Source of the DNA: Roseobacter fucihabitans
GTDB lineage: Bacteria > Pseudomonadota > Alphaproteobacteria > Rhodobacterales > Rhodobacteraceae
DNA: 64,000 nucleotides
Reading direction: 5' to 3'
NCBI RefSeq assembly: GCF_014337925.2
Contig: NZ_CP143423.1
Location: 2,262,501-2,326,500 of the forward strand
Positions 1 to 64,000 of this stretch are shown piece by piece. Below the pieces are notes generated by a model that saw only the letters and a list, made by a program, of their open reading frames with translations, ran no database searches and had not been told where the DNA came from. Made by a program: the position numbers and the translations under genes. Positions within the stretch are counted from its first letter, which is position 1. The number at the start of each line of letters is the position of its first letter.

Positions 1-111
1 GACCATTGTCAAGGTGCGGTTGCCCTGTGCGTAGGCGGGTGCGGCCAATGTTGTGGCGGCTGCGGCGGAACCGCCCAGTGCAGATGTCTTTAGAAATGAA
101 CGACGATCCAT
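1..111 (-). CDS. TRAP transporter substrate-binding protein (5' end only)
   Basis: Only the first 37 codons are inside the window; the gene runs off the left edge. The product begins MDRRSFLKTSALGG, a twin-arginine (Tat) signal with the RRSFLK motif, followed by an Ala-rich stretch and a likely cleavage site after AYA (APAYAQG). The mature protein starts NRTLTMV, as in periplasmic DctP-type solute receptors of TRAP transporters. A strong ribosome site (GGGAGGAG) lies 8 bases before the ATG. It diverges from a histidine kinase/response regulator pair, the usual arrangement for TRAP systems induced by their substrate. The family call rests on the signal-peptide style and the context, so it is moderate; another Tat-exported binding protein is possible. 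Confidence 0.6.
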   Translation of the reverse strand, partial: MDRRSFLKTSALGGSAAAATTLAAPAYAQGNRTLTMV

Positions 112-362
112 TTAGATACTCCTCCCAGGTATAACGCCCACGTCGTATTCACCACGCGCAGGTCGCTTTGAGTGTCGCCACACTAGCGAAGCGATTTCCA
201 ATTGAAATACCTACTACTGCGTAGAGAACGCGGATTTAGTCGATTTTGGCCCTGTTTTTTGGCCGGTTTGCGGTTCTTGAGGGGCTGTTTTGGTGCCAGA
301 CCCACCCCGGTAACGCGCAAACACGCTTTGATTCGATGTGATTCCATCTTAAGCGAGGGCTC
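112..362. promoter_or_regulatory. divergent promoter region between TRAP receptor and sensor kinase
   Basis: This 251-base non-coding stretch separates two divergent genes and must hold both promoters. It contains an inverted GGCC pair around a T-run near 250-284, but I cannot name a specific operator. No small ORF or RNA is evident. Confidence 0.4.
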
Positions 363-1790
363 ATGAAACCCATTGCCGCATGGTTGCGACCCAGCTACGC
401 ACAAAAACTGTCCCTGGTGGCGACCGTGCCGCTGATTGCGGCTGTGGCGGCCATTGCCGTGCTGGTCGCGTTTCAGTCGCGCGCGCTGGCGGAACGCGAG
501 ATCAAGGCGCTCGAGACGCAATTGCTGGAGGCCAAAAAGGCGGAACTGGCCAATTACGTCACACAGGCGCGCAACGGGTTCTATTTCATCTATGGCAGCG
601 CCGCCCCCGATGATCAGGGCGCGCGTGATAAGGTGGCCCAGATCTTTTCGGCGATGATCTATGGCACGGATGGCTCGTTTTTTGTCTATGATTACGATGG
701 CACCAACCTGGTCAGCCCGCGCCAAACCGAGATGATCAACAAGAACTGGACCGGTCTGAGGGACAGCGAAGGCACGCCGGTGGTGGATGAAATCATTCGC
801 ATTGCGCGCTCGGGTGCGGGCTATCACAGCTATCTATGGCCCAAACCCTCCACCGGTGAAGAGGCGCGCATGATCACCTATGTCACCAGCTTTCCCAGTT
901 GGCAGTGGGCTGTGGGCACCGGCGTGTTTATCGACGATGTGCTGGCCACGGTCGCAACGGCGCGCGCGGATGTCGAGGCCCGCGTACAGCAGACGTTTTT
1001 TTATATCGGCATGATCACATTGGCCGCGCTGATGGTTGTGTTCCTGACCGGCATGGGTCTGAACATTCGCGAACGCCGCCTTGCCGACGCCAAACTCAAG
1101 AAGCTGACCCAGCGGGTTCTGGATGCGCAAGAAGAAGAACGCGGACGGGTCGCGCGCGAGCTGCATGACGGCATCAGCCAATTGCTGGTGGGGGTGCGGT
1201 ATGCGCTGGACACGGCACGGCGCAAGCTGGATCGGGGCGACCCGACCGCGCCCGAACCGCTTGGCAAGGGTATTGAAACCCTGGGCGTGGCAATCTCAGA
1301 AGTCCGCCGGATCAGCCGCGATCTGCGCCCCGGTGTGCTTGATGATCTCGGGCTTGGCCCGGCCCTCAAGGCGCTGACGGAGGATTTCAGCGCGCGCACC
1401 GGCATAATTGCTGAATTCGACACGGTCGTGTTTCGAAACCGGCTGGACGGTGAGGCCAAGATCGCGCTCTACCGCATTGCGCAGGAAGCCTTGACCAACA
1501 TTGAACGGCACGCACAGGCCACGCACGTGTTCATTGACCTGCGCGGGCATAAAAAAGGTGCAACCCTGCGGATCCGTGACAACGGGTGCGGGATCACAGG
1601 TGCCAGCGCGAACCCCACGGGCGGCCTTGGATTACGCAACATGCAGGAACGCGTTGAACAACTGGACGGTGAATTCAACCTCACCACCCCAGACCGCGGA
1701 AAAGGCACCGCCATAGAGGTCACCGTTCCCCTGTCCCACCTGCTGCCGCCGGAACCTGAACGCCGCGCAAGAGCGAAAGCCGTCTCATGA
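363..1790 (+). CDS. membrane sensor histidine kinase, Cache plus HisKA_3 type
   Basis: A 475-residue NarL/UhpB-class kinase. Residues about 14-40 form a membrane segment, 45-200 a periplasmic single-Cache sensor (typical FVYDYDGTNL and WQWAVGTGVFIDD strings), and about 208-230 a second membrane segment. The HisKA_3 dimerisation domain follows, with phospho-acceptor His268 in ARELHDG. The HATPase domain shows the N box EALTN near 376, DNGCGI near 406 and GGLGLRNM near 420. It overlaps the response regulator gene by 4 bases (ATGA), so the two are co-translated. The divergent TRAP receptor suggests that it senses an organic acid or similar small molecule and controls that transporter; this is inference. 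A GAGGG element precedes the ATG. Confidence 0.9.
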   Translation: MKPIAAWLRPSYAQKLSLVATVPLIAAVAAIAVLVAFQSRALAEREIKALETQLLEAKKAELANYVTQARNGFYFIYGSAAPDDQGARDKVAQIFSAMIYGTDGSFFVYDYDGTNLVSPRQTEMINKNWTGLRDSEGTPVVDEIIRIARSGAGYHSYLWPKPSTGEEARMITYVTSFPSWQWAVGTGVFIDDVLATVATARADVEARVQQTFFYIGMITLAALMVVFLTGMGLNIRERRLADAKLKKLTQRVLDAQEEERGRVARELHDGISQLLVGVRYALDTARRKLDRGDPTAPEPLGKGIETLGVAISEVRRISRDLRPGVLDDLGLGPALKALTEDFSARTGIIAEFDTVVFRNRLDGEAKIALYRIAQEALTNIERHAQATHVFIDLRGHKKGATLRIRDNGCGITGASANPTGGLGLRNMQERVEQLDGEFNLTTPDRGKGTAIEVTVPLSHLLPPEPERRARAKAVS

Positions 1791-2431
1791 AAACCCCCAT
1801 CAAAGTCCTGATCGTCGATGATCACCCCATGGTTGCCGAAGGCATCCAATCCATCCTTGAAAGCTATGACGATATTTCGGTCGTCGGCACCTGCAATGCC
1901 GCGCGCGAGGCGATTGACCGGCTCAGCACGCTGGACCCGGATGTGATTCTCATGGACCTCAACATGCCGGACATGGGCGGGTTGACAGCCACCGAAATCG
2001 TGCTCGAACAACGCCCCGGCACACGGATCCTGGTGCTCTCTATGCACGACAGTCCCGAGTATATTGCCTCAGCCCTCAACCACGGTGCGATGGGCTATGT
2101 GCTCAAGGACGTGCCGACCGATGAAATCAAACAGGCCATTGATGTCGTCATGTCGGGGGAGCGTTATTTATGCACTGGCGCGCGTGGCTCGCTTGAACCT
2201 AAAGACGCCTCCGCGCGCGAGGCTCTGACGGGGCGTGAACAGACGATCCTGTTGCAATTGGCGCAAGGAAAATCCAACAAGGATGTCGCCCTTGCTCTGG
2301 AAATTTCGGTCCGCACGGTCGAAACTCATCGCAAAAATATTAAGCGCAAACTGGGGATTTCCAGCACCGCCGGTCTGACGCGATATGCGCTGGAACACGG
2401 GGTTTTGCAGGGCACTGGCGCGCGGTTCTGA
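1787..2431 (+). CDS. LuxR/NarL-family response regulator
   Basis: 214 residues. The N-terminal receiver domain has the acidic pair DD near 11-12, phospho-acceptor Asp57 in LMDLNMPD, and conserved Ser/Thr and Lys positions (LSMHDS, YVLKD). The C-terminal LuxR-type helix-turn-helix (about 148-208) shows LTGREQTILLQLAQG and the recognition helix region ISVRTVETHRKNIKRKL. It starts inside the end of the kinase gene, forming a classical two-component operon. The probable target is the divergent TRAP gene. No obvious terminator with a long T-run follows; the next 150 bases lead into an insertion sequence. Confidence 0.92.
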   Translation: MKTPIKVLIVDDHPMVAEGIQSILESYDDISVVGTCNAAREAIDRLSTLDPDVILMDLNMPDMGGLTATEIVLEQRPGTRILVLSMHDSPEYIASALNHGAMGYVLKDVPTDEIKQAIDVVMSGERYLCTGARGSLEPKDASAREALTGREQTILLQLAQGKSNKDVALALEISVRTVETHRKNIKRKLGISSTAGLTRYALEHGVLQGTGARF

Positions 2432-2637
2432 AATCCGGTTTCAGGGGTACATAAGTAAGACGTTTTCTTTGCGCAAAAGCCCGCGAAAAAACGCGGCTGG
2501 GATGCGACGTTCAATATTTTTTTAAACGCGGTTTCTTAAGATTGCCGCCATGAACACACAAAGCCCCATAAAGAGGTTGTCGCAAGATTTCGGACCAGTC
2601 GTTAAGGTGGATTAATTTGTGAAAGAAGTGATCCCAA

Positions 2638-2954
2638 ATGACGAAACGAAAGAATTATTCGCCCGATTTCAAAGCTAAGGTTGCGCTTGAAGCAATTCGC
2701 GAGGAGATGACGTTGGCGGAGCTGTCCAAGAAATATGGCATTCACCCGACGCAGATTGGGACATGGAAATGCGCGGCGATAGAGAACCTGGCGACGGCCT
2801 TTACGCGCCGAGGGTCCGTCGCTGAGCAGGTGCAGCCCCAGAACAGGTGAGCATTGCGGACGTCGACAAGTTGCATTCTGTCAACCGGCAGGTGATTGCC
2901 TGCAATCACTGAGAGGGGAAGATCGGCCAGCTGGTGGTGGAGCGGGATTTTTTG
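2638..2954 (+). pseudogene. IS3-family transposase OrfA remnant
   Basis: The first 70 codons are intact and end QNR. They carry the OrfA helix-turn-helix start (SPDFKAKVALEAIREE, then HPTQIGTWK). A small frame change near 2848 follows. The reading then continues in another frame as IADVDKLH, is interrupted at 2877-2917 by a palindromic unit, and resumes as KIGQLVVERDFLA, the usual OrfA C-terminal coiled-coil end. A second unit begins right after this. The protein cannot be made in full. Family assignment is secure from these motifs. Confidence 0.8.
2877..2917 (-). repeat. palindromic unit E (about 41 bp), inserted in OrfA
   Basis: The unit splits an expected DKLH-AKIGQL reading between the His codon and the Lys codon. 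On the minus strand it reads CCCTCTCAGTGATTGC then AGGCAATCACC then TGCCGGTTGACAGA. It thus keeps the CCTCTC left arm, an ATTGC/GCAAT palindrome (2-base loop here) and a CTGCCGG right arm. Boundaries are inferred from the expected transposase protein and may be off by 1-3 bases. Confidence 0.65.
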
Positions 2955-2957
2955 GCC

Positions 2958-2999
2958 CCCTCCCGGCAGCATGCTGCGCATGCGCCTGTCGGGCAGTGG
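2958..2999 (+). repeat. palindromic unit F (about 42 bp), at OrfA/OrfB junction
   Basis: It follows the OrfA end FLA and precedes the OrfB region. It reads CCCTCCCGGCAG, then CATGCTGCGCATG, then CGCCTGTCGGGCAGTGG. The core CATGC-TGC-GCATG is a perfect palindrome around a 3-base loop, and the arms CCCGGCAG and CTGTCGGG are also nearly complementary, so the whole unit can fold into one long hairpin. The left boundary is the least certain of the seven because the natural junction sequence here is less conserved. Confidence 0.6.
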
Positions 3000-3161
3000 A
3001 TGCCTCGCATCAGTTGCTCGGGACGCGAGGCAAAAATGGTGAGTAAGGAGCACAAGCTGAGTGTACGCCGTCAATGCAAGCTGCTGACGCTGACCCGATC
3101 CCACTTGTACTATGAACCGAAGGGGGAGAGCGCTGAGAACCTACGGTTCATGGAAATCATT

Positions 3162-3202
3162 CACTGCCCGGCAGGGTTATGCGAAGCATGATCCCGAGAG
3201 GG
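3162..3202 (-). repeat. palindromic unit G (41 bp), inserted in OrfB
   Basis: It interrupts the expected reading MEII-DKQFLETPW exactly between ATT (Ile) and GAT (Asp). On the minus strand it reads CCCTCTCGGGATC, ATGCTTCGCAT, AACCC, TGCCGGGCAGTG. This is the cleanest copy: a GGG/CCC clamp, an ATGC-TTC-GCAT hairpin, and a second small palindrome CTGCC-G-GGCAG. Removing 41 bases restores the frame across the site. Confidence 0.75.
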
Positions 3203-3679
3203 GATAAGCAATTCCTCGAAACGCCATGGTAGGGGTCACGTCAAATGGCGCGGTGCATGCAACGCAACAACCACAAATGCGGTCGCCATTGCGTGCGCCC
3301 TCTCATGCGGCTCATGCGTTTGGTCCCGATCTATCAGGAACCCAACACGAGCAAGAAACATCCCCAGCATAAGATCTGGCCGTATTTGCTTAGGAAAGCC
3401 GTGATCGACCGCCCGAACCAGGTATGGTGTGCTGACATTACCTACATCCCGATGCGGCGTGGCTTTCTGTATCTGGTGGCAATCATGGATTGGTACAGTC
3501 GCAAAGCCCTTGCTTGGCGGTTGTCCAACAGCATGGACGCGGACTTCTGCGTTGAAGCCTTGAAAGAGGCACTGGCAAAGCACGGCAGGCCAGAGATATT
3601 TAATACGGACCAAGGCAGCCAATTTACCAGTGGTGCTTGGATCGACGTGCTCACGGATGCAAAGATCAAGATCAGCATG

Positions 3680-3718
3680 CCTCTCGTGACATTGCTACGC
3701 AATGCACTGACGGTAATA
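3680..3718 (+). repeat. palindromic unit A (39 bp), in-frame in OrfB
   Basis: It lies between the ATG (Met) of KISM and the GAT (Asp) of DGKAAWRDN. It reads CCTCTCGTGAC, ATTGCTACGCAAT, GCACTGACGGTAATA. The core ATTGC-TAC-GCAAT is a perfect palindrome. At 39 bp it is the only copy of a length divisible by three, and it contains no stop, adding 13 residues (PLVTLLRNALTVI). Confidence 0.75.
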
Positions 3719-4011
3719 GATGGCAAAGCTGCCTGGCGGGACAATCGCATGATTGAAAGGCTTTGGCGATCACTGAAATACGAATGCGTCTACCTGAACG
3801 CCTTTGAGGCGGGTTCAGAAATGCGGGCGGGGATCAGCAAATGGCTGACCTATTACAACTCTGAGCGCCCACATTCGACCCGCGGCATATTGACCCCCAA
3901 TGAGGCCTATGTCAGCAAAACAGAACCAATGAGATTGGCAGCCTAAATGAAACCCTGATCCATCTTAACAAGGCTGCAAACTGGTCGGAAAAGTAAGACC
4001 AACTCTTAACG

Positions 4012-4701
4012 ATGCCTGATGCATCGGCCATCGACAAATTGCCTTACCGCGTGGGGATTGATCAGGTTGCGACTCTTCGGGCTTTTGGTCGGGCGTATTG
4101 CGTTGAACTGCTGTTTGCTGTTGAGCAATCCGACACAAGAGGCGCGTGAAAAGCTTGCTCAGGTGCTGCAACAGCAAGCCAAGACTCTGCGCAGCACACT
4201 GGACGTGCTAAATGGCAAGGACACTCTGACCAATCTACCCGAGGAACTGAGCGCCTGGCTGGCGCAAATCGGCAAGACGCAGGACACCCATATTCGGGTG
4301 ATCACCAGGATGGCAGAACAGACCGACATCTTGATTGAGGCCGTCCAGAGCGAAGATGATTCGGCCCAAAGACTGCTGCAAACCTATATTGCGTTTGGCC
4401 AGGGCGCGTTTTTTGCAGCGGTCACGACCCTGACGGATCACATCTGGGTTCAGATCGAAACCGGTCGCAGCATGCAGCTAGAGATTGCGATGAAATCCGC
4501 GACCCGTCCGGGCGAAGGGTTAACCGCCTTGATCGGATCAGGAAATACGTCCGCTCGATGTCGATAAACGCCTCCATGGAGGCCTCCCGCGCGGGCGAGG
4601 CCGGCAAAGGACTTGCGATTATCGCGCAGGAATTCAAAACACTGGCCGAAGAAGTACAACAACTGACCTCCTCGGCCCGCGAGGACATTCAAAACATCTA
4701 A
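4012..4701 (+). pseudogene. soluble methyl-accepting-chemotaxis-like protein, frameshifted
   Basis: Joined across two frame changes, the reading is about 229 residues: it starts MPDASAIDKLPYRVGI at 4012, changes frame near 4130 (VEQSD to TQEAREK), and changes again near 4515-4530. It ends with a chemoreceptor signalling-tip sequence, SINASMEASRAGEAGKGLA followed by EFKTLAEEVQQL. There are no membrane segments. The layout and length match the intact protein at 39670-40356, so the two are probably paralogues. The IS3 remnant ends about 15 bases before the start codon and may have removed the promoter. The frameshifts argue for a pseudogene; a sequencing error is the alternative. Confidence 0.65.
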
Positions 4702-4886
4702 GCGTCAAGATAGTAGAAAACCAAGTGAATCGCGGAGATATTTTCCATATATTTTACTACACACCCCTGTGACGCAAGTTAATGACAAAAAAAATCACCC
4801 CTGCGACATTTATTTCTCTTTCTTGCTGCTTGACGCCACCTTGCCAGACACATAATGTCTCGCGAGCACAAGGGAGCCTTTTGGTA
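4702..4886 (+). promoter_or_regulatory. probable promoter region of the ilv operon
   Basis: An AT-rich stretch (ATATTTTCCATATATTTTAC near 4738) ahead of the leader peptide, with no gene of its own. The promoter of the acetolactate synthase operon should lie here. No specific operator is recognised. Confidence 0.4.
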
Positions 4887-4934
4887 ATGACACCAGTTGT
4901 CGTCATTCTAGGAAACACGCGCATGGGCCGGTAA
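4887..4934 (+). CDS. ilv operon leader peptide
   Basis: A 15-codon ORF too short for usual gene finding: MTPVVVILGNTRMGR then stop. It has a run of regulatory branched-chain codons (Val-Val-Val-Ile-Leu), an AAGGGAG ribosome site upstream, and a strong terminator starting 26 bases after its stop. This is the classical design of attenuation by Val/Ile/Leu-tRNA supply: stalling in the run of branched-chain codons would prevent terminator formation and allow transcription into the acetolactate synthase genes. Confidence 0.8.
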   Translation: MTPVVVILGNTRMGR

Positions 4935-4987
4935 CGGTAGACCATAGTCTGACCCATGCGCCCCCGCCAGAACGGGGGCTTTTTTTT
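4921..4987 (+). terminator. transcription attenuator of the ilv operon
   Basis: The terminator stem is GCCCCC (4960-4965) with GGGGGC (4974-4979) and eight T residues (4980-4987), sitting 50 bases before the acetolactate synthase start. A competing helix is visible: GCATGGG at 4921-4927, inside the end of the leader peptide, can pair with CCCATGC at 4953-4959, directly before the terminator stem. Ribosome position on the leader should decide between structures. Confidence 0.8.
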
Positions 4988-5037
4988 GCGCAAACGCTGG
5001 CACTGGCCCCACGCGGCCCGACACGGAGAAGAACGAT

Positions 5038-6789
5038 ATGAAACGGCAAATGTCCGGAGCAAAAATGATTGTCCAAGCCTTGATTGATCAAGGCGTGGAT
5101 ACCGTCTTTGGGTATCCCGGAGGGGCCGTGCTACCGATTTACGACGAAATCTTTCAGCAAAATGCCATTCGCCACATTCTGGTGCGCCATGAACAGGGTG
5201 CTGTGCATGCGGCTGAGGGCTATGCGCGCGCGACCGGCAAGCCCGGCGTTGTCTTGGTAACATCCGGCCCCGGTGCCACAAATGCGGTGACCGGCTTGAC
5301 CGATGCGCTGATGGATTCGATCCCGATTGTTGTTTTGACCGGACAGGTGCCGACCTTCATGATCGGCTCGGACGCGTTTCAGGAAGCCGATACCGTCGGC
5401 ATCACGCGCCCCTGCACCAAACACAACTGGCTGATCAAGGAAACCGACGCCCTGCCCGGTGTGCTGCATGAGGCGTTCCATGTCGCCACCCAAGGCCGCC
5501 CCGGACCGGTGCTCGTGGACATTCCCAAGGACGTGCAATTTGCCACCGGCACCTATGTCGGCCCAAAGCCATCGGTGTCTCATTACCAGCCCAAGGTCAA
5601 AGGGGATATGGAGGAGATCGTCGAATTGGTCGCCGCCATGGAAAAGGCAAAGCGGCCGATCTTTTACACTGGCGGCGGCGTCATCAATTCCGGCTCTGCG
5701 GCCAGCCAGCTGTTGCGCGAATTGGTCAAGGCCACCGGCTTTCCGATCACTTCGACGCTCATGGGGCTTGGCTCCTATCCGGCTTCGGGTGAAAACTGGT
5801 TGGGCATGCTCGGGATGCACGGGCTTTATCAGGCCAATATGGCGATGCATGATTGCGATCTGATGATCAATATCGGCGCGCGGTTTGACGACCGCATCAC
5901 CGGACGTATTGACGCCTTCAGTCCGAAATCGACCAAAGCCCACATCGATATTGATCCCTCCTCAATCAACAAGGTGATCAAGGCCGATATTCCGATAGTC
6001 GGTGATGTCGGGCGTGTGCTTGAGGATATCCTTAAGGTGTGGAAGTCACGCGGGCGCAAGACCAACTCCGAAGGATTGGCCAAATGGTGGCGCCAGATCG
6101 AGGAATGGAAGGCCATTGATTGCCTGAAATTCACCCAGACCGGCAAGATCATCAAACCACAATATGCTCTGGCGCGTCTTGAAGAATTGACCAAGAAGCA
6201 TGACCGTTACATCTGTACCGAAGTCGGCCAGCATCAAATGTGGGCGGCGCAGTACCTTGGGTTCGAGGGCCCAAATCGTTGGATGACATCGGGGGGCTTG
6301 GGCACCATGGGGTATGGGTTTCCTGCCTCAATCGGCGTGCAGATGGCACACCCTGACGCTCTCGTGATCAACGTGGCGGGTGAGGCAAGCTGGCTGATGA
6401 ATATGCAGGAAATGGGCACGGCCGTGCAATATAACCTGCCCGTCAAGCAATTCATCCTGAACAACGAACGCCTCGGCATGGTACGTCAGTGGCAGGAATT
6501 GCTGCACGGTGAGCGCTATTCGCAAAGCTGGTCCGAAGCCCTGCCCGATTTCGTGAAACTGGCCGAAGCCTTTGGGGCCAAGGGTATCCTGTGTTCGGAT
6601 CCCGATACGCTGGATGATGCGATCATGGAGATGATCACGCATGACGGGCCGGTGATCTTTGACTGTCTGGTGGCCAAGCATGAGAACTGCTTCCCGATGA
6701 TCCCATCGGGCAAGGCGCATAATGAAATGCTGCTGGGTGAAGCGGATACGCAGGGCGTGATCGACAGCAAGGGGAGTGTGTTGGTGTGA
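5038..6789 (+). CDS. ilvB: acetolactate synthase, large (catalytic) subunit
   Basis: 583 residues, the normal length for this ThDP- and FAD-dependent enzyme, which condenses pyruvate to acetolactate (or with 2-oxobutyrate to acetohydroxybutyrate) in Val/Leu/Ile synthesis. Visible are [14 protein letters not shown], the ThDP-activating Glu52 ([16 protein letters not shown]), the [10 protein letters not shown] loop and the C-terminal ThDP/Mg site. That last motif reads GEAS (448-451) followed by NN at 475-476; many homologues have GDGS or GDAS, so Glu replaces the usual Asp. The symbol ilvI would serve equally well. Transcription is probably attenuated by the upstream leader. A small unrelated ORF separates it from its regulatory subunit gene. 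Confidence 0.95.
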
Positions 6790-6790
6790 C

Positions 6791-7183
6791 ATGGAACAAG
6801 GTGTAGAATCAATCATCGCCTTAGCTCTATTCGCTATCATAGCTTTGGCTGCGTGGGGTTACCAGAACGCGAGACTGCAAAATGCAGAAGACTTCTCAGT
6901 TGTTTATACCAACCAACTGCCAGGTATGATTGCACTATCGTCAGGACCTGTGCACTGTATTCTCATCCGGCAATCCGGCAATCTATATAGAGATTTAGGT
7001 GCATTTGACGGCTGGAGTTCTGCACTCGTCGAGGTATCAAAGTCATTCAACCGTGCAAAAATTGACAGCGTTATGGTCCGCCAGAATAACGAAGACACCT
7101 TCGATGTTTTGCGTACTTTCCACAGCCACGGTGGCAAAGCCGAAGGAAAGAAACTCGGTGGCGCTGTGATAAGGCGTTTATAA
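6791..7183 (+). CDS. small single-span membrane protein of unknown function
   Basis: About 130 residues from ATG 6791 (a GTG at 6776 would overlap ilvB but has no usable ribosome site). One hydrophobic helix (IIALALFAIIALAAWGYQ, about residues 7-24) is followed by a soluble domain with no motif I recognise. Codon use is clearly more AT-rich than in both ilv neighbours, as if the gene had been inserted between the two acetolactate synthase subunits. It is co-directional, with 1 base after the ilvB stop and 11 bases before ilvH, so it should be co-transcribed. No function is assigned. Confidence 0.65.
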   Translation: MEQGVESIIALALFAIIALAAWGYQNARLQNAEDFSVVYTNQLPGMIALSSGPVHCILIRQSGNLYRDLGAFDGWSSALVEVSKSFNRAKIDSVMVRQNNEDTFDVLRTFHSHGGKAEGKKLGGAVIRRL

Positions 7184-7194
7184 AAGGAAGTCAT

Positions 7195-7755
7195 ATGTCC
7201 CCCCTAAAAATCAAAAAAGGCGCGACCAGCCATTCCGCCTATAACCTAAGACCAACGTTTTCGGATGTGATCGAACGCCATACGCTTGCCGTTCTTGTTG
7301 AAAACGAACCGGGCGTGCTGGCGCGGGTCATCGGGCTCTTTGCCGGGCGCGGGTATAACATCGACAGCCTGACGGTGGCGGAGGTCGATCACACCGGTCA
7401 TCTGAGCCGGATTACCATCGTCACATCCGGCACGCCGCAAGTGATTGAGCAGATCAAAGCGCAGTTGGGCCGTATCGTGACCGTGCATGCCGTGCATGAT
7501 CTGACCGTTGAGGGCGCGTCGGTTGAACGTGAATTGGCGATGTTCAAGGTGGTCGGCACGGGCGATAAACGTGTTGAAGCCCTGCGCCTGGCGGATATTT
7601 TCCGCGCCAGTGTCGTGGATAGCACTCTGGAAAGTTTCGTGTTCGAGATTACCGGCGCGCCTGACAAAATCGACGCTTTCGCGGATCTTATGCGCCCGCT
7701 TGGGCTGACAGATGTCGCCCGTACCGGCGTCGCTGCGCTGTCGCGTGGTGAATAA
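7195..7755 (+). CDS. ilvH: acetolactate synthase, small (regulatory) subunit
   Basis: 186 residues. The N-terminal ACT domain (about 28-100) reads HTLAVLVENEPGVLARVIGLFAGRGYNIDSL, where end-product valine binds in homologues, followed by the C-terminal activation domain (ELAMFKVV, LRLADIFRA). The N terminus is about 20 residues longer than in enterobacterial proteins. The start is supported by AAAAGGAAG 6 bases upstream. It partners the catalytic subunit at 5038, from which it is separated by an extra ORF. Confidence 0.95.
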   Translation: MSPLKIKKGATSHSAYNLRPTFSDVIERHTLAVLVENEPGVLARVIGLFAGRGYNIDSLTVAEVDHTGHLSRITIVTSGTPQVIEQIKAQLGRIVTVHAVHDLTVEGASVERELAMFKVVGTGDKRVEALRLADIFRASVVDSTLESFVFEITGAPDKIDAFADLMRPLGLTDVARTGVAALSRGE

Positions 7756-7758
7756 CGC

Positions 7759-8106
7759 TCAGGCTTTCGACGCGATCTGAATGTCGTCACGCGCTTTATC
7801 ATCGACACGTGCCCTAAAGGGAATAATCTGAGCGGTCCGGGTCGGTGCATCCACGTAGTGTGCCTGCTCGCGCAGCGCTTCAGGCAGACCCGCGCCCGCG
7901 CGCTCGACAACCAGGCGGGGATTGCGCGCGCGGCGCATGGTTTGATGAATCTCCATCTCGAACTGCACAACATCGCCGGCATCAAAGAATGCATCTGCGG
8001 CAAAGATGTCATCCTTGGAGGTCAGAAAAGCCAGATCGCCCTGATCCTCGCACCAGATGACCGCTTTGCGATCCGACACGTCACTCCACAAAACAACCCC
8101 TATCAT
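7759..8106 (-). CDS. conserved hypothetical protein
   Basis: About 115 residues from ATG 8106; GGAAG sits five bases before it, whereas the longer reading begins with TTG and swallows that ribosome site. It starts MIGVVLWSDVSDRKAVIWCEDQG and is rich in acidic residues, with no membrane span. I recognise no domain. It is convergent with ilvH, whose stop is 3 bases away from its own. Confidence 0.6.
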   Translation of the reverse strand: MIGVVLWSDVSDRKAVIWCEDQGDLAFLTSKDDIFAADAFFDAGDVVQFEMEIHQTMRRARNPRLVVERAGAGLPEALREQAHYVDAPTRTAQIIPFRARVDDKARDDIQIASKA

Positions 8107-8372
8107 CACTTCTTCCAATCTTCTGCTCTGCTTTTTCTATTTGGATTAAGTCGACCCTCCCAACATGAGTACCAACAAGTTAACTAACGAACACGTGACA
8201 AAAACGGGACCGAGCGCTTGGAATTTGTGGCATTCTGCCGTAAGCCTGACACAAATACGATCTATCAGTGACTCTACTTGGCGTCAGTTTGACCCGATGA
8301 AATCAAATCTATTGGCTAAAACGCGCCATACGACGTAGTATGGTGCTGTTGCGACCAGACAAAGGAACGATC

Positions 8373-9170
8373 ATGCCTTTGAACGCCCGTACCCCAGCGG
8401 AGCTGCGCAATATGTTTGGTGCGAATCTGCATCGTCTATGCGCCAAATACCCGTCGATTTCGGCGCTCTCCAGGGATCTGGGGATCAACAGAACTCAATT
8501 CAATCGGTATCTGAACGGCGAGAGCTTTCCACGCCCGGACGTCTTGGCGCGGATCTGTGATTTCTTTTCTGTCGATGCGCGTATCCTGCTCGAACCGATT
8601 GATCAAGTTGCGCGCGACTTTAGTCCGGCCTCAAATGAATACCTGCGCGAGTTTACCGGACCGATGACGCAAACGATCCCGGAAGACAGCCTGCCAAGCG
8701 GGTTTTACCAGTTCACGCGGCGCAGTTTCATGAAAGACGATCTATACGTGCGCGGCATCATACAGATCAAACGACAAGGCGAGCACACCTTCCTGCGTGG
8801 ATTTGAGCCGAAAAACGCAATGGCCATGCAAGGCATTCCCGCGGCACCGAAATCGCGCGAATATCGCGGTTTTATCACGGCCATCGAGGACGGGGTCGTC
8901 GCCACCGTCAGCCGCCGCAATGGTATGTCCATTTCGTTCAATTATCTGAGCCGCGTGACCTCTTTTCAAAACAACTTCTGGGCCGGGTTCTGTGCGCGCC
9001 CCGTGAGAGAGAATGCCTCTACCAATCGCATGGCGCGTTTGGTATTTGAATTGCTTGGCACAAATCCGAAAAACGCTTTGGGGCCTGCACGCCAAGCTGG
9101 GTTTTGCGCTTTGGATGATCTGATGCCTTTTCACCAGACATTGCTGCAACCGCATGAACCTTTTCGCTGA
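8373..9170 (+). CDS. XRE-type helix-turn-helix transcription regulator
   Basis: 265 residues from ATG 8373, which follows AAAGGAACG; an upstream GTG reading is less likely. An N-terminal HTH (about residues 8-65) reads LRNMFGANLHRLC, SISALSRDLGINRTQFNRYLNGESFPRPDVLARIC. The remaining 200 residues form an uncharacterised, possibly ligand-sensing domain. It precedes a Rieske oxygenase by about 100 bases and may regulate it, which is inferred from position only. Confidence 0.75.
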   Translation: MPLNARTPAELRNMFGANLHRLCAKYPSISALSRDLGINRTQFNRYLNGESFPRPDVLARICDFFSVDARILLEPIDQVARDFSPASNEYLREFTGPMTQTIPEDSLPSGFYQFTRRSFMKDDLYVRGIIQIKRQGEHTFLRGFEPKNAMAMQGIPAAPKSREYRGFITAIEDGVVATVSRRNGMSISFNYLSRVTSFQNNFWAGFCARPVRENASTNRMARLVFELLGTNPKNALGPARQAGFCALDDLMPFHQTLLQPHEPFR

Positions 9171-9277
9171 CCTGTCCCGCAGGACAGCGATGTCGCCTTG
9201 AGAAAACTCCCGTCGTTTTGAGAACTGCAAGGAGCCGCGACCGGCCTATGCTCTTGCCATGATGCAGGAGAGTTGTA

Positions 9278-10438
9278 ATGCCTCAGACCCCAACCGATCT
9301 GTCCCAAGTTCGCCGCCCCATTGCAGTGGCAAATGGTCTGCCAAACGCCCATTATATCGACCCCGAAATCTATGCCGAAGAAAAAAACGCTTTGTTGGTG
9401 GACGGCTGGGCCGGGCTGGCCGTCGCGGCGGATGCTGCGGAAATCGGCGATGCCATGCCGCTGGAATTCCTTGGGATGCCGTTGCTGCTTGTCAGGGATC
9501 GCGCCAACCGGTTGCGCGTTTTTCAGAACATCTGTCGCCATCGCGGTATGATACTGGTGTCAGAACCGCGCCGGATCGAGGGGGCCATCCGCTGCCCCTA
9601 TCACAGTTGGTGCTATTCCACAGAGGGCAAACTGGTGAGCACCCCGCATGTGGGGGGGCCGGGACAGAACAAACATGACGGTATTGATCGCGCGCTTTTG
9701 GGACTTCTCGAGGTGCGCTCCCACATCTGGATGGGGGTCATATGGGTCAATCTTTCCAGCACAGCCCCGAGCTTTGACGTCGCGCATGCCGAACTCCTCG
9801 AACGCTGGGCAGAATTTGACAAACCGTTGTTTCATGGCGGTGCCGAGAGCCAATTCAAGCTGGATGTGAACTGCAATTGGAAACTGGCGGTGGAAAATTA
9901 TTGCGAAAGCTACCACTTGCCTTGGATACATCCGGGCTTGAACAGCTACTCCAGGTTGGAAGATCATTACCACATCGAAAGCCCCGGATTATTTTCAGGA
10001 CAAGGCACGTTGGTCTATCGCCAAATCACGGGCGATGACGGGTCTGTTTTTCCGGATTTTGACGGATTGAGCGTAAAATGGGATACTGCCGCAGAGTATA
10101 TTACGGGTTTTCCCAATGTGTTGCTGGGCGTGCACCGCGATCACACCTTCGCGATCATCCTGGAGCCGCAAGGGCCTGAAAAAACCCGCGAACATGTCCA
10201 TATTTTCTATACCACACCCGATACGGACCCCGTCCTGCGTGAAAAGAACGCAAAGCTTTGGAAAGATGTTTTTCTCGAGGATATTTTTGTCGTCGAAGGC
10301 ATGCAGCGCGGACGCCATGCCCATTCATTTGACGGTGGACGATTTTCGCCGGCCATGGACGGGCCGACGCATCTCTTTCACGACTGGGTGGCCGGGCGGG
10401 TCGATGCCCATCGCCACGCGGCGGATGCGGCGGAATGA
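9278..10438 (+). CDS. Rieske non-haem iron oxygenase, alpha subunit
   Basis: 386 residues. The Rieske cluster ligands are Cys86 and His88 (CRHRG), then Cys106 and His109 (CPYHSW), with the standard spacing. The catalytic iron site shows His213 and His218 in ENYCESYHLPWIH. The overall architecture matches choline-, carnitine- or stachydrine-type monooxygenases as well as ring hydroxylases, so the substrate is not assigned. A reductase is not adjacent. AGGAGAG precedes the ATG. The stop overlaps the next small gene by 4 bases. Confidence 0.85.
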   Translation: MPQTPTDLSQVRRPIAVANGLPNAHYIDPEIYAEEKNALLVDGWAGLAVAADAAEIGDAMPLEFLGMPLLLVRDRANRLRVFQNICRHRGMILVSEPRRIEGAIRCPYHSWCYSTEGKLVSTPHVGGPGQNKHDGIDRALLGLLEVRSHIWMGVIWVNLSSTAPSFDVAHAELLERWAEFDKPLFHGGAESQFKLDVNCNWKLAVENYCESYHLPWIHPGLNSYSRLEDHYHIESPGLFSGQGTLVYRQITGDDGSVFPDFDGLSVKWDTAAEYITGFPNVLLGVHRDHTFAIILEPQGPEKTREHVHIFYTTPDTDPVLREKNAKLWKDVFLEDIFVVEGMQRGRHAHSFDGGRFSPAMDGPTHLFHDWVAGRVDAHRHAADAAE

Positions 10439-10653
10439 GCGCATTGGATGACCGCCTCATTCTGGCGCATGAAGCGCAGGATGGACGGGCATTGGTCGAT
10501 CTTTATACCGAAGCCGCGCAGCTTGCCGAGGAGGAGGATGCACGGGCGTTTTATCTGACGCATGCTTTTGTGTTCGCCCTGGAGCAAGGCGCGCCGCAAG
10601 TGGCTCAATTGCGCCAACAGTTGATCGAAATGGGCCGCGAAACGCCGGTTTAG
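10435..10653 (+). CDS. small helical protein downstream of Rieske oxygenase
   Basis: 72 residues, translationally coupled to the oxygenase by ATGA. The sequence ([19 protein letters not shown] and so on) looks like one or two helix-turn-helix repeats of TPR type. No catalytic motif is seen. Coupling suggests an accessory role to the oxygenase, which is inference only. Confidence 0.65.
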
Positions 10654-11435
10654 GGCGTGTCAGCCAGCAGACGGTAGAGATGCCAAGAGGCATGCCCCAA
10701 CCATGGCAGCACCAACCACAGACCCAGAAACCAAGGCACGATCGCGGCGAAACTCAGAACCGCGATGAGCAGACCCCAACAGATCATCACCGCCGGGGAT
10801 TTCTTGAGCGCTCCGAAGCTCGTGATCATCGCGGTAATGAAATCAATTTCACGATCCAGCAGAAGCGGCAGGCCGATGACCGACATCGCATAGATCAAAA
10901 GCGCGAATACAGCGCCCACGAGCGTGCCGAACGCCAGCATCGACAGCCCATTGAAGGTCAGGAAAACCTCAAACGAACTCGATATGTTGGTCATCGTCGA
11001 CAGGCCCAGGAAAAGCGCAAAGATCATATGTCCCAGAAAAAACCAGAACATGAAGATCACCACCATCATCGTACAAAGCGAGGGCAATTGGCGCAGCCGT
11101 TGATGCCATATCACGCCGAATATCGCCACGGCATTGACCGGCAGGTCGTTTTCCAACCGGCGCGATACCTCATAAAGACCAACCGCCGCAAAAGGCCCCA
11201 GCAATGGAAAGCCGATGGCCGCCAGCACCAGCCAGAACGTATGTCCTGTCGCCGCTGTGACCAGCGCCATCACCCAGCCCACCGCAATATAGAATGTCGC
11301 AAAAACCAGACCGTAAAACGGGCGGGCACGAAAATCCTGTGCGCCACGGCCGAGAGCGATTTTGAGGTCTGAAAACCGCGCAGGGCGCAGAGGCGGCGCG
11401 CCGATCTGTGGCTCTGTGCTGGCTGTCGTCGTCAT
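10650..11435 (-). CDS. DUF2189 family membrane protein
   Basis: 261 residues from ATG 11435, with AAGGGGAGGG just upstream. About six hydrophobic segments are visible ([108 protein letters not shown]). The DUF2189 pattern, with [15 protein letters not shown] and [15 protein letters not shown], is clear. Function is unknown; members often lie near oxidase genes. It lies immediately downstream of the amidase gene, 14 bases apart. Confidence 0.8.
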
Positions 11436-11449
11436 CTGTGCCCCTCCCC

Positions 11450-12868
11450 TTATTGCCGCTCTATCATAGCAGGGTTTTTTTGCGGCCAGCCAGTGGCTTC
11501 GTGCCATTTCTGCGCAATTTGCAGAAGATGCCCGTCGCTTCCGGGGCGGCCCATCAATTGCAACCCCATCGGCAAACCTTGCGCACCAAAGCCGATGGGC
11601 ACATTAACCACCGGCAATCCGATCAGGCTGGCCGGAACCACAACCTGCATCCAGCGGTGATAGATATCCATCTGAACGCGCGCAATTTCGGTGGGGTGTT
11701 CCAGCGCGATATCGAACGGCCAGAGCTGCGCAGACGGCAGAGCCAGCACATCAAAACGCTCCAACAGCTTGGCGGCACAACGAAACCAGTCCGACCGCGT
11801 TTCACTGGCACCGTGGATGGTTAGCCCGGACATGTTACGGCCCCGCGCGATCTCCCAGATCATCGATTGTTTCAACAAGGCGCGCTTGACCGGATCGTCG
11901 TATTCCGCCCGCCTGGCCATCGCCACACGATAGGAGCGCAAATCAATCCAGCTTTGCCACATCGCATCCGCGCTGAACGGGGCCACCAGCGGATCAACGC
12001 TCCAGCCCCTCTGTTGCATCTGTGACAGCGCCGCCTCACAAAGCGCCAGAACGCCCGGCTCCATCGGGAAGGCCCCGCCCCAATCCCCCAGCCACGCGAT
12101 CTCTGGCACCCCAGGCAAGGCATCAATCTGTGGCAGGGTCGGCGCAATCTGCCGGCAAAATGGCACACGCGGATCGGGCCCCGCCATCGTATCAAGCAAT
12201 GCGGCAAGGTCGCCGGGCGTGCGCGCCATCGGGCCTTCGGTGGCGAGCATGTCCATAAACGCCTCGCCCTCGGGGTGGGCGGGCACAACACCCCAGGTTG
12301 GGCGCATGCCATAAACGTTGTTCCACCCGGCCGGATTGCGCAATGAGCCCATCATGTCCGACCCATCGGCCACGCAGAGCATCCCCGTCGCCAGCGCCAC
12401 CGCCGCACCGCCCGACGACCCGCCCGCGGATTTCGAAGGGTCATAAGGGTTGGCCGTCGCGCCATGCACCGGGTTAAAGGTATGGCTGCCCAGACCGAAT
12501 TCAGGCGTGTTGGTCTTGCCGATCACAATGGCCCCGGCGCCACGGAGCCGTGCCACCATCAGATCGTCCTGTGCGGCCATTTTTCCGGCGAAAATCGGTG
12601 ATCCTTTGGAGGTCGGAAAACCGCGCGCATTGGCCAAATCCTTGATCGCAATGGGAATACCATGCAGCCACCCGTTGCGATTTGACTGATCGCACGCGCG
12701 CGCTTCATCCATCAGCGCCGCGTGCGATTTCATCGAGACAATGGCGTTTACCTTTGGATTTACCGCGTCGATTCGCGCCAATGTTGCGCTCATGAGATCT
12801 TGCGCGCTGATATCACCCGCCGCCAAGGCATTTGAGAGCGCCAGTGCGGATCTACGCGCAAGCTCCAT
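11450..12868 (-). CDS. amidase-signature family hydrolase
   Basis: 472 residues. The Ser-cisSer-Lys triad is visible: Lys76 in PIAIKDL, Ser151 in the AGGSSGGAA signature, and Ser175 in [12 protein letters not shown]. Length and motif order fit aryl/aliphatic amidases acting on unknown amides; it is not GatA, because no GatB or GatC is near and the substrate loop differs. It starts 3 bases after prfB ends and may be transcribed with prfB and mrcA. Confidence 0.85.
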
Positions 12869-12870
12869 GC

Positions 12871-13995
12871 TCAGCCGCTTTGCGCTTCGGCCCGGCTCTT
12901 GCCGGACACATCCATCGCCAGGGTCGCGCCCATCAACCCGTCCAGATCCCCATCAAGAACCCCCTTGGTATCGGAGGTTTCATAGTTGGTGCGCAGGTCC
13001 TTGACCATCTGATAGGGTTGCAAGACATAGGATCGGATCTGGTTGCCCCAGCCCGCATCGCCCTTGTTTTCATGCGCCTCATTGATGGCGGCATTGCGAC
13101 GGTCCAACTCCATCTGATAAAGCCTTGATTTTAAAGCCTTCATCGCGATATCACGGTTCTGGTGCTGGGATTTTTCGGAACTGGTCACGACAATGCCGGT
13201 GGGCGCATGGGTGATGCGCACGGCGGAATCTGTGGTGTTCACATGCTGCCCACCTGCGCCCGATGAACGATAGGTATCAATGCGGATATCTGAGGGGTTC
13301 ACCTCAATGTCGATATTGTCATCCACAACCGGATAGACCCAGACCGACGTGAAGGACGTGTGCCGCTTAGCCGCTGAATCAAACGGCGAGATGCGCACCA
13401 ACCGGTGCACGCCGCTCTCCGATTTCAGCCAGCCATAGGCGTTCAGACCAGTGATCTTGTAGACAGCGGATTTGATGCCCGCCTCCTCGCCAGCACTCTC
13501 GGCCTGCAGTTCGACCTTATAGCCCTTCTTCTCTGCCCAACGGACATACATCCGCGCCAGCATCGAGGCCCAGTCACAGCTTTCCGTGCCGCCTGCCCCG
13601 GCGTTGACCTCAAGGAATGTATCATTGCCATCGGCCTCGCCGTCCAGCAGCGCCTCAAGCTCTTTCTTGGCCGCGGTGGTCTCCAGCGCCTTCAGTGCCG
13701 CTTCGGCATCCGCGACGACCTCATCGTCCTCTTCCATCTCGCCCAATTCGATCAACTCGACATTGTCGGCAAGGTCCTGCTTGATCCCCTCATAGGTCGC
13801 AATCGCATCCACCAGGGCTTGCCGGTCGCGCATCAATTTCTGCGCCGCATCCGGATCATCCCAAAGCGTGGGGTCCTCGACACGCGCGTTGAACTCCTCC
13901 AGCCGAAAGCCGGCGGTCTCCACATCCAACCGCTGAGCGAGCAGGTTCAGGGATTTTTCGATCTTCTCAACGGTATTTTGTGCGTCAGCGCGCAT
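12871..13995 (-). CDS. prfB: peptide chain release factor 2
   Basis: 374 residues. It carries the RF2 stop-codon tripeptide Ser-Pro-Phe (203-205, RISPFDSA), which reads UGA/UAA, and the peptidyl-tRNA hydrolysis motif GGQ (248-250, [10 protein letters not shown]). The N terminus ([14 protein letters not shown]) runs continuously in one frame. There is thus no autoregulatory +1 programmed frameshift like that of E. coli prfB. It lies downstream of mrcA in the same direction, a common arrangement in Rhodobacterales. Confidence 0.97.
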
Positions 13996-14078
13996 GAAAC
14001 TGGCCTTTGGCGTTGGGTTTGAACGGTGTGATAAACCAGCGCCCTGCCAGCGGCAAGGGAACCTGCACGCAAGCCGCG

Positions 14079-16631
14079 TTAATAAAGCCCGCCAGAACTC
14101 AACGTCCCGAAATCAGCCTTGGGCCCCACGGTCGTGGTTTCACCGGTCGAGGTGGTCACTTGCTGTTGCTGCTGGCCAACCTCTTCGAACAGCGGCAGGT
14201 TCTGGCCCATCGCAAAGCCCCCATCATAGGTGATCCCGAATATCGGCTGTTCCCCCTCGCGGAAATACTCGGCCACGACAGTTTCGCCGGTCGCATCATC
14301 CCCCAGACGCGCGCCGGTAAAGCGGTCGATCTTGATGAAACGCCCGCCCGGTGGCACCTCGAAGGGACCACCGCCGTATTTCTTGGTCGCCTCTTCCATG
14401 AACCGCTGGAAGACGGGACCACACATGCCGCCCCCTGAGGCCCCACGACCCATTGCACGCGGCTGGTCATACCCGATATAACACCCCGCCACGATGTTGC
14501 TGGTGAAGCCGATGAACCACACGTCCTTGGCCTCATTGGTGGTACCGGTTTTACCCGCCGTGGGCACCGGCAGGTTCACCGTGCGGCTCGCCGTGCCGCG
14601 CTCGACCACGCCGCGCATCATCGAGGTCAATTGATAGGCGGTAATCGGATCCATCACCCGCTCGCGGTTCGAAATGATCTTGGGCGGGAGGCCCGCATCC
14701 AGACTGGCCAATTCGCAGTCATAACATTGGCGCTCATCATGTCGGTAAATGGTCTTGCCATATCGGTCCTGCACGCGGTCCACCAATGTCGGACGCACGC
14801 GCTCGCCGCCATTGGCAAACATCGCATAGGCCGCAACCATTTGATAAAGCGTGGTTTCCTCAGACCCCAGGGAGTTGGCCAGAAATGTCCCCATGTTGTC
14901 ATAGACGCCAAATCGTTCGGCATAATCGGCAACAACATCCATCCCGATTTCCTGCGCCAGCCGGATCGTCATCAGGTTGCGTGAGCGTTCAATACCCGTG
15001 CGCAGCGGCGTCGGGCCATAAAACTCACGTGATGAATTTCGCGGGCGCCACAGGCCCTGCGGCGTGTTGATTTCAATCGGGGCGTCCACCACGATGGTGG
15101 CGGGGGAATAACCGCTGTCCAATGCGGCCGCGTAGACAAAGGGTTTGAAACTGGAGCCGGGTTGGCGTTTGGCCTGAGTGGCGCGATTGAACACGCTGGC
15201 CTGATAGGAAAAGCCCCCCTGCATCGAAATCACCCGCCCGGTGTTCACATCCATCGCAACAAAGCCGCCCTGCACCGCAGGCACCTGTCGCAGCGTCCAG
15301 CGCACGAAGGTGCCATCCTCATCGGAGGTCATGGCGCGCACATGGACCACGTCGCCCACCTCCAGAAGATCACCGGCAACCGATGCCTTGCCCCCCGTGG
15401 TGCCATCCTCGGACCGCTTTCGCGCCCAGGTGACGTCCCTGGCAGTGATGAAATGACCATCTGCGTCTTCGGCCACACCCTCTATGCCGATGCGCGCATC
15501 ATTGCTGCCGACCGATAGAACGACAGCGGGATACCAAGGCCCGTTCAGCTCGATATCGCGCGCCATTTTCGTTGCAAGCAATGCAGCGCGCCATTTTTCT
15601 TCGCTGTCTAGCTCAGCCGGATCAATCTTGATCCGGGCTTCGCGCCAAATGCCCCGTCCCCGATCATATTCCTCAAGCCCGCGACGCAGAGACTGCGCGG
15701 CTATGGGCTGCATTTCCTGATCAATGGTGGCGCGAACGGTCAACCCCCCGGTGAAAAACTCGCCCTCACCGAAGTTTTCCGTCAGCTGGCGACGAATTTC
15801 ATCGGTAAAATAGTCACGCGGGGGCAGTTCGTCCTTGAAGCTCTCGAAATCACCGTTCTGAACCGAGCGCAACGGCGCGTTCAACTCTGTAAGCAAAGCC
15901 TCCTGCGTGATGTATCCGTTCTCCATCATCTCTTTCAGAACGAAGTTACGACGCGCCAGCAGCCGGTCTTTCTGGCGCACCGGATGATAATCGCTTGGCG
16001 CTTTTGGCAGCGAGGCCAGAAACGCCGCCTCATGCGGGGCGAGGTCCGCAAGCGGTTTATTGAAGTAAGTCTGCGAGGCCGCCGCCACGCCATAGGAATT
16101 CTGCCCCAGGAAAATTTCGTTCAGGTAGAGTTCGAGGATGCGCTCTTTGCTAAGCGTCTGCTCAAGACGGGACGCAAGGATGATTTCCTTGATCTTGCGC
16201 TCGGCCTGACGATCGCCGGAAAGCAGAAAGTTTTTCATCACCTGTTGCGTGATCGTCGAGGCCCCGCGCACGTCCTGCCCACGCGATTTCACCGCATCAA
16301 AAGCCGCCGCCCCGATGCCGCGAAGATCATACCCTTCGTGGATATAGAAATTCTTGTCTTCAGCCGAAATAAACGCCTGTTTGATCAGATCGGGTATGGT
16401 TTCTGCCGCGGCAAAAAGACGCCGTTCCTTGGCGAATTCATCAATGATCTGACCCTGACCGGAATAAATCCGGCTTATGGTCGGTGGCGAATATTGCGCC
16501 AATGACTCGTGGCTGGGCAGATCGCGACCATACATCCACAACACCGCGCCCACGGTCAGGGCAACCATGCCGATGGCCATGGTGACAGTGGTGAAAATGC
16601 CACCGAAAAAAGACAATATGAATCTGAACAC
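14079..16631 (-). CDS. mrcA: penicillin-binding protein 1A (bifunctional)
   Basis: 850 residues, inner membrane. A membrane anchor covers about residues 1-35. The GT51 transglycosylase domain shows [11 protein letters not shown] with the catalytic Glu and [13 protein letters not shown]. The transpeptidase domain shows the nucleophile Ser493 in SSFK, the SRN triad and Lys694 of [11 protein letters not shown] proline/glutamine-rich tail ends the protein. It polymerises and cross-links peptidoglycan. It sits between a cell-wall amidase and prfB, all on the minus strand. Confidence 0.96.
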
Positions 16632-16744
16632 GCGCGATCGGCCTTTTGATTTGCTTGTCTTTATATAGGTAGTGCGGCGCGCGGCGTCAAAACACGAAAC
16701 CTTACCGAAGACGGCATCACCGGCTGCTCTTTGCCGCTTTTGCC

Positions 16745-17971
16745 TTATTGTCGTACCAGCGGCCGTTTTGCGGCATCCCCATCACGCCACGTCATGATCG
16801 CATGTACCATGCCACCGGTCATTCTGGCCCTCCAGGTCGGGTCGCGCAGGTTGGCAAGATCGCGCGCGCTGGACAAAAATCCGACCTCGACCAGCACCGA
16901 CGGGATATCCGCCGATTTCAAAACGGAGAACCCCGCATTGCGCAGCGGGCGGCGGTTCATCGGTCCGCCCGCCTGTGTCATGCCCTTGACCAGCGCAGCG
17001 GCAAGCGCCTCTGAACGCGGTTCGGTTTCCTGGCGTGCCAGGTCCAGCAAGACACTGGCCACCTCGTCATCCGACCCGGTCAGATCCGTCCCCGCAATGA
17101 TATCAGCCCGGCTGTGGCGGGCGGCCAGATGCGCCGTGGCTTTATCGCTCGCCGCTTCCGAGAGCACATAAACCGTCGCGCCCTGCGCACCGCCCTCGCT
17201 CAACGCATCCGCATGCAGCGAGATGAAAACATCCGCTCCCGCACGGTGGGCAATGGCCACACGCCCTTCCAGTGACACAAAAACATCCGCCTCCCGGGTC
17301 AATACGACATCGGACACACCCGAGCGCAGCAAAGCCTCCCGCAGCTCAAAAGCCAGCATCAGCATCAGCTCTTTTTCGTTGACGTTTTCACGCTCAGCGC
17401 CAGGATCAACACCCCCATGTCCGGGATCAATGGCAACCACAAACCGGTCATCCACCAGCGGTGCCGGCACCTGTTGCGGCTGCGGTTGCGGCCAGAGCGC
17501 ATCTTGGGGCGCACCGGCGCGCGCCTGAAACGCATCGGGCTCGGTCGCCGCCATGGTAATGGACAAGACCGCGCGCCCCGTCGCCTCATTTAGGCGCATT
17601 GTGACCTCATCGGGCAGCATTGGACCCTCCAGATCGGCCACCAGACGCGACCATCCGGGCTGGAAATTCCCGAAACGTAGATTGCTCAAAGCGTCCGTTC
17701 CGGCCAAAAGGTCCGCCGCGCGCAGGCCGGACCAGTCGACAGTGCGAAAATCAAGCACCAGCCGTGGTGGATTCGCCAGCGTGAACACCCGAAACGGCAC
17801 GCCCTGGCTGAGGTGCAATTCAATATCGGTCTTGCCAAACCAACGGTCTTTGATTCTGCTTTGATCCGCATCCACACGCGCCGTGGCAGTCATCTCCTGT
17901 GCGGATAGCGCAGATAGAGAGGCCAGGCCCATCCAGATGCAAGCGGTCAAAAAAGCGAGGTGCCGGATCAT
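16745..17971 (-). CDS. amiC: N-acetylmuramoyl-L-alanine amidase with AMIN domain
   Basis: 408 residues with a signal peptide (residues 1-24, ending ALSAQ). The AMIN domain (about 40-145), which targets septal peptidoglycan, is followed by a Pro/Gln-rich linker (PQPQPQQVPAP) and an Amidase_3 domain. The zinc ligands are visible: His185 in AIDPGHGG, Glu199 in NEKELML, and a later His in FISLHADAL. It cleaves the lactyl-alanine bond during cell separation. The symbol is by architecture; AmiA/B/C paralogues cannot be told apart here. It lies 113 bases upstream of mrcA. Confidence 0.9.
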   Translation of the reverse strand: MIRHLAFLTACIWMGLASLSALSAQEMTATARVDADQSRIKDRWFGKTDIELHLSQGVPFRVFTLANPPRLVLDFRTVDWSGLRAADLLAGTDALSNLRFGNFQPGWSRLVADLEGPMLPDEVTMRLNEATGRAVLSITMAATEPDAFQARAGAPQDALWPQPQPQQVPAPLVDDRFVVAIDPGHGGVDPGAERENVNEKELMLMLAFELREALLRSGVSDVVLTREADVFVSLEGRVAIAHRAGADVFISLHADALSEGGAQGATVYVLSEAASDKATAHLAARHSRADIIAGTDLTGSDDEVASVLLDLARQETEPRSEALAAALVKGMTQAGGPMNRRPLRNAGFSVLKSADIPSVLVEVGFLSSARDLANLRDPTWRARMTGGMVHAIMTWRDGDAAKRPLVRQ

Positions 17972-18037
17972 GTTCTGCTCTGCCGGTTATGGTTTTGCGC
18001 AGTGTAACGCAGGCATAGGCGCAAGGGGAACACCTGA

Positions 18038-19180
18038 TCAACGCGCGTTCATGAAATCCTTGAGCCGCGCAAGACCCTCGGTAATATCTGCCGTGCTGCG
18101 CGCGTAAGAAAACCGCAAGGTCGTATGACCGCGCACGGGGTCAAAATCCAGACCCGGCGTCACGGCGACACCCGCCACTTGCAGGATTTCATCCGCAAAG
18201 GCACGGCTGTCCGCAGTCAGATCGGACACATCCGCATAAACATAAAACGCGCCATCGGGCGGCGCGATCTTGGTGAACCCCGCTTGCGGCAGGCCTTGCA
18301 GCATCAGCGCGCGATTGGCGCGATAGACATCCATGTTACGCTGCAATTCATCCGTGGCATCCATCGCCGCAAGGGCCGCGACCTGGCTGGCGTGCGGTGC
18401 ACAAATGAACATGTTCTGGGCGATCCGCTCCACAATCCGCACATGATCTTTGGGCACCACCATCCAGCCGACACGCCAGCCGGTCATGGAAAAATACTTG
18501 GAAAACGAATTGATCACATAGGTTTCATCAGTGATCTGCAAAGCGGTCACGGCTTTGGCTCCATATTCGATGCCATGATAGATTTCGTCAGAAATGAACG
18601 CGGCCCCTTGCGCCTGTGTCGCCTCGATCAGAGCGCGCATCGCCGTGACATCCAGCATGGTCCCCGTGGGGTTCGCCGGTGAGGCCACCAGCAAACCGGC
18701 CAGATCCATACCGGCAAAATCAGACGGCACCGGTTGATAACGATTCTCCAGCGCGGTCGGCAAATCCACCGGTTGCAGGTCGAGCGCGCGCAATATCTGG
18801 CGATAACTCGGATAGCCCGGCGCACCGATGCCGACCCGATCACCGGTGTCAAACAGCGCGGTGAACGCCAAAAGGAACCCGCCCGACGATCCCGGCGTGA
18901 TCACAACCCGGCTGGGGTCCAGGTCGACATCATACCAATCACCATACATCCGTGCGATCCGCGCCCGCAATTCAGGCAAGCCCAGGGCCACCGTGTACCC
19001 CAATGGACCCGCCGCCATTGCTCGGGTTAACGCTTTGCTCGCCGCGCGCGGCGCGCCGGTTCCGGGCTGCCCAACCTCCATATAGATCACCTGCCGACCC
19101 GTCGCCTCCAAAGCGCGCGCGGCCTCCATCACATCCATCACAATGAAGGGATCAACCACAGACCGCCTTGAACTACGCAT
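18038..19180 (-). CDS. class I/II PLP-dependent aminotransferase
   Basis: 380 residues. Fold type I aminotransferase with SPANPTGT, the ISDEIYHGIEYG motif, the Schiff-base Lys228 in NSFSKYFSMTGWRVGW, and a C-terminal Arg in TLRFSYAR. It resembles aspartate/tyrosine-type aminotransferases, but the amino acid cannot be named. It is divergent from the M48 peptidase gene with only 23 bases between the start codons. Confidence 0.88.
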   Translation of the reverse strand: MRSSRRSVVDPFIVMDVMEAARALEATGRQVIYMEVGQPGTGAPRAASKALTRAMAAGPLGYTVALGLPELRARIARMYGDWYDVDLDPSRVVITPGSSGGFLLAFTALFDTGDRVGIGAPGYPSYRQILRALDLQPVDLPTALENRYQPVPSDFAGMDLAGLLVASPANPTGTMLDVTAMRALIEATQAQGAAFISDEIYHGIEYGAKAVTALQITDETYVINSFSKYFSMTGWRVGWMVVPKDHVRIVERIAQNMFICAPHASQVAALAAMDATDELQRNMDVYRANRALMLQGLPQAGFTKIAPPDGAFYVYADVSDLTADSRAFADEILQVAGVAVTPGLDFDPVRGHTTLRFSYARSTADITEGLARLKDFMNAR

Positions 19181-19203
19181 AAAATCACTCCACGCTAGGT
19201 TTC

Positions 19204-20535
19204 ATGATGTTTCACCTGTTCTGTCGCGCAACGTCAATCCCGGCGTTTCTGATCTGGCTGATGGCGGCCCCCTTGCAGGCACAGGGGTTGTTGCGCGATG
19301 CCGACCTTGAATATGGGCTCAAACAGCTTGCAGCACCGGTTTTGAGCGCAGCCGGTCTGAGCCCCGCACGAGTGAAAATTCTGGTGGTCAATGAAAGCTC
19401 GCTGAATGCCTTTGTGGTCAGCAATGACGCGATCTATATCCATTATGGGCTGATCAACCGCCTGGAGACCGCCGGCATGTTGCAGGCCGTGATCGCCCAT
19501 GAGGCCGCTCATATCGCCAATGGGCACCTCACGCGGCGCATGACTAACCTGGCCAGTACCCGCACCGCTTCCGGTCTTGGCCTTGCGCTTGCCGCCGCCG
19601 CCGCCGTCGCGGGTGCCGGAAGTGCGGCCGGGGGTATTGCAATCGGTACGCAAAGCTCCGCGCAGGCGCGATTTTTCAAACACACCAGAGCCGAAGAGGC
19701 CTCTGCGGACCAATCTGGCATCCGGTTCATGAAATCGGGTGGCATTGACCCCAAGGGTATGCTGGATGTTTTATCGATTTTCAGAGGTCAGGAAGTTTTG
19801 GCCGAAACGCGCCAGGACCCCTATCTGCGCAGCCACCCCTTTTCGCGCGACCGGCTGCGCGCGGTTGAAGGCTTCGTTTCAGCTTATGGCAATATCACGG
19901 CGGAAAATCCAAACCACGCCTATTGGTTCGAGCGCATTAAGGGCAAGCTGAGCGCCTATACGCGCGCGCCAAAATGGACGCTGGGGCGTCTTGAGCAAAG
20001 CCCCTATGCGGATGTGCGGTTGTTGCGCGAGGCCGTGGCCGAACACCGTCAGTCGCGTACCAAACAAGCCCTGCGTGCGATCGATGCCGCCATTGCGCTG
20101 CGCCCTGATGATCCGTTTTTACACGACCAACGCGGGCAAATCCTGATGGAAACGCGCAATTTTCAGGCAGCGGCGGCAGCATACGGGCGGGCCGTGCAGC
20201 TGGCCCCAAACGACGCCTTGGTCCTGTCGGGTTACGGGCAGGCCCTGCTTGCCATCAACGACATCAATAAAGCCAGGCAAGTGCTTGAAAAATCAAGATC
20301 AATTGATTTTCGAGATGGATCCATGTTACGGGATTTATCCATTGCTTACGCCAAATCAAACCAGACCGGCATGGCCTCTCTGGTCACGGCAGAGCGATAC
20401 GCGCTGTCTGGCAGGATGGAAGATGCTGAAATCCACGCGAAACGCGCCTCGGGATTGCTGGACACCGGCACAACCTCTTGGCAACGCGCTCAGGATGTGT
20501 TGATTGCTGCTGAACGCGCAGAAAAACGGAGATGA
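19204..20535 (+). CDS. M48 family zinc metallopeptidase with TPR repeats (BepA-like)
   Basis: 443 residues. A signal peptide (1-26, ending PLQAQG) is followed by the peptidase domain with HEAAH (His99 to His103) and the downstream Glu ligand in RAEEASADQSGI. Glycine/alanine-rich segments lie at about 120-150, and TPR-like helices (LRAIDAAIALRPDDPFLH, AYGRAVQLAPNDALVL) fill the C-terminal third. It is a periplasmic quality-control protease for outer-membrane assembly in homologues. It overlaps the next gene, a DsbA-like oxidoreductase, by 4 bases, which fits a shared envelope role. Confidence 0.88.
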   Translation: MMFHLFCRATSIPAFLIWLMAAPLQAQGLLRDADLEYGLKQLAAPVLSAAGLSPARVKILVVNESSLNAFVVSNDAIYIHYGLINRLETAGMLQAVIAHEAAHIANGHLTRRMTNLASTRTASGLGLALAAAAAVAGAGSAAGGIAIGTQSSAQARFFKHTRAEEASADQSGIRFMKSGGIDPKGMLDVLSIFRGQEVLAETRQDPYLRSHPFSRDRLRAVEGFVSAYGNITAENPNHAYWFERIKGKLSAYTRAPKWTLGRLEQSPYADVRLLREAVAEHRQSRTKQALRAIDAAIALRPDDPFLHDQRGQILMETRNFQAAAAAYGRAVQLAPNDALVLSGYGQALLAINDINKARQVLEKSRSIDFRDGSMLRDLSIAYAKSNQTGMASLVTAERYALSGRMEDAEIHAKRASGLLDTGTTSWQRAQDVLIAAERAEKRR

Positions 20536-21290
20536 ACATGACGAATAAGAAAACCCTAACCGCCCTCCTCACTGCGTTCGCGCTTTCAAGCCCCGCGGCA
20601 GCGCTCGATTTAAACGCAATGTCCGACGAAGAACGCGCACTTTTCGGCGCAGAAGTGCGTAGTTTCCTGATGGAAAATCCCCAGGTGATCATGGAAGCCG
20701 TTCAGGCCCTTGAAGACCGGCAAGCCGACGCACAGGCACAGGCGGATTTCGAACTTGTGTCAGACAATAAGGAAGCCATTTTTGACGATGGGTTTTCCTT
20801 TGTCGGCGGCAACCCAGATGGCGACATCACCATCGTGGAGTTCATGGATTACCGTTGCGGCTATTGCAAACGCGCCTTTGGTGAAGTCGAGAAGCTTTTG
20901 GAATCAGACGGAAATATTCGTTTCATCGTCAAGGAATTTCCGATTCTAGGTGAGCAATCCGTCCTGGCGTCACGCTTTGTGATCGCGGCCAAACAAGTTG
21001 AAGGCATGCAAGCCTACAAATCATTGCATGACGCGCTCATGTCATACAATGGAGACATAACGCTAGCCGCGCTTCGGCGGTTGTCCTCGACGTTTGAGTT
21101 GGACACGGACGCGATTGAGGCCCGAATGAATGACGATACGGTGACTCAGGAAATATCCCAAACCCGCGCGCTAGCACAGCAACTGCGCATCACGGGCACG
21201 CCAACGTTTGTTGTGCATGACGAAATGCTGCGGGGCTATTTGCCCTATGATCAGATGCGCGCCATTCTGGAAGAAAAGCGCGATCTTTAA
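20532..21290 (+). CDS. DsbA/Com1-type periplasmic thiol oxidoreductase
   Basis: 252 residues with a signal peptide (ending SPAAALD). The thioredoxin fold is inserted by a helical domain. The active site is Cys109-Gly-Tyr-Cys112 (DYRCGYCKRAF), with the cis-proline region TGTPTFVV near 215-222. An N-terminal segment of helical residues (LFGAEVRSFLMENPQVIMEAVQ) is typical of the BdbD/Com1 subgroup. It is translationally coupled to the M48 protease and convergent with ispG. Confidence 0.88.
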   Translation: MNMTNKKTLTALLTAFALSSPAAALDLNAMSDEERALFGAEVRSFLMENPQVIMEAVQALEDRQADAQAQADFELVSDNKEAIFDDGFSFVGGNPDGDITIVEFMDYRCGYCKRAFGEVEKLLESDGNIRFIVKEFPILGEQSVLASRFVIAAKQVEGMQAYKSLHDALMSYNGDITLAALRRLSSTFELDTDAIEARMNDDTVTQEISQTRALAQQLRITGTPTFVVHDEMLRGYLPYDQMRAILEEKRDL

Positions 21291-21317
21291 CCATAAGGCT
21301 CAAAGGGTTAGGGATAT

Positions 21318-22448
21318 CTATTCGGCCGCGTCAGCGACGGCAGCTTCCGCATCAAGTTCAGCTGCTTTTTTCTCCACCTGTTCGACGATATGCTCAACCA
21401 TCGCGTCATTGTCGAGCTTGTGGCTTTGCTTGCCCGCAAGGTAGACCATTCCGGAACCGGCACCGCCGCCCGTGAATCCCACATCCGTCATCAAGGCCTC
21501 ACCCGGTCCATTGACCACGCAGCCAATGATACTGAGGCTCATAGGTGTTTTGATGTGTTCGAGCCGCTTTTCCAGGGTTTCCACAGTCTTGATCACGTCA
21601 AAACCTTGTCGGGCACAGCTGGGACAACTGATAATATTTACCCCCCGGTGCCGCAGCCCCAGAGATTTGAGAATCTCATAGCCGACCTTCACTTCTTCTA
21701 CCGGATCCGCCGACAGGCTGACGCGGATCGTGTCGCCAATACCCACCCACAAAAGATTGCCAAGCCCAATCGCGGACTTGATCGTCCCAGAGGTCAGCCC
21801 CCCTGCTTCGGTAATGCCCAGGTGGATCGGCGCATCTGTTGCATCGGCCAATTGCTGATAGGCGGCGGCTGCCATGAACACATCCGACGCCTTACAGCTT
21901 ATTTTAAACTCATGAAAATCATTGTCTTGGAGAATTTTGATGTGGTCAAGACCGGACTCAACCATCGCATCCGGACAGGGTTCGCCGTATTTATCCAACA
22001 GGTGCTTTTCCAAACTGCCTGCATTTACACCGATGCGCATCGAACAATTGTGATCGCGGGCGGCTTTAATCACCTCTTTCACGCGTTTTTCATCACCGAT
22101 GTTACCGGGATTGATTCTCAGGCAGGCCGCACCCGCCTCGGCGGCCTCAATGCCGCGTTTGTAGTGAAAATGAATATCAGCAACAATCGGGACAGGGACC
22201 TCGCGCACAATTTCCCGCAAAGCCTTCGATGATCCCTGATCAGGCACCGAAACACGCACGATATCTACGCCTGCATCCACAGCCGCCATAATTTGGGAAA
22301 TGGTGCCTTTGACATCAGTGGTCAGCGTGTTCGTCATCGTCTGAACCGTAATCGGCGCATCGCCCCCAACAGGAACAGCACCCACCATGATCTGACGGGA
22401 TTTACGGCGATAGATATTGCGCCAAGGGCGAATGTGATTCAACGACAT
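21318..22448 (-). CDS. ispG: 4-hydroxy-3-methylbut-2-enyl diphosphate synthase
   Basis: 376 residues. This is the iron-sulfur enzyme of the MEP isoprenoid pathway (converting MEcPP to HMBPP). Family strings seen: [22 protein letters not shown] at the start, RVSVPDQ, the NPGNIG loop, and C-terminal cluster ligands [12 protein letters not shown] plus [10 protein letters not shown]. The length matches the bacterial one-cluster form. It is the downstream neighbour of a RodZ-like gene on the same strand, a pairing seen across alphaproteobacteria. Confidence 0.96.
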
Positions 22449-22535
22449 GCTGATGTCCTCTGCGTGATACTACTGTATCACAAACTAGACAGTCATGCCG
22501 ACGCTCGCAATGGGCGGTTTCAGTAGAAACCGCGA

Positions 22536-23774
22536 TTATTCAAGGGAGGGTTCCGGTATGGTCTGCAACTCGACAACCATTGTGGCCAGCGCTTCATCCG
22601 CGGCGAGATCCGCAACTGCAAAGCGCGATTTCAGACCGCTGGCTTCCAACGGTAAGTTGGATGTAACCGTTCCAGTTTCACCAACCGGCCCATAGTAATC
22701 GCCACTCAACGAAAAATAGATCGCACCACTCTCGCCCGTTCGCAAGGTCGGGGGCACTTCACTTGCGGGGGCATCCCAGGTTTCACCAGGTTCCATAATC
22801 GTTTCAAATATGACAGTTCCATCAGCAGCGCTCACCCGCACCCAGGAGGGACGAACAGCCACCATGCGAAGCGCCGGCTGCGGTTTTTCCACCACTTGTG
22901 GAACGGAGGGAAGCGGTATCAGGCTGGCAGAAATCGCAGCATCAATTGAGCCCGCCAACGACTGTGTCTGAGGTGGGGCGTCTTGCGCAACACTGGTGAA
23001 ATTCCCAATCGTGCGCGGATCAATGGTCGATATCGGTGCATCACGCGCAATGAGAACCGGCACATCAAGCGCCTGTGGCCTATAAAGCTGATCCAGCGCC
23101 TCAACCCTCGGCTGGTCCATCACGCCTGGTGTCAGTGTGCTCGCCGTTGCATCCGGCGCAGCAGATAGGACACCGTCCAAAGGATCAAGATCAGAGAGGA
23201 CGATAGGCGTCTGCTCAACAGGTGCAACTTGAACCCGCTGGACTTCCTGAAGGACAGAATAACCGCCAAACCCAATCGCGGAAATCAACGCAACCAATAC
23301 CAAAGAGGACCCGATGGCGCTGGCATCAATTCCGGAAAAAAATCCATCCCCAACCGGCGTAAAGGGTGTTTTGGACCGGCTGAACATATCCGCTTCACTT
23401 GACGCCTGCGAACGCTTTCCCAGAGGCGATTTTTTGACAACTGAGGCCTTGGACGACATCCCATGCGCGACGGTAAAACCGCTCTCTTCGCAGAATGTCT
23501 CGAAGGCCTTATCGGGGTTCATCCCGAGGTAGCGCGCATAGGAGCGCACATAACCGGCTATAAAACCCGGTGTATCAAATGCATCAGGGTCGCAGTTTTC
23601 GATCGCAGCAATATAAGATGCCTTGATGCGTAATTCCCGCTGCACATCCAAAAGCGACTTGCCGATAGTGGCGCGCTCCCCGCGCATCACATCGCCAAGG
23701 CGCAATTCGAAATCATCAAACGCTTTGCGTTCGAGATCTTCCTGAACACTCTTGGAGTGCTTGCGCCCAATCAT
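22536..23774 (-). CDS. RodZ-like helix-turn-helix membrane protein
   Basis: 412 residues. An N-terminal Cro/XRE-like HTH_25 domain (about 30-100: GKSLLDVQRELRIKASYIAAIE, FIAGYVRSYARYLG) is followed by a basic linker, one membrane helix (about 160-180, IGSSLVLVALISAIGFGG), a long periplasmic Pro/Asp-rich stretch and a C-terminal DUF4115 beta domain (VRVSAADGTVIFETIMEPGETW). This is the RodZ architecture, which links MreB to the cell envelope. It lies 87 bases upstream of ispG. Confidence 0.85.
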   Translation of the reverse strand: MIGRKHSKSVQEDLERKAFDDFELRLGDVMRGERATIGKSLLDVQRELRIKASYIAAIENCDPDAFDTPGFIAGYVRSYARYLGMNPDKAFETFCEESGFTVAHGMSSKASVVKKSPLGKRSQASSEADMFSRSKTPFTPVGDGFFSGIDASAIGSSLVLVALISAIGFGGYSVLQEVQRVQVAPVEQTPIVLSDLDPLDGVLSAAPDATASTLTPGVMDQPRVEALDQLYRPQALDVPVLIARDAPISTIDPRTIGNFTSVAQDAPPQTQSLAGSIDAAISASLIPLPSVPQVVEKPQPALRMVAVRPSWVRVSAADGTVIFETIMEPGETWDAPASEVPPTLRTGESGAIYFSLSGDYYGPVGETGTVTSNLPLEASGLKSRFAVADLAADEALATMVVELQTIPEPSLE

Positions 23775-23903
23775 AGCCCTGCCCCGATCCTGTATAGCTG
23801 CCTGACATCTGTGCCAGGCTTCAAACCGTCCTCACGATTCGTACCTGACTTGTTGTTTATGCTAGGTTAACACAAGGCAACTGGATTCTCATACTGCTGT
23901 TTA

Positions 23904-25127
23904 TCAGCCCGCAGCTTCGGCGCGATTCAGCGCACAATGGGACCACAAACTATCCATGGCGTGTACCAGCGCATCCATTTCATCCGGCCCGTGTACGGGC
24001 GATGGGGTAAAGCGCAACCGTTCCGTTCCCCTTGGCACGGTCGGGAAATTAATCGGCTGCGCATAAATGCCATGCTCTTCTAGCAGCATGTCGCTGAGCT
24101 TCTTGGTGTGCACCGGATCGCCCACCATGACCGGCACGATATGGCTTCCATGATCGATGATGGGGAGCCCCAATCCTTTGAGGCGCAGCTTCAGCGCCCG
24201 TGCTTGCTCCTGATGTGCCCGCCGCAATTCTGGGGCGCGTTTGAGAAAGGTAACCGATGCAACAGCCCCCGCTGCAACTGCGGGTGGAAGCGAGGTCGTG
24301 AAGATGAATCCCGGCGCATAAGACCTTATGGCGTCACACATTTTTTCAGACGCTGCGATATATCCACCCATCACACCGTAAGCTTTAGCCAGGGTTCCGT
24401 TGATAATGTCGAGGCGGTGCATCAGACGGTCCCGCTCCGCGATTCCAGCACCGCGCGGACCATACATGCCAACCGCATGCACCTCGTCGATATAGGTCAG
24501 CGCGCCAAATTCATCTGCCAGATCACAGATGCCCTCGATGGGTCCAAAATCACCGTCCATGGAGTAGATCGATTCAAACGCGATCACTTTGGGCGCAGCG
24601 GGATCATCCGCCGCCAGCAATTCGCGCAGATGGTCCAGATCATTATGCCGAAAGATCCGTTTGGAACCGCCGTTGCGGCGCACCCCTTCGATCATCGAGG
24701 CGTGATTGAGCGCGTCAGAATAGATAATTAATCCAGGGAAAAGTTTAGGCAAAGTTGAAAGAGTGGCGTCATTTGCTATGTAGGCGGAGGTAAACAGCAG
24801 CGCTGATTCTTTGCCGTGAAGATCGGCAAGCTCGGCCTCCAGGCGTTTGTGATAAACAGTGGTGCCCGATATATTGCGCGTCCCGCCCGAACCGGCCCCC
24901 GTCGCATCCAGCGCCTCATGCATCGCCTCCAGCACAACCGGATGCTGTCCCATGCCCAGATAATCATTGCCACACCAGACCGTCACGTCCTGCGTGCTGC
25001 CGTCAGGGCGCGTGCGCGTTGCATGAGGGAATTGGCCTTTGTGCCGCTCGATGTCGATAAAGGTCCGGTAACGGCCCTCCTCATGCAAGCGCGCAAGGGC
25101 ACGGTCCAACTGCTCGTTATAGCTCAC
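23904..25127 (-). CDS. hemA: 5-aminolevulinate synthase
   Basis: 407 residues. This PLP enzyme condenses glycine and succinyl-CoA to 5-aminolevulinate, the first step of tetrapyrrole synthesis in alphaproteobacteria. The catalytic Lys248 ([15 protein letters not shown]) sits at the canonical position. [12 protein letters not shown] and [12 protein letters not shown] are further signatures. An FNR-type box lies 116-129 bases upstream of the start, as expected for oxygen-controlled hemA in this group. No neighbouring haem gene is seen. Confidence 0.96.
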
Positions 25128-25242
25128 CCGGTCTCTCCTTCACTCGATCCCGGGTACTCAGCACCGTTGGAATCCTTCTAAACTGAATATAGTCCCTAGC
25201 CTTAAGGTTCAATAACTTTAGGCTGCGCATCCTGTCGCATCT

Positions 25243-25256
25243 TTGACCTGTATCAA
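25243..25256 (-). promoter_or_regulatory. FNR/FnrL-type binding site upstream of hemA
   Basis: TTGAC-CTGT-ATCAA matches the FNR half-site consensus TTGAY-N4-RTCAA with both half sites intact. Its centre is about 122 bases upstream of the hemA start codon. The next gene on the other side (25380) is a peptidase, so hemA is the likely target; control of hemA by FnrL is established in Rhodobacter. Confidence 0.65.
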
Positions 25257-25379
25257 ATCCATCCAGCGTTGGGGGGTCTGGCAATGGGGCCGTCAAACGA
25301 TCTGTTGCGCGCTGGAAAGCTGGGCGCTGGACACCGGCGTGCACACTGATACGCTCGCACAGATACTCAGGAGTTTGCT

Positions 25380-26753
25380 ATGTCGTTAAACGATGTTTTG
25401 TCCCGCATTGATGCGGATTTGCCCGACGCTACGGATCGGCTGATGGCCTTGCTGCGCATCCCCTCCATCTCGACGGACCCTGCTTTCAAAGACGCCTGTG
25501 ATCGCGCGGCGGATTGGCTGGCGGCGGACCTCAATAGCCTTGGCATCGCAACGCAAAAGCGCCCAACCCCCGGCCACCCGATGGTTGTGGGGCATTTGGA
25601 TGGTCCGGGGCCGCATTTGTTGTTTTATGGCCATTATGATGTGCAACCGGTTGATCCACTGGCGCTGTGGGACAACAACCCTTTTGATCCACAGATCGAG
25701 GAAACCGCCAAGGGCCGCGTCATTCGCGGGCGCGGCGCTTCGGATGACAAGGGCCAGTTGATGACCTTCATCGAGGCCTGCCGCGCGTGGAAAGCGGTGC
25801 ATGGGTCCCTGCCATGCAAGCTGACGTTCTTTTTGGAAGGCGAAGAGGAAAGCGGCTCCCCGTCCCTCGTGCCGTTCATGCAGGAAAATGCCAAAGAACT
25901 GAAATCCGACATTGCGTTGATCTGCGACACGGGTCTGTTTGAAAGCAAGACACCTGCAATCGTGACCATGCTGCGCGGTCTGTTAGGAGAGGAAATCACG
26001 ATCACCGGGCCGAATGTGGATTTGCATTCGGGGATGTATGGCGGTGTTGCGATCAACCCAATCCGGGTTTTGTCACGCGTCATCGCGGCGCTGCATGATG
26101 ATCAGGGGCGCATCATGGTGCCGGGATTTTATGATGGCGTTGCGGAACTCTCCGATGAGATGGAGGCGCAGTGGCAGGGGTTGGCCTTTGATCATGCGGG
26201 ATTTCTGGGAGATGTCGGGCTGTCACACCCGGCCGGAGAACAGGATCGCACGCCTCTGGAGATGATCTGGTCGCGCCCGACCTGTGAAGTCAACGGGATA
26301 TGGGGTGGGTATACGGGCGATGGGTTCAAGACCGTCCTGCCCGCGCAGGCCCATGCCAAGGTCAGTTTCCGCCTCGTCGGGGATCAGGATCCGCTGGTGA
26401 TCCGGGAGAATTTTCGCGCGATGGTGCGCGAGATGCTGCCACAGGATTGCGAAGTTAGCTTTGAAGGGCACGGTGCCAGCAAGGCCTCGATGACACAAAC
26501 CGACGATCCGAGTTTTGAGGCGGCACGGCGCGCGTTGAGTGAGGAGTGGCAGGTCCCAGCGGCCTATGTTGGTTGTGGCGGGTCGATCCCGATTGCGGGG
26601 TTTTTCCAGGATATTCTGGGGACCACGCCGATGCTGGTAGGGTTTGGCAAGGATGATGATGCGATCCATTCGCCCAACGAGAAATATGACGTTGAGAGTT
26701 TTCACAAGGGCATCCGCAGTTGGGCGCGAATTCTGGCGGCACTTGCGACGTGA
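25380..26753 (+). CDS. M20 family metallopeptidase (dipeptidase-like)
   Basis: 457 residues. The M20 di-zinc signatures are visible: FYGHYDVQPVDP (first His and Asp), FLEGEEESGSPS (general base Glu and bridging ligand), ICDTGLF, and a C-terminal His in DDAIHSPNEKYD. The dimerisation domain begins with the LHSGMYGG string. Homologues act on dipeptides or acylated amino acids; the substrate is not clear. Translation starts with ATG 25380 after a weak AGGAG-like element. Confidence 0.9.
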   Translation: MSLNDVLSRIDADLPDATDRLMALLRIPSISTDPAFKDACDRAADWLAADLNSLGIATQKRPTPGHPMVVGHLDGPGPHLLFYGHYDVQPVDPLALWDNNPFDPQIEETAKGRVIRGRGASDDKGQLMTFIEACRAWKAVHGSLPCKLTFFLEGEEESGSPSLVPFMQENAKELKSDIALICDTGLFESKTPAIVTMLRGLLGEEITITGPNVDLHSGMYGGVAINPIRVLSRVIAALHDDQGRIMVPGFYDGVAELSDEMEAQWQGLAFDHAGFLGDVGLSHPAGEQDRTPLEMIWSRPTCEVNGIWGGYTGDGFKTVLPAQAHAKVSFRLVGDQDPLVIRENFRAMVREMLPQDCEVSFEGHGASKASMTQTDDPSFEAARRALSEEWQVPAAYVGCGGSIPIAGFFQDILGTTPMLVGFGKDDDAIHSPNEKYDVESFHKGIRSWARILAALAT

Positions 26754-26798
26754 GGGCGGCACGGTGGCCTAAAGCCCACCTTACGGCCTGTGCATCGG

Positions 26799-27674
26799 AT
26801 GGCTGATGCTTTCGCCAAAGCCTTTGCTCATGTGAACGGGCAACGGATTTGTTATGCTTGCATGGGATCAGGCCCACCTATTTTGCTGCTGCATGGTTTT
26901 CCGCAAACACATGTCTTGTGGCGTGAGGTCGGGGCCGCGTTGAGCGATCGATTCACCATCATCGCACCGGATTTGCGCGGCTATGGAGAGAGTTCCAAGC
27001 CCGAGGGGACGGAAAATTATAGTTTCCGCCACATGGCACGGGACCAATCGGCATTGATGACGCATTTGGGGTTTGCGCGGTTCCATGTTGCGGGACATGA
27101 TCGCGGCGGTCGTGTGGCCCACCGCCTTGCGCTGGATGCGCCGGATCAGGTCTTGAGCCTGACCGTGATGGATATCGTCCCGACGCACCGGCTGCTGGCG
27201 GATCTCACCCGTGACGTCGCATCAGCCTATTACCATTGGTTTTTCCTGGCCCAACCCGCACCGTTTCCCGAAGCCATGATCGGCCATGACCCGGATCGAT
27301 ATTTCGAGAGCTGTTTGCTGGGTTGGGGAGCGGCCGAATTGTCGGATTTCGCGCCTCAGGCCCTCGCAGCCTATCGCACCGCCTGGCGCGATCCGGAGAC
27401 CATACGCGGCATGTGCGCTGATTATCGCGCCGCGCTGCATTATGATTTCGAGCTGGACGCCGCCGATCTGGCGCGCAGGGTCAGCTGCCCGGCATTGGTT
27501 CTATATGGGGCGCAGGGCGCTATGGCACGTCATTACGATGTGCCGGAAACATGGCAGGATCGTCTTTCGAACATCCACGCGCAGGCCCTGCCAGGCGGGC
27601 ATTTCTTCGTCGATCAATATCCGGCTGAAACCACGCAGGCCCTTGCTCGATTTCTGGAGCACGCAGAGGGCTGA
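26799..27674 (+). CDS. alpha/beta hydrolase, haloacetate dehalogenase-like
   Basis: 291 residues from ATG 26799; a GTG three codons earlier is possible, and neither has a strong ribosome site. LLLHGFPQTHVLW gives the oxyanion loop. The nucleophile is Asp101 in AGHDRGGRVAHRL, the DRGGR signature of fluoroacetate/haloacetate dehalogenases rather than the Ser of esterases. YHWFFLAQPAPFPE holds the His-Trp halide pocket, and the catalytic His is in LPGGHFFVDQ. The substrate is inferred from family only; some members are epoxide hydrolases. Confidence 0.8.
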   Translation: MADAFAKAFAHVNGQRICYACMGSGPPILLLHGFPQTHVLWREVGAALSDRFTIIAPDLRGYGESSKPEGTENYSFRHMARDQSALMTHLGFARFHVAGHDRGGRVAHRLALDAPDQVLSLTVMDIVPTHRLLADLTRDVASAYYHWFFLAQPAPFPEAMIGHDPDRYFESCLLGWGAAELSDFAPQALAAYRTAWRDPETIRGMCADYRAALHYDFELDAADLARRVSCPALVLYGAQGAMARHYDVPETWQDRLSNIHAQALPGGHFFVDQYPAETTQALARFLEHAEG

Positions 27675-27913
27675 CAGGTCGTTTCCGTATTGGGTAGGCC
27701 TTTCCCTTTTAACAGAGTCCTCGGTGCGGGAAAACCGGTGCCTGCCGAGCGGCCTCGAGCGGATCGCCTGGTCAATGAGTTTTGAGCGTCGAAAATTACG
27801 GGGTCACGAATTTACCAGCTTTCAGGCGAAAATGCCCGGTAGTTTCATGTGATTATGAGCCACGCAGGTTTCATCCCCCACAACATTTCGAAAAACCGCC
27901 GTTCCCGAAATGC

Positions 27914-27938
27914 AAAAAGGGACCCAAGGGTCCCTTTT
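27914..27938 (-). terminator. rho-independent terminator of tRNA-Asp
   Basis: A perfect AAAAGGGACCC-aa-GGGTCCCTTTT hairpin, 11 bases downstream of the tRNA-Asp 3' end on the minus strand. The T-run on the minus strand is given by the five A residues at 27914-27918. The stem is symmetric and could work in both directions, also ending any transcript from the hydrolase gene. Confidence 0.8.
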
Positions 27939-27948
27939 AAAGCAGCGG

Positions 27949-28025
27949 TGGCGCGGTTGACGGGGCTCGAACCCGCGACCCCCGGCGTGACAGGCCGGTA
28001 CTCTAACCATCTGAGCTACAACCGC
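27949..28025 (-). tRNA. tRNA-Asp (anticodon GUC)
   Basis: 77 bases including an encoded CCA. The acceptor stem GCGGTTG pairs with CAACCGC and the discriminator is G. The anticodon stem CCGGC/GCCGG holds the loop CTGTCAC, anticodon GTC. The T arm shows GGTTCGAGCC. G34 of this tRNA is the substrate for queuosine insertion by Tgt (gene at 40454) and for glutamylation by GluQ (gene at 62359), both present in the window. Confidence 0.97.
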
Positions 28026-28167
28026 CCGCAGCTTACCGAGCAAGCCCGGTGTGCTTGGACGTCTTATGGCGCGTCTGGGGTCCCGTCAAGCAGGTAGCGC
28101 CTCTTGATGTGGTTTTTTTTCGCTCAGGCCAAAAGGCGACCCCACAGCTGCGCGGTCTGCGACCCCG

Positions 28168-28887
28168 TCATTGGTCTTTGATCGCCAGATCATCCCGTAT
28201 TTGGCGCGCCATAACCTCGCCCCAGCGCGCATAAAGCGCAGGCCCAGGATGGAAGCCGTCCCGCGCCATCATCTCCGGGTCCAACTGAAAACCCGGATCC
28301 ACAAGCCTGCATGCCTCTTGTGTTTTCAGCTCCTCATCCAAAGCGCTCCGCATCGCCTCGGCATGCGCGCCCAAGACGCCAGACAGAGGAAACGGGAGCG
28401 CCGGGAATCGTCCCATGGGCGGCACCGATGTGACAAAGATATGTTCTATTCCATAGTCGCGCCGCAGCATTTGGTGAAAGGCGCGCGTTTGCGCCACCCA
28501 TTTGTCAGGATTTACCAAACGCGTCACGTCATTGACGCCAAGTGCCGTGACAGCAACGTCAAAATCTCCCTGACAGGAGCGGCGCAGATGCTCGGGCATG
28601 GCGCGCGTGGTCATACCCGTCATGGCCACCAGGTGCCAGTCGACGGTACAATGCCTGGACAAAGGCGCGATCAATTGCCCGCTCAGTGCCTCTGACTGAT
28701 CCCGTACTCCGACACCGGCCGCCGATGAATCCCCGACAATCAACAGCCGCAAAACCGGACCGCAACCGACGCGCCCGCACCTTACGCCGCCCGCCTCGGG
28801 CAATTTTGGCGTGCGCGCGATCACCATAAGCGCCTGGAGCGCGAGAACGGGAGAGAGACCCACCTGAAGCAGGCGTGCCGCTAACAT
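28168..28887 (-). CDS. SGNH/GDSL-family hydrolase
   Basis: 239 residues from ATG 28887; longer readings upstream exist but have poor codon character. Block I is LLIVGDSSAAGVG (catalytic Ser), block III is ALGVNDVTR (oxyanion Asn), and block V is DGFHPG (catalytic Asp and His). A hydrophobic N-terminal segment (LLQVGLSPVLALQALMVI) may be a membrane anchor or signal. It is an esterase or lipase-like enzyme of unknown substrate. Confidence 0.78.
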   Translation of the reverse strand: MLAARLLQVGLSPVLALQALMVIARTPKLPEAGGVRCGRVGCGPVLRLLIVGDSSAAGVGVRDQSEALSGQLIAPLSRHCTVDWHLVAMTGMTTRAMPEHLRRSCQGDFDVAVTALGVNDVTRLVNPDKWVAQTRAFHQMLRRDYGIEHIFVTSVPPMGRFPALPFPLSGVLGAHAEAMRSALDEELKTQEACRLVDPGFQLDPEMMARDGFHPGPALYARWGEVMARQIRDDLAIKDQ

Positions 28888-29210
28888 CCCCGATGCCTTT
28901 GTATCGGCGACCCGCGGCCCCCCGATAGCGTGCCCCCACCTCCTCCTTCTGATTGGCGCGACCGAGATGTGGCCTTGCAAAATAGCGCGCTCATGCCTCT
29001 CATCCTTTCCTGTTGTCCTGCACGTCTCAGCGTATGGCCAAGAATGCACCATCCGTTTCAACCCGCAGCATGGATGCCTGTCTCCCTCAACACCAGCGTG
29101 TAAAAAGCACATCCGGTCCCCATCGCCAATGGGTCGAGAGACAGCGATGATGGATTGAGCCCGTGATGATCCCCGCCTAGGGTGAGTGTTGAAATGCGAG
29201 GAGCGAGAAA

Positions 29211-29771
29211 ATGCGAAAGATTCAGGCCCAGGGCATCCATCACATTACCTTGACCGGCGCTGATCGCCAGACCTCCATTGATTTCTGGGAGGGGCTCCTT
29301 GGTTTTTCACTGATTTTCGATCAGCCCAATCTAGACGACCACAGGCAGGGGCATCTCTATTTTGCAGCAGGTAACGGTCAAACAATCACAGTATTTACAG
29401 ATGAAAATCGCAAACTCACACCCGAACGTCTGAAAGATCAGGTCGGTGCTGTTCACCATCTGGCGTTTTCAGTGTCGCGTTCGGTGTTGACGCAGGTTTG
29501 CGAGCGATTGGATGAGCGGCACATCAAGCATACGGGTCTCAAGGATCGCGGCTTTATGAACAGCATCTATTTTCACGATCCTCTGGGCCTGCGAATCGAA
29601 TTGGCCTGCTATCGTTTTGAGCCGCCCGAGGGTGCGACCCACGCGGATGTGCTGGCCCAGGCCCATTCCTTGCGTGTGCAAAGAGAGGATTTGGCCATTG
29701 CCGATTGTCATATTGCCGATGCAATCGAAATTTTGACGCAGCAGCGCCAGCCGCGCATGATCGACGTCTGA
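29211..29771 (+). CDS. VOC-superfamily (glyoxalase/dioxygenase-fold) protein
   Basis: 186 residues. The VOC pattern starts at GIHHITLTGADRQTSIDFWEGLLGFSL, with a metal-ligand-like His in IHHITL and a second set in AVHHLAFSV and a terminal Glu in PLGLRIELACY. A tail of about 50 residues (HADVLAQAHSLRVQRE and so on) follows the domain. It resembles extradiol-dioxygenase or glyoxalase-like proteins of unknown substrate. GAGGAGCGAG precedes the ATG. Confidence 0.82.
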   Translation: MRKIQAQGIHHITLTGADRQTSIDFWEGLLGFSLIFDQPNLDDHRQGHLYFAAGNGQTITVFTDENRKLTPERLKDQVGAVHHLAFSVSRSVLTQVCERLDERHIKHTGLKDRGFMNSIYFHDPLGLRIELACYRFEPPEGATHADVLAQAHSLRVQREDLAIADCHIADAIEILTQQRQPRMIDV

Positions 29772-29868
29772 AAACACCGGATGCGGTGTCAGAGTAATTT
29801 TGGCACCGACGATGCCCTATCGACCGATCACTCACAGAAGCTCCGGTTTTCCCAACCGCATCGTGGCA

Positions 29869-30144
29869 TCAGGTCCGTTGCAAATCCTCGCTAACTTTCG
29901 TTTGCGCGCGATCAGGTTCCATACGCCGCGACGCCAGATCAAGCCGGGCCGCGATATGAATGAACTCAGAAACATCGCCCGCAGGTTGCACCAACGCCAT
30001 TTCATAAGCCGCATATTCCAGTAATTTTGCCGCCGCCTGCATCGCCGCCTTTACACGTGCCCGGCTTTGCAAAGCATCAAGCGTCTCAAAAGCAGACGAA
30101 AGGTCAACACCCGTCAAAAGATCATCACCCGCTGGCACGGTCAT
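29869..30144 (-). CDS. small conserved hypothetical protein
   Basis: 91 residues from ATG 30144, preceded by AGGAAACGG. Mostly helical (LSSAFETLDALQSRARVKAAMQAAAKLLEYAAYEMALV). No motif is recognised. A longer upstream reading lacks a good start. Confidence 0.5.
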   Translation of the reverse strand: MTVPAGDDLLTGVDLSSAFETLDALQSRARVKAAMQAAAKLLEYAAYEMALVQPAGDVSEFIHIAARLDLASRRMEPDRAQTKVSEDLQRT

Positions 30145-30554
30145 ATCATGTCCGTTTCCTGCAACTCTCAAAACCCTACCCGACCAGAGACAATTGCGAT
30201 GTGATACCACCGCAGATATCCCGATTTCGCGCGGGACCTGCAACGCACCCTAGTGTCGCGTCGCATGATCCTTGTATTCTTACGCTGTTTCTTTTGACTG
30301 GCTTGGCATCACTCTTTCTGGACACCAATCTATTTGTCAACCCAAGGTAGATCAATTTTACCCTGAAAACACGCATAGATTATCAAATACAACGTCCGTT
30401 GTGCCCAATATGACAAAAAAATTACAGCTGCTCGGGCAAGGTCATCATGGATACATATTCGCCATTAGCCGGAATACGCCAAATACGGTTTGGCGACTTT
30501 CCTCGTCAGCGGCAATACATCCCGCTTAGCACTTTCATCTAAATACAGACTAAA
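30145..30554. other. non-coding stretch before tRNA-Val
   Basis: About 410 bases, AT-rich after 30290, with no convincing gene, repeat or structured RNA. Short ORFs here have unlikely composition and no ribosome sites. Confidence 0.5.
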
Positions 30555-30630
<76 letters not shown>

Positions 30631-30665
30631 GTTAAGCGGCGGTTTAGCCAAACTCGCGCGCGGCT

Positions 30666-31244
30666 TCAAGCCCCTATCGACAGGCATTTCATTTCTCCAT
30701 ACGCAAGGTGATAAACCACACCCTGCCCACCTGGCAGCGCACCCATCTGCGAGATGTCCATATTCAACAAAATCAAACGCAACATGCGCGATGTCATGCC
30801 GTGCGTCACGAGTACCGCCGGCCCGGATAGATCATCCAGAAAGGCAAGGCAGCGCCGATGCAGCCCCTTGAAACCTTCCCCCCCCGGCGCGCGCTCATAA
30901 AGGTCAAGGCCGCTTTCTTCGCTTTCATCCATTTTGTGACCGGGCAATAACGCATCCCGGCGCAACCCCTCAAACGCGCCGACGGATATTTCCGACAGGC
31001 GCGCATCCGTCTGAATTGTTTGAAACAATCCTTCCAGCGCCAGCGAAGCCGTATGAAAAGCACGACCCTGCGGACTGCAAAACGCTTGAAAATCGCGCAG
31101 ATCGCAGCCACCGAGAATTTTGCGCTGATCGCGTGCCTGCGCGCGGCCCTGCGCGGTCAGTGCAGAATCGAGCCTGCCCTGGATACGGTGTTCGGCATTC
31201 CAAACCGTTTGCCCATGGCGCAGAATATAGAGCGGCGGCCTCAT
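30666..31244 (-). CDS. histidine phosphatase (phosphoglycerate mutase-like)
   Basis: 192 residues. The phosphohistidine motif LYILRHGQTVWNAEHR (RHG near 8-10) comes first, then a second His in VLVTHGMTSRMLR. GRLDSALTAQGRAQA is typical of the PhoE/CobC-like branch. It could be a cofactor-dependent mutase, a broad phosphatase or an alpha-ribazole phosphatase. No cobalamin gene is adjacent, so phosphatase is the safer label. Confidence 0.85.
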   Translation of the reverse strand: MRPPLYILRHGQTVWNAEHRIQGRLDSALTAQGRAQARDQRKILGGCDLRDFQAFCSPQGRAFHTASLALEGLFQTIQTDARLSEISVGAFEGLRRDALLPGHKMDESEESGLDLYERAPGGEGFKGLHRRCLAFLDDLSGPAVLVTHGMTSRMLRLILLNMDISQMGALPGGQGVVYHLAYGEMKCLSIGA

Positions 31245-31478
31245 TTCTTCGTCTCCCAGCAGGCGGATAACTTAAGTTCCAAAGTGTCGATGGCACGGTC
31301 CCGGCCCGCAGCGCAATATCAATCTGGCCGACGACCCCATCCGCCACAGAGAAATTAATGTTGCTTTACCAACTGTTAGCCTGTCACAGCGGTTTGGCAG
31401 TACCATTTTGCGATTTCCACACTACCTAAAAGCAAAATAGATATGCGCGAGATTGGTACCACCCAACAGGAGAATGTG

Positions 31479-31940
31479 ATGGCTATTACCCTGAAACTGA
31501 ATGGCGAAATCCAAACGCTGGACGCTGACCCCGGCACCCCCTTGCTTTGGGTGATCCGCGATGATCTGAAACTGACCGGTACAAAATTTGGCTGTGGCGT
31601 CGCGGCCTGCGGTGCCTGCACGGTGCATGTCGATGGCGTGCCGGTGCGGTCCTGCCAAACCTATGTTGAAGACGTCGAGGGCTCCGAGATAACAACCATC
31701 GAGGGGTTGAATTCGGACATCGGGCGCGCGGTTCAAACGGCATGGGCGGAACTTGACGTCGTGCAATGCGGTTATTGCCAGTCCGGGCAGATCATGTCCG
31801 CCGTCGGCCTGCTCAGCGAAAACGCCAAACCCTCTGGCACGGATATCGATGATTACATGAACGGCAATGCCTGCCGCTGCGCCACTTACCAACGCATCCG
31901 CGCCGCGATTTTGCGCGCCGCAGACCTGATGGAGGCCTGA
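31479..31940 (+). CDS. molybdenum hydroxylase, 2Fe-2S subunit (IorA-like)
   Basis: 153 residues from ATG 31479, with CAGGAG just upstream; an in-frame earlier ATG lacks one. The N-terminal plant-type 2Fe-2S domain shows KFGCGVAACGACTVH and a further Cys in VRSC. The C-terminal helical 2Fe-2S domain shows QCGYCQSGQ and NACRCATYQR. It carries electrons from the molybdenum site of the downstream partner. The pair is like isoquinoline 1-oxidoreductase or periplasmic aldehyde oxidases; a FAD subunit is absent. Confidence 0.92.
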   Translation: MAITLKLNGEIQTLDADPGTPLLWVIRDDLKLTGTKFGCGVAACGACTVHVDGVPVRSCQTYVEDVEGSEITTIEGLNSDIGRAVQTAWAELDVVQCGYCQSGQIMSAVGLLSENAKPSGTDIDDYMNGNACRCATYQRIRAAILRAADLMEA

Positions 31941-31943
31941 ACC

Positions 31944-34121
31944 ATGACACTCACAACATCCCGACGTGGTTTTCTTGCAACCGCCGCCGCCGCAACCGGC
32001 GTGCTGGCAATCGGAATATCGCCGCGCGGTGCGCTAGCCAAGGCGGGCGACGGTGCGCTGAACCCCTTTGTGACAATCGCGCCGGATGGCACGGTCACCG
32101 CCATCATCAAACATTTCGAAAAAGGCCAAGGCACCGCGACCGGGCTGTCCACCTTGATCGCCGAAGAGTTGAACATGTCGCTTGATGCGATCAAATTCGA
32201 ATTCGCGCCCTCCGATCCAGCGGTCTACAACAACAGCCTGTTCGGACCGTATCAGGGGACTGGCGGATCAACCGCCATGGCGAATTCATATCTGCAATAC
32301 CGAACGGCCGGGGCTGCGGCGCGCGAGATGCTGCTGACGGCGGCAGCACAGCGTTGGGGTGTTGCCAAAAGCGCCCTCTCTCTAAAAGACGGGACGATCT
32401 CAGGGCCGGATCAAAGCGGCGACATTGGTGAATTCGTCGCAGATGCCAGCCTGCTGGATGTTCCGGCAGACCCCGCGCTCAAGGACCCCGCGCAATTCCG
32501 AATCATCGGCAACCCGGACGTGCACCGAAACGATCAAAACTCCAAGATCGACGGCACGGCGCAATATGCGATGGACCTTCATCTGGAAAACCAGATGGTT
32601 GTGGTTATCAAACGCAGTCCACGCATGGGGGGAAGCGTCGCGTCCTTTGACGAGAGCGGCGCGCAGGGCATAAAGGGCTTCATTCAGGCGCTTGCGCTGC
32701 CCAATGGTGCCGGTGTTGCGGTCTATGCCGACAAGACATGGGCCGCGCTTCAGGCTCGCGAAGCGGTCCGTGTGACTTGGGATTTCACCGCCGCCGAAAC
32801 GCGCGGGTCGGATGAAATTCGTCGTGAACTGCTGGCCTCATTGGACGGCGATGCAGAATTCGACGCCTCCTCAGAAAGTGACTTGTCCGATACGCTCGCC
32901 GCCATTGAAGGGGCCGCGCAGGTGGTGGAGGAAACCTTCTATTTCCCCCTGTTGGCCCATGCTCCGATGGAGCCGCTGACGGCTACAATCGAACCCCTGG
33001 CTGACGGCGCGGTCGTCATCCATGACGGCGCGCAGTTTCCCACCAGCAACCACAATGTCTTGTCACAAATCCTTGAATTGCCCATGGAGAAGGTCAAGGT
33101 CAACACCATGATCGCCGGCGGCTCTTTTGGCCGTCGCGCCACGCCAAGCGCGGATTATCAGGTCGAAGTGGCGCTGGCCTTTGCCATGACGGACCGCACC
33201 CGCCCGGTGAAGCTCGTCTGGTCGCGTGAAGATGACATCACCGGTGGATATTACCGCCCCGCCTTCGCCCATAAGGTGCGCGTCGGGTTGGATGACAGCG
33301 GCAAAATCGTGGGCTGGGATCACCGCATCGCCGGGCAGTCGATTTTCAAAGGCACCTTCTTTGAAAGCGTCATGGTGCATGGCGGGATTGATCACGCGTC
33401 GGTCGAGGGCGCCGCCGATACGCCTTACGATATTCCCGGCATGCATTTTGGGCTAACGGATAACAAACCAGCGACAACGCTGCTTTGGTGGCGCTCAGTC
33501 GGCCATACCCACACGGCCTATGTCATGGAGAGCATGATGGACATTGCCGCCAAAGCGGCCGGAAAGGACGCCGTTGATTTCCGTCTGGAATACCTCTCGG
33601 GCGGAACGCCGGATCAACAACGCCTTGCTGGTGTGCTTGAACTGGTCGCTCAAAAAGCCGGTTGGGGCAACGTCGCAAAGGGGCGAAGCCAAGGTGTTGC
33701 GGTGCATAAGTCCTTTGGCTCTTATGTCGCGCAGGTGGCTGAAATCTCACGCGATGAAAACGGGGCTGTCAAAATCGAGAAGTTTACTGCCGCCGTTGAT
33801 TGCGGTCTCCCGGTCAATCCAAATGTGATCAAGGCGCAGATCGAAGGGGGAATCGGCTATGGAATCGGTGCGATCATGCGCAACGAGATCACGCTGACGG
33901 GCGGGGAGACGGACCAATTCAATTTTCCCGATTACGAACCGCTGCGCATGCGCGACATTGGCGCAATCGATACACATATCATCGCATCCAGTGAAGCGCC
34001 GACAGGGATTGGTGAGCCCGGCACACCGCCCGCCGGTCCCGCATTGGCAAATGCGATCGCTGTGGACGGTCCGCGCATCACATCCCTGCCCATGCAGAAC
34101 GAAGGCATCAATTTCGCCTGA
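31944..34121 (+). CDS. molybdenum hydroxylase, large Mo-cofactor subunit (IorB-like)
   Basis: 725 residues. It starts with a Tat signal (TTSRRGFLATAAAATG, cleavage after GALA), so the mature enzyme is periplasmic. Two xanthine-dehydrogenase-type Mo-cofactor halves are present, with GQGTATGLSTLIAEE, GGSFGRRATPSADYQ, TLLWWRSVGHTHTAYVME and the catalytic Glu region GIGEPGTPPAGPAL. It starts 3 bases after the 2Fe-2S gene. Electrons probably pass to a cytochrome, since there is no flavin subunit. The substrate (an aldehyde or N-heterocycle) is undetermined. Confidence 0.92.
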   Translation: MTLTTSRRGFLATAAAATGVLAIGISPRGALAKAGDGALNPFVTIAPDGTVTAIIKHFEKGQGTATGLSTLIAEELNMSLDAIKFEFAPSDPAVYNNSLFGPYQGTGGSTAMANSYLQYRTAGAAAREMLLTAAAQRWGVAKSALSLKDGTISGPDQSGDIGEFVADASLLDVPADPALKDPAQFRIIGNPDVHRNDQNSKIDGTAQYAMDLHLENQMVVVIKRSPRMGGSVASFDESGAQGIKGFIQALALPNGAGVAVYADKTWAALQAREAVRVTWDFTAAETRGSDEIRRELLASLDGDAEFDASSESDLSDTLAAIEGAAQVVEETFYFPLLAHAPMEPLTATIEPLADGAVVIHDGAQFPTSNHNVLSQILELPMEKVKVNTMIAGGSFGRRATPSADYQVEVALAFAMTDRTRPVKLVWSREDDITGGYYRPAFAHKVRVGLDDSGKIVGWDHRIAGQSIFKGTFFESVMVHGGIDHASVEGAADTPYDIPGMHFGLTDNKPATTLLWWRSVGHTHTAYVMESMMDIAAKAAGKDAVDFRLEYLSGGTPDQQRLAGVLELVAQKAGWGNVAKGRSQGVAVHKSFGSYVAQVAEISRDENGAVKIEKFTAAVDCGLPVNPNVIKAQIEGGIGYGIGAIMRNEITLTGGETDQFNFPDYEPLRMRDIGAIDTHIIASSEAPTGIGEPGTPPAGPALANAIAVDGPRITSLPMQNEGINFA

Positions 34122-34123
34122 GG

Positions 34124-34176
34124 GCATGTGAGAAAGGAAGCGCCCGCCTGAACAATCAGGGGGGCGTTTCACATGC
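34124..34176 (+). terminator. long terminator hairpin after the Mo-hydroxylase operon
   Basis: The inner stem GCGCCC-g-CCTG pairs with CAGG-g-GGGCGT around AACAAT. Outer arms GCATGTGA.GAAA and TTTCACATGC extend it to about 50 bases. A T-rich stretch (AATTTTTT) follows within 7 bases. Confidence 0.75.
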
Positions 34177-34246
34177 AGCTAATTTTTTGCAAAAGACTCC
34201 AGCGTTACGCATCTTGTTCATGCACCAGCGCACATTCGTATCGCCA

Positions 34247-34540
34247 TCAGGATGTTGGCGAATGCTGTCCAGAGCGATCAAGATCTTCGATATCACAGAC
34301 CGTCTGATCCAGTTTCGCCGACAACAGGGCCAAAACGGGATGGGCGCTATCCCCTTGGTTTTTCTGAACGACGGCGATATATCCTCTCAATTCGCGCAGG
34401 ACGGATTGAGTTTCTTCAACGACTTCCCTGCTGATTTTATCCAACTTACGCTCCCGTATTCTTGGCTCTCTTAATGGAATATTATGTGCCACTAGCACTC
34501 TTTTTAGCAGTGATTTTCTACAAAGGGAACGAGATGACAC
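34247..34540 (-). pseudogene. possible fragment of a small helical protein
   Basis: A 97-codon reading with a coherent helical C-terminal part (SREVVEETQSVLRELRGYI, then PVLALLSAKLDQTVCDIEDL). The first 30 residues look unnatural, and the upstream end runs towards the IS630 remnant, so the original N terminus may have been lost. I cannot assign a family. It may be only a chance ORF. Confidence 0.3.
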
Positions 34541-35114
34541 CGCAATGTCGAAACGTTTTTAACCATTTAGAGAGGTCCGCGTTTAATCTGAATTGATTTG
34601 TGTTTCCCAAAGGAGTCTTTGTCTGCTTCATTTTCAGTGTGGAGGTGGATGATGGGCAAACCTCTTTCTTTAGATCTTCGGCACCGGATTTGCGGGTATG
34701 TTGCTGCTGGGATCTTTTGTCGTGCAGCAGGGCGTATTTTTGGTGTCAGTGCGGCAACGGGGGTGCGTTATGCTGCGGACAAACGAGAGCGGCGCGACGT
34801 CACGCCCAGACCACAGGGCAGGCCGGTGGGCCGATTTGGCCAGCTGGCACCGTATAAGGATTTCTTAATCGGGGTTATCCGTGCCGAACCAGACATAACA
34901 TTGCATGAACTATCCGGCGCGCTGGAAGACACGTCTGGCGTATCTGTTCACCTCTCATCAATTCACCGCGCCTTGGTACGCGCCGGGTTCTTATATGAAA
35001 AAAGGACTTATCGCACGGGAACGTAATCGGCCTGCCCTGCGCAGGGCAAGGCGGGGGTGGATCAACCACCGCCAGCCGCGCATGCGCCAGGAGCCACACA
35101 GACTGGTCTTTATT

Positions 35115-35155
35115 GCTTCTGGGGACATTGCTGCGCAATACCCTGACGGCCAGTG
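35115..35155 (+). repeat. palindromic unit B (41 bp), before first catalytic Asp
   Basis: Inserted between ATT (Ile of LVFI) and GAT of the expected DETAVKTN, where the first DDE aspartate lies. It reads GCTTCTGGGGAC, ATTGCTGCGCAAT, ACCCTGACGGCCAGTG. The core ATTGC-TGC-GCAAT is perfect, flanked by a GGG/CCC clamp. Confidence 0.78.
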
Positions 35156-35362
35156 GATGAGACAGCCGTAAAAACCAATGTCACGCGGCTGTGCGGACGG
35201 GCACCTATAGGCGAGCGCCTCCTTGGCACCGCGCCCTTTGGAAAACGGGGTACGCAGACTTTCATCGCCGGGCTGCGCTGATCGCGCCGTGGGTGATCAC
35301 GGGTGCACTGGACGGGCGCGCCTTCGACACCTGCGTTGGAACCCGGAACGGTAGCCATTCTC

Positions 35363-35402
35363 TCCTCTCCTTAATTGCTTTGCAATCAACTGCCGGGCAA
35401 GG
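35363..35402 (+). repeat. palindromic unit D (40 bp), before second catalytic Asp
   Basis: Inserted after CTC (Leu of GTVAIL) and before GGC-AAT-CTT, where relatives read GAC-AAT-CTT (DNLSTHK). It reads TCCTCTCCTTA, ATTGCTTTGCAAT, CAACTGCCGGGCAAGG. The core ATTGC-TTT-GCAAT is perfect and the right arm CTGCCGGGCA resembles units F and G. The following codon gives Gly instead of Asp, either by mutation or through imprecise insertion. Confidence 0.7.
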
Positions 35403-35502
35403 GGCAATCTTTCCACCCACAAAAGCCCCCGCGCAGCGCAGGCGTTAAGAAAGCGCGTGCTGGTTCCTGTTCTTGCCGCCCTACTCCCGCGACCTCAACC
35501 CC

Positions 35503-35543
35503 ACCTCTCGGGACATTGCTGCACAATACCCTGACGGCCAATG
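35503..35543 (+). repeat. palindromic unit C (41 bp), before catalytic Glu
   Basis: Inserted between CCC (Pro of RDLNP) and ATC-GAG (Ile-Glu of IEMAF). It reads ACCTCTCGGGAC, ATTGCTGCACAAT, ACCCTGACGGCCAATG, and from the second base on it matches unit B closely. The repeat shares 26 of 28 bases with unit B in the central GGGACATT to GACGGCCA part. Confidence 0.78.
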
Positions 35544-35944
35544 ATCGAGATGGCTTTCTCAAAGCCCATCTGAGACCGATCGGGCTAAAAACGTTCGATG
35601 CACTCTTCCAGGCCCTCGGCGACATTTGTGATCTGTTTGATCCAAGCGAATGCCGGAACCTCCTCAAAGCTGCCGGATATGCCGCAGATTAAATACAAAA
35701 TGCTTTAGAAAACCAGTAGGCTGTCGGTTTTGAGCATCTGTCGACAGAGCAGAAGACAAGCTCTCCTGAGACCGATCTGTGTGGCTACCAGTCATCACAC
35801 ACCGCCCTCGAGGTTTGTCGAGAATGGATTGCGGTCCTGAACGTCAAATGAAGTTGGGACAATCTGTCGACTTGACCATCAGCCACCCACTGGCATTGGA
35901 AACCAATGCAAAAAACGCGCAAGGATCGGAGTTTTCCCGTCGCG

Positions 35945-36376
35945 TTAGATTCCCGGATCTTGAAGTGACGCCATCGCATGAACGGCATTTTTGAACACAC
36001 GTAATTGCGATGGGGGCAAAATCTCAAATCGTCTCACGATCCCCAGGATCGGGTCTCGGGAGAGCGTTTTTGCGCCACTGGGCGTCAGGAGAAGAAATCT
36101 GCTGCGCGCATCCTCCGGATTGGCAATTTGTCGCACTAAGTCACGCTTCACCAGCGTCTGAATCGCCCGAACTACGGGCGCATGCGTCTTTCGTAGTGAT
36201 TTGCGCATCAAACTCATCGTGCACTGGCTTTGCGGGTGCGTGCCGAGATATCGTAAAACTGACCATTGCAATGGATGAACATCAGCTGAAACTTTTGAGC
36301 GATAGGCGTCACGCACCATGGCCTCCAAGAGGATTGCAGTGGCAATATCACTTTTTGTCGTAGCAGCTTTTTTCAT
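35945..36376 (-). CDS. MarR-family transcription regulator
   Basis: 143 residues. The winged-helix pattern of MarR is present: LQWSVLRYLGTHPQSQCTMSLMRKSLRKTHAPVVRAIQTLVKRDLVRQIANPEDARSRFLLLTPSG, with the wing around PEDARSR. No clear target is adjacent; an IS630 remnant lies on one side and an empty stretch on the other. It may be an orphan whose neighbours were lost. Confidence 0.78.
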   Translation of the reverse strand: MKKAATTKSDIATAILLEAMVRDAYRSKVSADVHPLQWSVLRYLGTHPQSQCTMSLMRKSLRKTHAPVVRAIQTLVKRDLVRQIANPEDARSRFLLLTPSGAKTLSRDPILGIVRRFEILPPSQLRVFKNAVHAMASLQDPGI

Positions 36377-37060
36377 TTCAAATTCAGTTTAAATTCGAAT
36401 GGTATGGCAGCTCAACGGCTAGTTCAGACTAGGGTTAACGAGCATGACATCATATCCGCAACAGATACGGTCATCGTATGACATTGTTTGATCAAGACCT
36501 TCTGCACATTGGCCACAGGGCAATCACTGATTGCAGCGCCGCCGCAGGACCAAAACGCGCTAAAGCGCCAGCTGGTTCGGCGAGTCAGCAAAAACGTGGA
36601 ATGACCCGTTCAGGGCGAGTTTGTGTTGGCAATTTGAAAGGACCTCTCGCAAACAACTCGAATTTGCAGGGGTTCGCATGACCTCGGTGCCGTTTTAGGC
36701 GCAAAGCTGACGGAAAATATCACGGACCCGGAACTGCTTATCGCCCACAAGACCTTGTAGCGATACATGATCAACCAATCGCGGCGGTGTCGGCGACCAA
36801 AAACACAGTAATTACAGTCGAGTTTTGCAGGACAGGATCAAGAAGGAATTATTCACTCTACGGCACACCCGTCTAAAGAGTGGATACAAAAGAGAACCTT
36901 CGAGACCCGAAACTGGCGCAGCACTTGCGCCTTTCCAATGTCAAAACGAGCAAAACAACAGATGTGGCTTTGTGAAACTGTTGCCAGTTGCTAACTGTCG
37001 GCTTTGAAGAAAGAAGCGCATGCGATACGCGCCCCCTTTATCCTTTTCAGACCAGCCGCA
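36377..37060. other. 684 bases without a supported gene
   Basis: Only short, poorly composed ORFs occur here, the longest of 67 codons at 36478. No repeats, tRNA or terminator are seen. It may be a decayed gene region beside the IS630 remnant. The lon gene ends at its right edge. Confidence 0.5.
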
Positions 37061-39472
37061 TCAATGTGCGGTGGCAGCATCCGAAGAATCTGACGACTTT
37101 GCCAGACTTGCTGCAGCCGCAGCCTCTTCGGCTTCCTGATCCCACTCGATCGCTTCCGGTGCCCGGACCAGCGCATGCCTTAGCACTTCAGACACATGAT
37201 CGACCGGGATAATCTCTAACCCCTCTTTCACGTTATCCGGGATTTCACGTAAATCCTTTGCATTCTCTTCCGGGATCAGAACGGTTTTGACGCCACCACG
37301 CAAGGCTGCGAGCAGTTTCTCTTTAAGCCCACCGATCGGCATTGCGTTGCCGCGCAGCGACACTTCACCCGTCATGGCGATGTCTTTTCGCACCGGAATT
37401 TTTGTCAAGACCGATACGATCGACGTGACCATCGCGAGCCCAGCGCTTGGCCCATCCTTCGGGGTCGCACCGTCCGGCACATGAACGTGAATGTCGATCT
37501 TGTCAAAGGTCGGCGGCTTCACGCCAATTTGTGGACTTATAGAGCGGACATAGCTTGATGCCGCATCAATGGATTCCTTCATCACATCGCCCAGCTTGCC
37601 CGTTGTCTTCATCCGACCCTTGCCCGGCAAGCGCAGCGCCTCAATGCTCAACAACTCACCGCCGACCGAAGTATAGGCGAGCCCCGTCACAACACCAATC
37701 TGATCCTCTTTTTCGGCAAGCCCATAGCGGAACTTCTTAACGCCAAGAAAATCATCAATGTTCTGATCCGTGACCGCAACCGTTTCCGCCTCTTTTTTGA
37801 TGATTTTGGTCAATGACTTGCGAGCAACCTTCGCGATTTCACGCTCCAGATTTCGAACGCCTGCCTCGCGCGTATAGGTGCGGATCATCTCTGTGATTGC
37901 AGAGTCTTCAATCGCAAATTCCTTAGCCTTGAGACCGTGATTCTTGATCTGTTTGGGCACGAGATGTTGTAATGCGATCTCGCGCTTTTCGTCTTCAGTA
38001 TAACCCGCCAGCGGTATGATCTCCATGCGATCCAGCAGAGGACCGGGCATGTTGTAGCTGTTGGAAGTCGTCAGGAACATAACGTTAGAAAGATCATATT
38101 CCACCTCGAGATAATGATCTACAAATGTGGAGTTCTGTTCGGGATCCAGAACCTCGAGCATCGCAGACGCGGGATCACCCCGAAAATCCTGACCCATCTT
38201 ATCTATTTCATCAAGCAAAATCAGTGGATTAGTCGTTTTTGCTTTCTTCAAAGCTTGAATGATCTTGCCCGGCATGGAACCGATATATGTCCGGCGGTGG
38301 CCGCGTATTTCGGATTCATCCCGCACGCCGCCGAGGCTGATACGGATAAACTCACGCCCCGTCGCCTTGGCCACGGATTTGCCCAGTGATGTTTTACCGA
38401 CGCCGGGTGGGCCGACCAAGCACATGATCGGGCCTTTCAACTTGGTCGAACGCTGCTGCACAGCCAGATACTCGACAATCCGTTCCTTGACCTTTTCGAG
38501 ACCAAAATGGTCGTCATCCAACACTTTCTGCGCGCGTCCCAAGTCTTTTTTGACGCGAGATTTAACGCCCCAAGGGATCGCTAGCATCCAATCCAAATAG
38601 TTGCGCACCACGGTCGCTTCGGCAGACATCGGGCTCATATTCTTTAGCTTTTTGATCTCGGCATCAGCCTTTTCACGCGCTTCCTTACTGAGCTTGGTTG
38701 CAGCGATCTTGGCTTCCAGTTCGGCGACCTCGTTTTTGCCGTCTTCGCCGTCGCCCAATTCCTGCTGGATCGCTTTCATTTGCTCGTTAAGATAATATTC
38801 GCGCTGCGTGCGCTCCATCTGTGACTTCACGCGTGTCTTGATCTTTTTCTCAACCTGCAAAACAGACATTTCGCCCTGCATCAGGCCGTAAACTTTTTCG
38901 AGCCTCTCAGAAACGCTGAGCGTTTCCAGCAGATCCTGCTTCTGGTTCACCTCAATACCCAAATGACCCGCAACTAAATCGGCAAGTTTCGCAGGTTCAC
39001 CCGACTCGCCAACCGCTGCTAAAGCCTCTTCCGGCACGTTCTTTTTCACTTTGGCATAGCGCTCAAACTCATCAGATACGGTGCGCAACAAGGCCTCTGT
39101 CGTTGCGATGTCGCCCGGCATTTCGGTAAGGTATTCCGCGCGAGCTTCAAAAAAGCTGTCATTCTCGATGTATTCGGTGATGCGGACGCGCGCTTGCCCT
39201 TCCACAAGAACCTTAACAGTTCCATCCGGCAACTTAAGCAGCTGAAGGACATTCGCCAGCACCCCGGCCTTGTAGATACCATCACTGTCCGGGTCATCCA
39301 CACCGGGATCAATCTGACTGGACAGCAATATCTGCTTGTCATCAGACATGACTTCTTCGAGAGCGCGGACAGATTTTTCGCGCCCAACGAACAGCGGCAC
39401 AATCATGTGAGGAAATACCACGATGTCGCGCAGCGGCAGGACGGGGTAGGAGGCGTTCAGAGGCTCTTGCAT
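37061..39472 (-). CDS. lon: ATP-dependent protease Lon
   Basis: 803 residues from ATG 39472, with GGAAAGAG just before it; the longer frame upstream is not used. An N-terminal substrate-binding LON domain (YPVLPLRDIVVFPHMIVPLFVGR), a coiled-coil, and an AAA+ module with Walker A GPPGVGKTS (Lys360) and Walker B LILLDEIDKMG. The protease domain has the catalytic Ser676 in KDGPSAGLAM and its Lys about 43 residues later in GGLKEKLLAALRGG. It ends with an Ala/Ser-rich tail. This is the standard housekeeping protease of abnormal proteins. Confidence 0.97.
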   Translation of the reverse strand: MQEPLNASYPVLPLRDIVVFPHMIVPLFVGREKSVRALEEVMSDDKQILLSSQIDPGVDDPDSDGIYKAGVLANVLQLLKLPDGTVKVLVEGQARVRITEYIENDSFFEARAEYLTEMPGDIATTEALLRTVSDEFERYAKVKKNVPEEALAAVGESGEPAKLADLVAGHLGIEVNQKQDLLETLSVSERLEKVYGLMQGEMSVLQVEKKIKTRVKSQMERTQREYYLNEQMKAIQQELGDGEDGKNEVAELEAKIAATKLSKEAREKADAEIKKLKNMSPMSAEATVVRNYLDWMLAIPWGVKSRVKKDLGRAQKVLDDDHFGLEKVKERIVEYLAVQQRSTKLKGPIMCLVGPPGVGKTSLGKSVAKATGREFIRISLGGVRDESEIRGHRRTYIGSMPGKIIQALKKAKTTNPLILLDEIDKMGQDFRGDPASAMLEVLDPEQNSTFVDHYLEVEYDLSNVMFLTTSNSYNMPGPLLDRMEIIPLAGYTEDEKREIALQHLVPKQIKNHGLKAKEFAIEDSAITEMIRTYTREAGVRNLEREIAKVARKSLTKIIKKEAETVAVTDQNIDDFLGVKKFRYGLAEKEDQIGVVTGLAYTSVGGELLSIEALRLPGKGRMKTTGKLGDVMKESIDAASSYVRSISPQIGVKPPTFDKIDIHVHVPDGATPKDGPSAGLAMVTSIVSVLTKIPVRKDIAMTGEVSLRGNAMPIGGLKEKLLAALRGGVKTVLIPEENAKDLREIPDNVKEGLEIIPVDHVSEVLRHALVRAPEAIEWDQEAEEAAAAASLAKSSDSSDAATAH

Positions 39473-39669
39473 GCTCTTTCCTTGTTTTTGGCAAGATGGT
39501 TCTGGTCCCGCATATGCAGCAACACTCGCCCATCTCCAGGCTCGAAAGATACAGGTGGGGCGATCACCCCACGAAATCAACCTTGCCGTTGGTTTTGTTG
39601 CCCGCAGCATGGACATTGGACCGCGGAATCACAAGCCTTCAATTCAATGAAAAGCCTGGACAAAACACC

Positions 39670-40356
39670 TCAATTTACATGCAAGCGATCCGTCAATGAC
39701 ACCGACAGCGCAGAGACCCGCGACGACAATACTTTTACTTCGTCAGCGATGACCGCAAAACCCTTGCCAGCATCACCGACACGTGCTGCCTCAATCGACG
39801 CATTCGTCGCCACCATATTTATGACTCGCCCAATCTGCCCAATTTCAACAGCAATGACACTCGTCCGATCAAATGCGTCCGCTTTTCCCTTGTCGTTCAA
39901 TTCCAAAACGAAGGTTCGAAAATCTTCGTTGAAAGAGTTCACGCCTTTGGCAATGCGCGTACAGCAAAGATCATACATATGCGCACCTGGTTGAAATCCC
40001 TTGATAACACCGTCTTCGGACGTGCATCGGCCGGTGATACGCACAATTTCTTCCAGCGCGGCGACAAGGCTGTCAAGGTTTTCGGCAAGACCTTTGGGGA
40101 ATTTCAAATCATGCGCTGTCAGAAGGAGATTTTTAAGCCCCTTCGCCGCATCGTAACCAATTTTCAACTTATCGCGCGCGTCCATAAAGTCTTCTGCCGT
40201 GACATTACTGCCCTGTTCGGTGCTCTGCTCCATGTTGTGGATAAGAATCTGTAAAGCAGCCAAGCGCACCGGCGCAATCTTGGTCTGAGTGTCATGAAGG
40301 GTGTGGTCCAGCGAGGGACCTTTCTCGGCCTCCGCAGTCTTCGTTTTGAGGGACAT
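39670..40356 (-). CDS. soluble methyl-accepting-chemotaxis-like protein
   Basis: 228 residues from ATG 40356 (GGAG 9 bases upstream). No membrane segment. A helical N-terminal domain of about 165 residues is followed by the conserved chemoreceptor signalling hairpin, ATNASIEAARVGDAGKGFAVIADEVKVLSS. The usual long coiled-coil, HAMP and methylation helices are missing, so it is a minimal cytoplasmic receptor-like protein. The frameshifted gene at 4012-4701 has the same length and design. Its partner kinase is not in the window. Confidence 0.75.
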   Translation of the reverse strand: MSLKTKTAEAEKGPSLDHTLHDTQTKIAPVRLAALQILIHNMEQSTEQGSNVTAEDFMDARDKLKIGYDAAKGLKNLLLTAHDLKFPKGLAENLDSLVAALEEIVRITGRCTSEDGVIKGFQPGAHMYDLCCTRIAKGVNSFNEDFRTFVLELNDKGKADAFDRTSVIAVEIGQIGRVINMVATNASIEAARVGDAGKGFAVIADEVKVLSSRVSALSVSLTDRLHVN

Positions 40357-40453
40357 CAATGCAACTCCGTTCCTAGGCCCTATCTCTAGGGGACATGAAG
40401 TTAAACTCGCGTTAATCGCACGCCGGTTACGCGAAAAAAAGCTGCCGATCGCG

Positions 40454-41578
40454 TCACATTGGTTCGATGTCACCCTGCGCCCTGCCCGCCTCGAAATCAC
40501 TTTGCCAGGCTGCGAAACGCTTTTGGGCAATGGCCTCCCGCATCCCGGCCATCAGGTCCTGATAATAGGTCAGATTATGCCAGGTCAGCAGCATCGAGGA
40601 GATAATCTCCTGACTGCGAAACACATGATGCAGATAGGCACGCGAATAGCTGCGACAGGCCGGGCATCGGCACCCTTCATCCAGCGGGCGCGGATCATCG
40701 GCGTGACGTGCATTCTTGATGTTTACAACGCCGCGCCGTGTGAAAACCTGCCCGGTGCGTCCCGACCGGCTGGGCAGAACGCAATCCATCATATCGACCC
40801 CGCGCGCCACGGCCCCGACGATATCATCCGGCTTGCCGACCCCCATCAGATACCGCGGTTTGTCCTGTGGCAGCATGTCAGGGGCATAATCGAGCACGTC
40901 GAACATCGCCGCCTGGCCTTCCCCCACGGCCAGCCCCCCCAAAGCATATCCGTCAAAGCCGATGTCGATCAGCGCCTGCGCACTCTCGCTGCGGAAATCA
41001 CGCTCCAAACCGCCCTGTTGAATCCCGAACAACGCATGTCCGGGTCGGTCGCCAAAAGCGTCACGCGACCGCGCCGCCCACCGCATCGACAGGCGCATGC
41101 TTTGTGCAATGGCATCACGATCCGCCGGAAGTGCGGGACATTCATCAAAGCACATGACGATGTCAGAGCCCAAAAGTCGCTGAATCTCCATTGATCGTTC
41201 CGGCGTAATTTCATGTTTGGAGCCGTCAATATGGCTTTTGAAGGTCACGCCTTTTTCAGTGAGTTTGCGCAGCGCCGCCAGGCTCATCACCTGAAACCCG
41301 CCCGAATCTGTCAGGATCGGACGCTCCCAATTCATGAACTTATGCAAACCACCCAACCGATCAATCCGCTCCGCCGTGGGGCGCAGCATCAAATGATAGG
41401 TATTGCCCAACAGGATATCGGCACCTGTTTCGCGCACGGAATGCGGCATCATCGCCTTGACGGTCGCAGCTGTTCCGACCGGCATGAAAGCAGGAGTGCG
41501 GATCTCGCCGCGCGGCGTGGAAATGATCCCGCTGCGGGCCTTGCCATCTGTGGCGTTCAAATCAAAGCTAAATCTCAT
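40454..41578 (-). CDS. tgt: queuine tRNA-ribosyltransferase
   Basis: 374 residues from ATG 41578 with AAAGGAACC upstream. TIM-barrel enzyme exchanging G34 for preQ1 in tRNAs for Asp, Asn, His and Tyr. Visible are [13 protein letters not shown], the active-site Asp in [12 protein letters not shown], the second Asp in [11 protein letters not shown] / [15 protein letters not shown], and the zinc cysteines in [20 protein letters not shown] cognate tRNA-Asp(GUC) is encoded at 27949. Confidence 0.97.
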
Positions 41579-41882
41579 GAGGGTTCCTTTGGCGCAAAAC
41601 CACGCGATTTCCAACCCTCTCGACGGATCATTTGGACAACGGGCGCAAATGGCGACCCAAGCACGACCGACATCACACCAGCGCGCGCCATGTCTCGCCT
41701 TTGGCAGGCAGAAGCGCGCGGGTTTTTGGGCCGGACAAACCCATGCCGCCGGTCTTCAACACAGGCCCTTTTGGCGTTCATCTTGTTTTCATCCAAATCG
41801 CAAAATATCCGCCCAATTGTTGCAATTGAGCTGTTCAAGGATCACATCAGCAACAGCGGCGTTAAAATAAGGACTGGCCCAC
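41579..41882. other. intergenic region between tgt and the SPFH gene
   Basis: About 304 bases between divergent genes. It should contain both promoters. No small gene, repeat or hairpin with T-run is convincing. Confidence 0.4.
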
Positions 41883-42779
41883 GTGGAAATCGAAACCCTC
41901 ATCCTGTCTGCGATCGAAAGCTCGTTGGTATATCTGTTGCTGGCGGCATTGCTCATCATTCTCGCGGTCAAGGCGGTCAAGATCGTGCCGCAATCGGAAA
42001 AATACGTGATTGAACGCTTTGGCCGGCTGCGCGCGGTGCTTGGACCCGGCATCAATCTGATCGTGCCCTTCATTGACCGCGTCGCGCATGAAATCTCGAT
42101 CCTGGAGCGGCAATTGCCCAATGCCAGCCAGGATGCGATCACCAAGGATAACGTCCTGGTGCAGGTGGAAACATCCGTTTTCTATCGCATCACGGAACCG
42201 GAAAAAACCGTCTATCGAATCCGGGATGTGGATGCGGCGATTGCAACGACTGTCGCGGGGATCGTGCGGGCCGAGATCGGCAAGATGGACCTGGATGAGG
42301 TGCAATCCAACCGCTCTCAACTCATCACGACAATCAAATCACTCGTCGAAAGCCAGGTTGATGACTGGGGCATCGAAGTGACGCGCGCCGAAATTCTGGA
42401 TGTGAACCTGGATCAGGCGACCCGCGATGCGATGTTGCAGCAATTGAACGCGGAACGCGCGCGCCGCGCACAGGTCACCGAGGCCGAAGGTTCCAAACGG
42501 GCTGTGGAATTGGCGGCGGATGCGGAGCTTTATGCGTCTGAACAAACCGCCAAGGCGCGACGGATTCTCGCGGATGCAGAGGCCTATGCGACGCAGGTTG
42601 TCGCCCATGCAATCAATGAAAACGGGCTTGAGGCGGCGCAATACCAGATCGCCCTGAAACAAGTTGATGCGCTCAACGCGCTGGGGGCGGGTGAGGGCAA
42701 GCAGACCATTTTGGTTCCAGCACAGGCCATCGAAGCCTTTGGCGATGCGTTCAAGCTCCTCAAGGGACGCGTGACGTGA
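41883..42779 (+). CDS. SPFH/Band-7 membrane protein (stomatin/QmcA-like)
   Basis: 298 residues starting with GTG after AAGGA-like sequence. One N-terminal membrane helix (SLVYLLLAALLIILAVKAV), then the SPFH domain (VIERFGRLRAVLGPGINLIVPFIDRV, ITKDNVLVQVETSVFYRI), then a helical region rich in Ala/Glu (AERARRAQVTEAEGSKRAVELAADAEL). It is coupled to an NfeD-like gene by 4-base overlap; stomatin-NfeD pairs form membrane microdomain scaffolds. Confidence 0.9.
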   Translation: MEIETLILSAIESSLVYLLLAALLIILAVKAVKIVPQSEKYVIERFGRLRAVLGPGINLIVPFIDRVAHEISILERQLPNASQDAITKDNVLVQVETSVFYRITEPEKTVYRIRDVDAAIATTVAGIVRAEIGKMDLDEVQSNRSQLITTIKSLVESQVDDWGIEVTRAEILDVNLDQATRDAMLQQLNAERARRAQVTEAEGSKRAVELAADAELYASEQTAKARRILADAEAYATQVVAHAINENGLEAAQYQIALKQVDALNALGAGEGKQTILVPAQAIEAFGDAFKLLKGRVT

Positions 42780-43051
42780 GTGGGCTGGCCGATCTGTGGT
42801 GGGTCTGGATGGCGGCGGCCCTTGTGCTGGCCGTGATCGAGGTGCTGGTGCCGGGGTTCATATTCTTGGGGTTTGCCCTCGGTGCATTGGCAATGGTTGC
42901 ACTGGTGCTGGTGGCACCGGGTCTGGCCGCCCCTGCGCTGCTGGCGATCTTTGCCGGACTATCCCTGCTGGCCTGGATCGCCTTACGCATGCTCTTTCGC
43001 AGCCAATCCAGCGGTGCCCGTGTCGTACATGAAGATATCAACGACAATTAG
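42776..43051 (+). CDS. NfeD-like membrane protein (short form)
   Basis: 91 residues from GTG 42776, overlapping the SPFH gene. Two to three hydrophobic segments (LWWVWMAAALVLAVIEVLVPGFIFLGFALGALAMVALVLV; ALLAIFAGLSLLAWIAL). The short tail lacks most of the OB-fold seen in longer NfeD proteins. Its gene pairing supports the call. Confidence 0.8.
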   Translation: MSGLADLWWVWMAAALVLAVIEVLVPGFIFLGFALGALAMVALVLVAPGLAAPALLAIFAGLSLLAWIALRMLFRSQSSGARVVHEDINDN

Positions 43052-43121
43052 AGCCTGTGGGCATTCACATTGCGCCATACGTTTCGCTCCAAAATTGCTC
43101 GGTTCCAGGCCAGAGAGCGCA

Positions 43122-43170
43122 AAAATGGCCAGAACTTTCAAACACAGTTGACGCAGAAATCGGCCATTTT
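43122..43170. repeat. inverted repeat of 9 bases, spacer 31
   Basis: AAAATGGCC (43122-43130) and GGCCATTTT (43162-43170) are perfect inverted copies within the 230-base gap between the NfeD-like gene and the RimK fusion gene. There is no T-run. It may be an operator, a weak hairpin or a scrap of an element. Confidence 0.4.
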
Positions 43171-43281
43171 GACGACCCGCCACAGGTCGCGGCGCTTTTT
43201 GCTGCATCCTGATCAGTCGCGCGAGCGGTTGAGATCACCGAACCCACCTGTTACCCCGGAGATCAACAGGGAAGGTTAAAC

Positions 43282-44661
43282 ATGGAAAAGCTGACTTTTG
43301 GTTGGGAAGAATGGATCGCTTTGCCCGATCTGGGGTTGCCCGCGATCAAGGCAAAGGTGGATACCGGCGCGCGTACATCCGCTTTGCATGCGGATGACAT
43401 CGAGGTTTTCGGCACAACCAAGACCCCAAAGGTCCGGTTCAGTATTCACCCCATGCCAGGGCGCGAAGATGTCTCGATCATCTGCTCGGCCCCCCTCGTG
43501 GACCGGCGCGAAATTACATCCTCGAATGGCGAGACCGAGCAACGCTTTGTCATCTCCACAACGCTGGCGGTGGCGGATCAAAGCTGGCCCATCGAAATCA
43601 CCCTGACCAATCGCGGCACAATGTCCTCACGGATGTTGCTGGGGCGCCAGGCGCTGAACGATCATATCTCCATCTCGCCCACCGAAAAACGTCTGCAACC
43701 TGACCTCAGCTATGACGTCTATCACACTGCAGACCTCAAAAGTCGCGCCCCCAAACGCGCGCTGCGCATCGCCGTGCTCAGCCGCGAAGATAATTATTCC
43801 ACGCGACGTCTGGTGGAGGTCGGGGAGGCGCGCGGACATGCCGTCGAAGTAATCGACACAACCCGCTGCTATATGGCGATTAACGCGATGTCTCCCGAGG
43901 TGCATTATGATGGCAAGCGCCTGCCGCGTTATGATGCGGTGATCCCACGCATTGGCGCGTCGATCACGCCCTATGGCACCGCCGTCATCCGACAGTTTGA
44001 AACCATCGGCACCTATTGCGTGAACGGATCGGCCGGCATCACCGCGTCGCGCGATAAATTGCACGCCCATCAGGTGCTCGCCTCCAAGAAAATCGGCATG
44101 CCGACCACGGCCTTCGCCGCCTCCCCCAAAGACACATCCAATCTCATGGGTCTGGTCGGCACCGCGCCGCTGATTGTGAAACTGCTGGAAAGCACACAGG
44201 GCAAGGGCGTTGTTCTGGCCGAAACCAAAAAGGCCGCCGAATCCGTGATCGACGCCTTTCGCGGGCTCAAGGCCAACTTTCTGGTGCAGGATTTCGTGAA
44301 GGAAGCCGCCGGAGAGGACATTCGGTGCCTGGTCGTGGCAGGCAAAGTCGTGGCGGCCATGAAACGCACCGGGGCAGAGGGGGATTTTCGTTCCAACCTC
44401 CACCGTGGCGGGTCGGCCAAGGTGGTGCGCATCACCAAGGAGGAGCGCGAGACCGCCCTGCGCGCCGCGCGGGCCTTCGGGCTCGGCAAAGCGGGCGTGG
44501 ATTTGTTGCGTTCTGAGGCGGGTCCGAAAGTCCTGGAAGTGAACTCCTCTCCCGGATTTGAGGGGATCGAGAAGGCCACGGGCAAGGACATCGTCGGCAA
44601 GCTCTATGACGAGATCGAAGCGCGTGTCCGCCCGCAACCCTCACGCAAAAGACGCCCTTGA
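43282..44661 (+). CDS. fusion of RimB-like protease domain and RimK-type ATP-grasp ligase
   Basis: 459 residues. The N-terminal part (about 1-140) is the RimB/ATP-dependent zinc protease-like domain of retropepsin fold, with [16 protein letters not shown] and [11 protein letters not shown]. The rest (about 155-445) is a RimK-type ATP-grasp: [41 protein letters not shown]-like QGKGVVLAE, and the Mg-binding [15 protein letters not shown]. RimK adds glutamates to ribosomal protein S6; here the two usually separate functions are joined in one chain. The polypeptide starts after GGGAAGGTTAAAC. Confidence 0.85.
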
Positions 44662-45030
44662 CGTCACGGGCGTCACGGCCAACCTGCGCCGCGCCCGTGC
44701 TGTTGCCAGGTGGTCTTACGGATTTTGCCGCGAGCAGAACCCGGCCCACTCGTTTTACAAAGGACGTTGTTTATTCCAGAGGCGTTTATTCCAAAGGCTT
44801 GGAGAATTGGATTGAATATCAACAGGCCCTGAATATACGGTGCCAATATGAAGGCAAAAAAGCCAGTGATTTCAAATCAAGAACGGTTTGACGGCGTCTT
44901 CAGCGGCATTCAGGGAGCGGAAAAATCATTTTTGCCAAAGCCAGTGCCTGGCCAGATCAACGGACCCTCAAGCGGGAATGACACGCAGCACCCAGATTGA
45001 TCCCGCAAGCACTCCCGAGAGTGCGGCCCC
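44662..45030. other. intergenic region with a GACGCCC hairpin
   Basis: About 369 bases without a supported gene. At its left edge ACGCCC-ttgacgtcac-GGGCGT (near 44651-44674) could form a terminator-like hairpin overlapping the end of the RimK fusion gene, but no T-run follows. The rest shows nothing recognisable. Confidence 0.4.
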
Positions 45031-45894
45031 ATGAGCACAACGCTGAGAGCCGCGTTCTGGATGTCAGGGTCTATCGCGTCGTTTTCCACCATGGCCGTCC
45101 TGGGGCGGGAGCTTGGCGCGGAACTCGATACTTTCGAGATCATGATGTACCGCAGCCTCTTTGGCGTGATTATCGTGGTCTCACTTGCGGGTTTGACCGG
45201 CACCTGGCGCGAGATCAACACGCGCAACATGCCCGTGCAGCTGATCCGCAATATGGCGCATTTCACGGGCCAGAATCTGTGGTTCTACGCGGTGACCGTG
45301 ATCCCTCTGGCACAGGTCTTTGCGCTTGAATTTACCTCGCCGATCTGGGTCATCGTGCTCTCGCCGCTCTTGCTGGGTGAACGGCTCACGCGTGCGCGCG
45401 CACTGGCGGCTGTGATGGGATTTATCGGCATCCTGGTCGTCGCACGCCCGGACATGGCCGGGATCAACGCCGGGGTCATCACGGCGGCTTCCAGCGCGAT
45501 CTTCTTTGCACTGACGATCATGTTCACCAAACGTTTGACGCGCACGCAGGGCATCACTTGCATCCTGTTTTACCTCACAACGATGCAATTGGTCTTTGGG
45601 ATCGTGGCCGCGGGGTATGACGGTTATATCGCCCTGCCCTCCGCGGGTGCCCTGCCCTTCGTCATGGCCATTGGGGCGGCAGGCCTTATGGCGCATTACT
45701 GTATGACCAACGCGCTGTCGATTGCACCGGCAACCGTGGTCGTGCCCATCGACTTTATCCGCCTGCCGGCCATCGCCGTTGTTGGCATGCTGCTTTACGG
45801 CGAACCATTGGATATATGGGTCATTTTTGGCGCATTGATCATTTTTACCGGCAATTATCTCAATATCCTCGCCGAAACCCGTCAAAAGAATTGA
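45031..45894 (+). CDS. DMT-superfamily transporter (EamA type)
   Basis: 287 residues with about ten hydrophobic helices in two EamA halves (AVTVIPLAQVFALEFTSPIWVIVLSPLLLGERLTRARALAAVMGFIGILVV is the first-half signature; TVVVPIDFIRLPAIAVVGMLLYGEPLDIW the second). A metabolite exporter of unknown substrate. A second, unrelated EamA gene lies at 47259. Confidence 0.88.
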   Translation: MSTTLRAAFWMSGSIASFSTMAVLGRELGAELDTFEIMMYRSLFGVIIVVSLAGLTGTWREINTRNMPVQLIRNMAHFTGQNLWFYAVTVIPLAQVFALEFTSPIWVIVLSPLLLGERLTRARALAAVMGFIGILVVARPDMAGINAGVITAASSAIFFALTIMFTKRLTRTQGITCILFYLTTMQLVFGIVAAGYDGYIALPSAGALPFVMAIGAAGLMAHYCMTNALSIAPATVVVPIDFIRLPAIAVVGMLLYGEPLDIWVIFGALIIFTGNYLNILAETRQKN

Positions 45895-46027
45895 TTTTAC
45901 GTCAGGTCACACGGCAGTGTTACTCAGCGTCATTAATTGACGAAAATTGTAATGGTGCTTACCTGCGCTCGCCTGATCCGCAAACCCGCATCATCCTATT
46001 CAGGCGCATCTTCTGGGGAGGAGAATA

Positions 46028-47149
46028 ATGAGAACATATCTGACAAGTGCCGCCGCCCTATGCCTTGCAACTGGAAGCGCCCATGCCGGTGCGCTGGATC
46101 GTACTGGCCAGTCCGTGGACGTATTGTTTGAGACGGGACGCTATGGTGAGTTCAGCCTAGGCAGTATTTCACCGGATGTAAAAGGGGTAAGTACCCGCGC
46201 GCTCGGGGCTACCTTTCCGGCAGGAGGACAATCGGGTGACATCGGGGTCAGTAACTTCAATTTTGGCGCCGCCTATAAAGCAGATCTGAACGAGGTCTGG
46301 TCTTATGCGATCATTCTGGACCAGCCCTTCAAGGCAGAGGTCGAATATCCTGCTGGCACTGGATATTTCGCTCAAGGATCAAATGCCACTTTCGACTCCT
46401 TCGCCATCACAACGCTGTTTCAATACAATTTTCAGGGTGGATTTTCCGTCTATGGCGGTCCGCGTCTTCAGGCCACGGAAGCCAGCGCAAAAATCGGCTT
46501 CGCACGCGGCTATGATGTCGAAGCGGATCGGGACTGGGGCTTGGGTCTTGTTGCTGGCGTTGCCTATGAACGCCCCGAAATCGCCCTTCGGGTCTCTCTG
46601 ACCTACAGCTCAGAAATTTCTCACTCCAACGATGTTCTTGAATCGATCAACAACGGAGCCACCGTGTTTCCGGGAAGCGTCGCGGATTTTGAAACGCCGC
46701 AATCGGTCAATCTCGCGTTTCAGACCGGGGTTGCCGAGGATACGATTGTGTTTGGCGGCATCCGCTGGGTGGACTGGTCCGACTTTGAACTGTCACCTGA
46801 GCGTTATGCCTCCTCGCTAATCGCTGGTCAGCCCCTGCTCAGCTATGCAGATGACACCACGACCTATACGCTCGGTGTCGGCCGTCGCCTGAACGAAAAC
46901 TGGTCGCTTGCCGCCTCCGTTGGCTATGAAAAGAACACCGGAAGCCTGTTTACCAACCTTGGCCCAGCGGATGGCGGGGAGAGCATTGGTCTCGCCGTCA
47001 TCTACACCCAGGGCAAAATGAAAATTACAACCGGCATCAAGTACTTGAGGATCGGTGACACGACGACCGCTGTCCAAGGCACACCAAGCACGGTTTTCAA
47101 CGACAATGATGCACTCGCGATTGGCGTAAAGGTCGGATATAGCTTCTGA
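46028..47149 (+). CDS. outer-membrane channel of the FadL/OmpP1/TodX family
   Basis: 373 residues with a signal peptide (ending SAHAGAL) and a GGGGAGGAGAATA ribosome site. The mature start GALDRTGQSVDVLFE and the beta-rich pattern ending in a terminal aromatic (IGVKVGYSF) indicate a barrel for long-chain or aromatic hydrophobic compounds. YGGPRLQATEA and VYTQGKMKITTGIKY-like strands match FadL. The substrate is unknown. Confidence 0.88.
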   Translation: MRTYLTSAAALCLATGSAHAGALDRTGQSVDVLFETGRYGEFSLGSISPDVKGVSTRALGATFPAGGQSGDIGVSNFNFGAAYKADLNEVWSYAIILDQPFKAEVEYPAGTGYFAQGSNATFDSFAITTLFQYNFQGGFSVYGGPRLQATEASAKIGFARGYDVEADRDWGLGLVAGVAYERPEIALRVSLTYSSEISHSNDVLESINNGATVFPGSVADFETPQSVNLAFQTGVAEDTIVFGGIRWVDWSDFELSPERYASSLIAGQPLLSYADDTTTYTLGVGRRLNENWSLAASVGYEKNTGSLFTNLGPADGGESIGLAVIYTQGKMKITTGIKYLRIGDTTTAVQGTPSTVFNDNDALAIGVKVGYSF

Positions 47150-47172
47150 TCCTTACGATTCCCGCATCACCA

Positions 47173-47209
47173 GCCCCCGCCTGCATCCGCGCGCGGGGGC
47201 TTTTCTTTT
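47173..47209 (+). terminator. rho-independent terminator after the FadL-like gene
   Basis: GCCCCCGC (47173-47180) pairs with GCGGGGGC (47193-47200), followed by TTTTCTTTT. It lies 24 bases after the stop codon. Confidence 0.88.
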
Positions 47210-47258
47210 GCGCATGATCCGGGTGGCTGATGCACACACACCCCGATAAGGTGTCGGA

Positions 47259-48185
47259 ATGATTGAACAAACAAGCATCTCTGCAAAAGCATGGGCCGCC
47301 CTGCTACTGTTGGCGCTGATATGGGGCGCGTCTTTTGTGTCCATCCGCATTGCACTTGATGAAATCGGACCCCTGACCGCCGTGGCGCATCGTACCTTCT
47401 GGGCCATGCTGGTGCTTTGGGCGGTGATCGCCGCCATGCGCCTCCCCCTTCCCCGCAACCCGCGCGTCTGGGGGGCTTTCTTCATCATGGGCCTGCTGAA
47501 TAACGTCATCCCCTTCGGCCTGATGGCATGGGGCCAATTGCACATTGAAAGCGGGCTGACCTCCATCCTCAACGCGGCCACAGCCGTTTTTGGTGTCCTG
47601 CTCGCCGCCGTCTTCTTTGCCGATGAACGGCTCAGCCCGCGCAAGGCCATCGGTGTCACCCTGGGGTTCGCCGGTGTCGCCACGGCCATCGGCCTCGAAA
47701 ACCTGCGCGATTTTGACCTGCGCTCGCTGGCGCAGCTTGCCGTGCTGGGCGGCACGATCTCCTACGCGCTGGCCGGTGTCTGGGCGCGCAAAACGCTCAG
47801 CGGGCTCGCGCCGCAAGTCGCCGCCGCCGGGATGCTAACGGGCTCGACGCTGATCACCCTTCCCCTCGCGCTTGTCTTTGAGGGTCCCATCCGGTTCGAT
47901 CTGCAACCCGATACCATGCTCGCCATCGCCTATTACGCCGTGATCGCCACCGCCGGGGCCTATCTGCTTTACTATTTCGTCCTCGCGCGTGCCGGCAGCG
48001 GTAACCTTCTGCTGGTGACGCTGCTGATCGCGCCGGTAGCCATCACCCTTGGCGCGTTGATTTTGGGCGAAACCCTCAATCCCAACGCCTACGCGGGGTT
48101 TGCGCTGCTCGCCCTTGGTCTGATCGTTCTGGACGGGCGGGTCTGGCATGGCCTGCGCCGTTCGATGACCGCCCCGGCTGATTGA
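47259..48185 (+). CDS. DMT-superfamily transporter (EamA type)
   Basis: 308 residues, ten predicted hydrophobic helices. First EamA half: LLLALIWGASFVSIRIALDEIGPLTAVAHR and ILNAATAVFGVLLAAVFFADERLSPRKAIGVTLGFAGV; second: LTGSTLITLPLALVFEG to GALILGETLNPNAYAGFALLALGLIVLDGR. An exporter of amino acids or metabolites by family; the substrate is open. Confidence 0.88.
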   Translation: MIEQTSISAKAWAALLLLALIWGASFVSIRIALDEIGPLTAVAHRTFWAMLVLWAVIAAMRLPLPRNPRVWGAFFIMGLLNNVIPFGLMAWGQLHIESGLTSILNAATAVFGVLLAAVFFADERLSPRKAIGVTLGFAGVATAIGLENLRDFDLRSLAQLAVLGGTISYALAGVWARKTLSGLAPQVAAAGMLTGSTLITLPLALVFEGPIRFDLQPDTMLAIAYYAVIATAGAYLLYYFVLARAGSGNLLLVTLLIAPVAITLGALILGETLNPNAYAGFALLALGLIVLDGRVWHGLRRSMTAPAD

Positions 48186-48246
48186 TTGACCCCCCCGCAG
48201 CACGCGGCTAGGAGTCGTCCATCCGATCTCCATCAGGACATGTGCC

Positions 48247-49095
48247 ATGCTCTATTCCTCCGCCGCGCATTGGCGTGCCGCCCCGCGTAAATCCGTGCTG
48301 GTCTACGGCATGTCCGGTCTGGGCAAGACCCATATGTCCAACCTGCTGCGCGCCAGCGGGCATTGGTTTCACTACTCCATCGATTACCGGATCGGCACGC
48401 GGTACATGGGCGAATATATCGCCGATAATGCCAAGACCGAAGCGATGAAGGTGCCCTTTCTGCGGGACCTTCTGATGAGCGACAGCATCTATATCGGCTC
48501 CAACATCACCTTTGACAATCTCGCGCCCGTCGCTACGTACCTCGGCAAACCTGGTAATCCGGTCCAGGGCGGGCTGGCGATGGCGGAATATGCCCGCCGG
48601 CAGGAACAATTCCGTGCGTCGGAGATATCCGCGCTCTATGATACGGCGCATTTCGCACAGCGCGCCGAGGCGCTTTATGGGTATCCGCATTTTATATGTG
48701 ACAGCGGCGGGTCGATCTGTGAATGGGTTGAGGCGGATGACGATCACGATGCGCTGATGCGGGATCTGTCCGCGCATTGCCTGCTGGTCTGGATCAAGGG
48801 CGATGATGCGCACACAGAAGAGTTGATCCGCCGCTTTGACCGCGCGCCCAAACCCATGGCCTATCAACCTGCATTTCTGCTCGAGGTTTGGGAAGAATAT
48901 CTTAATAAAAACAAATGCCTTGAAGGGGACGTTAACCCTGATGATTTTATCCGCTTCACCTATGCGCGCGCCCTTGCCCACCGCCAGCCGCGTTACGAGG
49001 CGATGTCGCGCTGGGGTGTGACAGTGACGGCGGATCAGGTGGCACAGCTAAAGAAACCGCAGGATTTCGAGGATTTGATTGCGACCTGCCTGTAA
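48247..49095 (+). CDS. P-loop ATPase-like protein of unknown role
   Basis: 282 residues from ATG 48247 (AGGA 9 bases upstream). Walker A is VYGMSGLGKTHMSN near residues 20-32. No clear Walker B or DNA-binding part is visible; the middle reads like a kinase-type domain (HFICDSGGSICEWVEADDDHD). It may be a small-molecule or nucleotide kinase. It is widely present as a hypothetical in this group to my recollection, and no partner is evident. Confidence 0.7.
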   Translation: MLYSSAAHWRAAPRKSVLVYGMSGLGKTHMSNLLRASGHWFHYSIDYRIGTRYMGEYIADNAKTEAMKVPFLRDLLMSDSIYIGSNITFDNLAPVATYLGKPGNPVQGGLAMAEYARRQEQFRASEISALYDTAHFAQRAEALYGYPHFICDSGGSICEWVEADDDHDALMRDLSAHCLLVWIKGDDAHTEELIRRFDRAPKPMAYQPAFLLEVWEEYLNKNKCLEGDVNPDDFIRFTYARALAHRQPRYEAMSRWGVTVTADQVAQLKKPQDFEDLIATCL

Positions 49096-49185
49096 CGCGC
49101 GTCACCCAAGCGTGAGACGCCCGCCCTTGAGACCACGCACCCAACGCATTATCTGCTTTGCCTGAAGACGATCTGGAAATGAACC

Positions 49186-50103
49186 ATGCCCATCAAAATA
49201 CCCTCCGACCTGCCTGCCTATGACGTGCTGACGCGCGAAGGGGTGATGGTGCTTGACGAGGGCGAGGCCGCCTTGCAGGACATTCGCCCGCTGCGCATTG
49301 CCCTGTTGAACCTGATGCCCAAGAAAATCCAGACCGAGACGCAATTTGCGCGTCTCATCGGAGCCACGCCCTTGCAGATCGAATTGAGCCTGATCCGCAT
49401 GTCCGAACATAAGACCAAAAATACCGCCTCCGAGCATATGGCGAGCTTTTACCGCCCCTTTCAGGAGGTGCGCGAGGAGAAGTTTGACGGGTTGATCATC
49501 ACCGGCGCGCCGATCGAACATCTGGCTTTTGGCGATGTCACCTATTGGGACGAATTGCGCGAGGTGATGGCCTGGACCCAAAGCAACGTACATTCCACCC
49601 TTGGCGTTTGCTGGGGCGGGATGGCGATGATCAACCACTTCCACGGCGTGGATAAACATATGCTGGACGCCAAGGCGTTCGGCTGTTTCCGGCATCGCAA
49701 TCTTGCGCCCGCATCGCCGTATTTGCGTGGCTTTTCAGATGATTGCGTGATCCCCGTGTCGCGCTGGACAGAAATGCGTCAAAGCGAAATTGATGCCACA
49801 ACGGGTCTCAAAACCTTGCTGGGCAGCGATGATGTCGGTCCTTGTCTCGTCGAGGATGCCGCGCACCGCGCGCTCTATATCTTCAATCATTTCGAATATG
49901 ACCGCGACACGCTGAAACAGGAATATGACCGCGATGTGACCGATGGCACGGCGATCACCCTGCCCGCAAACTACTACCCGGATGATGATCCCACAAAAAC
50001 GCCGCTGAACCGCTGGCGCAGTCACGCGCATCTGCTTTATGGCAACTGGATCAATGAAATCTATCAATCCACGCCCTTCGAGATGTCGCGCATTGGGACC
50101 TAA
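49186..50103 (+). CDS. metA: homoserine O-acyltransferase (MetA type)
   Basis: 305 residues. Glutamine-amidotransferase-like fold with the Cys nucleophile in [10 protein letters not shown], the catalytic His in [10 protein letters not shown] and Glu shortly after. It activates homoserine for methionine synthesis. The acyl-CoA selecting segment reads TGAPIEHL, with Glu where the E. coli succinyl enzyme has Gly, so acetyl-CoA is the likelier donor, as shown for other MetA proteins with this Glu. The name 'succinyltransferase' would probably be wrong here. Confidence 0.92.
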
Positions 50104-50104
50104 G

Positions 50105-51070
50105 ATGGTGATCATCGCCCTGCTTGCGACTCTTGGGCTGATTGCGCTCGTACAATGGCGTGCCGGTGCGCGTGAGGCGCAGGCAGAACGGGCCTATCCG
50201 CCCGTTGGGCAAATCGTCGAGGTTGATGGTACGAAAGTCCATCTGCATGTGCAAGGCACCGGCCCGGACGTGGTGTTGATCCACGGGGCCAGCGGGTCGC
50301 TGCGCGATTATACCTTTGATCTGGTGGACCGGTTGAAAGACCGCTACCGCGTCATATCGCTGGACCGTCCCGGTTTGGGGTGGACGACCCGCCCCGAACC
50401 GGACTTCGGTGGGGCCTGGAGTATCGCGGCCGAACCCCCGGCGCTTCAGGCACGGCTTTTGCAGGCTGCGGCCGATACGGTCGGCGTGACGCGCCCGATT
50501 GTTGTGGGCCATTCTTTTGGCGGCGCGGTTGCGCTGGCCTGGGCGCTGGAACGCCCGGAAGACACCGCAGCGCTGGTGTTACTGGCCGCCGCCTCCATGC
50601 CCTGGGAGGGCGAGTTGGGCGCGCTTTATCAAGTAAACTCCTCCCTACCCGGCAGTTTATTTGTCGTCCCCCTGATCACCGCCTTCACGCCCGATTCCAG
50701 AATTGAAACCACCGTAAAGTCTATCTTTGCCCCGCAACCTATGCCCGATGGGTATCTGGATCACATCGGCCCCGACATGAGCCTGCGCCGCGCAACACTG
50801 CGTGCCAATGCGCAACAGGTCAACAACCTGCGCCCACATATTATTGAAATGTCGAAACAATATCCTGACCTTTTGATGCCTGTTGAATTATTGCATGGAA
50901 CCGCCGATACCACCGTCGGGCTGCGCATCCACTCCGAACCCCTTGCGGAACTGCTGCCCAATGCGACACTCACGCGGCTTGAGGGTGTGGGACACATGCC
51001 ACACCACGCCGCGCCTGAGCAGGTTGTTGCGGCCATTGAGCGTGCCACCACGCGCGCGGGTTTGCGTTAA
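50105..51070 (+). CDS. alpha/beta hydrolase
   Basis: 321 residues from ATG 50105, one base after the metA stop. An N-terminal hydrophobic helix (MVIIALLATLGLIALV) likely anchors it or is a signal. The catalytic Ser is in VVGHSFGGAVAL, the acid in LHGTADTTVGL and the His in GVGHMPHHAAPE. Substrate unknown. It may be co-transcribed with metA but a functional link is not obvious. Confidence 0.85.
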   Translation: MVIIALLATLGLIALVQWRAGAREAQAERAYPPVGQIVEVDGTKVHLHVQGTGPDVVLIHGASGSLRDYTFDLVDRLKDRYRVISLDRPGLGWTTRPEPDFGGAWSIAAEPPALQARLLQAAADTVGVTRPIVVGHSFGGAVALAWALERPEDTAALVLLAAASMPWEGELGALYQVNSSLPGSLFVVPLITAFTPDSRIETTVKSIFAPQPMPDGYLDHIGPDMSLRRATLRANAQQVNNLRPHIIEMSKQYPDLLMPVELLHGTADTTVGLRIHSEPLAELLPNATLTRLEGVGHMPHHAAPEQVVAAIERATTRAGLR

Positions 51071-51120
51071 GGCCGTTAACATCCCATATAGATTACAGAA
51101 ACAGTTACGCGGAGCCCCCA

Positions 51121-51990
51121 ATGGATTTGCCCTTTGACGGTGCGATCAGCCAGTTTTTCAAAACCGAAGCCCCAAAAGACGTCCGCGATGCGATCAAGCG
51201 GTCGGATAAGGGGGATATTCTTTCCACGACATACCCGCATGGGGACCGTCTGGCGCGCAAGCCTTACGAAAAACAGCTCGCCGCATTGCAAATCGAATTG
51301 GTCAAAATGCAGGCCTGGACAAAAACAAGCGGCGCGCGTATCGCCATCGTTTTCGAGGGCCGCGACGGTGCGGGCAAAGGGGGCACCATCAGTCGTTTCC
51401 GCGCCAACCTCAATCCGCGTGGCGCACGGATCGTCGCCCTGACCAAACCTACGGAAACCGAAGCAGGCCAGTGGTATTTCCAGCGCTATGCAACCCATAT
51501 GCCAAGTGCGGGCGAAATGGTGTTCTTTGATCGCAGTTGGTACAATCGCGGTGTAGTCGAAAAAGTCTTTGATTTTTGCACCGATGCAGAACGGGCGCAA
51601 TTCTTCCGGCAGGTGACACCCTTCGAAGAATTGCTGGTGGATGACAAAATTCATCTGTTCAAATTCTGGCTGAACGTGGGGCGCGCGGAACAATTGCGCC
51701 GCCTGTTGAAACGCGAAAGCGACCCGCTCAAGCAATGGAAGCTCAGCTGGATCGACGTCGAGGGGCTCAAACGCTGGGACGCCTACAGCGATGCCATCCG
51801 CGAGACGCTGAAACGCACCCATAATGATGTCTCCCCTTGGACAATTGTGCGCTCGGATGACAAACGTCGCGCCCGGCTCAACACCATCCGCACCGTCCTG
51901 CACGGGCTGGATTATGACAATAAGAACCCGCACGCCATTGGCGAAATCGACACAACCCTCTGCGGTGGTCCGGACATCTGGGATGCCTAA
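51121..51990 (+). CDS. ppk2: polyphosphate kinase 2
   Basis: 289 residues. P-loop kinase of the PPK2 family with Walker A FEGRDGAGKGGTISRF (Lys86), Walker B-like FFDRSWYNRGVVE and the lid RLLKRESDPLKQWKLSWID. It transfers phosphate between polyphosphate and nucleotides. The single-domain length suits class I, which acts on nucleoside diphosphates. It overlaps the TetR gene start by 8 bases. Confidence 0.93.
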   Translation: MDLPFDGAISQFFKTEAPKDVRDAIKRSDKGDILSTTYPHGDRLARKPYEKQLAALQIELVKMQAWTKTSGARIAIVFEGRDGAGKGGTISRFRANLNPRGARIVALTKPTETEAGQWYFQRYATHMPSAGEMVFFDRSWYNRGVVEKVFDFCTDAERAQFFRQVTPFEELLVDDKIHLFKFWLNVGRAEQLRRLLKRESDPLKQWKLSWIDVEGLKRWDAYSDAIRETLKRTHNDVSPWTIVRSDDKRRARLNTIRTVLHGLDYDNKNPHAIGEIDTTLCGGPDIWDA

Positions 51991-52600
51991 ACGCGGGTAT
52001 CATCACGGTAATTTACGACAGGCTTTGATCGAGGCTGCGCTCGAACTGATCGAGGCGCGCGGCCCGATGGGGTTTACCCTGTCCGAGGCCGCCAAACAGG
52101 CCGGTGTGACCCCCGCCGCGGTTTATCGCCATTTTGAGGGGCGCGAGGATCTGATCGCCGAAGCCGCCCTTCAGGGGTATGAGATCTTCGCCGATCTGAT
52201 GGAATATGCCTATGAGAAGGGACAACCCTCCGCATTGGCGGCGTTTTCGGCCACCGGGCGCGCCTATCTGGCCTTTGCGCGCAAATATCCCGGCCATTAT
52301 ATCGCGATGTTTGAGAGCGGCATTTCGGTGAACCGGACGCCCGAACTGGCCGCCATCGCCCAGCGTGCAAATGGTGTATTGGAAAAGGCCGCGACTGACC
52401 TCAGCCAGCACATCCCCGAAGACAAACGCCCGCCCGCCTCGATGTTCTCCGCCCACATCTGGGCAATGAGCCACGGGGTGGTTGAGCTGTTTGCGCGCAA
52501 CTCGCCGGGTCGTGCGTCGCCCTTCCCGCCCGAAGATCTGCTTGAAACAGGGATTGGGATTTACCTGCGCGGGCTTGGACTGATTAACCCGGACGCGTGA
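51983..52600 (+). CDS. TetR-family transcription regulator
   Basis: 205 residues from ATG 51983, inside the end of ppk2. N-terminal HTH: GNLRQALIEAALELIEARGPMGFTLSEAAKQAGVTPAAVYRHFEGREDLIAEAA. The C-terminal half is a WHG-type ligand domain (AAFSATGRAYLAFARKYPGHYIAMFESG). Translational coupling to ppk2 suggests co-expression. Its targets are unknown. Confidence 0.88.
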   Translation: MPKRGYHHGNLRQALIEAALELIEARGPMGFTLSEAAKQAGVTPAAVYRHFEGREDLIAEAALQGYEIFADLMEYAYEKGQPSALAAFSATGRAYLAFARKYPGHYIAMFESGISVNRTPELAAIAQRANGVLEKAATDLSQHIPEDKRPPASMFSAHIWAMSHGVVELFARNSPGRASPFPPEDLLETGIGIYLRGLGLINPDA

Positions 52601-52763
52601 GGTAATTTACTGAGCTGGCCGCTCCAAGTACGATTAAATCGTTAATGTCGGTATCGCGGACTTAGCGACATTTCAAGTTGTACCAATCTGCACAGTTGTT
52701 GACGTATCTTTCGTGCCAGACAGATTGCGATCTTTCGGGGCGAGCAGAACCAAAGGATTAAGA

Positions 52764-53109
52764 ATGCAACGAATGGACTGGCAGGATTGCAGGAAGGCAT
52801 TCTATGTGGATGGTAGTCTGAGAGAAATTTACGTCCGAGACACGACAGCCGCTGATTGGGATGTATTTTTAGACGCTGTTTCTTCCAAGATAACCGCTTA
52901 CTTTTGTAGATGGAGAGCCGCATCCTCTACCTACACAAGCATTAGAAATATTTGAAATAACTGATAAGAAATCCTTCTTGCTTGAGATACTTTTATGCCA
53001 AGTAAAGATGAATTGTCATTTCTTCACAGAAGAAGAAATTGAGCTATATATCGATCCGTCGGAGGTAACGTCTCAAGCAGAACTTGATGCAATTGTCGAT
53101 GTTCTGTAA
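52764..53109 (+). pseudogene. small conserved protein, frameshifted
   Basis: Read in one frame it starts MQRMDWQDCRKAFYVDGSLREIYV at 52764 and loses coherence after VSSKITA (about 52895). In the next frame it continues TFVDGEPHPLPTQALEIFEI to NCHFFTEEEIELYIDPSEV and ends at a TAA at 53107-53109. Together this gives about 114 residues, which looks like one small acidic protein with a single one-base shift. AT content is above that of the neighbours, and it lies at the left edge of the recombinase island. Function unknown. Confidence 0.6.
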
Positions 53110-53127
53110 GCGTTGGTTTGACCCCAC

Positions 53128-53325
53128 CTATACGGCGTAATTCCACGGCAGCAGTTGGTTGATGTCCTTCTGTTTATGGCCGTTGACGAAGGCCGTGAGG
53201 ACGCCGTTCAGGTAGCTGTGCGGCTCGACCCCATTCAATTTGCATGTCTCAATAAGTGACGCAATCATGGCCCAGTTCCGGGCACCTGCGTCGTGACCTG
53301 CGAAGAGAGCGTTCTTTCTTTGTAG
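53128..53325 (-). pseudogene. IS66-family transposase (TnpC), C-terminal scrap
   Basis: About 65 codons matching the end of IS66 transposases: LQRKNALFAGHDAGARNWAM, then SLIETCKLNGVEPHSYLNGVL and INQLLPWNYAV. It is cut at its 5' side exactly where the IS3 element begins (53326). No other IS66 part is found on the other side of that IS, so the missing part has been deleted rather than merely interrupted. Confidence 0.8.
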
Positions 53326-53388
53326 TGGTCTTGCCACGTTTTAGTTCCGGTCTCTTTCGAGCAATGTTTGCTATGAAGGAGATAGAGA

Positions 53389-53664
53389 ATGGCACCGAGA
53401 TACACAGACGAGTTTCGTCTTGATGCAGTACGCATCGCAACGACCAGTGGGCTGACACGACCGCAAGCGGCAGCGGATTTAGGAGTTGGGCTTTCGACGT
53501 TGAACAAGTGGGTTCAAAAGCATCAGCATGACAACCTGATGTCGGGTCCTCACGAGGATGTCGAGAAAGAGAACGAACGCCTTCGCAAGGAAGTTCGGTT
53601 GCTTCGCGAGGAGAGGGAAGTGTTAAAAAAAGCGGCAATCTTCTTTGCAGGCCAAAGTCGGTGA
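53389..53664 (+). CDS. IS3-family transposase OrfA
   Basis: 91 residues: an HTH (YTDEFRLDAVRIATTSGLTRPQAAADLGVGLSTLNKWV) and a leucine-zipper-like coiled coil (ENERLRKEVRLLREEREVLKKA). An A7 run at 53625-53631 (codons TTA-AAA-AAA-GCG) is a -1 slippery site: after slipping, the reading SGNLLCRPKSVRFAFIDA stays open into orfB and gives an OrfAB transposase. The stop overlaps the orfB start (GTGA). Confidence 0.88.
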   Translation: MAPRYTDEFRLDAVRIATTSGLTRPQAAADLGVGLSTLNKWVQKHQHDNLMSGPHEDVEKENERLRKEVRLLREEREVLKKAAIFFAGQSR

Positions 53665-54518
53665 GGTTCGCCTTTATCGACGCCTGGAAAGAAGAATGGC
53701 CTGTCGAATTTCTTTGCCGCGTCATGCAGGTTACGTCGCGAGGATTTCGCGCGTGGCGAAGCCGCCCGATGAGCCAGCGACAGCGCGACGATATGGTGAT
53801 CCTGGCGCATATCCGCGAACAGCACCGCTTAAGCCTGCAAAGCTATGGCGGGCCTCGCATGACCGAAGAACTGCAAGAACTGGGTCTGCAAGTTGGGCAC
53901 CGGCGCGTGGGCCGCTTAATGCGGGAGAATAGCATCAAAATCATCAGGACCCAGAAATACAAGGTTACGACCGACAGCAATCATGCGTTTAACATCGCCC
54001 CTAACTTGCTGGGCCAGGACTTCTTTGCAGATGGTCCAAACCAAAAGTGGGCCGATGACATTTCCTACATCTGGACCAGTGAGGGCTGGTTGTATCTGGC
54101 AGTGATCCTTGATTTGTATTCCCGTCGTGTCATCGGTTGGGCGGTTAGCAATCGTATGAAGCGGGATCTGGCGATCCGAGCATTGGATATGGCTGTGGCA
54201 CTGCGGCAACCGCCGAAGGGCTGCATGCATCATACGGATCGCGGGTCGCAATATTGTTCAGGCGACTATCAGAAACGGCTGTCTAAACACGGCTTCCAAG
54301 TTTCGATGAGCGGTAAGGGAAACTGCTACGACAATTCCATGGTTGAAACGTTCTTCAAATCACTCAAGGCAGAGCTGATTTGGCGCAACCGCTGGGAAAC
54401 CAGGCGTAAAGCCGAAGGGGCGATTTTCCAGTATATCAATGGGTTCTACAATCCACGACGGCGGCACTCGTCATTAGGTGGCAAAAGCCCCTTGGCCTTC
54501 GAACGAAAGGCTGCCTAA
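53661..54518 (+). CDS. IS3-family transposase OrfB
   Basis: 285 residues from GTG 53661. An HTH_21 region (SLQSYGGPRMTEELQELGLQVGHRRVGRLMRENSI) is followed by the integrase core: Asp in KWADDISYIWT, Asp in HHTDRGSQY, Glu in DNSMVETFFKSLKAE. All catalytic residues are present, so the IS may be active if frameshifted OrfAB is made. No palindromic unit of the type at 2.9-3.7 kb is found here. Confidence 0.92.
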   Translation: MRFAFIDAWKEEWPVEFLCRVMQVTSRGFRAWRSRPMSQRQRDDMVILAHIREQHRLSLQSYGGPRMTEELQELGLQVGHRRVGRLMRENSIKIIRTQKYKVTTDSNHAFNIAPNLLGQDFFADGPNQKWADDISYIWTSEGWLYLAVILDLYSRRVIGWAVSNRMKRDLAIRALDMAVALRQPPKGCMHHTDRGSQYCSGDYQKRLSKHGFQVSMSGKGNCYDNSMVETFFKSLKAELIWRNRWETRRKAEGAIFQYINGFYNPRRRHSSLGGKSPLAFERKAA

Positions 54519-54556
54519 ATGAGTTGAGAGACCGGAACGCAACCGCGACAAGACCA

Positions 54557-54957
54557 ACGTGAGAGACACGATTTACTTGTCGGCTACGCAAACAAAAGGC
54601 AGCGAGACATGCACGGTGTTGGTTAGCAAGCGTCTAAGCAAAGCACTTGCCCACTACGCTGCCACTTACCCTAAATATACAAAGACACCTGATACGCCGC
54701 TGTTTTTCAGCGCTAAGCGCGGGGGTTTCAGCGCCCAAACGATTGTCAACTTGTTTGCGCGCTTTTACGGATTAGCAAATGTCAACGGTGCAAGCTCACA
54801 CGGCGGTAGACGGCAGTTTCTGACGGAGCTAGCTGACAAAGGCGTCAATGTGCGCGTTATCCAAGCTCTAGCTCGTCACGAAAACATCAGCACAACACAA
54901 CGCTACATCGACTACAATGAAAGCAAGCTCAGAAATGCAATAGAGCTTATTGGCTAG
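54557..54957 (+). pseudogene. tyrosine recombinase, C-terminal fragment
   Basis: About 130 codons beginning at the right end of the IS (RDTIYLSATQTKGSETCTVLV). The C-terminal catalytic boxes are present: HGGRR (His-x-x-Arg), ARHENIS (His), and nucleophile Tyr in TTQRYIDYNES. The N-terminal DNA-binding part and the first catalytic Arg are missing, cut off by the IS. The stop overlaps by 4 bases the stop of the oppositely directed integrase. Confidence 0.8.
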
Positions 54958-56453
54958 CTATTGCCGCTAGACTTGGCGATAGCCAGAAATGCCTCGTCGC
55001 CAAGCTCTCCGGCTTTATAGCGCCGCAACGCTTCTGCGATAAATGCGTCTTCATCCAGCTTTACGTCCACCGAAGATGCGCCTTTGGGCTGCTTGCGCAT
55101 TGTGCGCGTGATTTGTTGCCTGCGCTGCTTTGACACCACATGACTATAGTGCGTTTCAATCTGCTTCACCTTACAGCCCATATTCAACGCCAAATCGTAG
55201 ACGCTTACATCGCCCTTCTCCAAGCGCATCGTCGCATACGTGTGCCGCAGACTATACAAGCTGCGTCTGTCGCCGTATCTGTCATAGAGCAAGCCGTCTT
55301 GTCTGCCGTCAAATTCGATGGCGCGCAGATACTGCTGAAAGCTTTTGTTTAAATCGCCAATCTTCTGCGCTTTACCATCTGCGTCCTTCTTCTGCCCAAA
55401 CCAAACCCAATCACTTTGCGCGTTGTATGGCGGCATCTTCTGCCACTCTTTCAGCGCCTTATTGGCGCTTGGCTGTGCCTGCACAAAGCGCGCTTGCCCT
55501 TTCTTCGTCGCCTTGCTCACGCGCACTTCTGCGATACGCTCGTCTTCGTCTTCAACAACCTCATCCAGCTTCACATCGCTCCACTTCATCTCGCGCGCTT
55601 CGCCTACACGCAACCCGCTGTGAAGCAAGAACATCACAAAGTATGATAGTTGAGCGCGTTGAAGCCTGTGCCATGCATTCAAGCCATCGCTAGCAGAACG
55701 CCCTACACAGTCCCTGTAGCTGCGCAAATTGCGCACAAGCACGTGATACTCCCTGCCCGTGTCAAAGCCTGCACGCCTGTTCGGCACCTGCCCACGCTCT
55801 GCAACCTTCAGCTTGAAAACCTGCTGCATCCGCCTTTTCTCAAAAGCATCGTAGAATATCTGATTGAGCGCGCTCTGTTCCATCAGCAGCGTCTTTAGTG
55901 AAGGTGTGTTCTTGGCGTTCGCCGTGCCAAGCGTCTTGCTGCCGCGACGTTTTGGATTGTAGTCGCGCAGTTTTGCAGCCTTTTCGCTCGTCCAATACGC
56001 CTTTCGCCAATCCCAATAGCTGTGAGCAAATTGCGGCGTGATATCGTTCAGCAGCATCGGAGTACCATCGGCATGTGAAAAGTAGTCTTTGAAGTAGCGA
56101 TTGAAATACATCTTGTGCCAGCGCGCTCTGTCCGCAGCCCACGTGCCGTTGCGCAAGTTGCGCTCATACCAATCGTTCCAATGCTGCGCAAAAGTGAACT
56201 CGTCCAAGCTATGCCCAAGCCGCGCCGCCTGCTGCAAACGCAGATACTCAGACTGCGCAAACACATAAGCTTCTTCATACTTTGCCAGCTTTGTGCTGCG
56301 TGTCACGTAGCCTGTGTGTCCGGCTAGTTTCAGCCGCATGTGCCAGTTACGTGCCCGATGTGTTTTGGCGTTCGGCACAGCCACAGACAGATTGCGCCTG
56401 AACAGCACCAGCGCACCGCCGTAGTGTTCCTGCCTATCTTCGTAAAACGCCAT
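54954..56453 (-). CDS. tyrosine recombinase / phage-type integrase
   Basis: 499 residues from ATG 56453; a TTG five codons earlier is possible. An N-terminal SAM-like/AP2-type region of about 150 residues precedes the catalytic domain. First Arg in HSGLRVGEAR (about 282). The second box reads LYSLRHTYAT, with Tyr at the usual His position, and the third reads MGCKVKQIETHYSHV, with Cys at the usual His/Trp position, nucleophile Tyr about 436. This variation is also found in integrases with the ETHYSH ending. It stands next to the rpsI terminator and likely inserted the island. Confidence 0.85.
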   Translation of the reverse strand: MAFYEDRQEHYGGALVLFRRNLSVAVPNAKTHRARNWHMRLKLAGHTGYVTRSTKLAKYEEAYVFAQSEYLRLQQAARLGHSLDEFTFAQHWNDWYERNLRNGTWAADRARWHKMYFNRYFKDYFSHADGTPMLLNDITPQFAHSYWDWRKAYWTSEKAAKLRDYNPKRRGSKTLGTANAKNTPSLKTLLMEQSALNQIFYDAFEKRRMQQVFKLKVAERGQVPNRRAGFDTGREYHVLVRNLRSYRDCVGRSASDGLNAWHRLQRAQLSYFVMFLLHSGLRVGEAREMKWSDVKLDEVVEDEDERIAEVRVSKATKKGQARFVQAQPSANKALKEWQKMPPYNAQSDWVWFGQKKDADGKAQKIGDLNKSFQQYLRAIEFDGRQDGLLYDRYGDRRSLYSLRHTYATMRLEKGDVSVYDLALNMGCKVKQIETHYSHVVSKQRRQQITRTMRKQPKGASSVDVKLDEDAFIAEALRRYKAGELGDEAFLAIAKSSGNS

Positions 56454-56553
56454 GCGCACCCCGCTCAAAAGATGCTTTGGCTGCTATCGTTATGCTAAAA
56501 TCGTTAACCATAAACGTCAGTCTAATCAATATCCTGCTAATGAAATGCTAACA

Positions 56554-56586
56554 CAAAAAAACGCCCGCTCCGAGAAGCAGGCGTTT
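56554..56586 (-). terminator. rho-independent terminator of rplM-rpsI
   Basis: On the minus strand AACGCCTGCT-tctcgg-AGCGGGCGTT with a run of T (eight A residues on the plus strand at 56554-56561). It lies about 35 bases after the rpsI stop. Confidence 0.88.
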
Positions 56587-56616
56587 GAAATTGTTGAGTT
56601 TTTTGATCGTTCGGTG

Positions 56617-57111
56617 TTAGCGCTTGGAGAACTGGAAGCTCTTACGCGCTTTAGCCTTACCGTATTTCTTACGCTCAACCACACGGCTGTCGCGAGTAAG
56701 GAAGCCTGCGGCTTTCAACGCACCACGCAGCGAGGGGTCATAAAGCTGCAAGGCTTTTGACACACCATGCTTGACCGCGCCCGCCTGACCGGACAGACCG
56801 CCGCCCTTGACGGTGGCAACCACGTCGAACTGGCCTGTTGTGTTGGTGATCGAAAACGGCTGTGCCAGGATCATCTGCAACACGGGGCGCGCGAAATATT
56901 CGTTCTGCGGCTTGCCATTGACGGTGACCTTGCCAGAACCGGGCTTGATCCAGACGCGGGCGACAGCATCCTTACGCTTGCCTGTGGCATAGGCACGGCC
57001 CAAGCTATCACGGACGGGCTCGCGGGGTGTCAGCTCGACTTCAGGTGCGGCTTCGATACCGGCAACTTCTGCCAGATCTTCGAGTGTATTGATTTCGTCA
57101 GCCATGCTCAT
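56617..57111 (-). CDS. rpsI: 30S ribosomal protein S9
   Basis: 164 residues; the conserved part from [21 protein letters not shown] to the basic end [17 protein letters not shown] covers 130 residues, as usual. The N-terminal extension of about 35 acidic residues ([22 protein letters not shown]) is typical of alphaproteobacteria. The start overlaps the rplM stop by 4 bases. Confidence 0.98.
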
Positions 57112-57569
57112 GCACTCCGCGTGTTTTTAGGGTTCATGGATTTCACGTCCAGAACTTCGGGGCTCTGCGCCTCATGCGGATGCTCGCTGCTCGCATAGAC
57201 GCGCAGGTTGGTCATCACCTGACGGCTCAACCGGTTGCCTGGCAGCATACGTTTGACGGCCATGGTCACGATCCGCTCGGGGTGCTTACCTTCCAGGATT
57301 TGTTCCTTGGTGCGGGACTTGATGCCGCCAGGATGGCCCGTATGCCAATAATGGCTCTCTTCGCGTTTCTTGCCGGTCAACTGAATTTTATCCGCGTTGA
57401 TGACAATCACATTGTCGCCCATATCCATGTGCGGCGTGAAGGAAGGTTTATGTTTGCCGCGCAGACGCTGTGCAATGATCGAGGCAAGACGGCCCAGAAC
57501 AACGCCCTCGGCGTCGATCAGGATCCATTTCTTGTCGATATCTGCGGGTGTTGCAGAAAAGGTTTTCAT
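57108..57569 (-). CDS. rplM: 50S ribosomal protein L13
   Basis: 153 residues. It begins [30 protein letters not shown], with [13 protein letters not shown] and [16 protein letters not shown] as family marks. Classical rplM-rpsI operon. The promoter should lie in the next 150 bases upstream. Confidence 0.98.
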
Positions 57570-57730
57570 GGACGGTTCCCCGTTTGAGGTGACAGGCCAG
57601 CACGGGATCGCACCAACCTCAATTCAATTGGGGCGTTATAAACGAGCGACAGGTCACGTCAAGCGCCGGCCGTTCGATTTATTTCATATAAAACATAAGG
57701 TTAGGAAATAGGTATTATATTACCCCAAAT

Positions 57731-59146
57731 TTAGACGCTAATTTGCTCGGGGGGATTGTCGAGCAATTGACACAGGCGCGTCATGGCCGCTTCAAAGCTC
57801 TCGATCGACACCCCGGCATTGACGGCCATCCGAACGGCATGGGGCGCGCGCGCATCGCGGCAGACGAATTCCTCGGCAGATCTGATCTGCACTCCGACCG
57901 CCTCAGCGGCCTGACAAAACGCTCCTGCCCGCCAGCCCAAGGGCAAGCGCAGCCATAAAAACGGCACATCCGCCCGCCAGCTCAGATCGTAACCTCCCAG
58001 AATGTTCACCGCGCTTTGAACATATTTATCAAACGCTTGGCGGGTTTTTTCGGTCAGATCATCAATCTGCGGATGTGCGAGCAGCAGCCCACACAGATCC
58101 GTCACCGGTGTTGCCAGACCGAAAAAACTGTGCTCCGCCGTGCGGCGCAAGACAGACCATTTCCCCTCCGGCGCGATGGCAAAACCAAAACGCAGCGCAG
58201 GCGTGATGGTCTTTGCAATCGAGGATACATACCATCCACGCTCCGGTGCCAGCATCCGGTAAGAAGGCGCGCGGTTCACGCCCATCCGGTAACAATCATC
58301 CTCGACGATCTGCATGTCGTGGCGCCGTGCAATTGCTGCAATCGCCTCGCGGCGCGCGACCGGGGTGAACCCCCCCGTTGGATTGTGAACCTCTGGAGAT
58401 GTGCACAAAACCTGCGCGTCATGCGTGCGGGTGATCTCCTCCAACGCCTCGGGGATGATCCCGTCCGCATCCATGGGCACCGGGACGACATCGGCGCGCA
58501 ACATCTCTGCCACGCGCCGGAAACCGGGATAGGCCAGCTCTTCGATCAACACGGTGGGTTTACGCCCTTCGAGAATGGATTGCAGCACTAACAATATACC
58601 GTTCTGCCCGCCCTGGCTGAGGACGATGTCTTTTTCCCCCAGCGGGCCAAGAGGCGTTCCCTCCAGCCACCGCAGCACGGCCTGGCGCGCGGGACGGGCG
58701 CTGTCACGGCTGGGGTAATGCATCACACCAGAGGGTGGGTTCGCAGCCACCTGCGCCATCAGATGCCGGATCAATTTATCCTGCCCGACGCAAGGCAGAT
58801 GCGGCGAAAACAGGCTCACGTTATAGGGGTTGTTGTTCTCTTCTGTGCTGTGCGGGATCACATCAATCTCAATCGGCGCATCAGATATCCGTGCGGCACG
58901 CGGGTTTGCGACAAAGGTCCCACGCCCCACCTCGGCACGCAACGCGCCCTCATCCGTCAGAATTGTATAGGCGCGCGCAACAGTGCCCGGAGTGATTTTG
59001 AGCTGCCAGGCCAATTCCCTGACCGGCGGCAATTTTTCACCGATCTTCAATGCGCCAGCGTCGATACCGTCACGTATTGTCGCTACAACGGATTTATACT
59101 TCGGCCCCTGCCCCTCGACCAATTCCGGTCGCCAAATTGTACCCAT
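57731..59146 (-). CDS. MocR-type regulator (GntR HTH fused to aminotransferase domain)
   Basis: 471 residues. GntR winged helix at 15-85 (YKSVVATIRDGIDAGALKIGEKLPPVRELAWQLKITPGTVARAYTILTDEGAL) followed by a fold type I aminotransferase domain with SQGGQNGILL, EDDCYRMG and the PLP Lys in SSIAKTITPALRFGF. MocR proteins are PLP-sensing regulators acting on adjacent divergent genes. The divergent gene here encodes a DUF1127 protein. Repeated TTGTATC boxes lie between them. Confidence 0.9.
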   Translation of the reverse strand: MGTIWRPELVEGQGPKYKSVVATIRDGIDAGALKIGEKLPPVRELAWQLKITPGTVARAYTILTDEGALRAEVGRGTFVANPRAARISDAPIEIDVIPHSTEENNNPYNVSLFSPHLPCVGQDKLIRHLMAQVAANPPSGVMHYPSRDSARPARQAVLRWLEGTPLGPLGEKDIVLSQGGQNGILLVLQSILEGRKPTVLIEELAYPGFRRVAEMLRADVVPVPMDADGIIPEALEEITRTHDAQVLCTSPEVHNPTGGFTPVARREAIAAIARRHDMQIVEDDCYRMGVNRAPSYRMLAPERGWYVSSIAKTITPALRFGFAIAPEGKWSVLRRTAEHSFFGLATPVTDLCGLLLAHPQIDDLTEKTRQAFDKYVQSAVNILGGYDLSWRADVPFLWLRLPLGWRAGAFCQAAEAVGVQIRSAEEFVCRDARAPHAVRMAVNAGVSIESFEAAMTRLCQLLDNPPEQISV

Positions 59147-59167
59147 TACAATATTTCCCTAGCGCCT

Positions 59168-59229
59168 TTGTATCAATTTTTGTATCCCTTCATCATAGCG
59201 AATACGCTATATTGTGTCAATACAATTTA
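59168..59229. promoter_or_regulatory. repeated TTGTATC boxes between mocR-like gene and DUF1127 gene
   Basis: Direct copies TTGTATC at 59168-59174 and 59180-59186 (starts 12 bases apart), a third TTGTGTC at 59212-59218, and an inverted partner ATACAAT directly after it (59221-59227). Direct repeats plus an inverted half fit known MocR operators. The role is inferred from position. Confidence 0.5.
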
Positions 59230-59239
59230 GGAGATTCCC

Positions 59240-59473
59240 ATGACACACGCGATGATACCCTCCCCCGAAAGCATGGCCTATCTTGCGCAGGTCAAAACGA
59301 TGCCCACCGTGGCCATCGTCGCACTCGAGTTTGCGGTCTGCGTGTCCAAATGGGCCACACGGCGCGCAACGCGACGCGCGCTCAAACAGCTGACCGTCTG
59401 GCAGCTGGAAGATGTGGGGCTGACACCGAGGCAGGCTCATAGCGAGGCTTCCAAGGTGTTCTGGCGCGCGTAA
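59240..59473 (+). CDS. DUF1127 small basic protein
   Basis: 77 residues. The C-terminal half has the DUF1127 signature RRALKQLTVWQLEDVGLTPRQAHSEASKVFW. The N-terminal part contains a short hydrophobic stretch. Such proteins bind RNA and influence phosphate or stress physiology in other alphaproteobacteria. The neighbouring divergent MocR protein is the candidate regulator. Confidence 0.85.
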   Translation: MTHAMIPSPESMAYLAQVKTMPTVAIVALEFAVCVSKWATRRATRRALKQLTVWQLEDVGLTPRQAHSEASKVFWRA

Positions 59474-59504
59474 CCTCCCCGGTACGCAGCCAGACCTCTT
59501 CCTA

Positions 59505-59532
59505 GGGCCGGGCCTTGTCCCGGCCCCTTTTT
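59505..59532 (+). terminator. terminator of the DUF1127 gene
   Basis: GGGCCGGG (59505-59512) pairs with CCCGGCCC (59519-59526) and is followed by TTTTT. It lies about 32 bases after the DUF1127 stop. Confidence 0.85.
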
Positions 59533-59693
59533 ATCGCACATCAGGCATTTCGATACAGGCGATGCTGGCTCATTCCGGTGCCCCGTACGGCGCGCCCGTG
59601 ATACTCCAGCAGGACCCATTGCGGCATGGCGGCGTCTTTTCATGCTCCTGTGATTGGCACCAAGAGCCCACCCGGCCAGGGTAGACAAACCCG

Positions 59694-60122
59694 TTAAGCG
59701 TTTTTTGCAGGCGGGATCGCGTAGGTCAGACTGGCGCGCGCCACCGGGGCGGGCATCCCTTCGGAGTAAATAAGCACATCACTCACCGACAATTGCCTGC
59801 CCAGTTTCAAAAGGCGCACATGGGCAATCAAATCGACGCCTGCGGCGGGTTTGCGCATGAAATCAATGGAGCAATTAGTCGTGACCGCCAGCGCTTCCGG
59901 CCCGATCATTGCAAGCGTGACCAAATAGGCCGACACATCCGCCAACGCAAACATGGACGGCCCCGATACCGTGCCGCCCGGGCGCAGGTGCTTTTCCTGT
60001 ATGTTCAGGCGCACCGTCACCTGATTGGCGGCAACATGTTCAATGGTGAAATCACCTTTGACCTGCTCGAATTCCTGATCCAGAAACGCGCTCATATCCG
60101 CAGCGGTCATTTTGACGTCCAT
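59694..60122 (-). CDS. PaaI-type thioesterase (hotdog fold)
   Basis: 142 residues from ATG 60122, preceded by GGGGGAT. Hotdog pattern HLRPGGTVSGPSMFALADVSAYLVTLAMIG with the catalytic-type Asp in ALADV and a further VTTNCSIDFMRKPAAG strand. It hydrolyses acyl-CoA thioesters by family; the acyl group is unknown. Confidence 0.85.
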   Translation of the reverse strand: MDVKMTAADMSAFLDQEFEQVKGDFTIEHVAANQVTVRLNIQEKHLRPGGTVSGPSMFALADVSAYLVTLAMIGPEALAVTTNCSIDFMRKPAAGVDLIAHVRLLKLGRQLSVSDVLIYSEGMPAPVARASLTYAIPPAKNA

Positions 60123-60370
60123 TTTATCCCCCGATCTGTGCCGCAAAACTGTGGCAAACACTTGCTAAGAGCAAGCGGGCATTGGCATAAAATGACCTTT
60201 TGAGTCGCACGCAGGGCTTTGAGGCCACCGGTCGCGGCCCACCCGACCCGTATTTGCGCGCGCAGGCCTCCGAATTCCACGCGCCCGTAAAACGGGGTGG
60301 CGGTCCAACTGATTGCAAAACCCCGCAAGCTTATGTTGCACGCACCGCCTTGCAGCCCTAAATGATCCTC

Positions 60371-61726
60371 ATGACACAGATATTGCATGTTATTGGCGGC
60401 GGCATGGCCGGATCCGAGGCCGCATGGCAGGCCGCAAACCTTGGCGTGCGGGTCGTCATCCACGAGATGCGCCCAAAAGTGGGGACTTTTGCGCATCAAA
60501 CCGGGCTTTTGGGCGAGATGGTGTGCTCCAACTCCTTCCGCTCGGATGATGACGAACAAAACGCGGTGGGGTTGTTGCATTGGGAAATGCGCCAGGCCAA
60601 CGGGCTGATCATGCAGATCGCGGATAAACATCGCCTGCCCGCCGGTGGCGCGCTTGCCGTGGACCGCAACCCCTTTGCGCAATCCGTGACGGACGCCTTG
60701 ATGGCGCATCCCAACATCAGCGTTGAATATGGCGAGATTACCGAGCTGCCCGAAGACGGGCAATGGATCATCGCAACGGGTCCGCTGACTTCTTCCGCGC
60801 TGGGACAGGCGATTGCGGCAGAAACCGGTGCCGAGGCGCTGGCGTTTTTCGATGCCATCGCGCCCATCGTTTATTTTGACAGCATCGACATGTCCCAGGC
60901 GTGGATGCAATCGCGCTATGACAAGGGTGAGACCGAAGAGGAACGCACCGCCTACCTCAATTGCCCGATGGATCGCGATCAATATGAGGCCTTCATCGAC
61001 GCGCTGATGGCGGCCGATAAAACCGAATTCCACGAGGGCGAGACGGCGGGGTATTTCGACGGCTGCCTGCCCATCGAGGTGATGGCGGAGCGCGGGCGCG
61101 AGACCCTGCGCTTTGGCCCGATGAAACCGGTCGGTCTGACCAACCCCCATCAGCCGGACGTGAAGCCCCATGCGGTGGTGCAATTGCGCCGCGACAACAA
61201 GCTCGGCACGCTTTACAACATCGTCGGCTTTCAGACGAAAATGAAATACGGCGCGCAGGCGGAGGTGTTCAAAAGCATCCCAGGCCTTGAAAACGCGAGC
61301 TTTGCGCGGCTGGGGGGGATCCACCGCAACACCTTCCTGAACTCGCCGACGCTGCTGGATCAGCAAATGCGGCTGCGCTCAAAGCCCAGCATCCGTTTTG
61401 CCGGGCAGATCACCGGTGTCGAGGGGTATGTCGAATCAGCCGCCATGGGGCTTTTGGCGGGGCGTCTGGCGGCCAGTGAAATCCTCGGGGCTGCGCTGGA
61501 CACCCCCCCGGCCAATACCGCGACCGGCGCGTTGATCACGCATATTTCGGGGGGTGCGGAGGCCAAGACCTTCCAGCCGATGAACGTTAATTTCGGCCTC
61601 TTTCCTCCCGTTGAGGGGTTCAAAGGCGGGCGGCGCGGGCGCAAGGACCGATATAAGGCCTATACGGATCGTGCGAAATCGGCCTGGCACGCCTGGTTAA
61701 AGGCAGAGGCACTGGACGCGGCATAA
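60371..61726 (+). CDS. trmFO: methylenetetrahydrofolate-tRNA-(uracil-5-)-methyltransferase
   Basis: 451 residues from ATG 60371; ATG 60362 is also in frame, and neither has a strong ribosome site. The N-terminal FAD site reads [43 protein letters not shown] and the C-terminal [12 protein letters not shown] are family marks. It methylates U54 in the T loop of tRNAs using folate and FAD. A long antisense ORF here is only a shadow. Confidence 0.95.
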
Positions 61727-61747
61727 GCGACGCGGTTATCATAGGGC

Positions 61748-62362
61748 ATGGCCCAAGGTTATTTAGACAAAGTATATGCGGCGCGTGACCCGGATCATAC
61801 ACGCTCGCTTTATGACGACTGGTCCGGGAGTTACGACGCGGAGGTCGCCAAGAACGGCTACGCCACGCCGGGCCGCTGTGCTGAGGCACTTGCCAAGTAC
61901 AGCAAAGACCAGACCCAACCGATATTGGATTTTGGCTGCGGCACCGGGCTGTCGGGTCTGGCACTGAAACTGGCGGGCTTTGCTGAAATCGATGGTGTCG
62001 ATCTGTCTCAGGAGATGCTTGATCACGCCAGAGCCAAGCGCCTTTACCGTCATTTGCAGGCCATCGAGGCGGATGCCCCCTTGCCTTTCAAGCAAGGCAC
62101 ATATCCCGCCATCGCCGCCATTGGTGTGATCGGCGCGGGCGCTGCGCCGATTTCGCTGCTGGATAGGCTGTTGCATGCGCTGGGTCCGGGGGGGATGTTG
62201 GTGTTCTCCCTGAATGATCACGCGCTTGAAGACCGTGCCAATGAGGGGCGGATCAATGAATGGACTGATTGCTGTGCAGCCCATTTGTTGTTTTGCGAAC
62301 ATGGGCCGCATCTGCCTGGTATTAACTTGAACTCAAACGTCTACGTGCTTGAAAAGGCGTGA
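61748..62362 (+). CDS. SAM-dependent methyltransferase
   Basis: 204 residues. Motif I is ILDFGCGTGLSGLALKLAG, followed by the acidic post-I VDLSQEMLDHA and a motif IV-like VIGAGAAPISLLD. Class I fold, similar to small-molecule methyltransferases of the WBSCR27 or ubiquinone-type group; substrate unknown. It overlaps the gluQ start by 4 bases. Confidence 0.85.
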   Translation: MAQGYLDKVYAARDPDHTRSLYDDWSGSYDAEVAKNGYATPGRCAEALAKYSKDQTQPILDFGCGTGLSGLALKLAGFAEIDGVDLSQEMLDHARAKRLYRHLQAIEADAPLPFKQGTYPAIAAIGVIGAGAAPISLLDRLLHALGPGGMLVFSLNDHALEDRANEGRINEWTDCCAAHLLFCEHGPHLPGINLNSNVYVLEKA

Positions 62363-63219
62363 CTCTTAGCACAAGGTTTGCACCTTCGCCGACGGGGCCG
62401 CTGCATCTGGGTCATGCCTATGCGGCTTGGGTTGCCGCTGATCTGGCGAGCCGTGAACGGGGACGTTTCCAGCTGCGGATCGAAGACATCGACCAGACCC
62501 GTGCCCGCGCGGAATGGGAAGCGCAAATCTATCTGGATCTGAGTTGGCTGGGGCTTGAGTGGGAAACACCCGTGATGCGCCAATCGGATCGCCTTTCCGA
62601 ATATCAGCGCGCGCTGGACCGGCTGTGGCGTGACGGGCTGCTCTATCCCTGCAACTGCAATCGCCGTGACATTCTGAACGCCGCCACTGCGCCACAGGAG
62701 GGCGCGGCGCAGAGTTTTGGACCCGATGGGCTGATCTACCCCGGCACTTGTCGCGATAAACCAAGGCCGAAAACCCGCCCCCCAGATCTCGCCTTGCGGC
62801 TGGATATGGCGCAGGCCCTGGGACAAGCGCAGTACTGCTTTACGGAAACCGGCAGGGGGCCGGATGGTCAAACTGGCGACATAACGCTGGCGCGGGATCA
62901 TATCCTGCGAAACACCGGCGATGTGGTTTTGGCGCGGCGCGACATGGGCACCTCTTACCACCTGTCGGTCGTGGTTGATGATGCTGCACAGGGGATCACC
63001 ACCGTCACACGCGGGCATGATCTGTTTGACGCGACGCAGATTCACATCGTTTTGCAAAGTCTTCTGGGGTTCGACGTGCCGCGATACCATCATCACCGCC
63101 TTATCCGGGATGACGCAGGCAAACGGCTTGCCAAACGCGATGATGCGCGCGCGATCCGCACCTATCGTGACGACGGATATTCCGTATCCGACATCAAAAC
63201 GATGATCGGCTTGGGTTAA
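62359..63219 (+). CDS. gluQ: glutamyl-Q tRNA(Asp) synthetase
   Basis: 286 residues from GTG 62359. The class I catalytic domain has FAPSPTGPLHLGHAYAAW (HIGH-like) and a KMSK-like GKRLAKRDDA, but no anticodon-binding domain, which defines GluQRS. It has the CNC..C cysteine cluster YPCNCNRRD as well as GTCRD. It attaches glutamate to queuosine-34 of tRNA-Asp. Both tgt and tRNA-Asp(GUC) are in this window. Confidence 0.92.
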   Translation: MTLSTRFAPSPTGPLHLGHAYAAWVAADLASRERGRFQLRIEDIDQTRARAEWEAQIYLDLSWLGLEWETPVMRQSDRLSEYQRALDRLWRDGLLYPCNCNRRDILNAATAPQEGAAQSFGPDGLIYPGTCRDKPRPKTRPPDLALRLDMAQALGQAQYCFTETGRGPDGQTGDITLARDHILRNTGDVVLARRDMGTSYHLSVVVDDAAQGITTVTRGHDLFDATQIHIVLQSLLGFDVPRYHHHRLIRDDAGKRLAKRDDARAIRTYRDDGYSVSDIKTMIGLG

Positions 63220-63596
63220 CCTATAGGTTCCGGCTTCATCAGTTCGCGCTCAACGCCTTGCGATACTTCGGTGTAAAAACACGAACGTCGATTGGTGTGA
63301 CAAGCCGGTCCGGTCTGGCGTACCTGCAACAGCAGACAATCGCGGTCACAATCCACCCGCGCATCAATCAACTCCTGCACATGCCCGCTGCTCTCGCCCT
63401 TGACCCAAAACGCCTGCCGCGAACGGCTCCAATAGGTGACGCGCCGTGTCTCCATCGTGCGCGCCACGGCGTCGCGGTTCATCCAGGCCATCATCAGGAC
63501 CTCGCCGCTTACGCTGTCCTGCGCAATGGCCGGGATCAAACCAGCACCGTCATATTTGAGTGTGGCAGGATCGAAGGGCTTGAGAGCGTCAGACAT
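63216..63596 (-). CDS. hisI: phosphoribosyl-AMP cyclohydrolase
   Basis: 126 residues from ATG 63596. HisI marks are WMNRDAVARTMETRRVTYWSRSR, the zinc/magnesium-binding VDCDRDCLLLQV and ACHTNRRSCFY cysteines. It opens the purine ring in histidine synthesis. It is a stand-alone HisI without the HisE part. Its stop region overlaps the gluQ stop by 4 bases. Confidence 0.95.
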   Translation of the reverse strand: MSDALKPFDPATLKYDGAGLIPAIAQDSVSGEVLMMAWMNRDAVARTMETRRVTYWSRSRQAFWVKGESSGHVQELIDARVDCDRDCLLLQVRQTGPACHTNRRSCFYTEVSQGVERELMKPEPIG

Positions 63597-63674
63597 TGTG
63601 AAAACCTTTTTGCATCTTTGGCACAAGGACTTATGTATGGGTTTGAGCGTTGATGGAAAGAGTTAAGGTAATAC

Positions 63675-64000
63675 ATGTCTGGTGAAAACGACCTGATCAA
63701 TCTTTATTCCGGCCGCATCCTGGCGCTGGCTGCGGATATTCCACATGTGGGCCGGCTTGATGCGCCCATGGCCACGGTCAAGAAACGCTCGCCGCTTTGT
63801 GGCTCCGCCATCACCGTTGATATTGATGTGCGCGAGGGCCGGGTCAGCGGTTTCGCCCAGGACGTCAAAGCCTGCGCCCTGGGCCAGGCCGCCGCCGCCG
63901 TGACGGGGGGGGCATTGATCGGGCGGACCCTGAGTGAGCTGGAAGCGGCGCGCGATCAGCTGCGCGCGATGCTAAAGGCAAACGGCGCGGTGCCAGATGT
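63675..64000 (+). CDS. iron-sulfur cluster assembly scaffold-like protein (5' part)
   Basis: 108 codons are in the window before the right edge. The start ATG 63675 follows AAGG. The IscU/NifU-N fold pattern is LYSGRILALAADIPHVGRL, SPLCGSAITVDIDV and DVKACALGQAAAAVTGGALIGRT, with cluster-type Cys in PLCGSA and KACALGQ. The missing end should hold the last cysteine. It is divergent from hisI. Confidence 0.8.
   Translation, partial: MSGENDLINLYSGRILALAADIPHVGRLDAPMATVKKRSPLCGSAITVDIDVREGRVSGFAQDVKACALGQAAAAVTGGALIGRTLSELEAARDQLRAMLKANGAVPD

What the first reader, a model, noticed from the sequence alone, without database searches (positions are those of the whole stretch)
2877..35543. A family of seven 39-42 bp double-palindrome units confined to two dead transposases
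Units at 2877, 2958, 3162, 3680, 35115, 35363 and 35503 share a left arm like CCTCTCGGG, a core palindrome (ATTGC-N3-GCAAT or ATGC-N3-GCAT, loop TGC/TAC/TTC/TTT) and a right arm like CTGCCGGGCAG or CTGACGGCCA. Four lie in an IS3-family remnant and three in an unrelated IS630-family remnant 32 kb away. Both orientations occur. By eye none is found in the remaining window, including the intact IS3 element at 53.3 kb. Short palindromic elements in coding DNA are known (Rickettsia palindromic elements, double-hairpin elements and byps of fungal mitochondria), but I recognise no named family with this sequence. Unit length is constant, while sequence has diverged, so several insertion times or a mobile source are likely.
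Basis: partly seen in the sequence, partly recalled or inferred. Interest (0 to 1): 0.88.

Follow-up and report, generated by a model that had tools for sequence, protein, structure and literature searches.

The report
Mobile DNA hairpins inside transposase genes
Many marine Rhodobacterales bacteria carry a family of tiny DNA hairpins, about 40 letters long, that have inserted themselves again and again into the transposase genes of many unrelated jumping genes and rarely anywhere else that we could see, by a route that is not yet known.

Summary
The window holds exactly seven units. The genome holds well over 100, and exact relatives occur in many Rhodobacterales genera. A unit is CCCTCTC, a hairpin, then TGCCGGGCARTG, mostly 36-41 nt. 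The flanks are nearly constant. The hairpin sequence varies, but its pairing is kept by compensatory changes (44 cells; 0 of 500 shuffles reach that). Alignment with intact relatives shows clean insertions with no target duplication, just before GATG-like targets. Lengths are mostly not multiples of three, and no orientation bias was seen. The hosts are mostly transposase genes of IS3, IS5, IS21, IS66, IS200, IS256, IS630, IS1182 and others. Units also serve as deletion and chimera junctions. I conclude: a non-autonomous, structure-dependent mobile hairpin family that accumulates in insertion sequences. The mobilising enzyme is unknown: Y1 transposases are undetected in 18 of 26, and reverse transcriptases in 17 of 26, unit-bearing genomes tested. 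Whether transposase genes are targeted, or are where insertions survive, is unsettled. I found no earlier description.

The parts
2572..4006 (+). IS3-family element remnant that carries four units; terminal AGAG...CTCT, flanked by TAA/TAA (direct reading)
   Evidence: Pfam rve, rve_3, HTH_21, HTH_Tnp_1 on frames; identical run of 1434 bp at another locus with different flanks
2879..2917 (-). unit 1, 39-nt insert
   Evidence: absent from intact IS3 relatives at this point; CM hit E 0.03
2958..2998 (+). unit 2, 41-nt insert, target GGCC|GATG
3162..3202 (-). unit 3, 41-nt insert, target TTATC|AATGAT in unit orientation
3680..3718 (+). unit 4, 39-nt insert, target CATG|GATGGC
34579..35694 (+). IS630-family element remnant with three units (extent = longest run identical to another copy)
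   Evidence: DNA similarity to annotated IS630 transposases, weak Pfam HTH_Tnp_Tc3_2 below its cut-off, identical runs in copies
35115..35155 (+). unit 5, 41-nt insert, TTTATT|GATGAGACAGCC
   Evidence: clean insertion against the Roseovarius IS630 element; CM hit
35363..35402 (+). unit 6, about 40-nt insert
   Evidence: CM hit E 3e-4; the corresponding site of another copy matches an empty site in L189
35503..35543 (+). unit 7, 41-nt insert
   Evidence: CM hit; the corresponding site of another copy matches an empty site in L190

Best explanation
The units are copies of a non-autonomous mobile element of about 40 nt: a fixed 5' tag CCCTCTC, a hairpin (about 9 bp with a bulged A in the common class, without the bulge in a shorter class), and a fixed 3' tag TGCCGGGCARTG. 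SHOWN: it is inserted precisely, without target duplication, usually just 5' of a GATG-like tetranucleotide, in either orientation; it mostly breaks the frame of transposase genes; nearly identical tags with different hairpins sit at dozens of sites; IS copies that already carry units have multiplied; and repeated units serve as junctions for deletions and chimeras. INFERRED: the stem is kept by selection because the element moves as a folded single strand. A trans-acting strand-transfer enzyme reads the two tags, the bulge and the GATG/CATC target, much as single-strand (HUH-type) transposases read IS200/IS605 ends. That enzyme need not be resident in every genome, since unit-bearing IS copies can be moved by other transposases and by transfer. 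Near-exclusive residence in transposase genes comes from a preference for IS DNA, from survival only in dispensable DNA, or both. I put the identity (real, mobile, IS-dwelling family) at about 0.9, and the single-strand HUH-like route alone at about 0.3.
For: Covariation: 93.8% of cells paired, 7 of 9 pairs with changes on both sides, 44 compensatory cells (0 of 500 shuffles reach that; 5 of 500 reach the number of pairs), slid controls fail. Sharp ends: information falls to near zero beyond the tags and the GATG. Empty sites: 40 of 79 sites have an unoccupied counterpart among the sequences held, 32 of them with exactly the one base that the search left free (others 0, 2 or 3); in those EMPTY sequences the four bases after the point are G 28, A 27, T 29, G 29 of 40, so GATG is target, not element (aligned examples). 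Some of the 79 sites are not independent (13 share one flank). IS residence: 62 of 79 own-genome sites lie within 100 bp of a match to IS proteins of other organisms; 101 of 181 copies lie within 600 bp of an rve match, against 2.03% of the genome; 57 of 129 units from the all-species scan lie within 150 bp of a small IS protein set, against 58 of 2420 control positions, and a sample of 12 of the 72 unmatched again gives mostly transposase families. Both orientations: 41 to 29 and 25 to 30. Junctions: 11 IS630 copies join the left flank of one unit to the right flank of another, against 6 that keep the segment after the first; an IS3 copy starts at a unit. The IS3 copy with all four units is identical over 1434 bp at another locus.
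Against: No mobilising enzyme was found. Y1_Tnp was found in 8 of 26 unit-bearing genomes tested and 1 of 18 without a detected unit, so a resident Y1 enzyme is not required; RVT_1 in 9 of 26 against 7 of 18. No unit was seen moving. Four of the seven window units fold no better than shuffles as single DNA strands (z above -0.4), so the structural argument rests on covariation. The base 5' of the insert often differs between empty and occupied sites (C in 11 of 32 empty, 21 of 32 occupied), which a clean cut does not explain. GATG is a preference, not a rule: 11 to 13 of 40 empty sites differ at each position. A few units are not in an IS transposase: one in DNA like tyrosine recombinases, one in or next to a phage-type integrase, and one at a junction of IS-like DNA with a DUF2169 gene; three own-genome sites were not assigned (C1:3840382, 3881515, 3881776).
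Confidence: 0.8

Rival explanations
1. Survival filter: the hairpin inserts at GATG-like sites anywhere, but insertions persist only in dispensable DNA, which in these genomes is mostly degenerate IS copies.
For: The target motif is short and common. The 19 intact 328-aa copies of one IS in this genome carry no unit within 600 bp, while 40 of 75 rve matches do, or 42 with the further units. Single units sit in or beside a recombinase, an integrase and a DUF2169 gene.
Against: Intergenic DNA should then also hold units. Of 79 own-genome sites, 62 match IS proteins of other organisms within 100 bp and most of the other 17 are assigned to IS66, IS256, IS200, weak IS5 and IS110, or a recombinase; three stay unassigned, none was shown to be plain intergenic DNA. 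Other genera look alike. Hairpins between genes may be harmful too, so this is not decisive.
Confidence: 0.4
2. REP or IS200/IS605-like element mobilised by a resident Y1 (HUH) transposase or RAYT.
For: Hairpin with an extrahelical base, no target duplication, a short preferred motif on one side; read on the other strand the motif is CATC 5' of the insertion. Ten Y1_Tnp matches in this genome, and Y1_Tnp is somewhat commoner in unit-bearing genomes (8 of 26 against 1 of 18).
Against: No Y1_Tnp match in 18 of 26 unit-bearing genomes. The unit next to three Y1 genes is an insertion inside tnpA, not an IS end, and by eye the DNA around the other IS200 copies printed does not resemble the unit. 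No GTAG or CGTC tag.
Confidence: 0.2
3. Copying through RNA by a reverse transcriptase, as suggested for yeast mitochondrial GC clusters.
For: Compensatory stems and many sequence variants; analogy with GC42 (PMC4478555, passages seen).
Against: RVT_1 in 9 of 26 unit-bearing against 7 of 18 genomes without a detected unit; no target duplication.
Confidence: 0.1
4. RNA-level transparent insert (byp-like ribosome bypass, or splicing), so that the transposases still work.
For: IS copies with four or five units have multiplied.
Against: No orientation bias, and 70 of 79 insert lengths not multiples of three. The IS3b copies lack about 100 bp of transposase between two unit sites, and the window IS3 has other lesions, so helper transposases explain the multiplication better.
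Confidence: 0.03
5. Chance palindromes or ordinary parts of the transposase genes.
For: None found.
Against: Reversed-pattern controls 0; empty sites in intact relatives.
Confidence: 0.01

Closest known systems
Yeast mitochondrial GC clusters (GC42)
   Same: About 42 nt, palindromic, many copies, fast-changing sequence with pairing reported under constraint, merging and shuffling (PMC4478555, passages)
   Different: GC clusters are mostly intergenic and flanked by AG or ACT repeats (same passages); here insertion is into transposase genes, with no duplication
REP/REPIN elements with RAYT transposases
   Same: Short imperfect palindromes, high copy, strand-marked by a constant tag beside the hairpin
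   Different: Tag is CCCTCTC...CARTG, not GTAG or CGTC (compare PMC3733652, passages); intragenic in transposases; no Y1 enzyme detected in most carriers tested
IS200/IS605 ends
   Same: Folded end with an extrahelical base, short target on one side, no target duplication (knowledge of the family recalled)
   Different: One hairpin only, no gene, no resident Y1 needed; target only preferred
Rickettsia palindromic elements
   Same: Palindromic inserts inside genes
   Different: Those are reported in frame in likely functional genes (PMC3733652 passage); here frames are mostly broken and hosts are transposases
Small dispersed repeats of cyanobacteria (Elhai and others, recalled, not read)
   Same: Very small mobile repeats inserted at specific targets
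   Different: Different sequence and hosts as far as I recall; not compared here

Membership tests
REP/REPIN (RAYT-borne) | GTAG or CGTC tag at the foot of the palindrome | tested here: not met
   Constant tags are CCCTCTC and TGCCGGGCARTG
REP/REPIN (RAYT-borne) | Y1 transposase in the carrier genome | tested here: not met
   Found in 8 of 26 unit-bearing genomes tested
REP/REPIN (RAYT-borne) | Mainly extragenic | tested here: not met
   Units lie mostly in transposase genes
IS200/IS605 family | No target duplication, insertion next to a fixed tetranucleotide | tested here: inconclusive
   No duplication in the aligned sites; GATG on one side in 27-29 of 40 per position, a preference rather than a fixed motif
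IS200/IS605 family | Two subterminal hairpins around a Y1 gene | tested here: not met
   Single hairpin in an insert of 36-45 nt, no gene
MITE of a DDE transposon | Terminal inverted repeats and target duplication | tested here: not met
   Unequal ends, no duplication
Rickettsia palindromic elements | In-frame insertion in working genes | tested here: not met
   70 of 79 insert lengths not multiples of three
byp / ribosome bypass elements | One orientation relative to the gene | tested here: not met
   41 same and 29 opposite in the own genome; 25 and 30 in the species scan
Yeast mitochondrial GC clusters | Flanking AG or ACT direct repeats | tested here: not met
   No repeat around the insertion points in the aligned sites
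Known Rfam RNA family | Score above a family threshold | tested here: not met
   Window at gathering level: two tRNAs only; L038 3600-4350 at E up to 1: one match far below its threshold

The most novel reading that the evidence does not exclude
The hairpins are written into transposase genes on purpose: a host- or plasmid-encoded system in Rhodobacterales recognises insertion sequences of many families (through a feature shared by their DNA or intermediates) and disables them by inserting a structured DNA cassette, a DNA-level counterpart of transposon silencing.
Probability: 0.12. Interest if true: 0.97.

Novelty: new variant of a known kind. Interest (0 to 1): 0.85.

Why it matters
Small mobile palindromes are known, but a family that lives mostly in transposase genes of at least eight IS families, with a covarying hairpin and fixed tags, is not one I know or could find in print with the searches made. 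It offers a ready-made set of occupied and empty sites for asking how gene-less DNA of 40 nt moves. It also makes testable whether bacteria, or other mobile DNA, act against insertion sequences by insertion. It further explains chimeric and internally deleted IS copies as products of unit-unit recombination.

Tried and rejected
Rejected: chance palindromes; ordinary coding sequence of the transposases; a catalogued RNA family; a resident Y1/RAYT source as a requirement; a resident reverse transcriptase; ribosome bypass or splicing; an IS200 end (the unit in three Y1 genes is an insertion in tnpA). A look for an autonomous version (units around an intact non-IS gene) in 41 loci of other genomes gave nothing that I recognised. 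Literature searches found no description; one search looked for six short strings of the unit and found no paper. Of the papers I saw search listings; of PMC4478555, PMC3733652 and PMC12306157 also passages. A first attempt to choose coding frames by codon usage was uninformative. The MAFFT alignment of the IS630 element to one relative misplaced units 6 and 7; the short-flank search with other relatives gave empty sites for the corresponding sites in another copy. A parsing of hairpins from other genera was faulty (truncated strings) and is not used.

Limits and rows dropped: three low-scoring scanner hits (C1:2290374, 3066191, 3363260) were removed by eye before the counts of 181 units and 79 sites; the scanner's reversed control at the same threshold had 8 hits against 175. 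The 181 come from fetched stretches; one search lists four further units (C1:7788, 953542, 1415606, 1469000) that are not among them, two of which lie within 600 bp of rve matches counted as unit-free. The 79 sites include 13 that share one flank with another; with a stricter rule there are 60. Six-frame Pfam surveys used 3, 9 and 9 regions of the own genome (A2-A4), 12 of 29 loci of other genera (A5), 3 more loci (A6), and 12 of the 72 unmatched units of the species scan (A7); they report matching frames, not loci, so I cannot say how many of the regions matched. Their non-transposase matches include Oxidored_FMN (A3), DUF2169, RelE and Bac_DnaA (A5), DUF3768 and ParB_N (A6), and SfsA, YscW and others (A7), which may be neighbours. 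The 81 units include several copies of the same IS, one region fetched twice (L169 and L174), and one doubtful unit (L170 135). The IS protein set includes nine pieces of this genome that Pfam had named, two of them weakly; without them 62 of 79 sites match, with them 70. In one search, 9 of 79 own sites and 74 of 129 species-scan units had no match within 100 bp and are outside the orientation counts. Model searches score only the best candidates per genome (150, 20 or 15), so copy numbers and genomes 'without' units are bounds.
Full report
1. What is there. The window lies at C1:2262501-2326500 of a 4.85 Mb genome in six contigs. The core pattern CATTGCNNNGCAATNCCCTG with up to two mismatches occurs 96 times in the genome (47 forward, 49 reverse) and its reversed control not once; a few of the two-mismatch matches are not units. 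A pattern made only of the two tags, CCCTCTCN{12,30}TGCCGGGCA, also gives 96 exact matches with a control of 0, and the listed inserts read as palindromes, of many different sequences. A covariance model built from 36 non-redundant copies finds 148 matches at E up to 0.01, with only the 150 best candidates scored. In the window it finds the seven units and nothing else at E up to 1.

2. Anatomy. On the 36 aligned copies a 9-bp stem with a bulged A after the third pair is formed in 93.8% of cells, against 77% in shuffles. Seven of nine pairs show changes on both sides (5 of 500 shuffles reach this), with 44 compensatory cells and a covariation score that none of 500 shuffles reaches; the number of pair types is not unusual (229 of 500); slid structures score far lower. 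A second class has a shorter stem without the bulge, such as GTGCATGTAAACATGCAC. Information content is high in the tags and near zero beyond them; the last conserved stretch, GATG, is moderate. Under a strict definition of distinct sites (neither flank shared, score at least 19.5), 60 sites carry 54 different hairpin sequences. So the tags are nearly fixed, the stem sequence is free, and its pairing is kept. Four of the seven window units fold no better than shuffles as DNA; the case for structure is the covariation.

3. Empty sites. A second element of one of those genomes lacks the four but carries two units of its own at two other points of the same gene. Clean insertions are likewise seen in two other IS3 types, an IS21 and an IS1182; a few sites there align less clearly (one IS3b site at a deletion, one IS3c and one IS21 site misaligned). 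Searching all held sequences for empty counterparts finds one for 40 of 79 sites. In 32 of the 40, the 21-nt flanks are separated by exactly the one base that the search left free. In the empty sequences the four bases after the point are G 28, A 27, T 29, G 29 of 40: a target preference. There is no target duplication. The base just before the insert is C in 11 of 32 empty and 21 of 32 occupied sites; where it is not C it usually matches the empty site, so one base may be overwritten in part of the events. Insert lengths over 79 sites are 36-45 nt, 42 of them 41 nt, and 70 of 79 are not multiples of three; units lie on the transposase strand in 41 and on the other in 29 of the 70 that could be judged (p 0.19), and 25 to 30 in the species scan.

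4. Hosts. Six-frame Pfam scans around units in this genome return IS3, IS21, IS1182, IS256, IS66, IS5, IS200, IS110 (weak) and integrase families, and DNA similarity adds IS66, IS1182 and a tyrosine recombinase for loci that Pfam missed. Of 79 sites, 62 lie within 100 bp of a match to IS proteins taken from other organisms' annotated elements. Of the other 17, IS66 (C1:11053, 2818368 and the four of L036), IS256 (1645892), IS200 (436969), weak IS110 and IS5 (C2:74235, 90060, 90284) and a recombinase (3306864) are assigned; C1:4266851 and C2:75008 are only near an rve match; C1:3840382, 3881515 and 3881776 are unassigned. Of 181 copies, 101 lie within 600 bp of an rve domain match, a zone that makes up 2.03% of the genome. 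Of 75 rve matches 40 have a unit that near (42 with the further units), while the 19 matches of one intact 328-aa type, including the copy at window 54033-54326, have none. In other genera, 58 of 81 units lie within 150 bp of a match to a limited set of IS protein pieces (not all independent), and Pfam identifies transposases at several of the rest. Of the 129 units in those stretches, 57 have an IS protein match within 150 bp, against 58 of 2420 control positions in the same stretches. A sample of 12 of the 72 unmatched gives IS5, IS256, IS110, IS66, ISL3 and IS6-like domains, beside a few others. Exceptions exist: a unit in or next to a phage-type integrase (L105) and one at a junction of IS-like DNA with a DUF2169 gene (L087).

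5. Distribution. 99 of 295 genomes of the family, this one among them, have a match at E up to 1e-4. In 385 genomes drawn from the class, 6 match at E up to 1e-5, this genome among them, two outside the family. Plasmids: 76 records. Phage records: none. Viral contigs: three stretches, not read.

6. History. The window IS3 element, with all four units, is identical over 1434 bp to a copy at another locus with different flanks, and it is flanked by TAA on both sides (and direct reading). It also has other lesions, so it probably moved with a helper transposase. One IS3 copy starts at the left end of unit 2. In the IS630 element, 11 copies join the left flank of unit 5 to the right flank of unit 7 through one unit, and 6 keep the segment after unit 5. 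In an IS3b type, a unit sits where about 100 bp is missing between two former unit sites, and this form has several copies. Units are therefore recombination junctions.

7. Mechanism. The best reading is a gene-less mobile hairpin that moves as a folded strand and is placed by an enzyme acting in trans. The anatomy (strand-marking bulge, constant tags, no duplication, preferred short motif on one side; on the other strand, CATC just 5' of the insertion) works like single-strand transposition of the IS200/IS605 kind, which I recall from the literature of that family. But membership fails: one hairpin, no gene, and no Y1_Tnp match in 18 of 26 unit-bearing genomes (found in 8 of 26 against 1 of 18 without a detected unit). 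A reverse-transcriptase route is not favoured (9 of 26 against 7 of 18). I could not find an autonomous copy. Why the units are in transposase genes is open: a survival filter needs intergenic and other neutral DNA to be nearly barred, and active targeting needs a feature shared by unrelated IS families.

8. Novelty. No Rfam family, and no paper found with the sequence or with the described situation (open-access library only). The kind (short mobile palindromes) is known; the host specificity, the tags and the family are, as far as these searches go, new.

Noticed in passing
window about 53250-54520 (rve match 54033-54326): One IS type is intact (328-aa open frame) in 19 copies across the genome, none with a unit within 600 bp: a seemingly active IS is untouched.
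   Followed up: partly
window about 2808-2830: The IS3 remnant has an extra 20 nt that does not look like a unit and is absent from the six relatives of other genomes that were aligned.
   Followed up: no
L019 1616-3130 (-): An IS1182-type reading frame of 505 aa stays open through two units, a rare case of units read in frame.
   Followed up: no
L052/L117/L118, C1:436960-437007 and two copies: IS200 tnpA genes are interrupted near their 3' end by a unit in three copies; the copy L049 shows the empty site.
   Followed up: yes
L169, L171, L174 (genomes G398 and G487, other families of the class): Units in IS3-like elements outside Rhodobacteraceae, probably carried by transferred IS copies.
   Followed up: partly
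L311-L313: Three viral contigs hold an exact unit; context not examined.
   Followed up: no
genome C1, 11 places such as 667398 and 974739: Short IS630 derivatives with a deletion between two units outnumber the longer form 11 to 6, and look like home-made miniature elements.
   Followed up: partly
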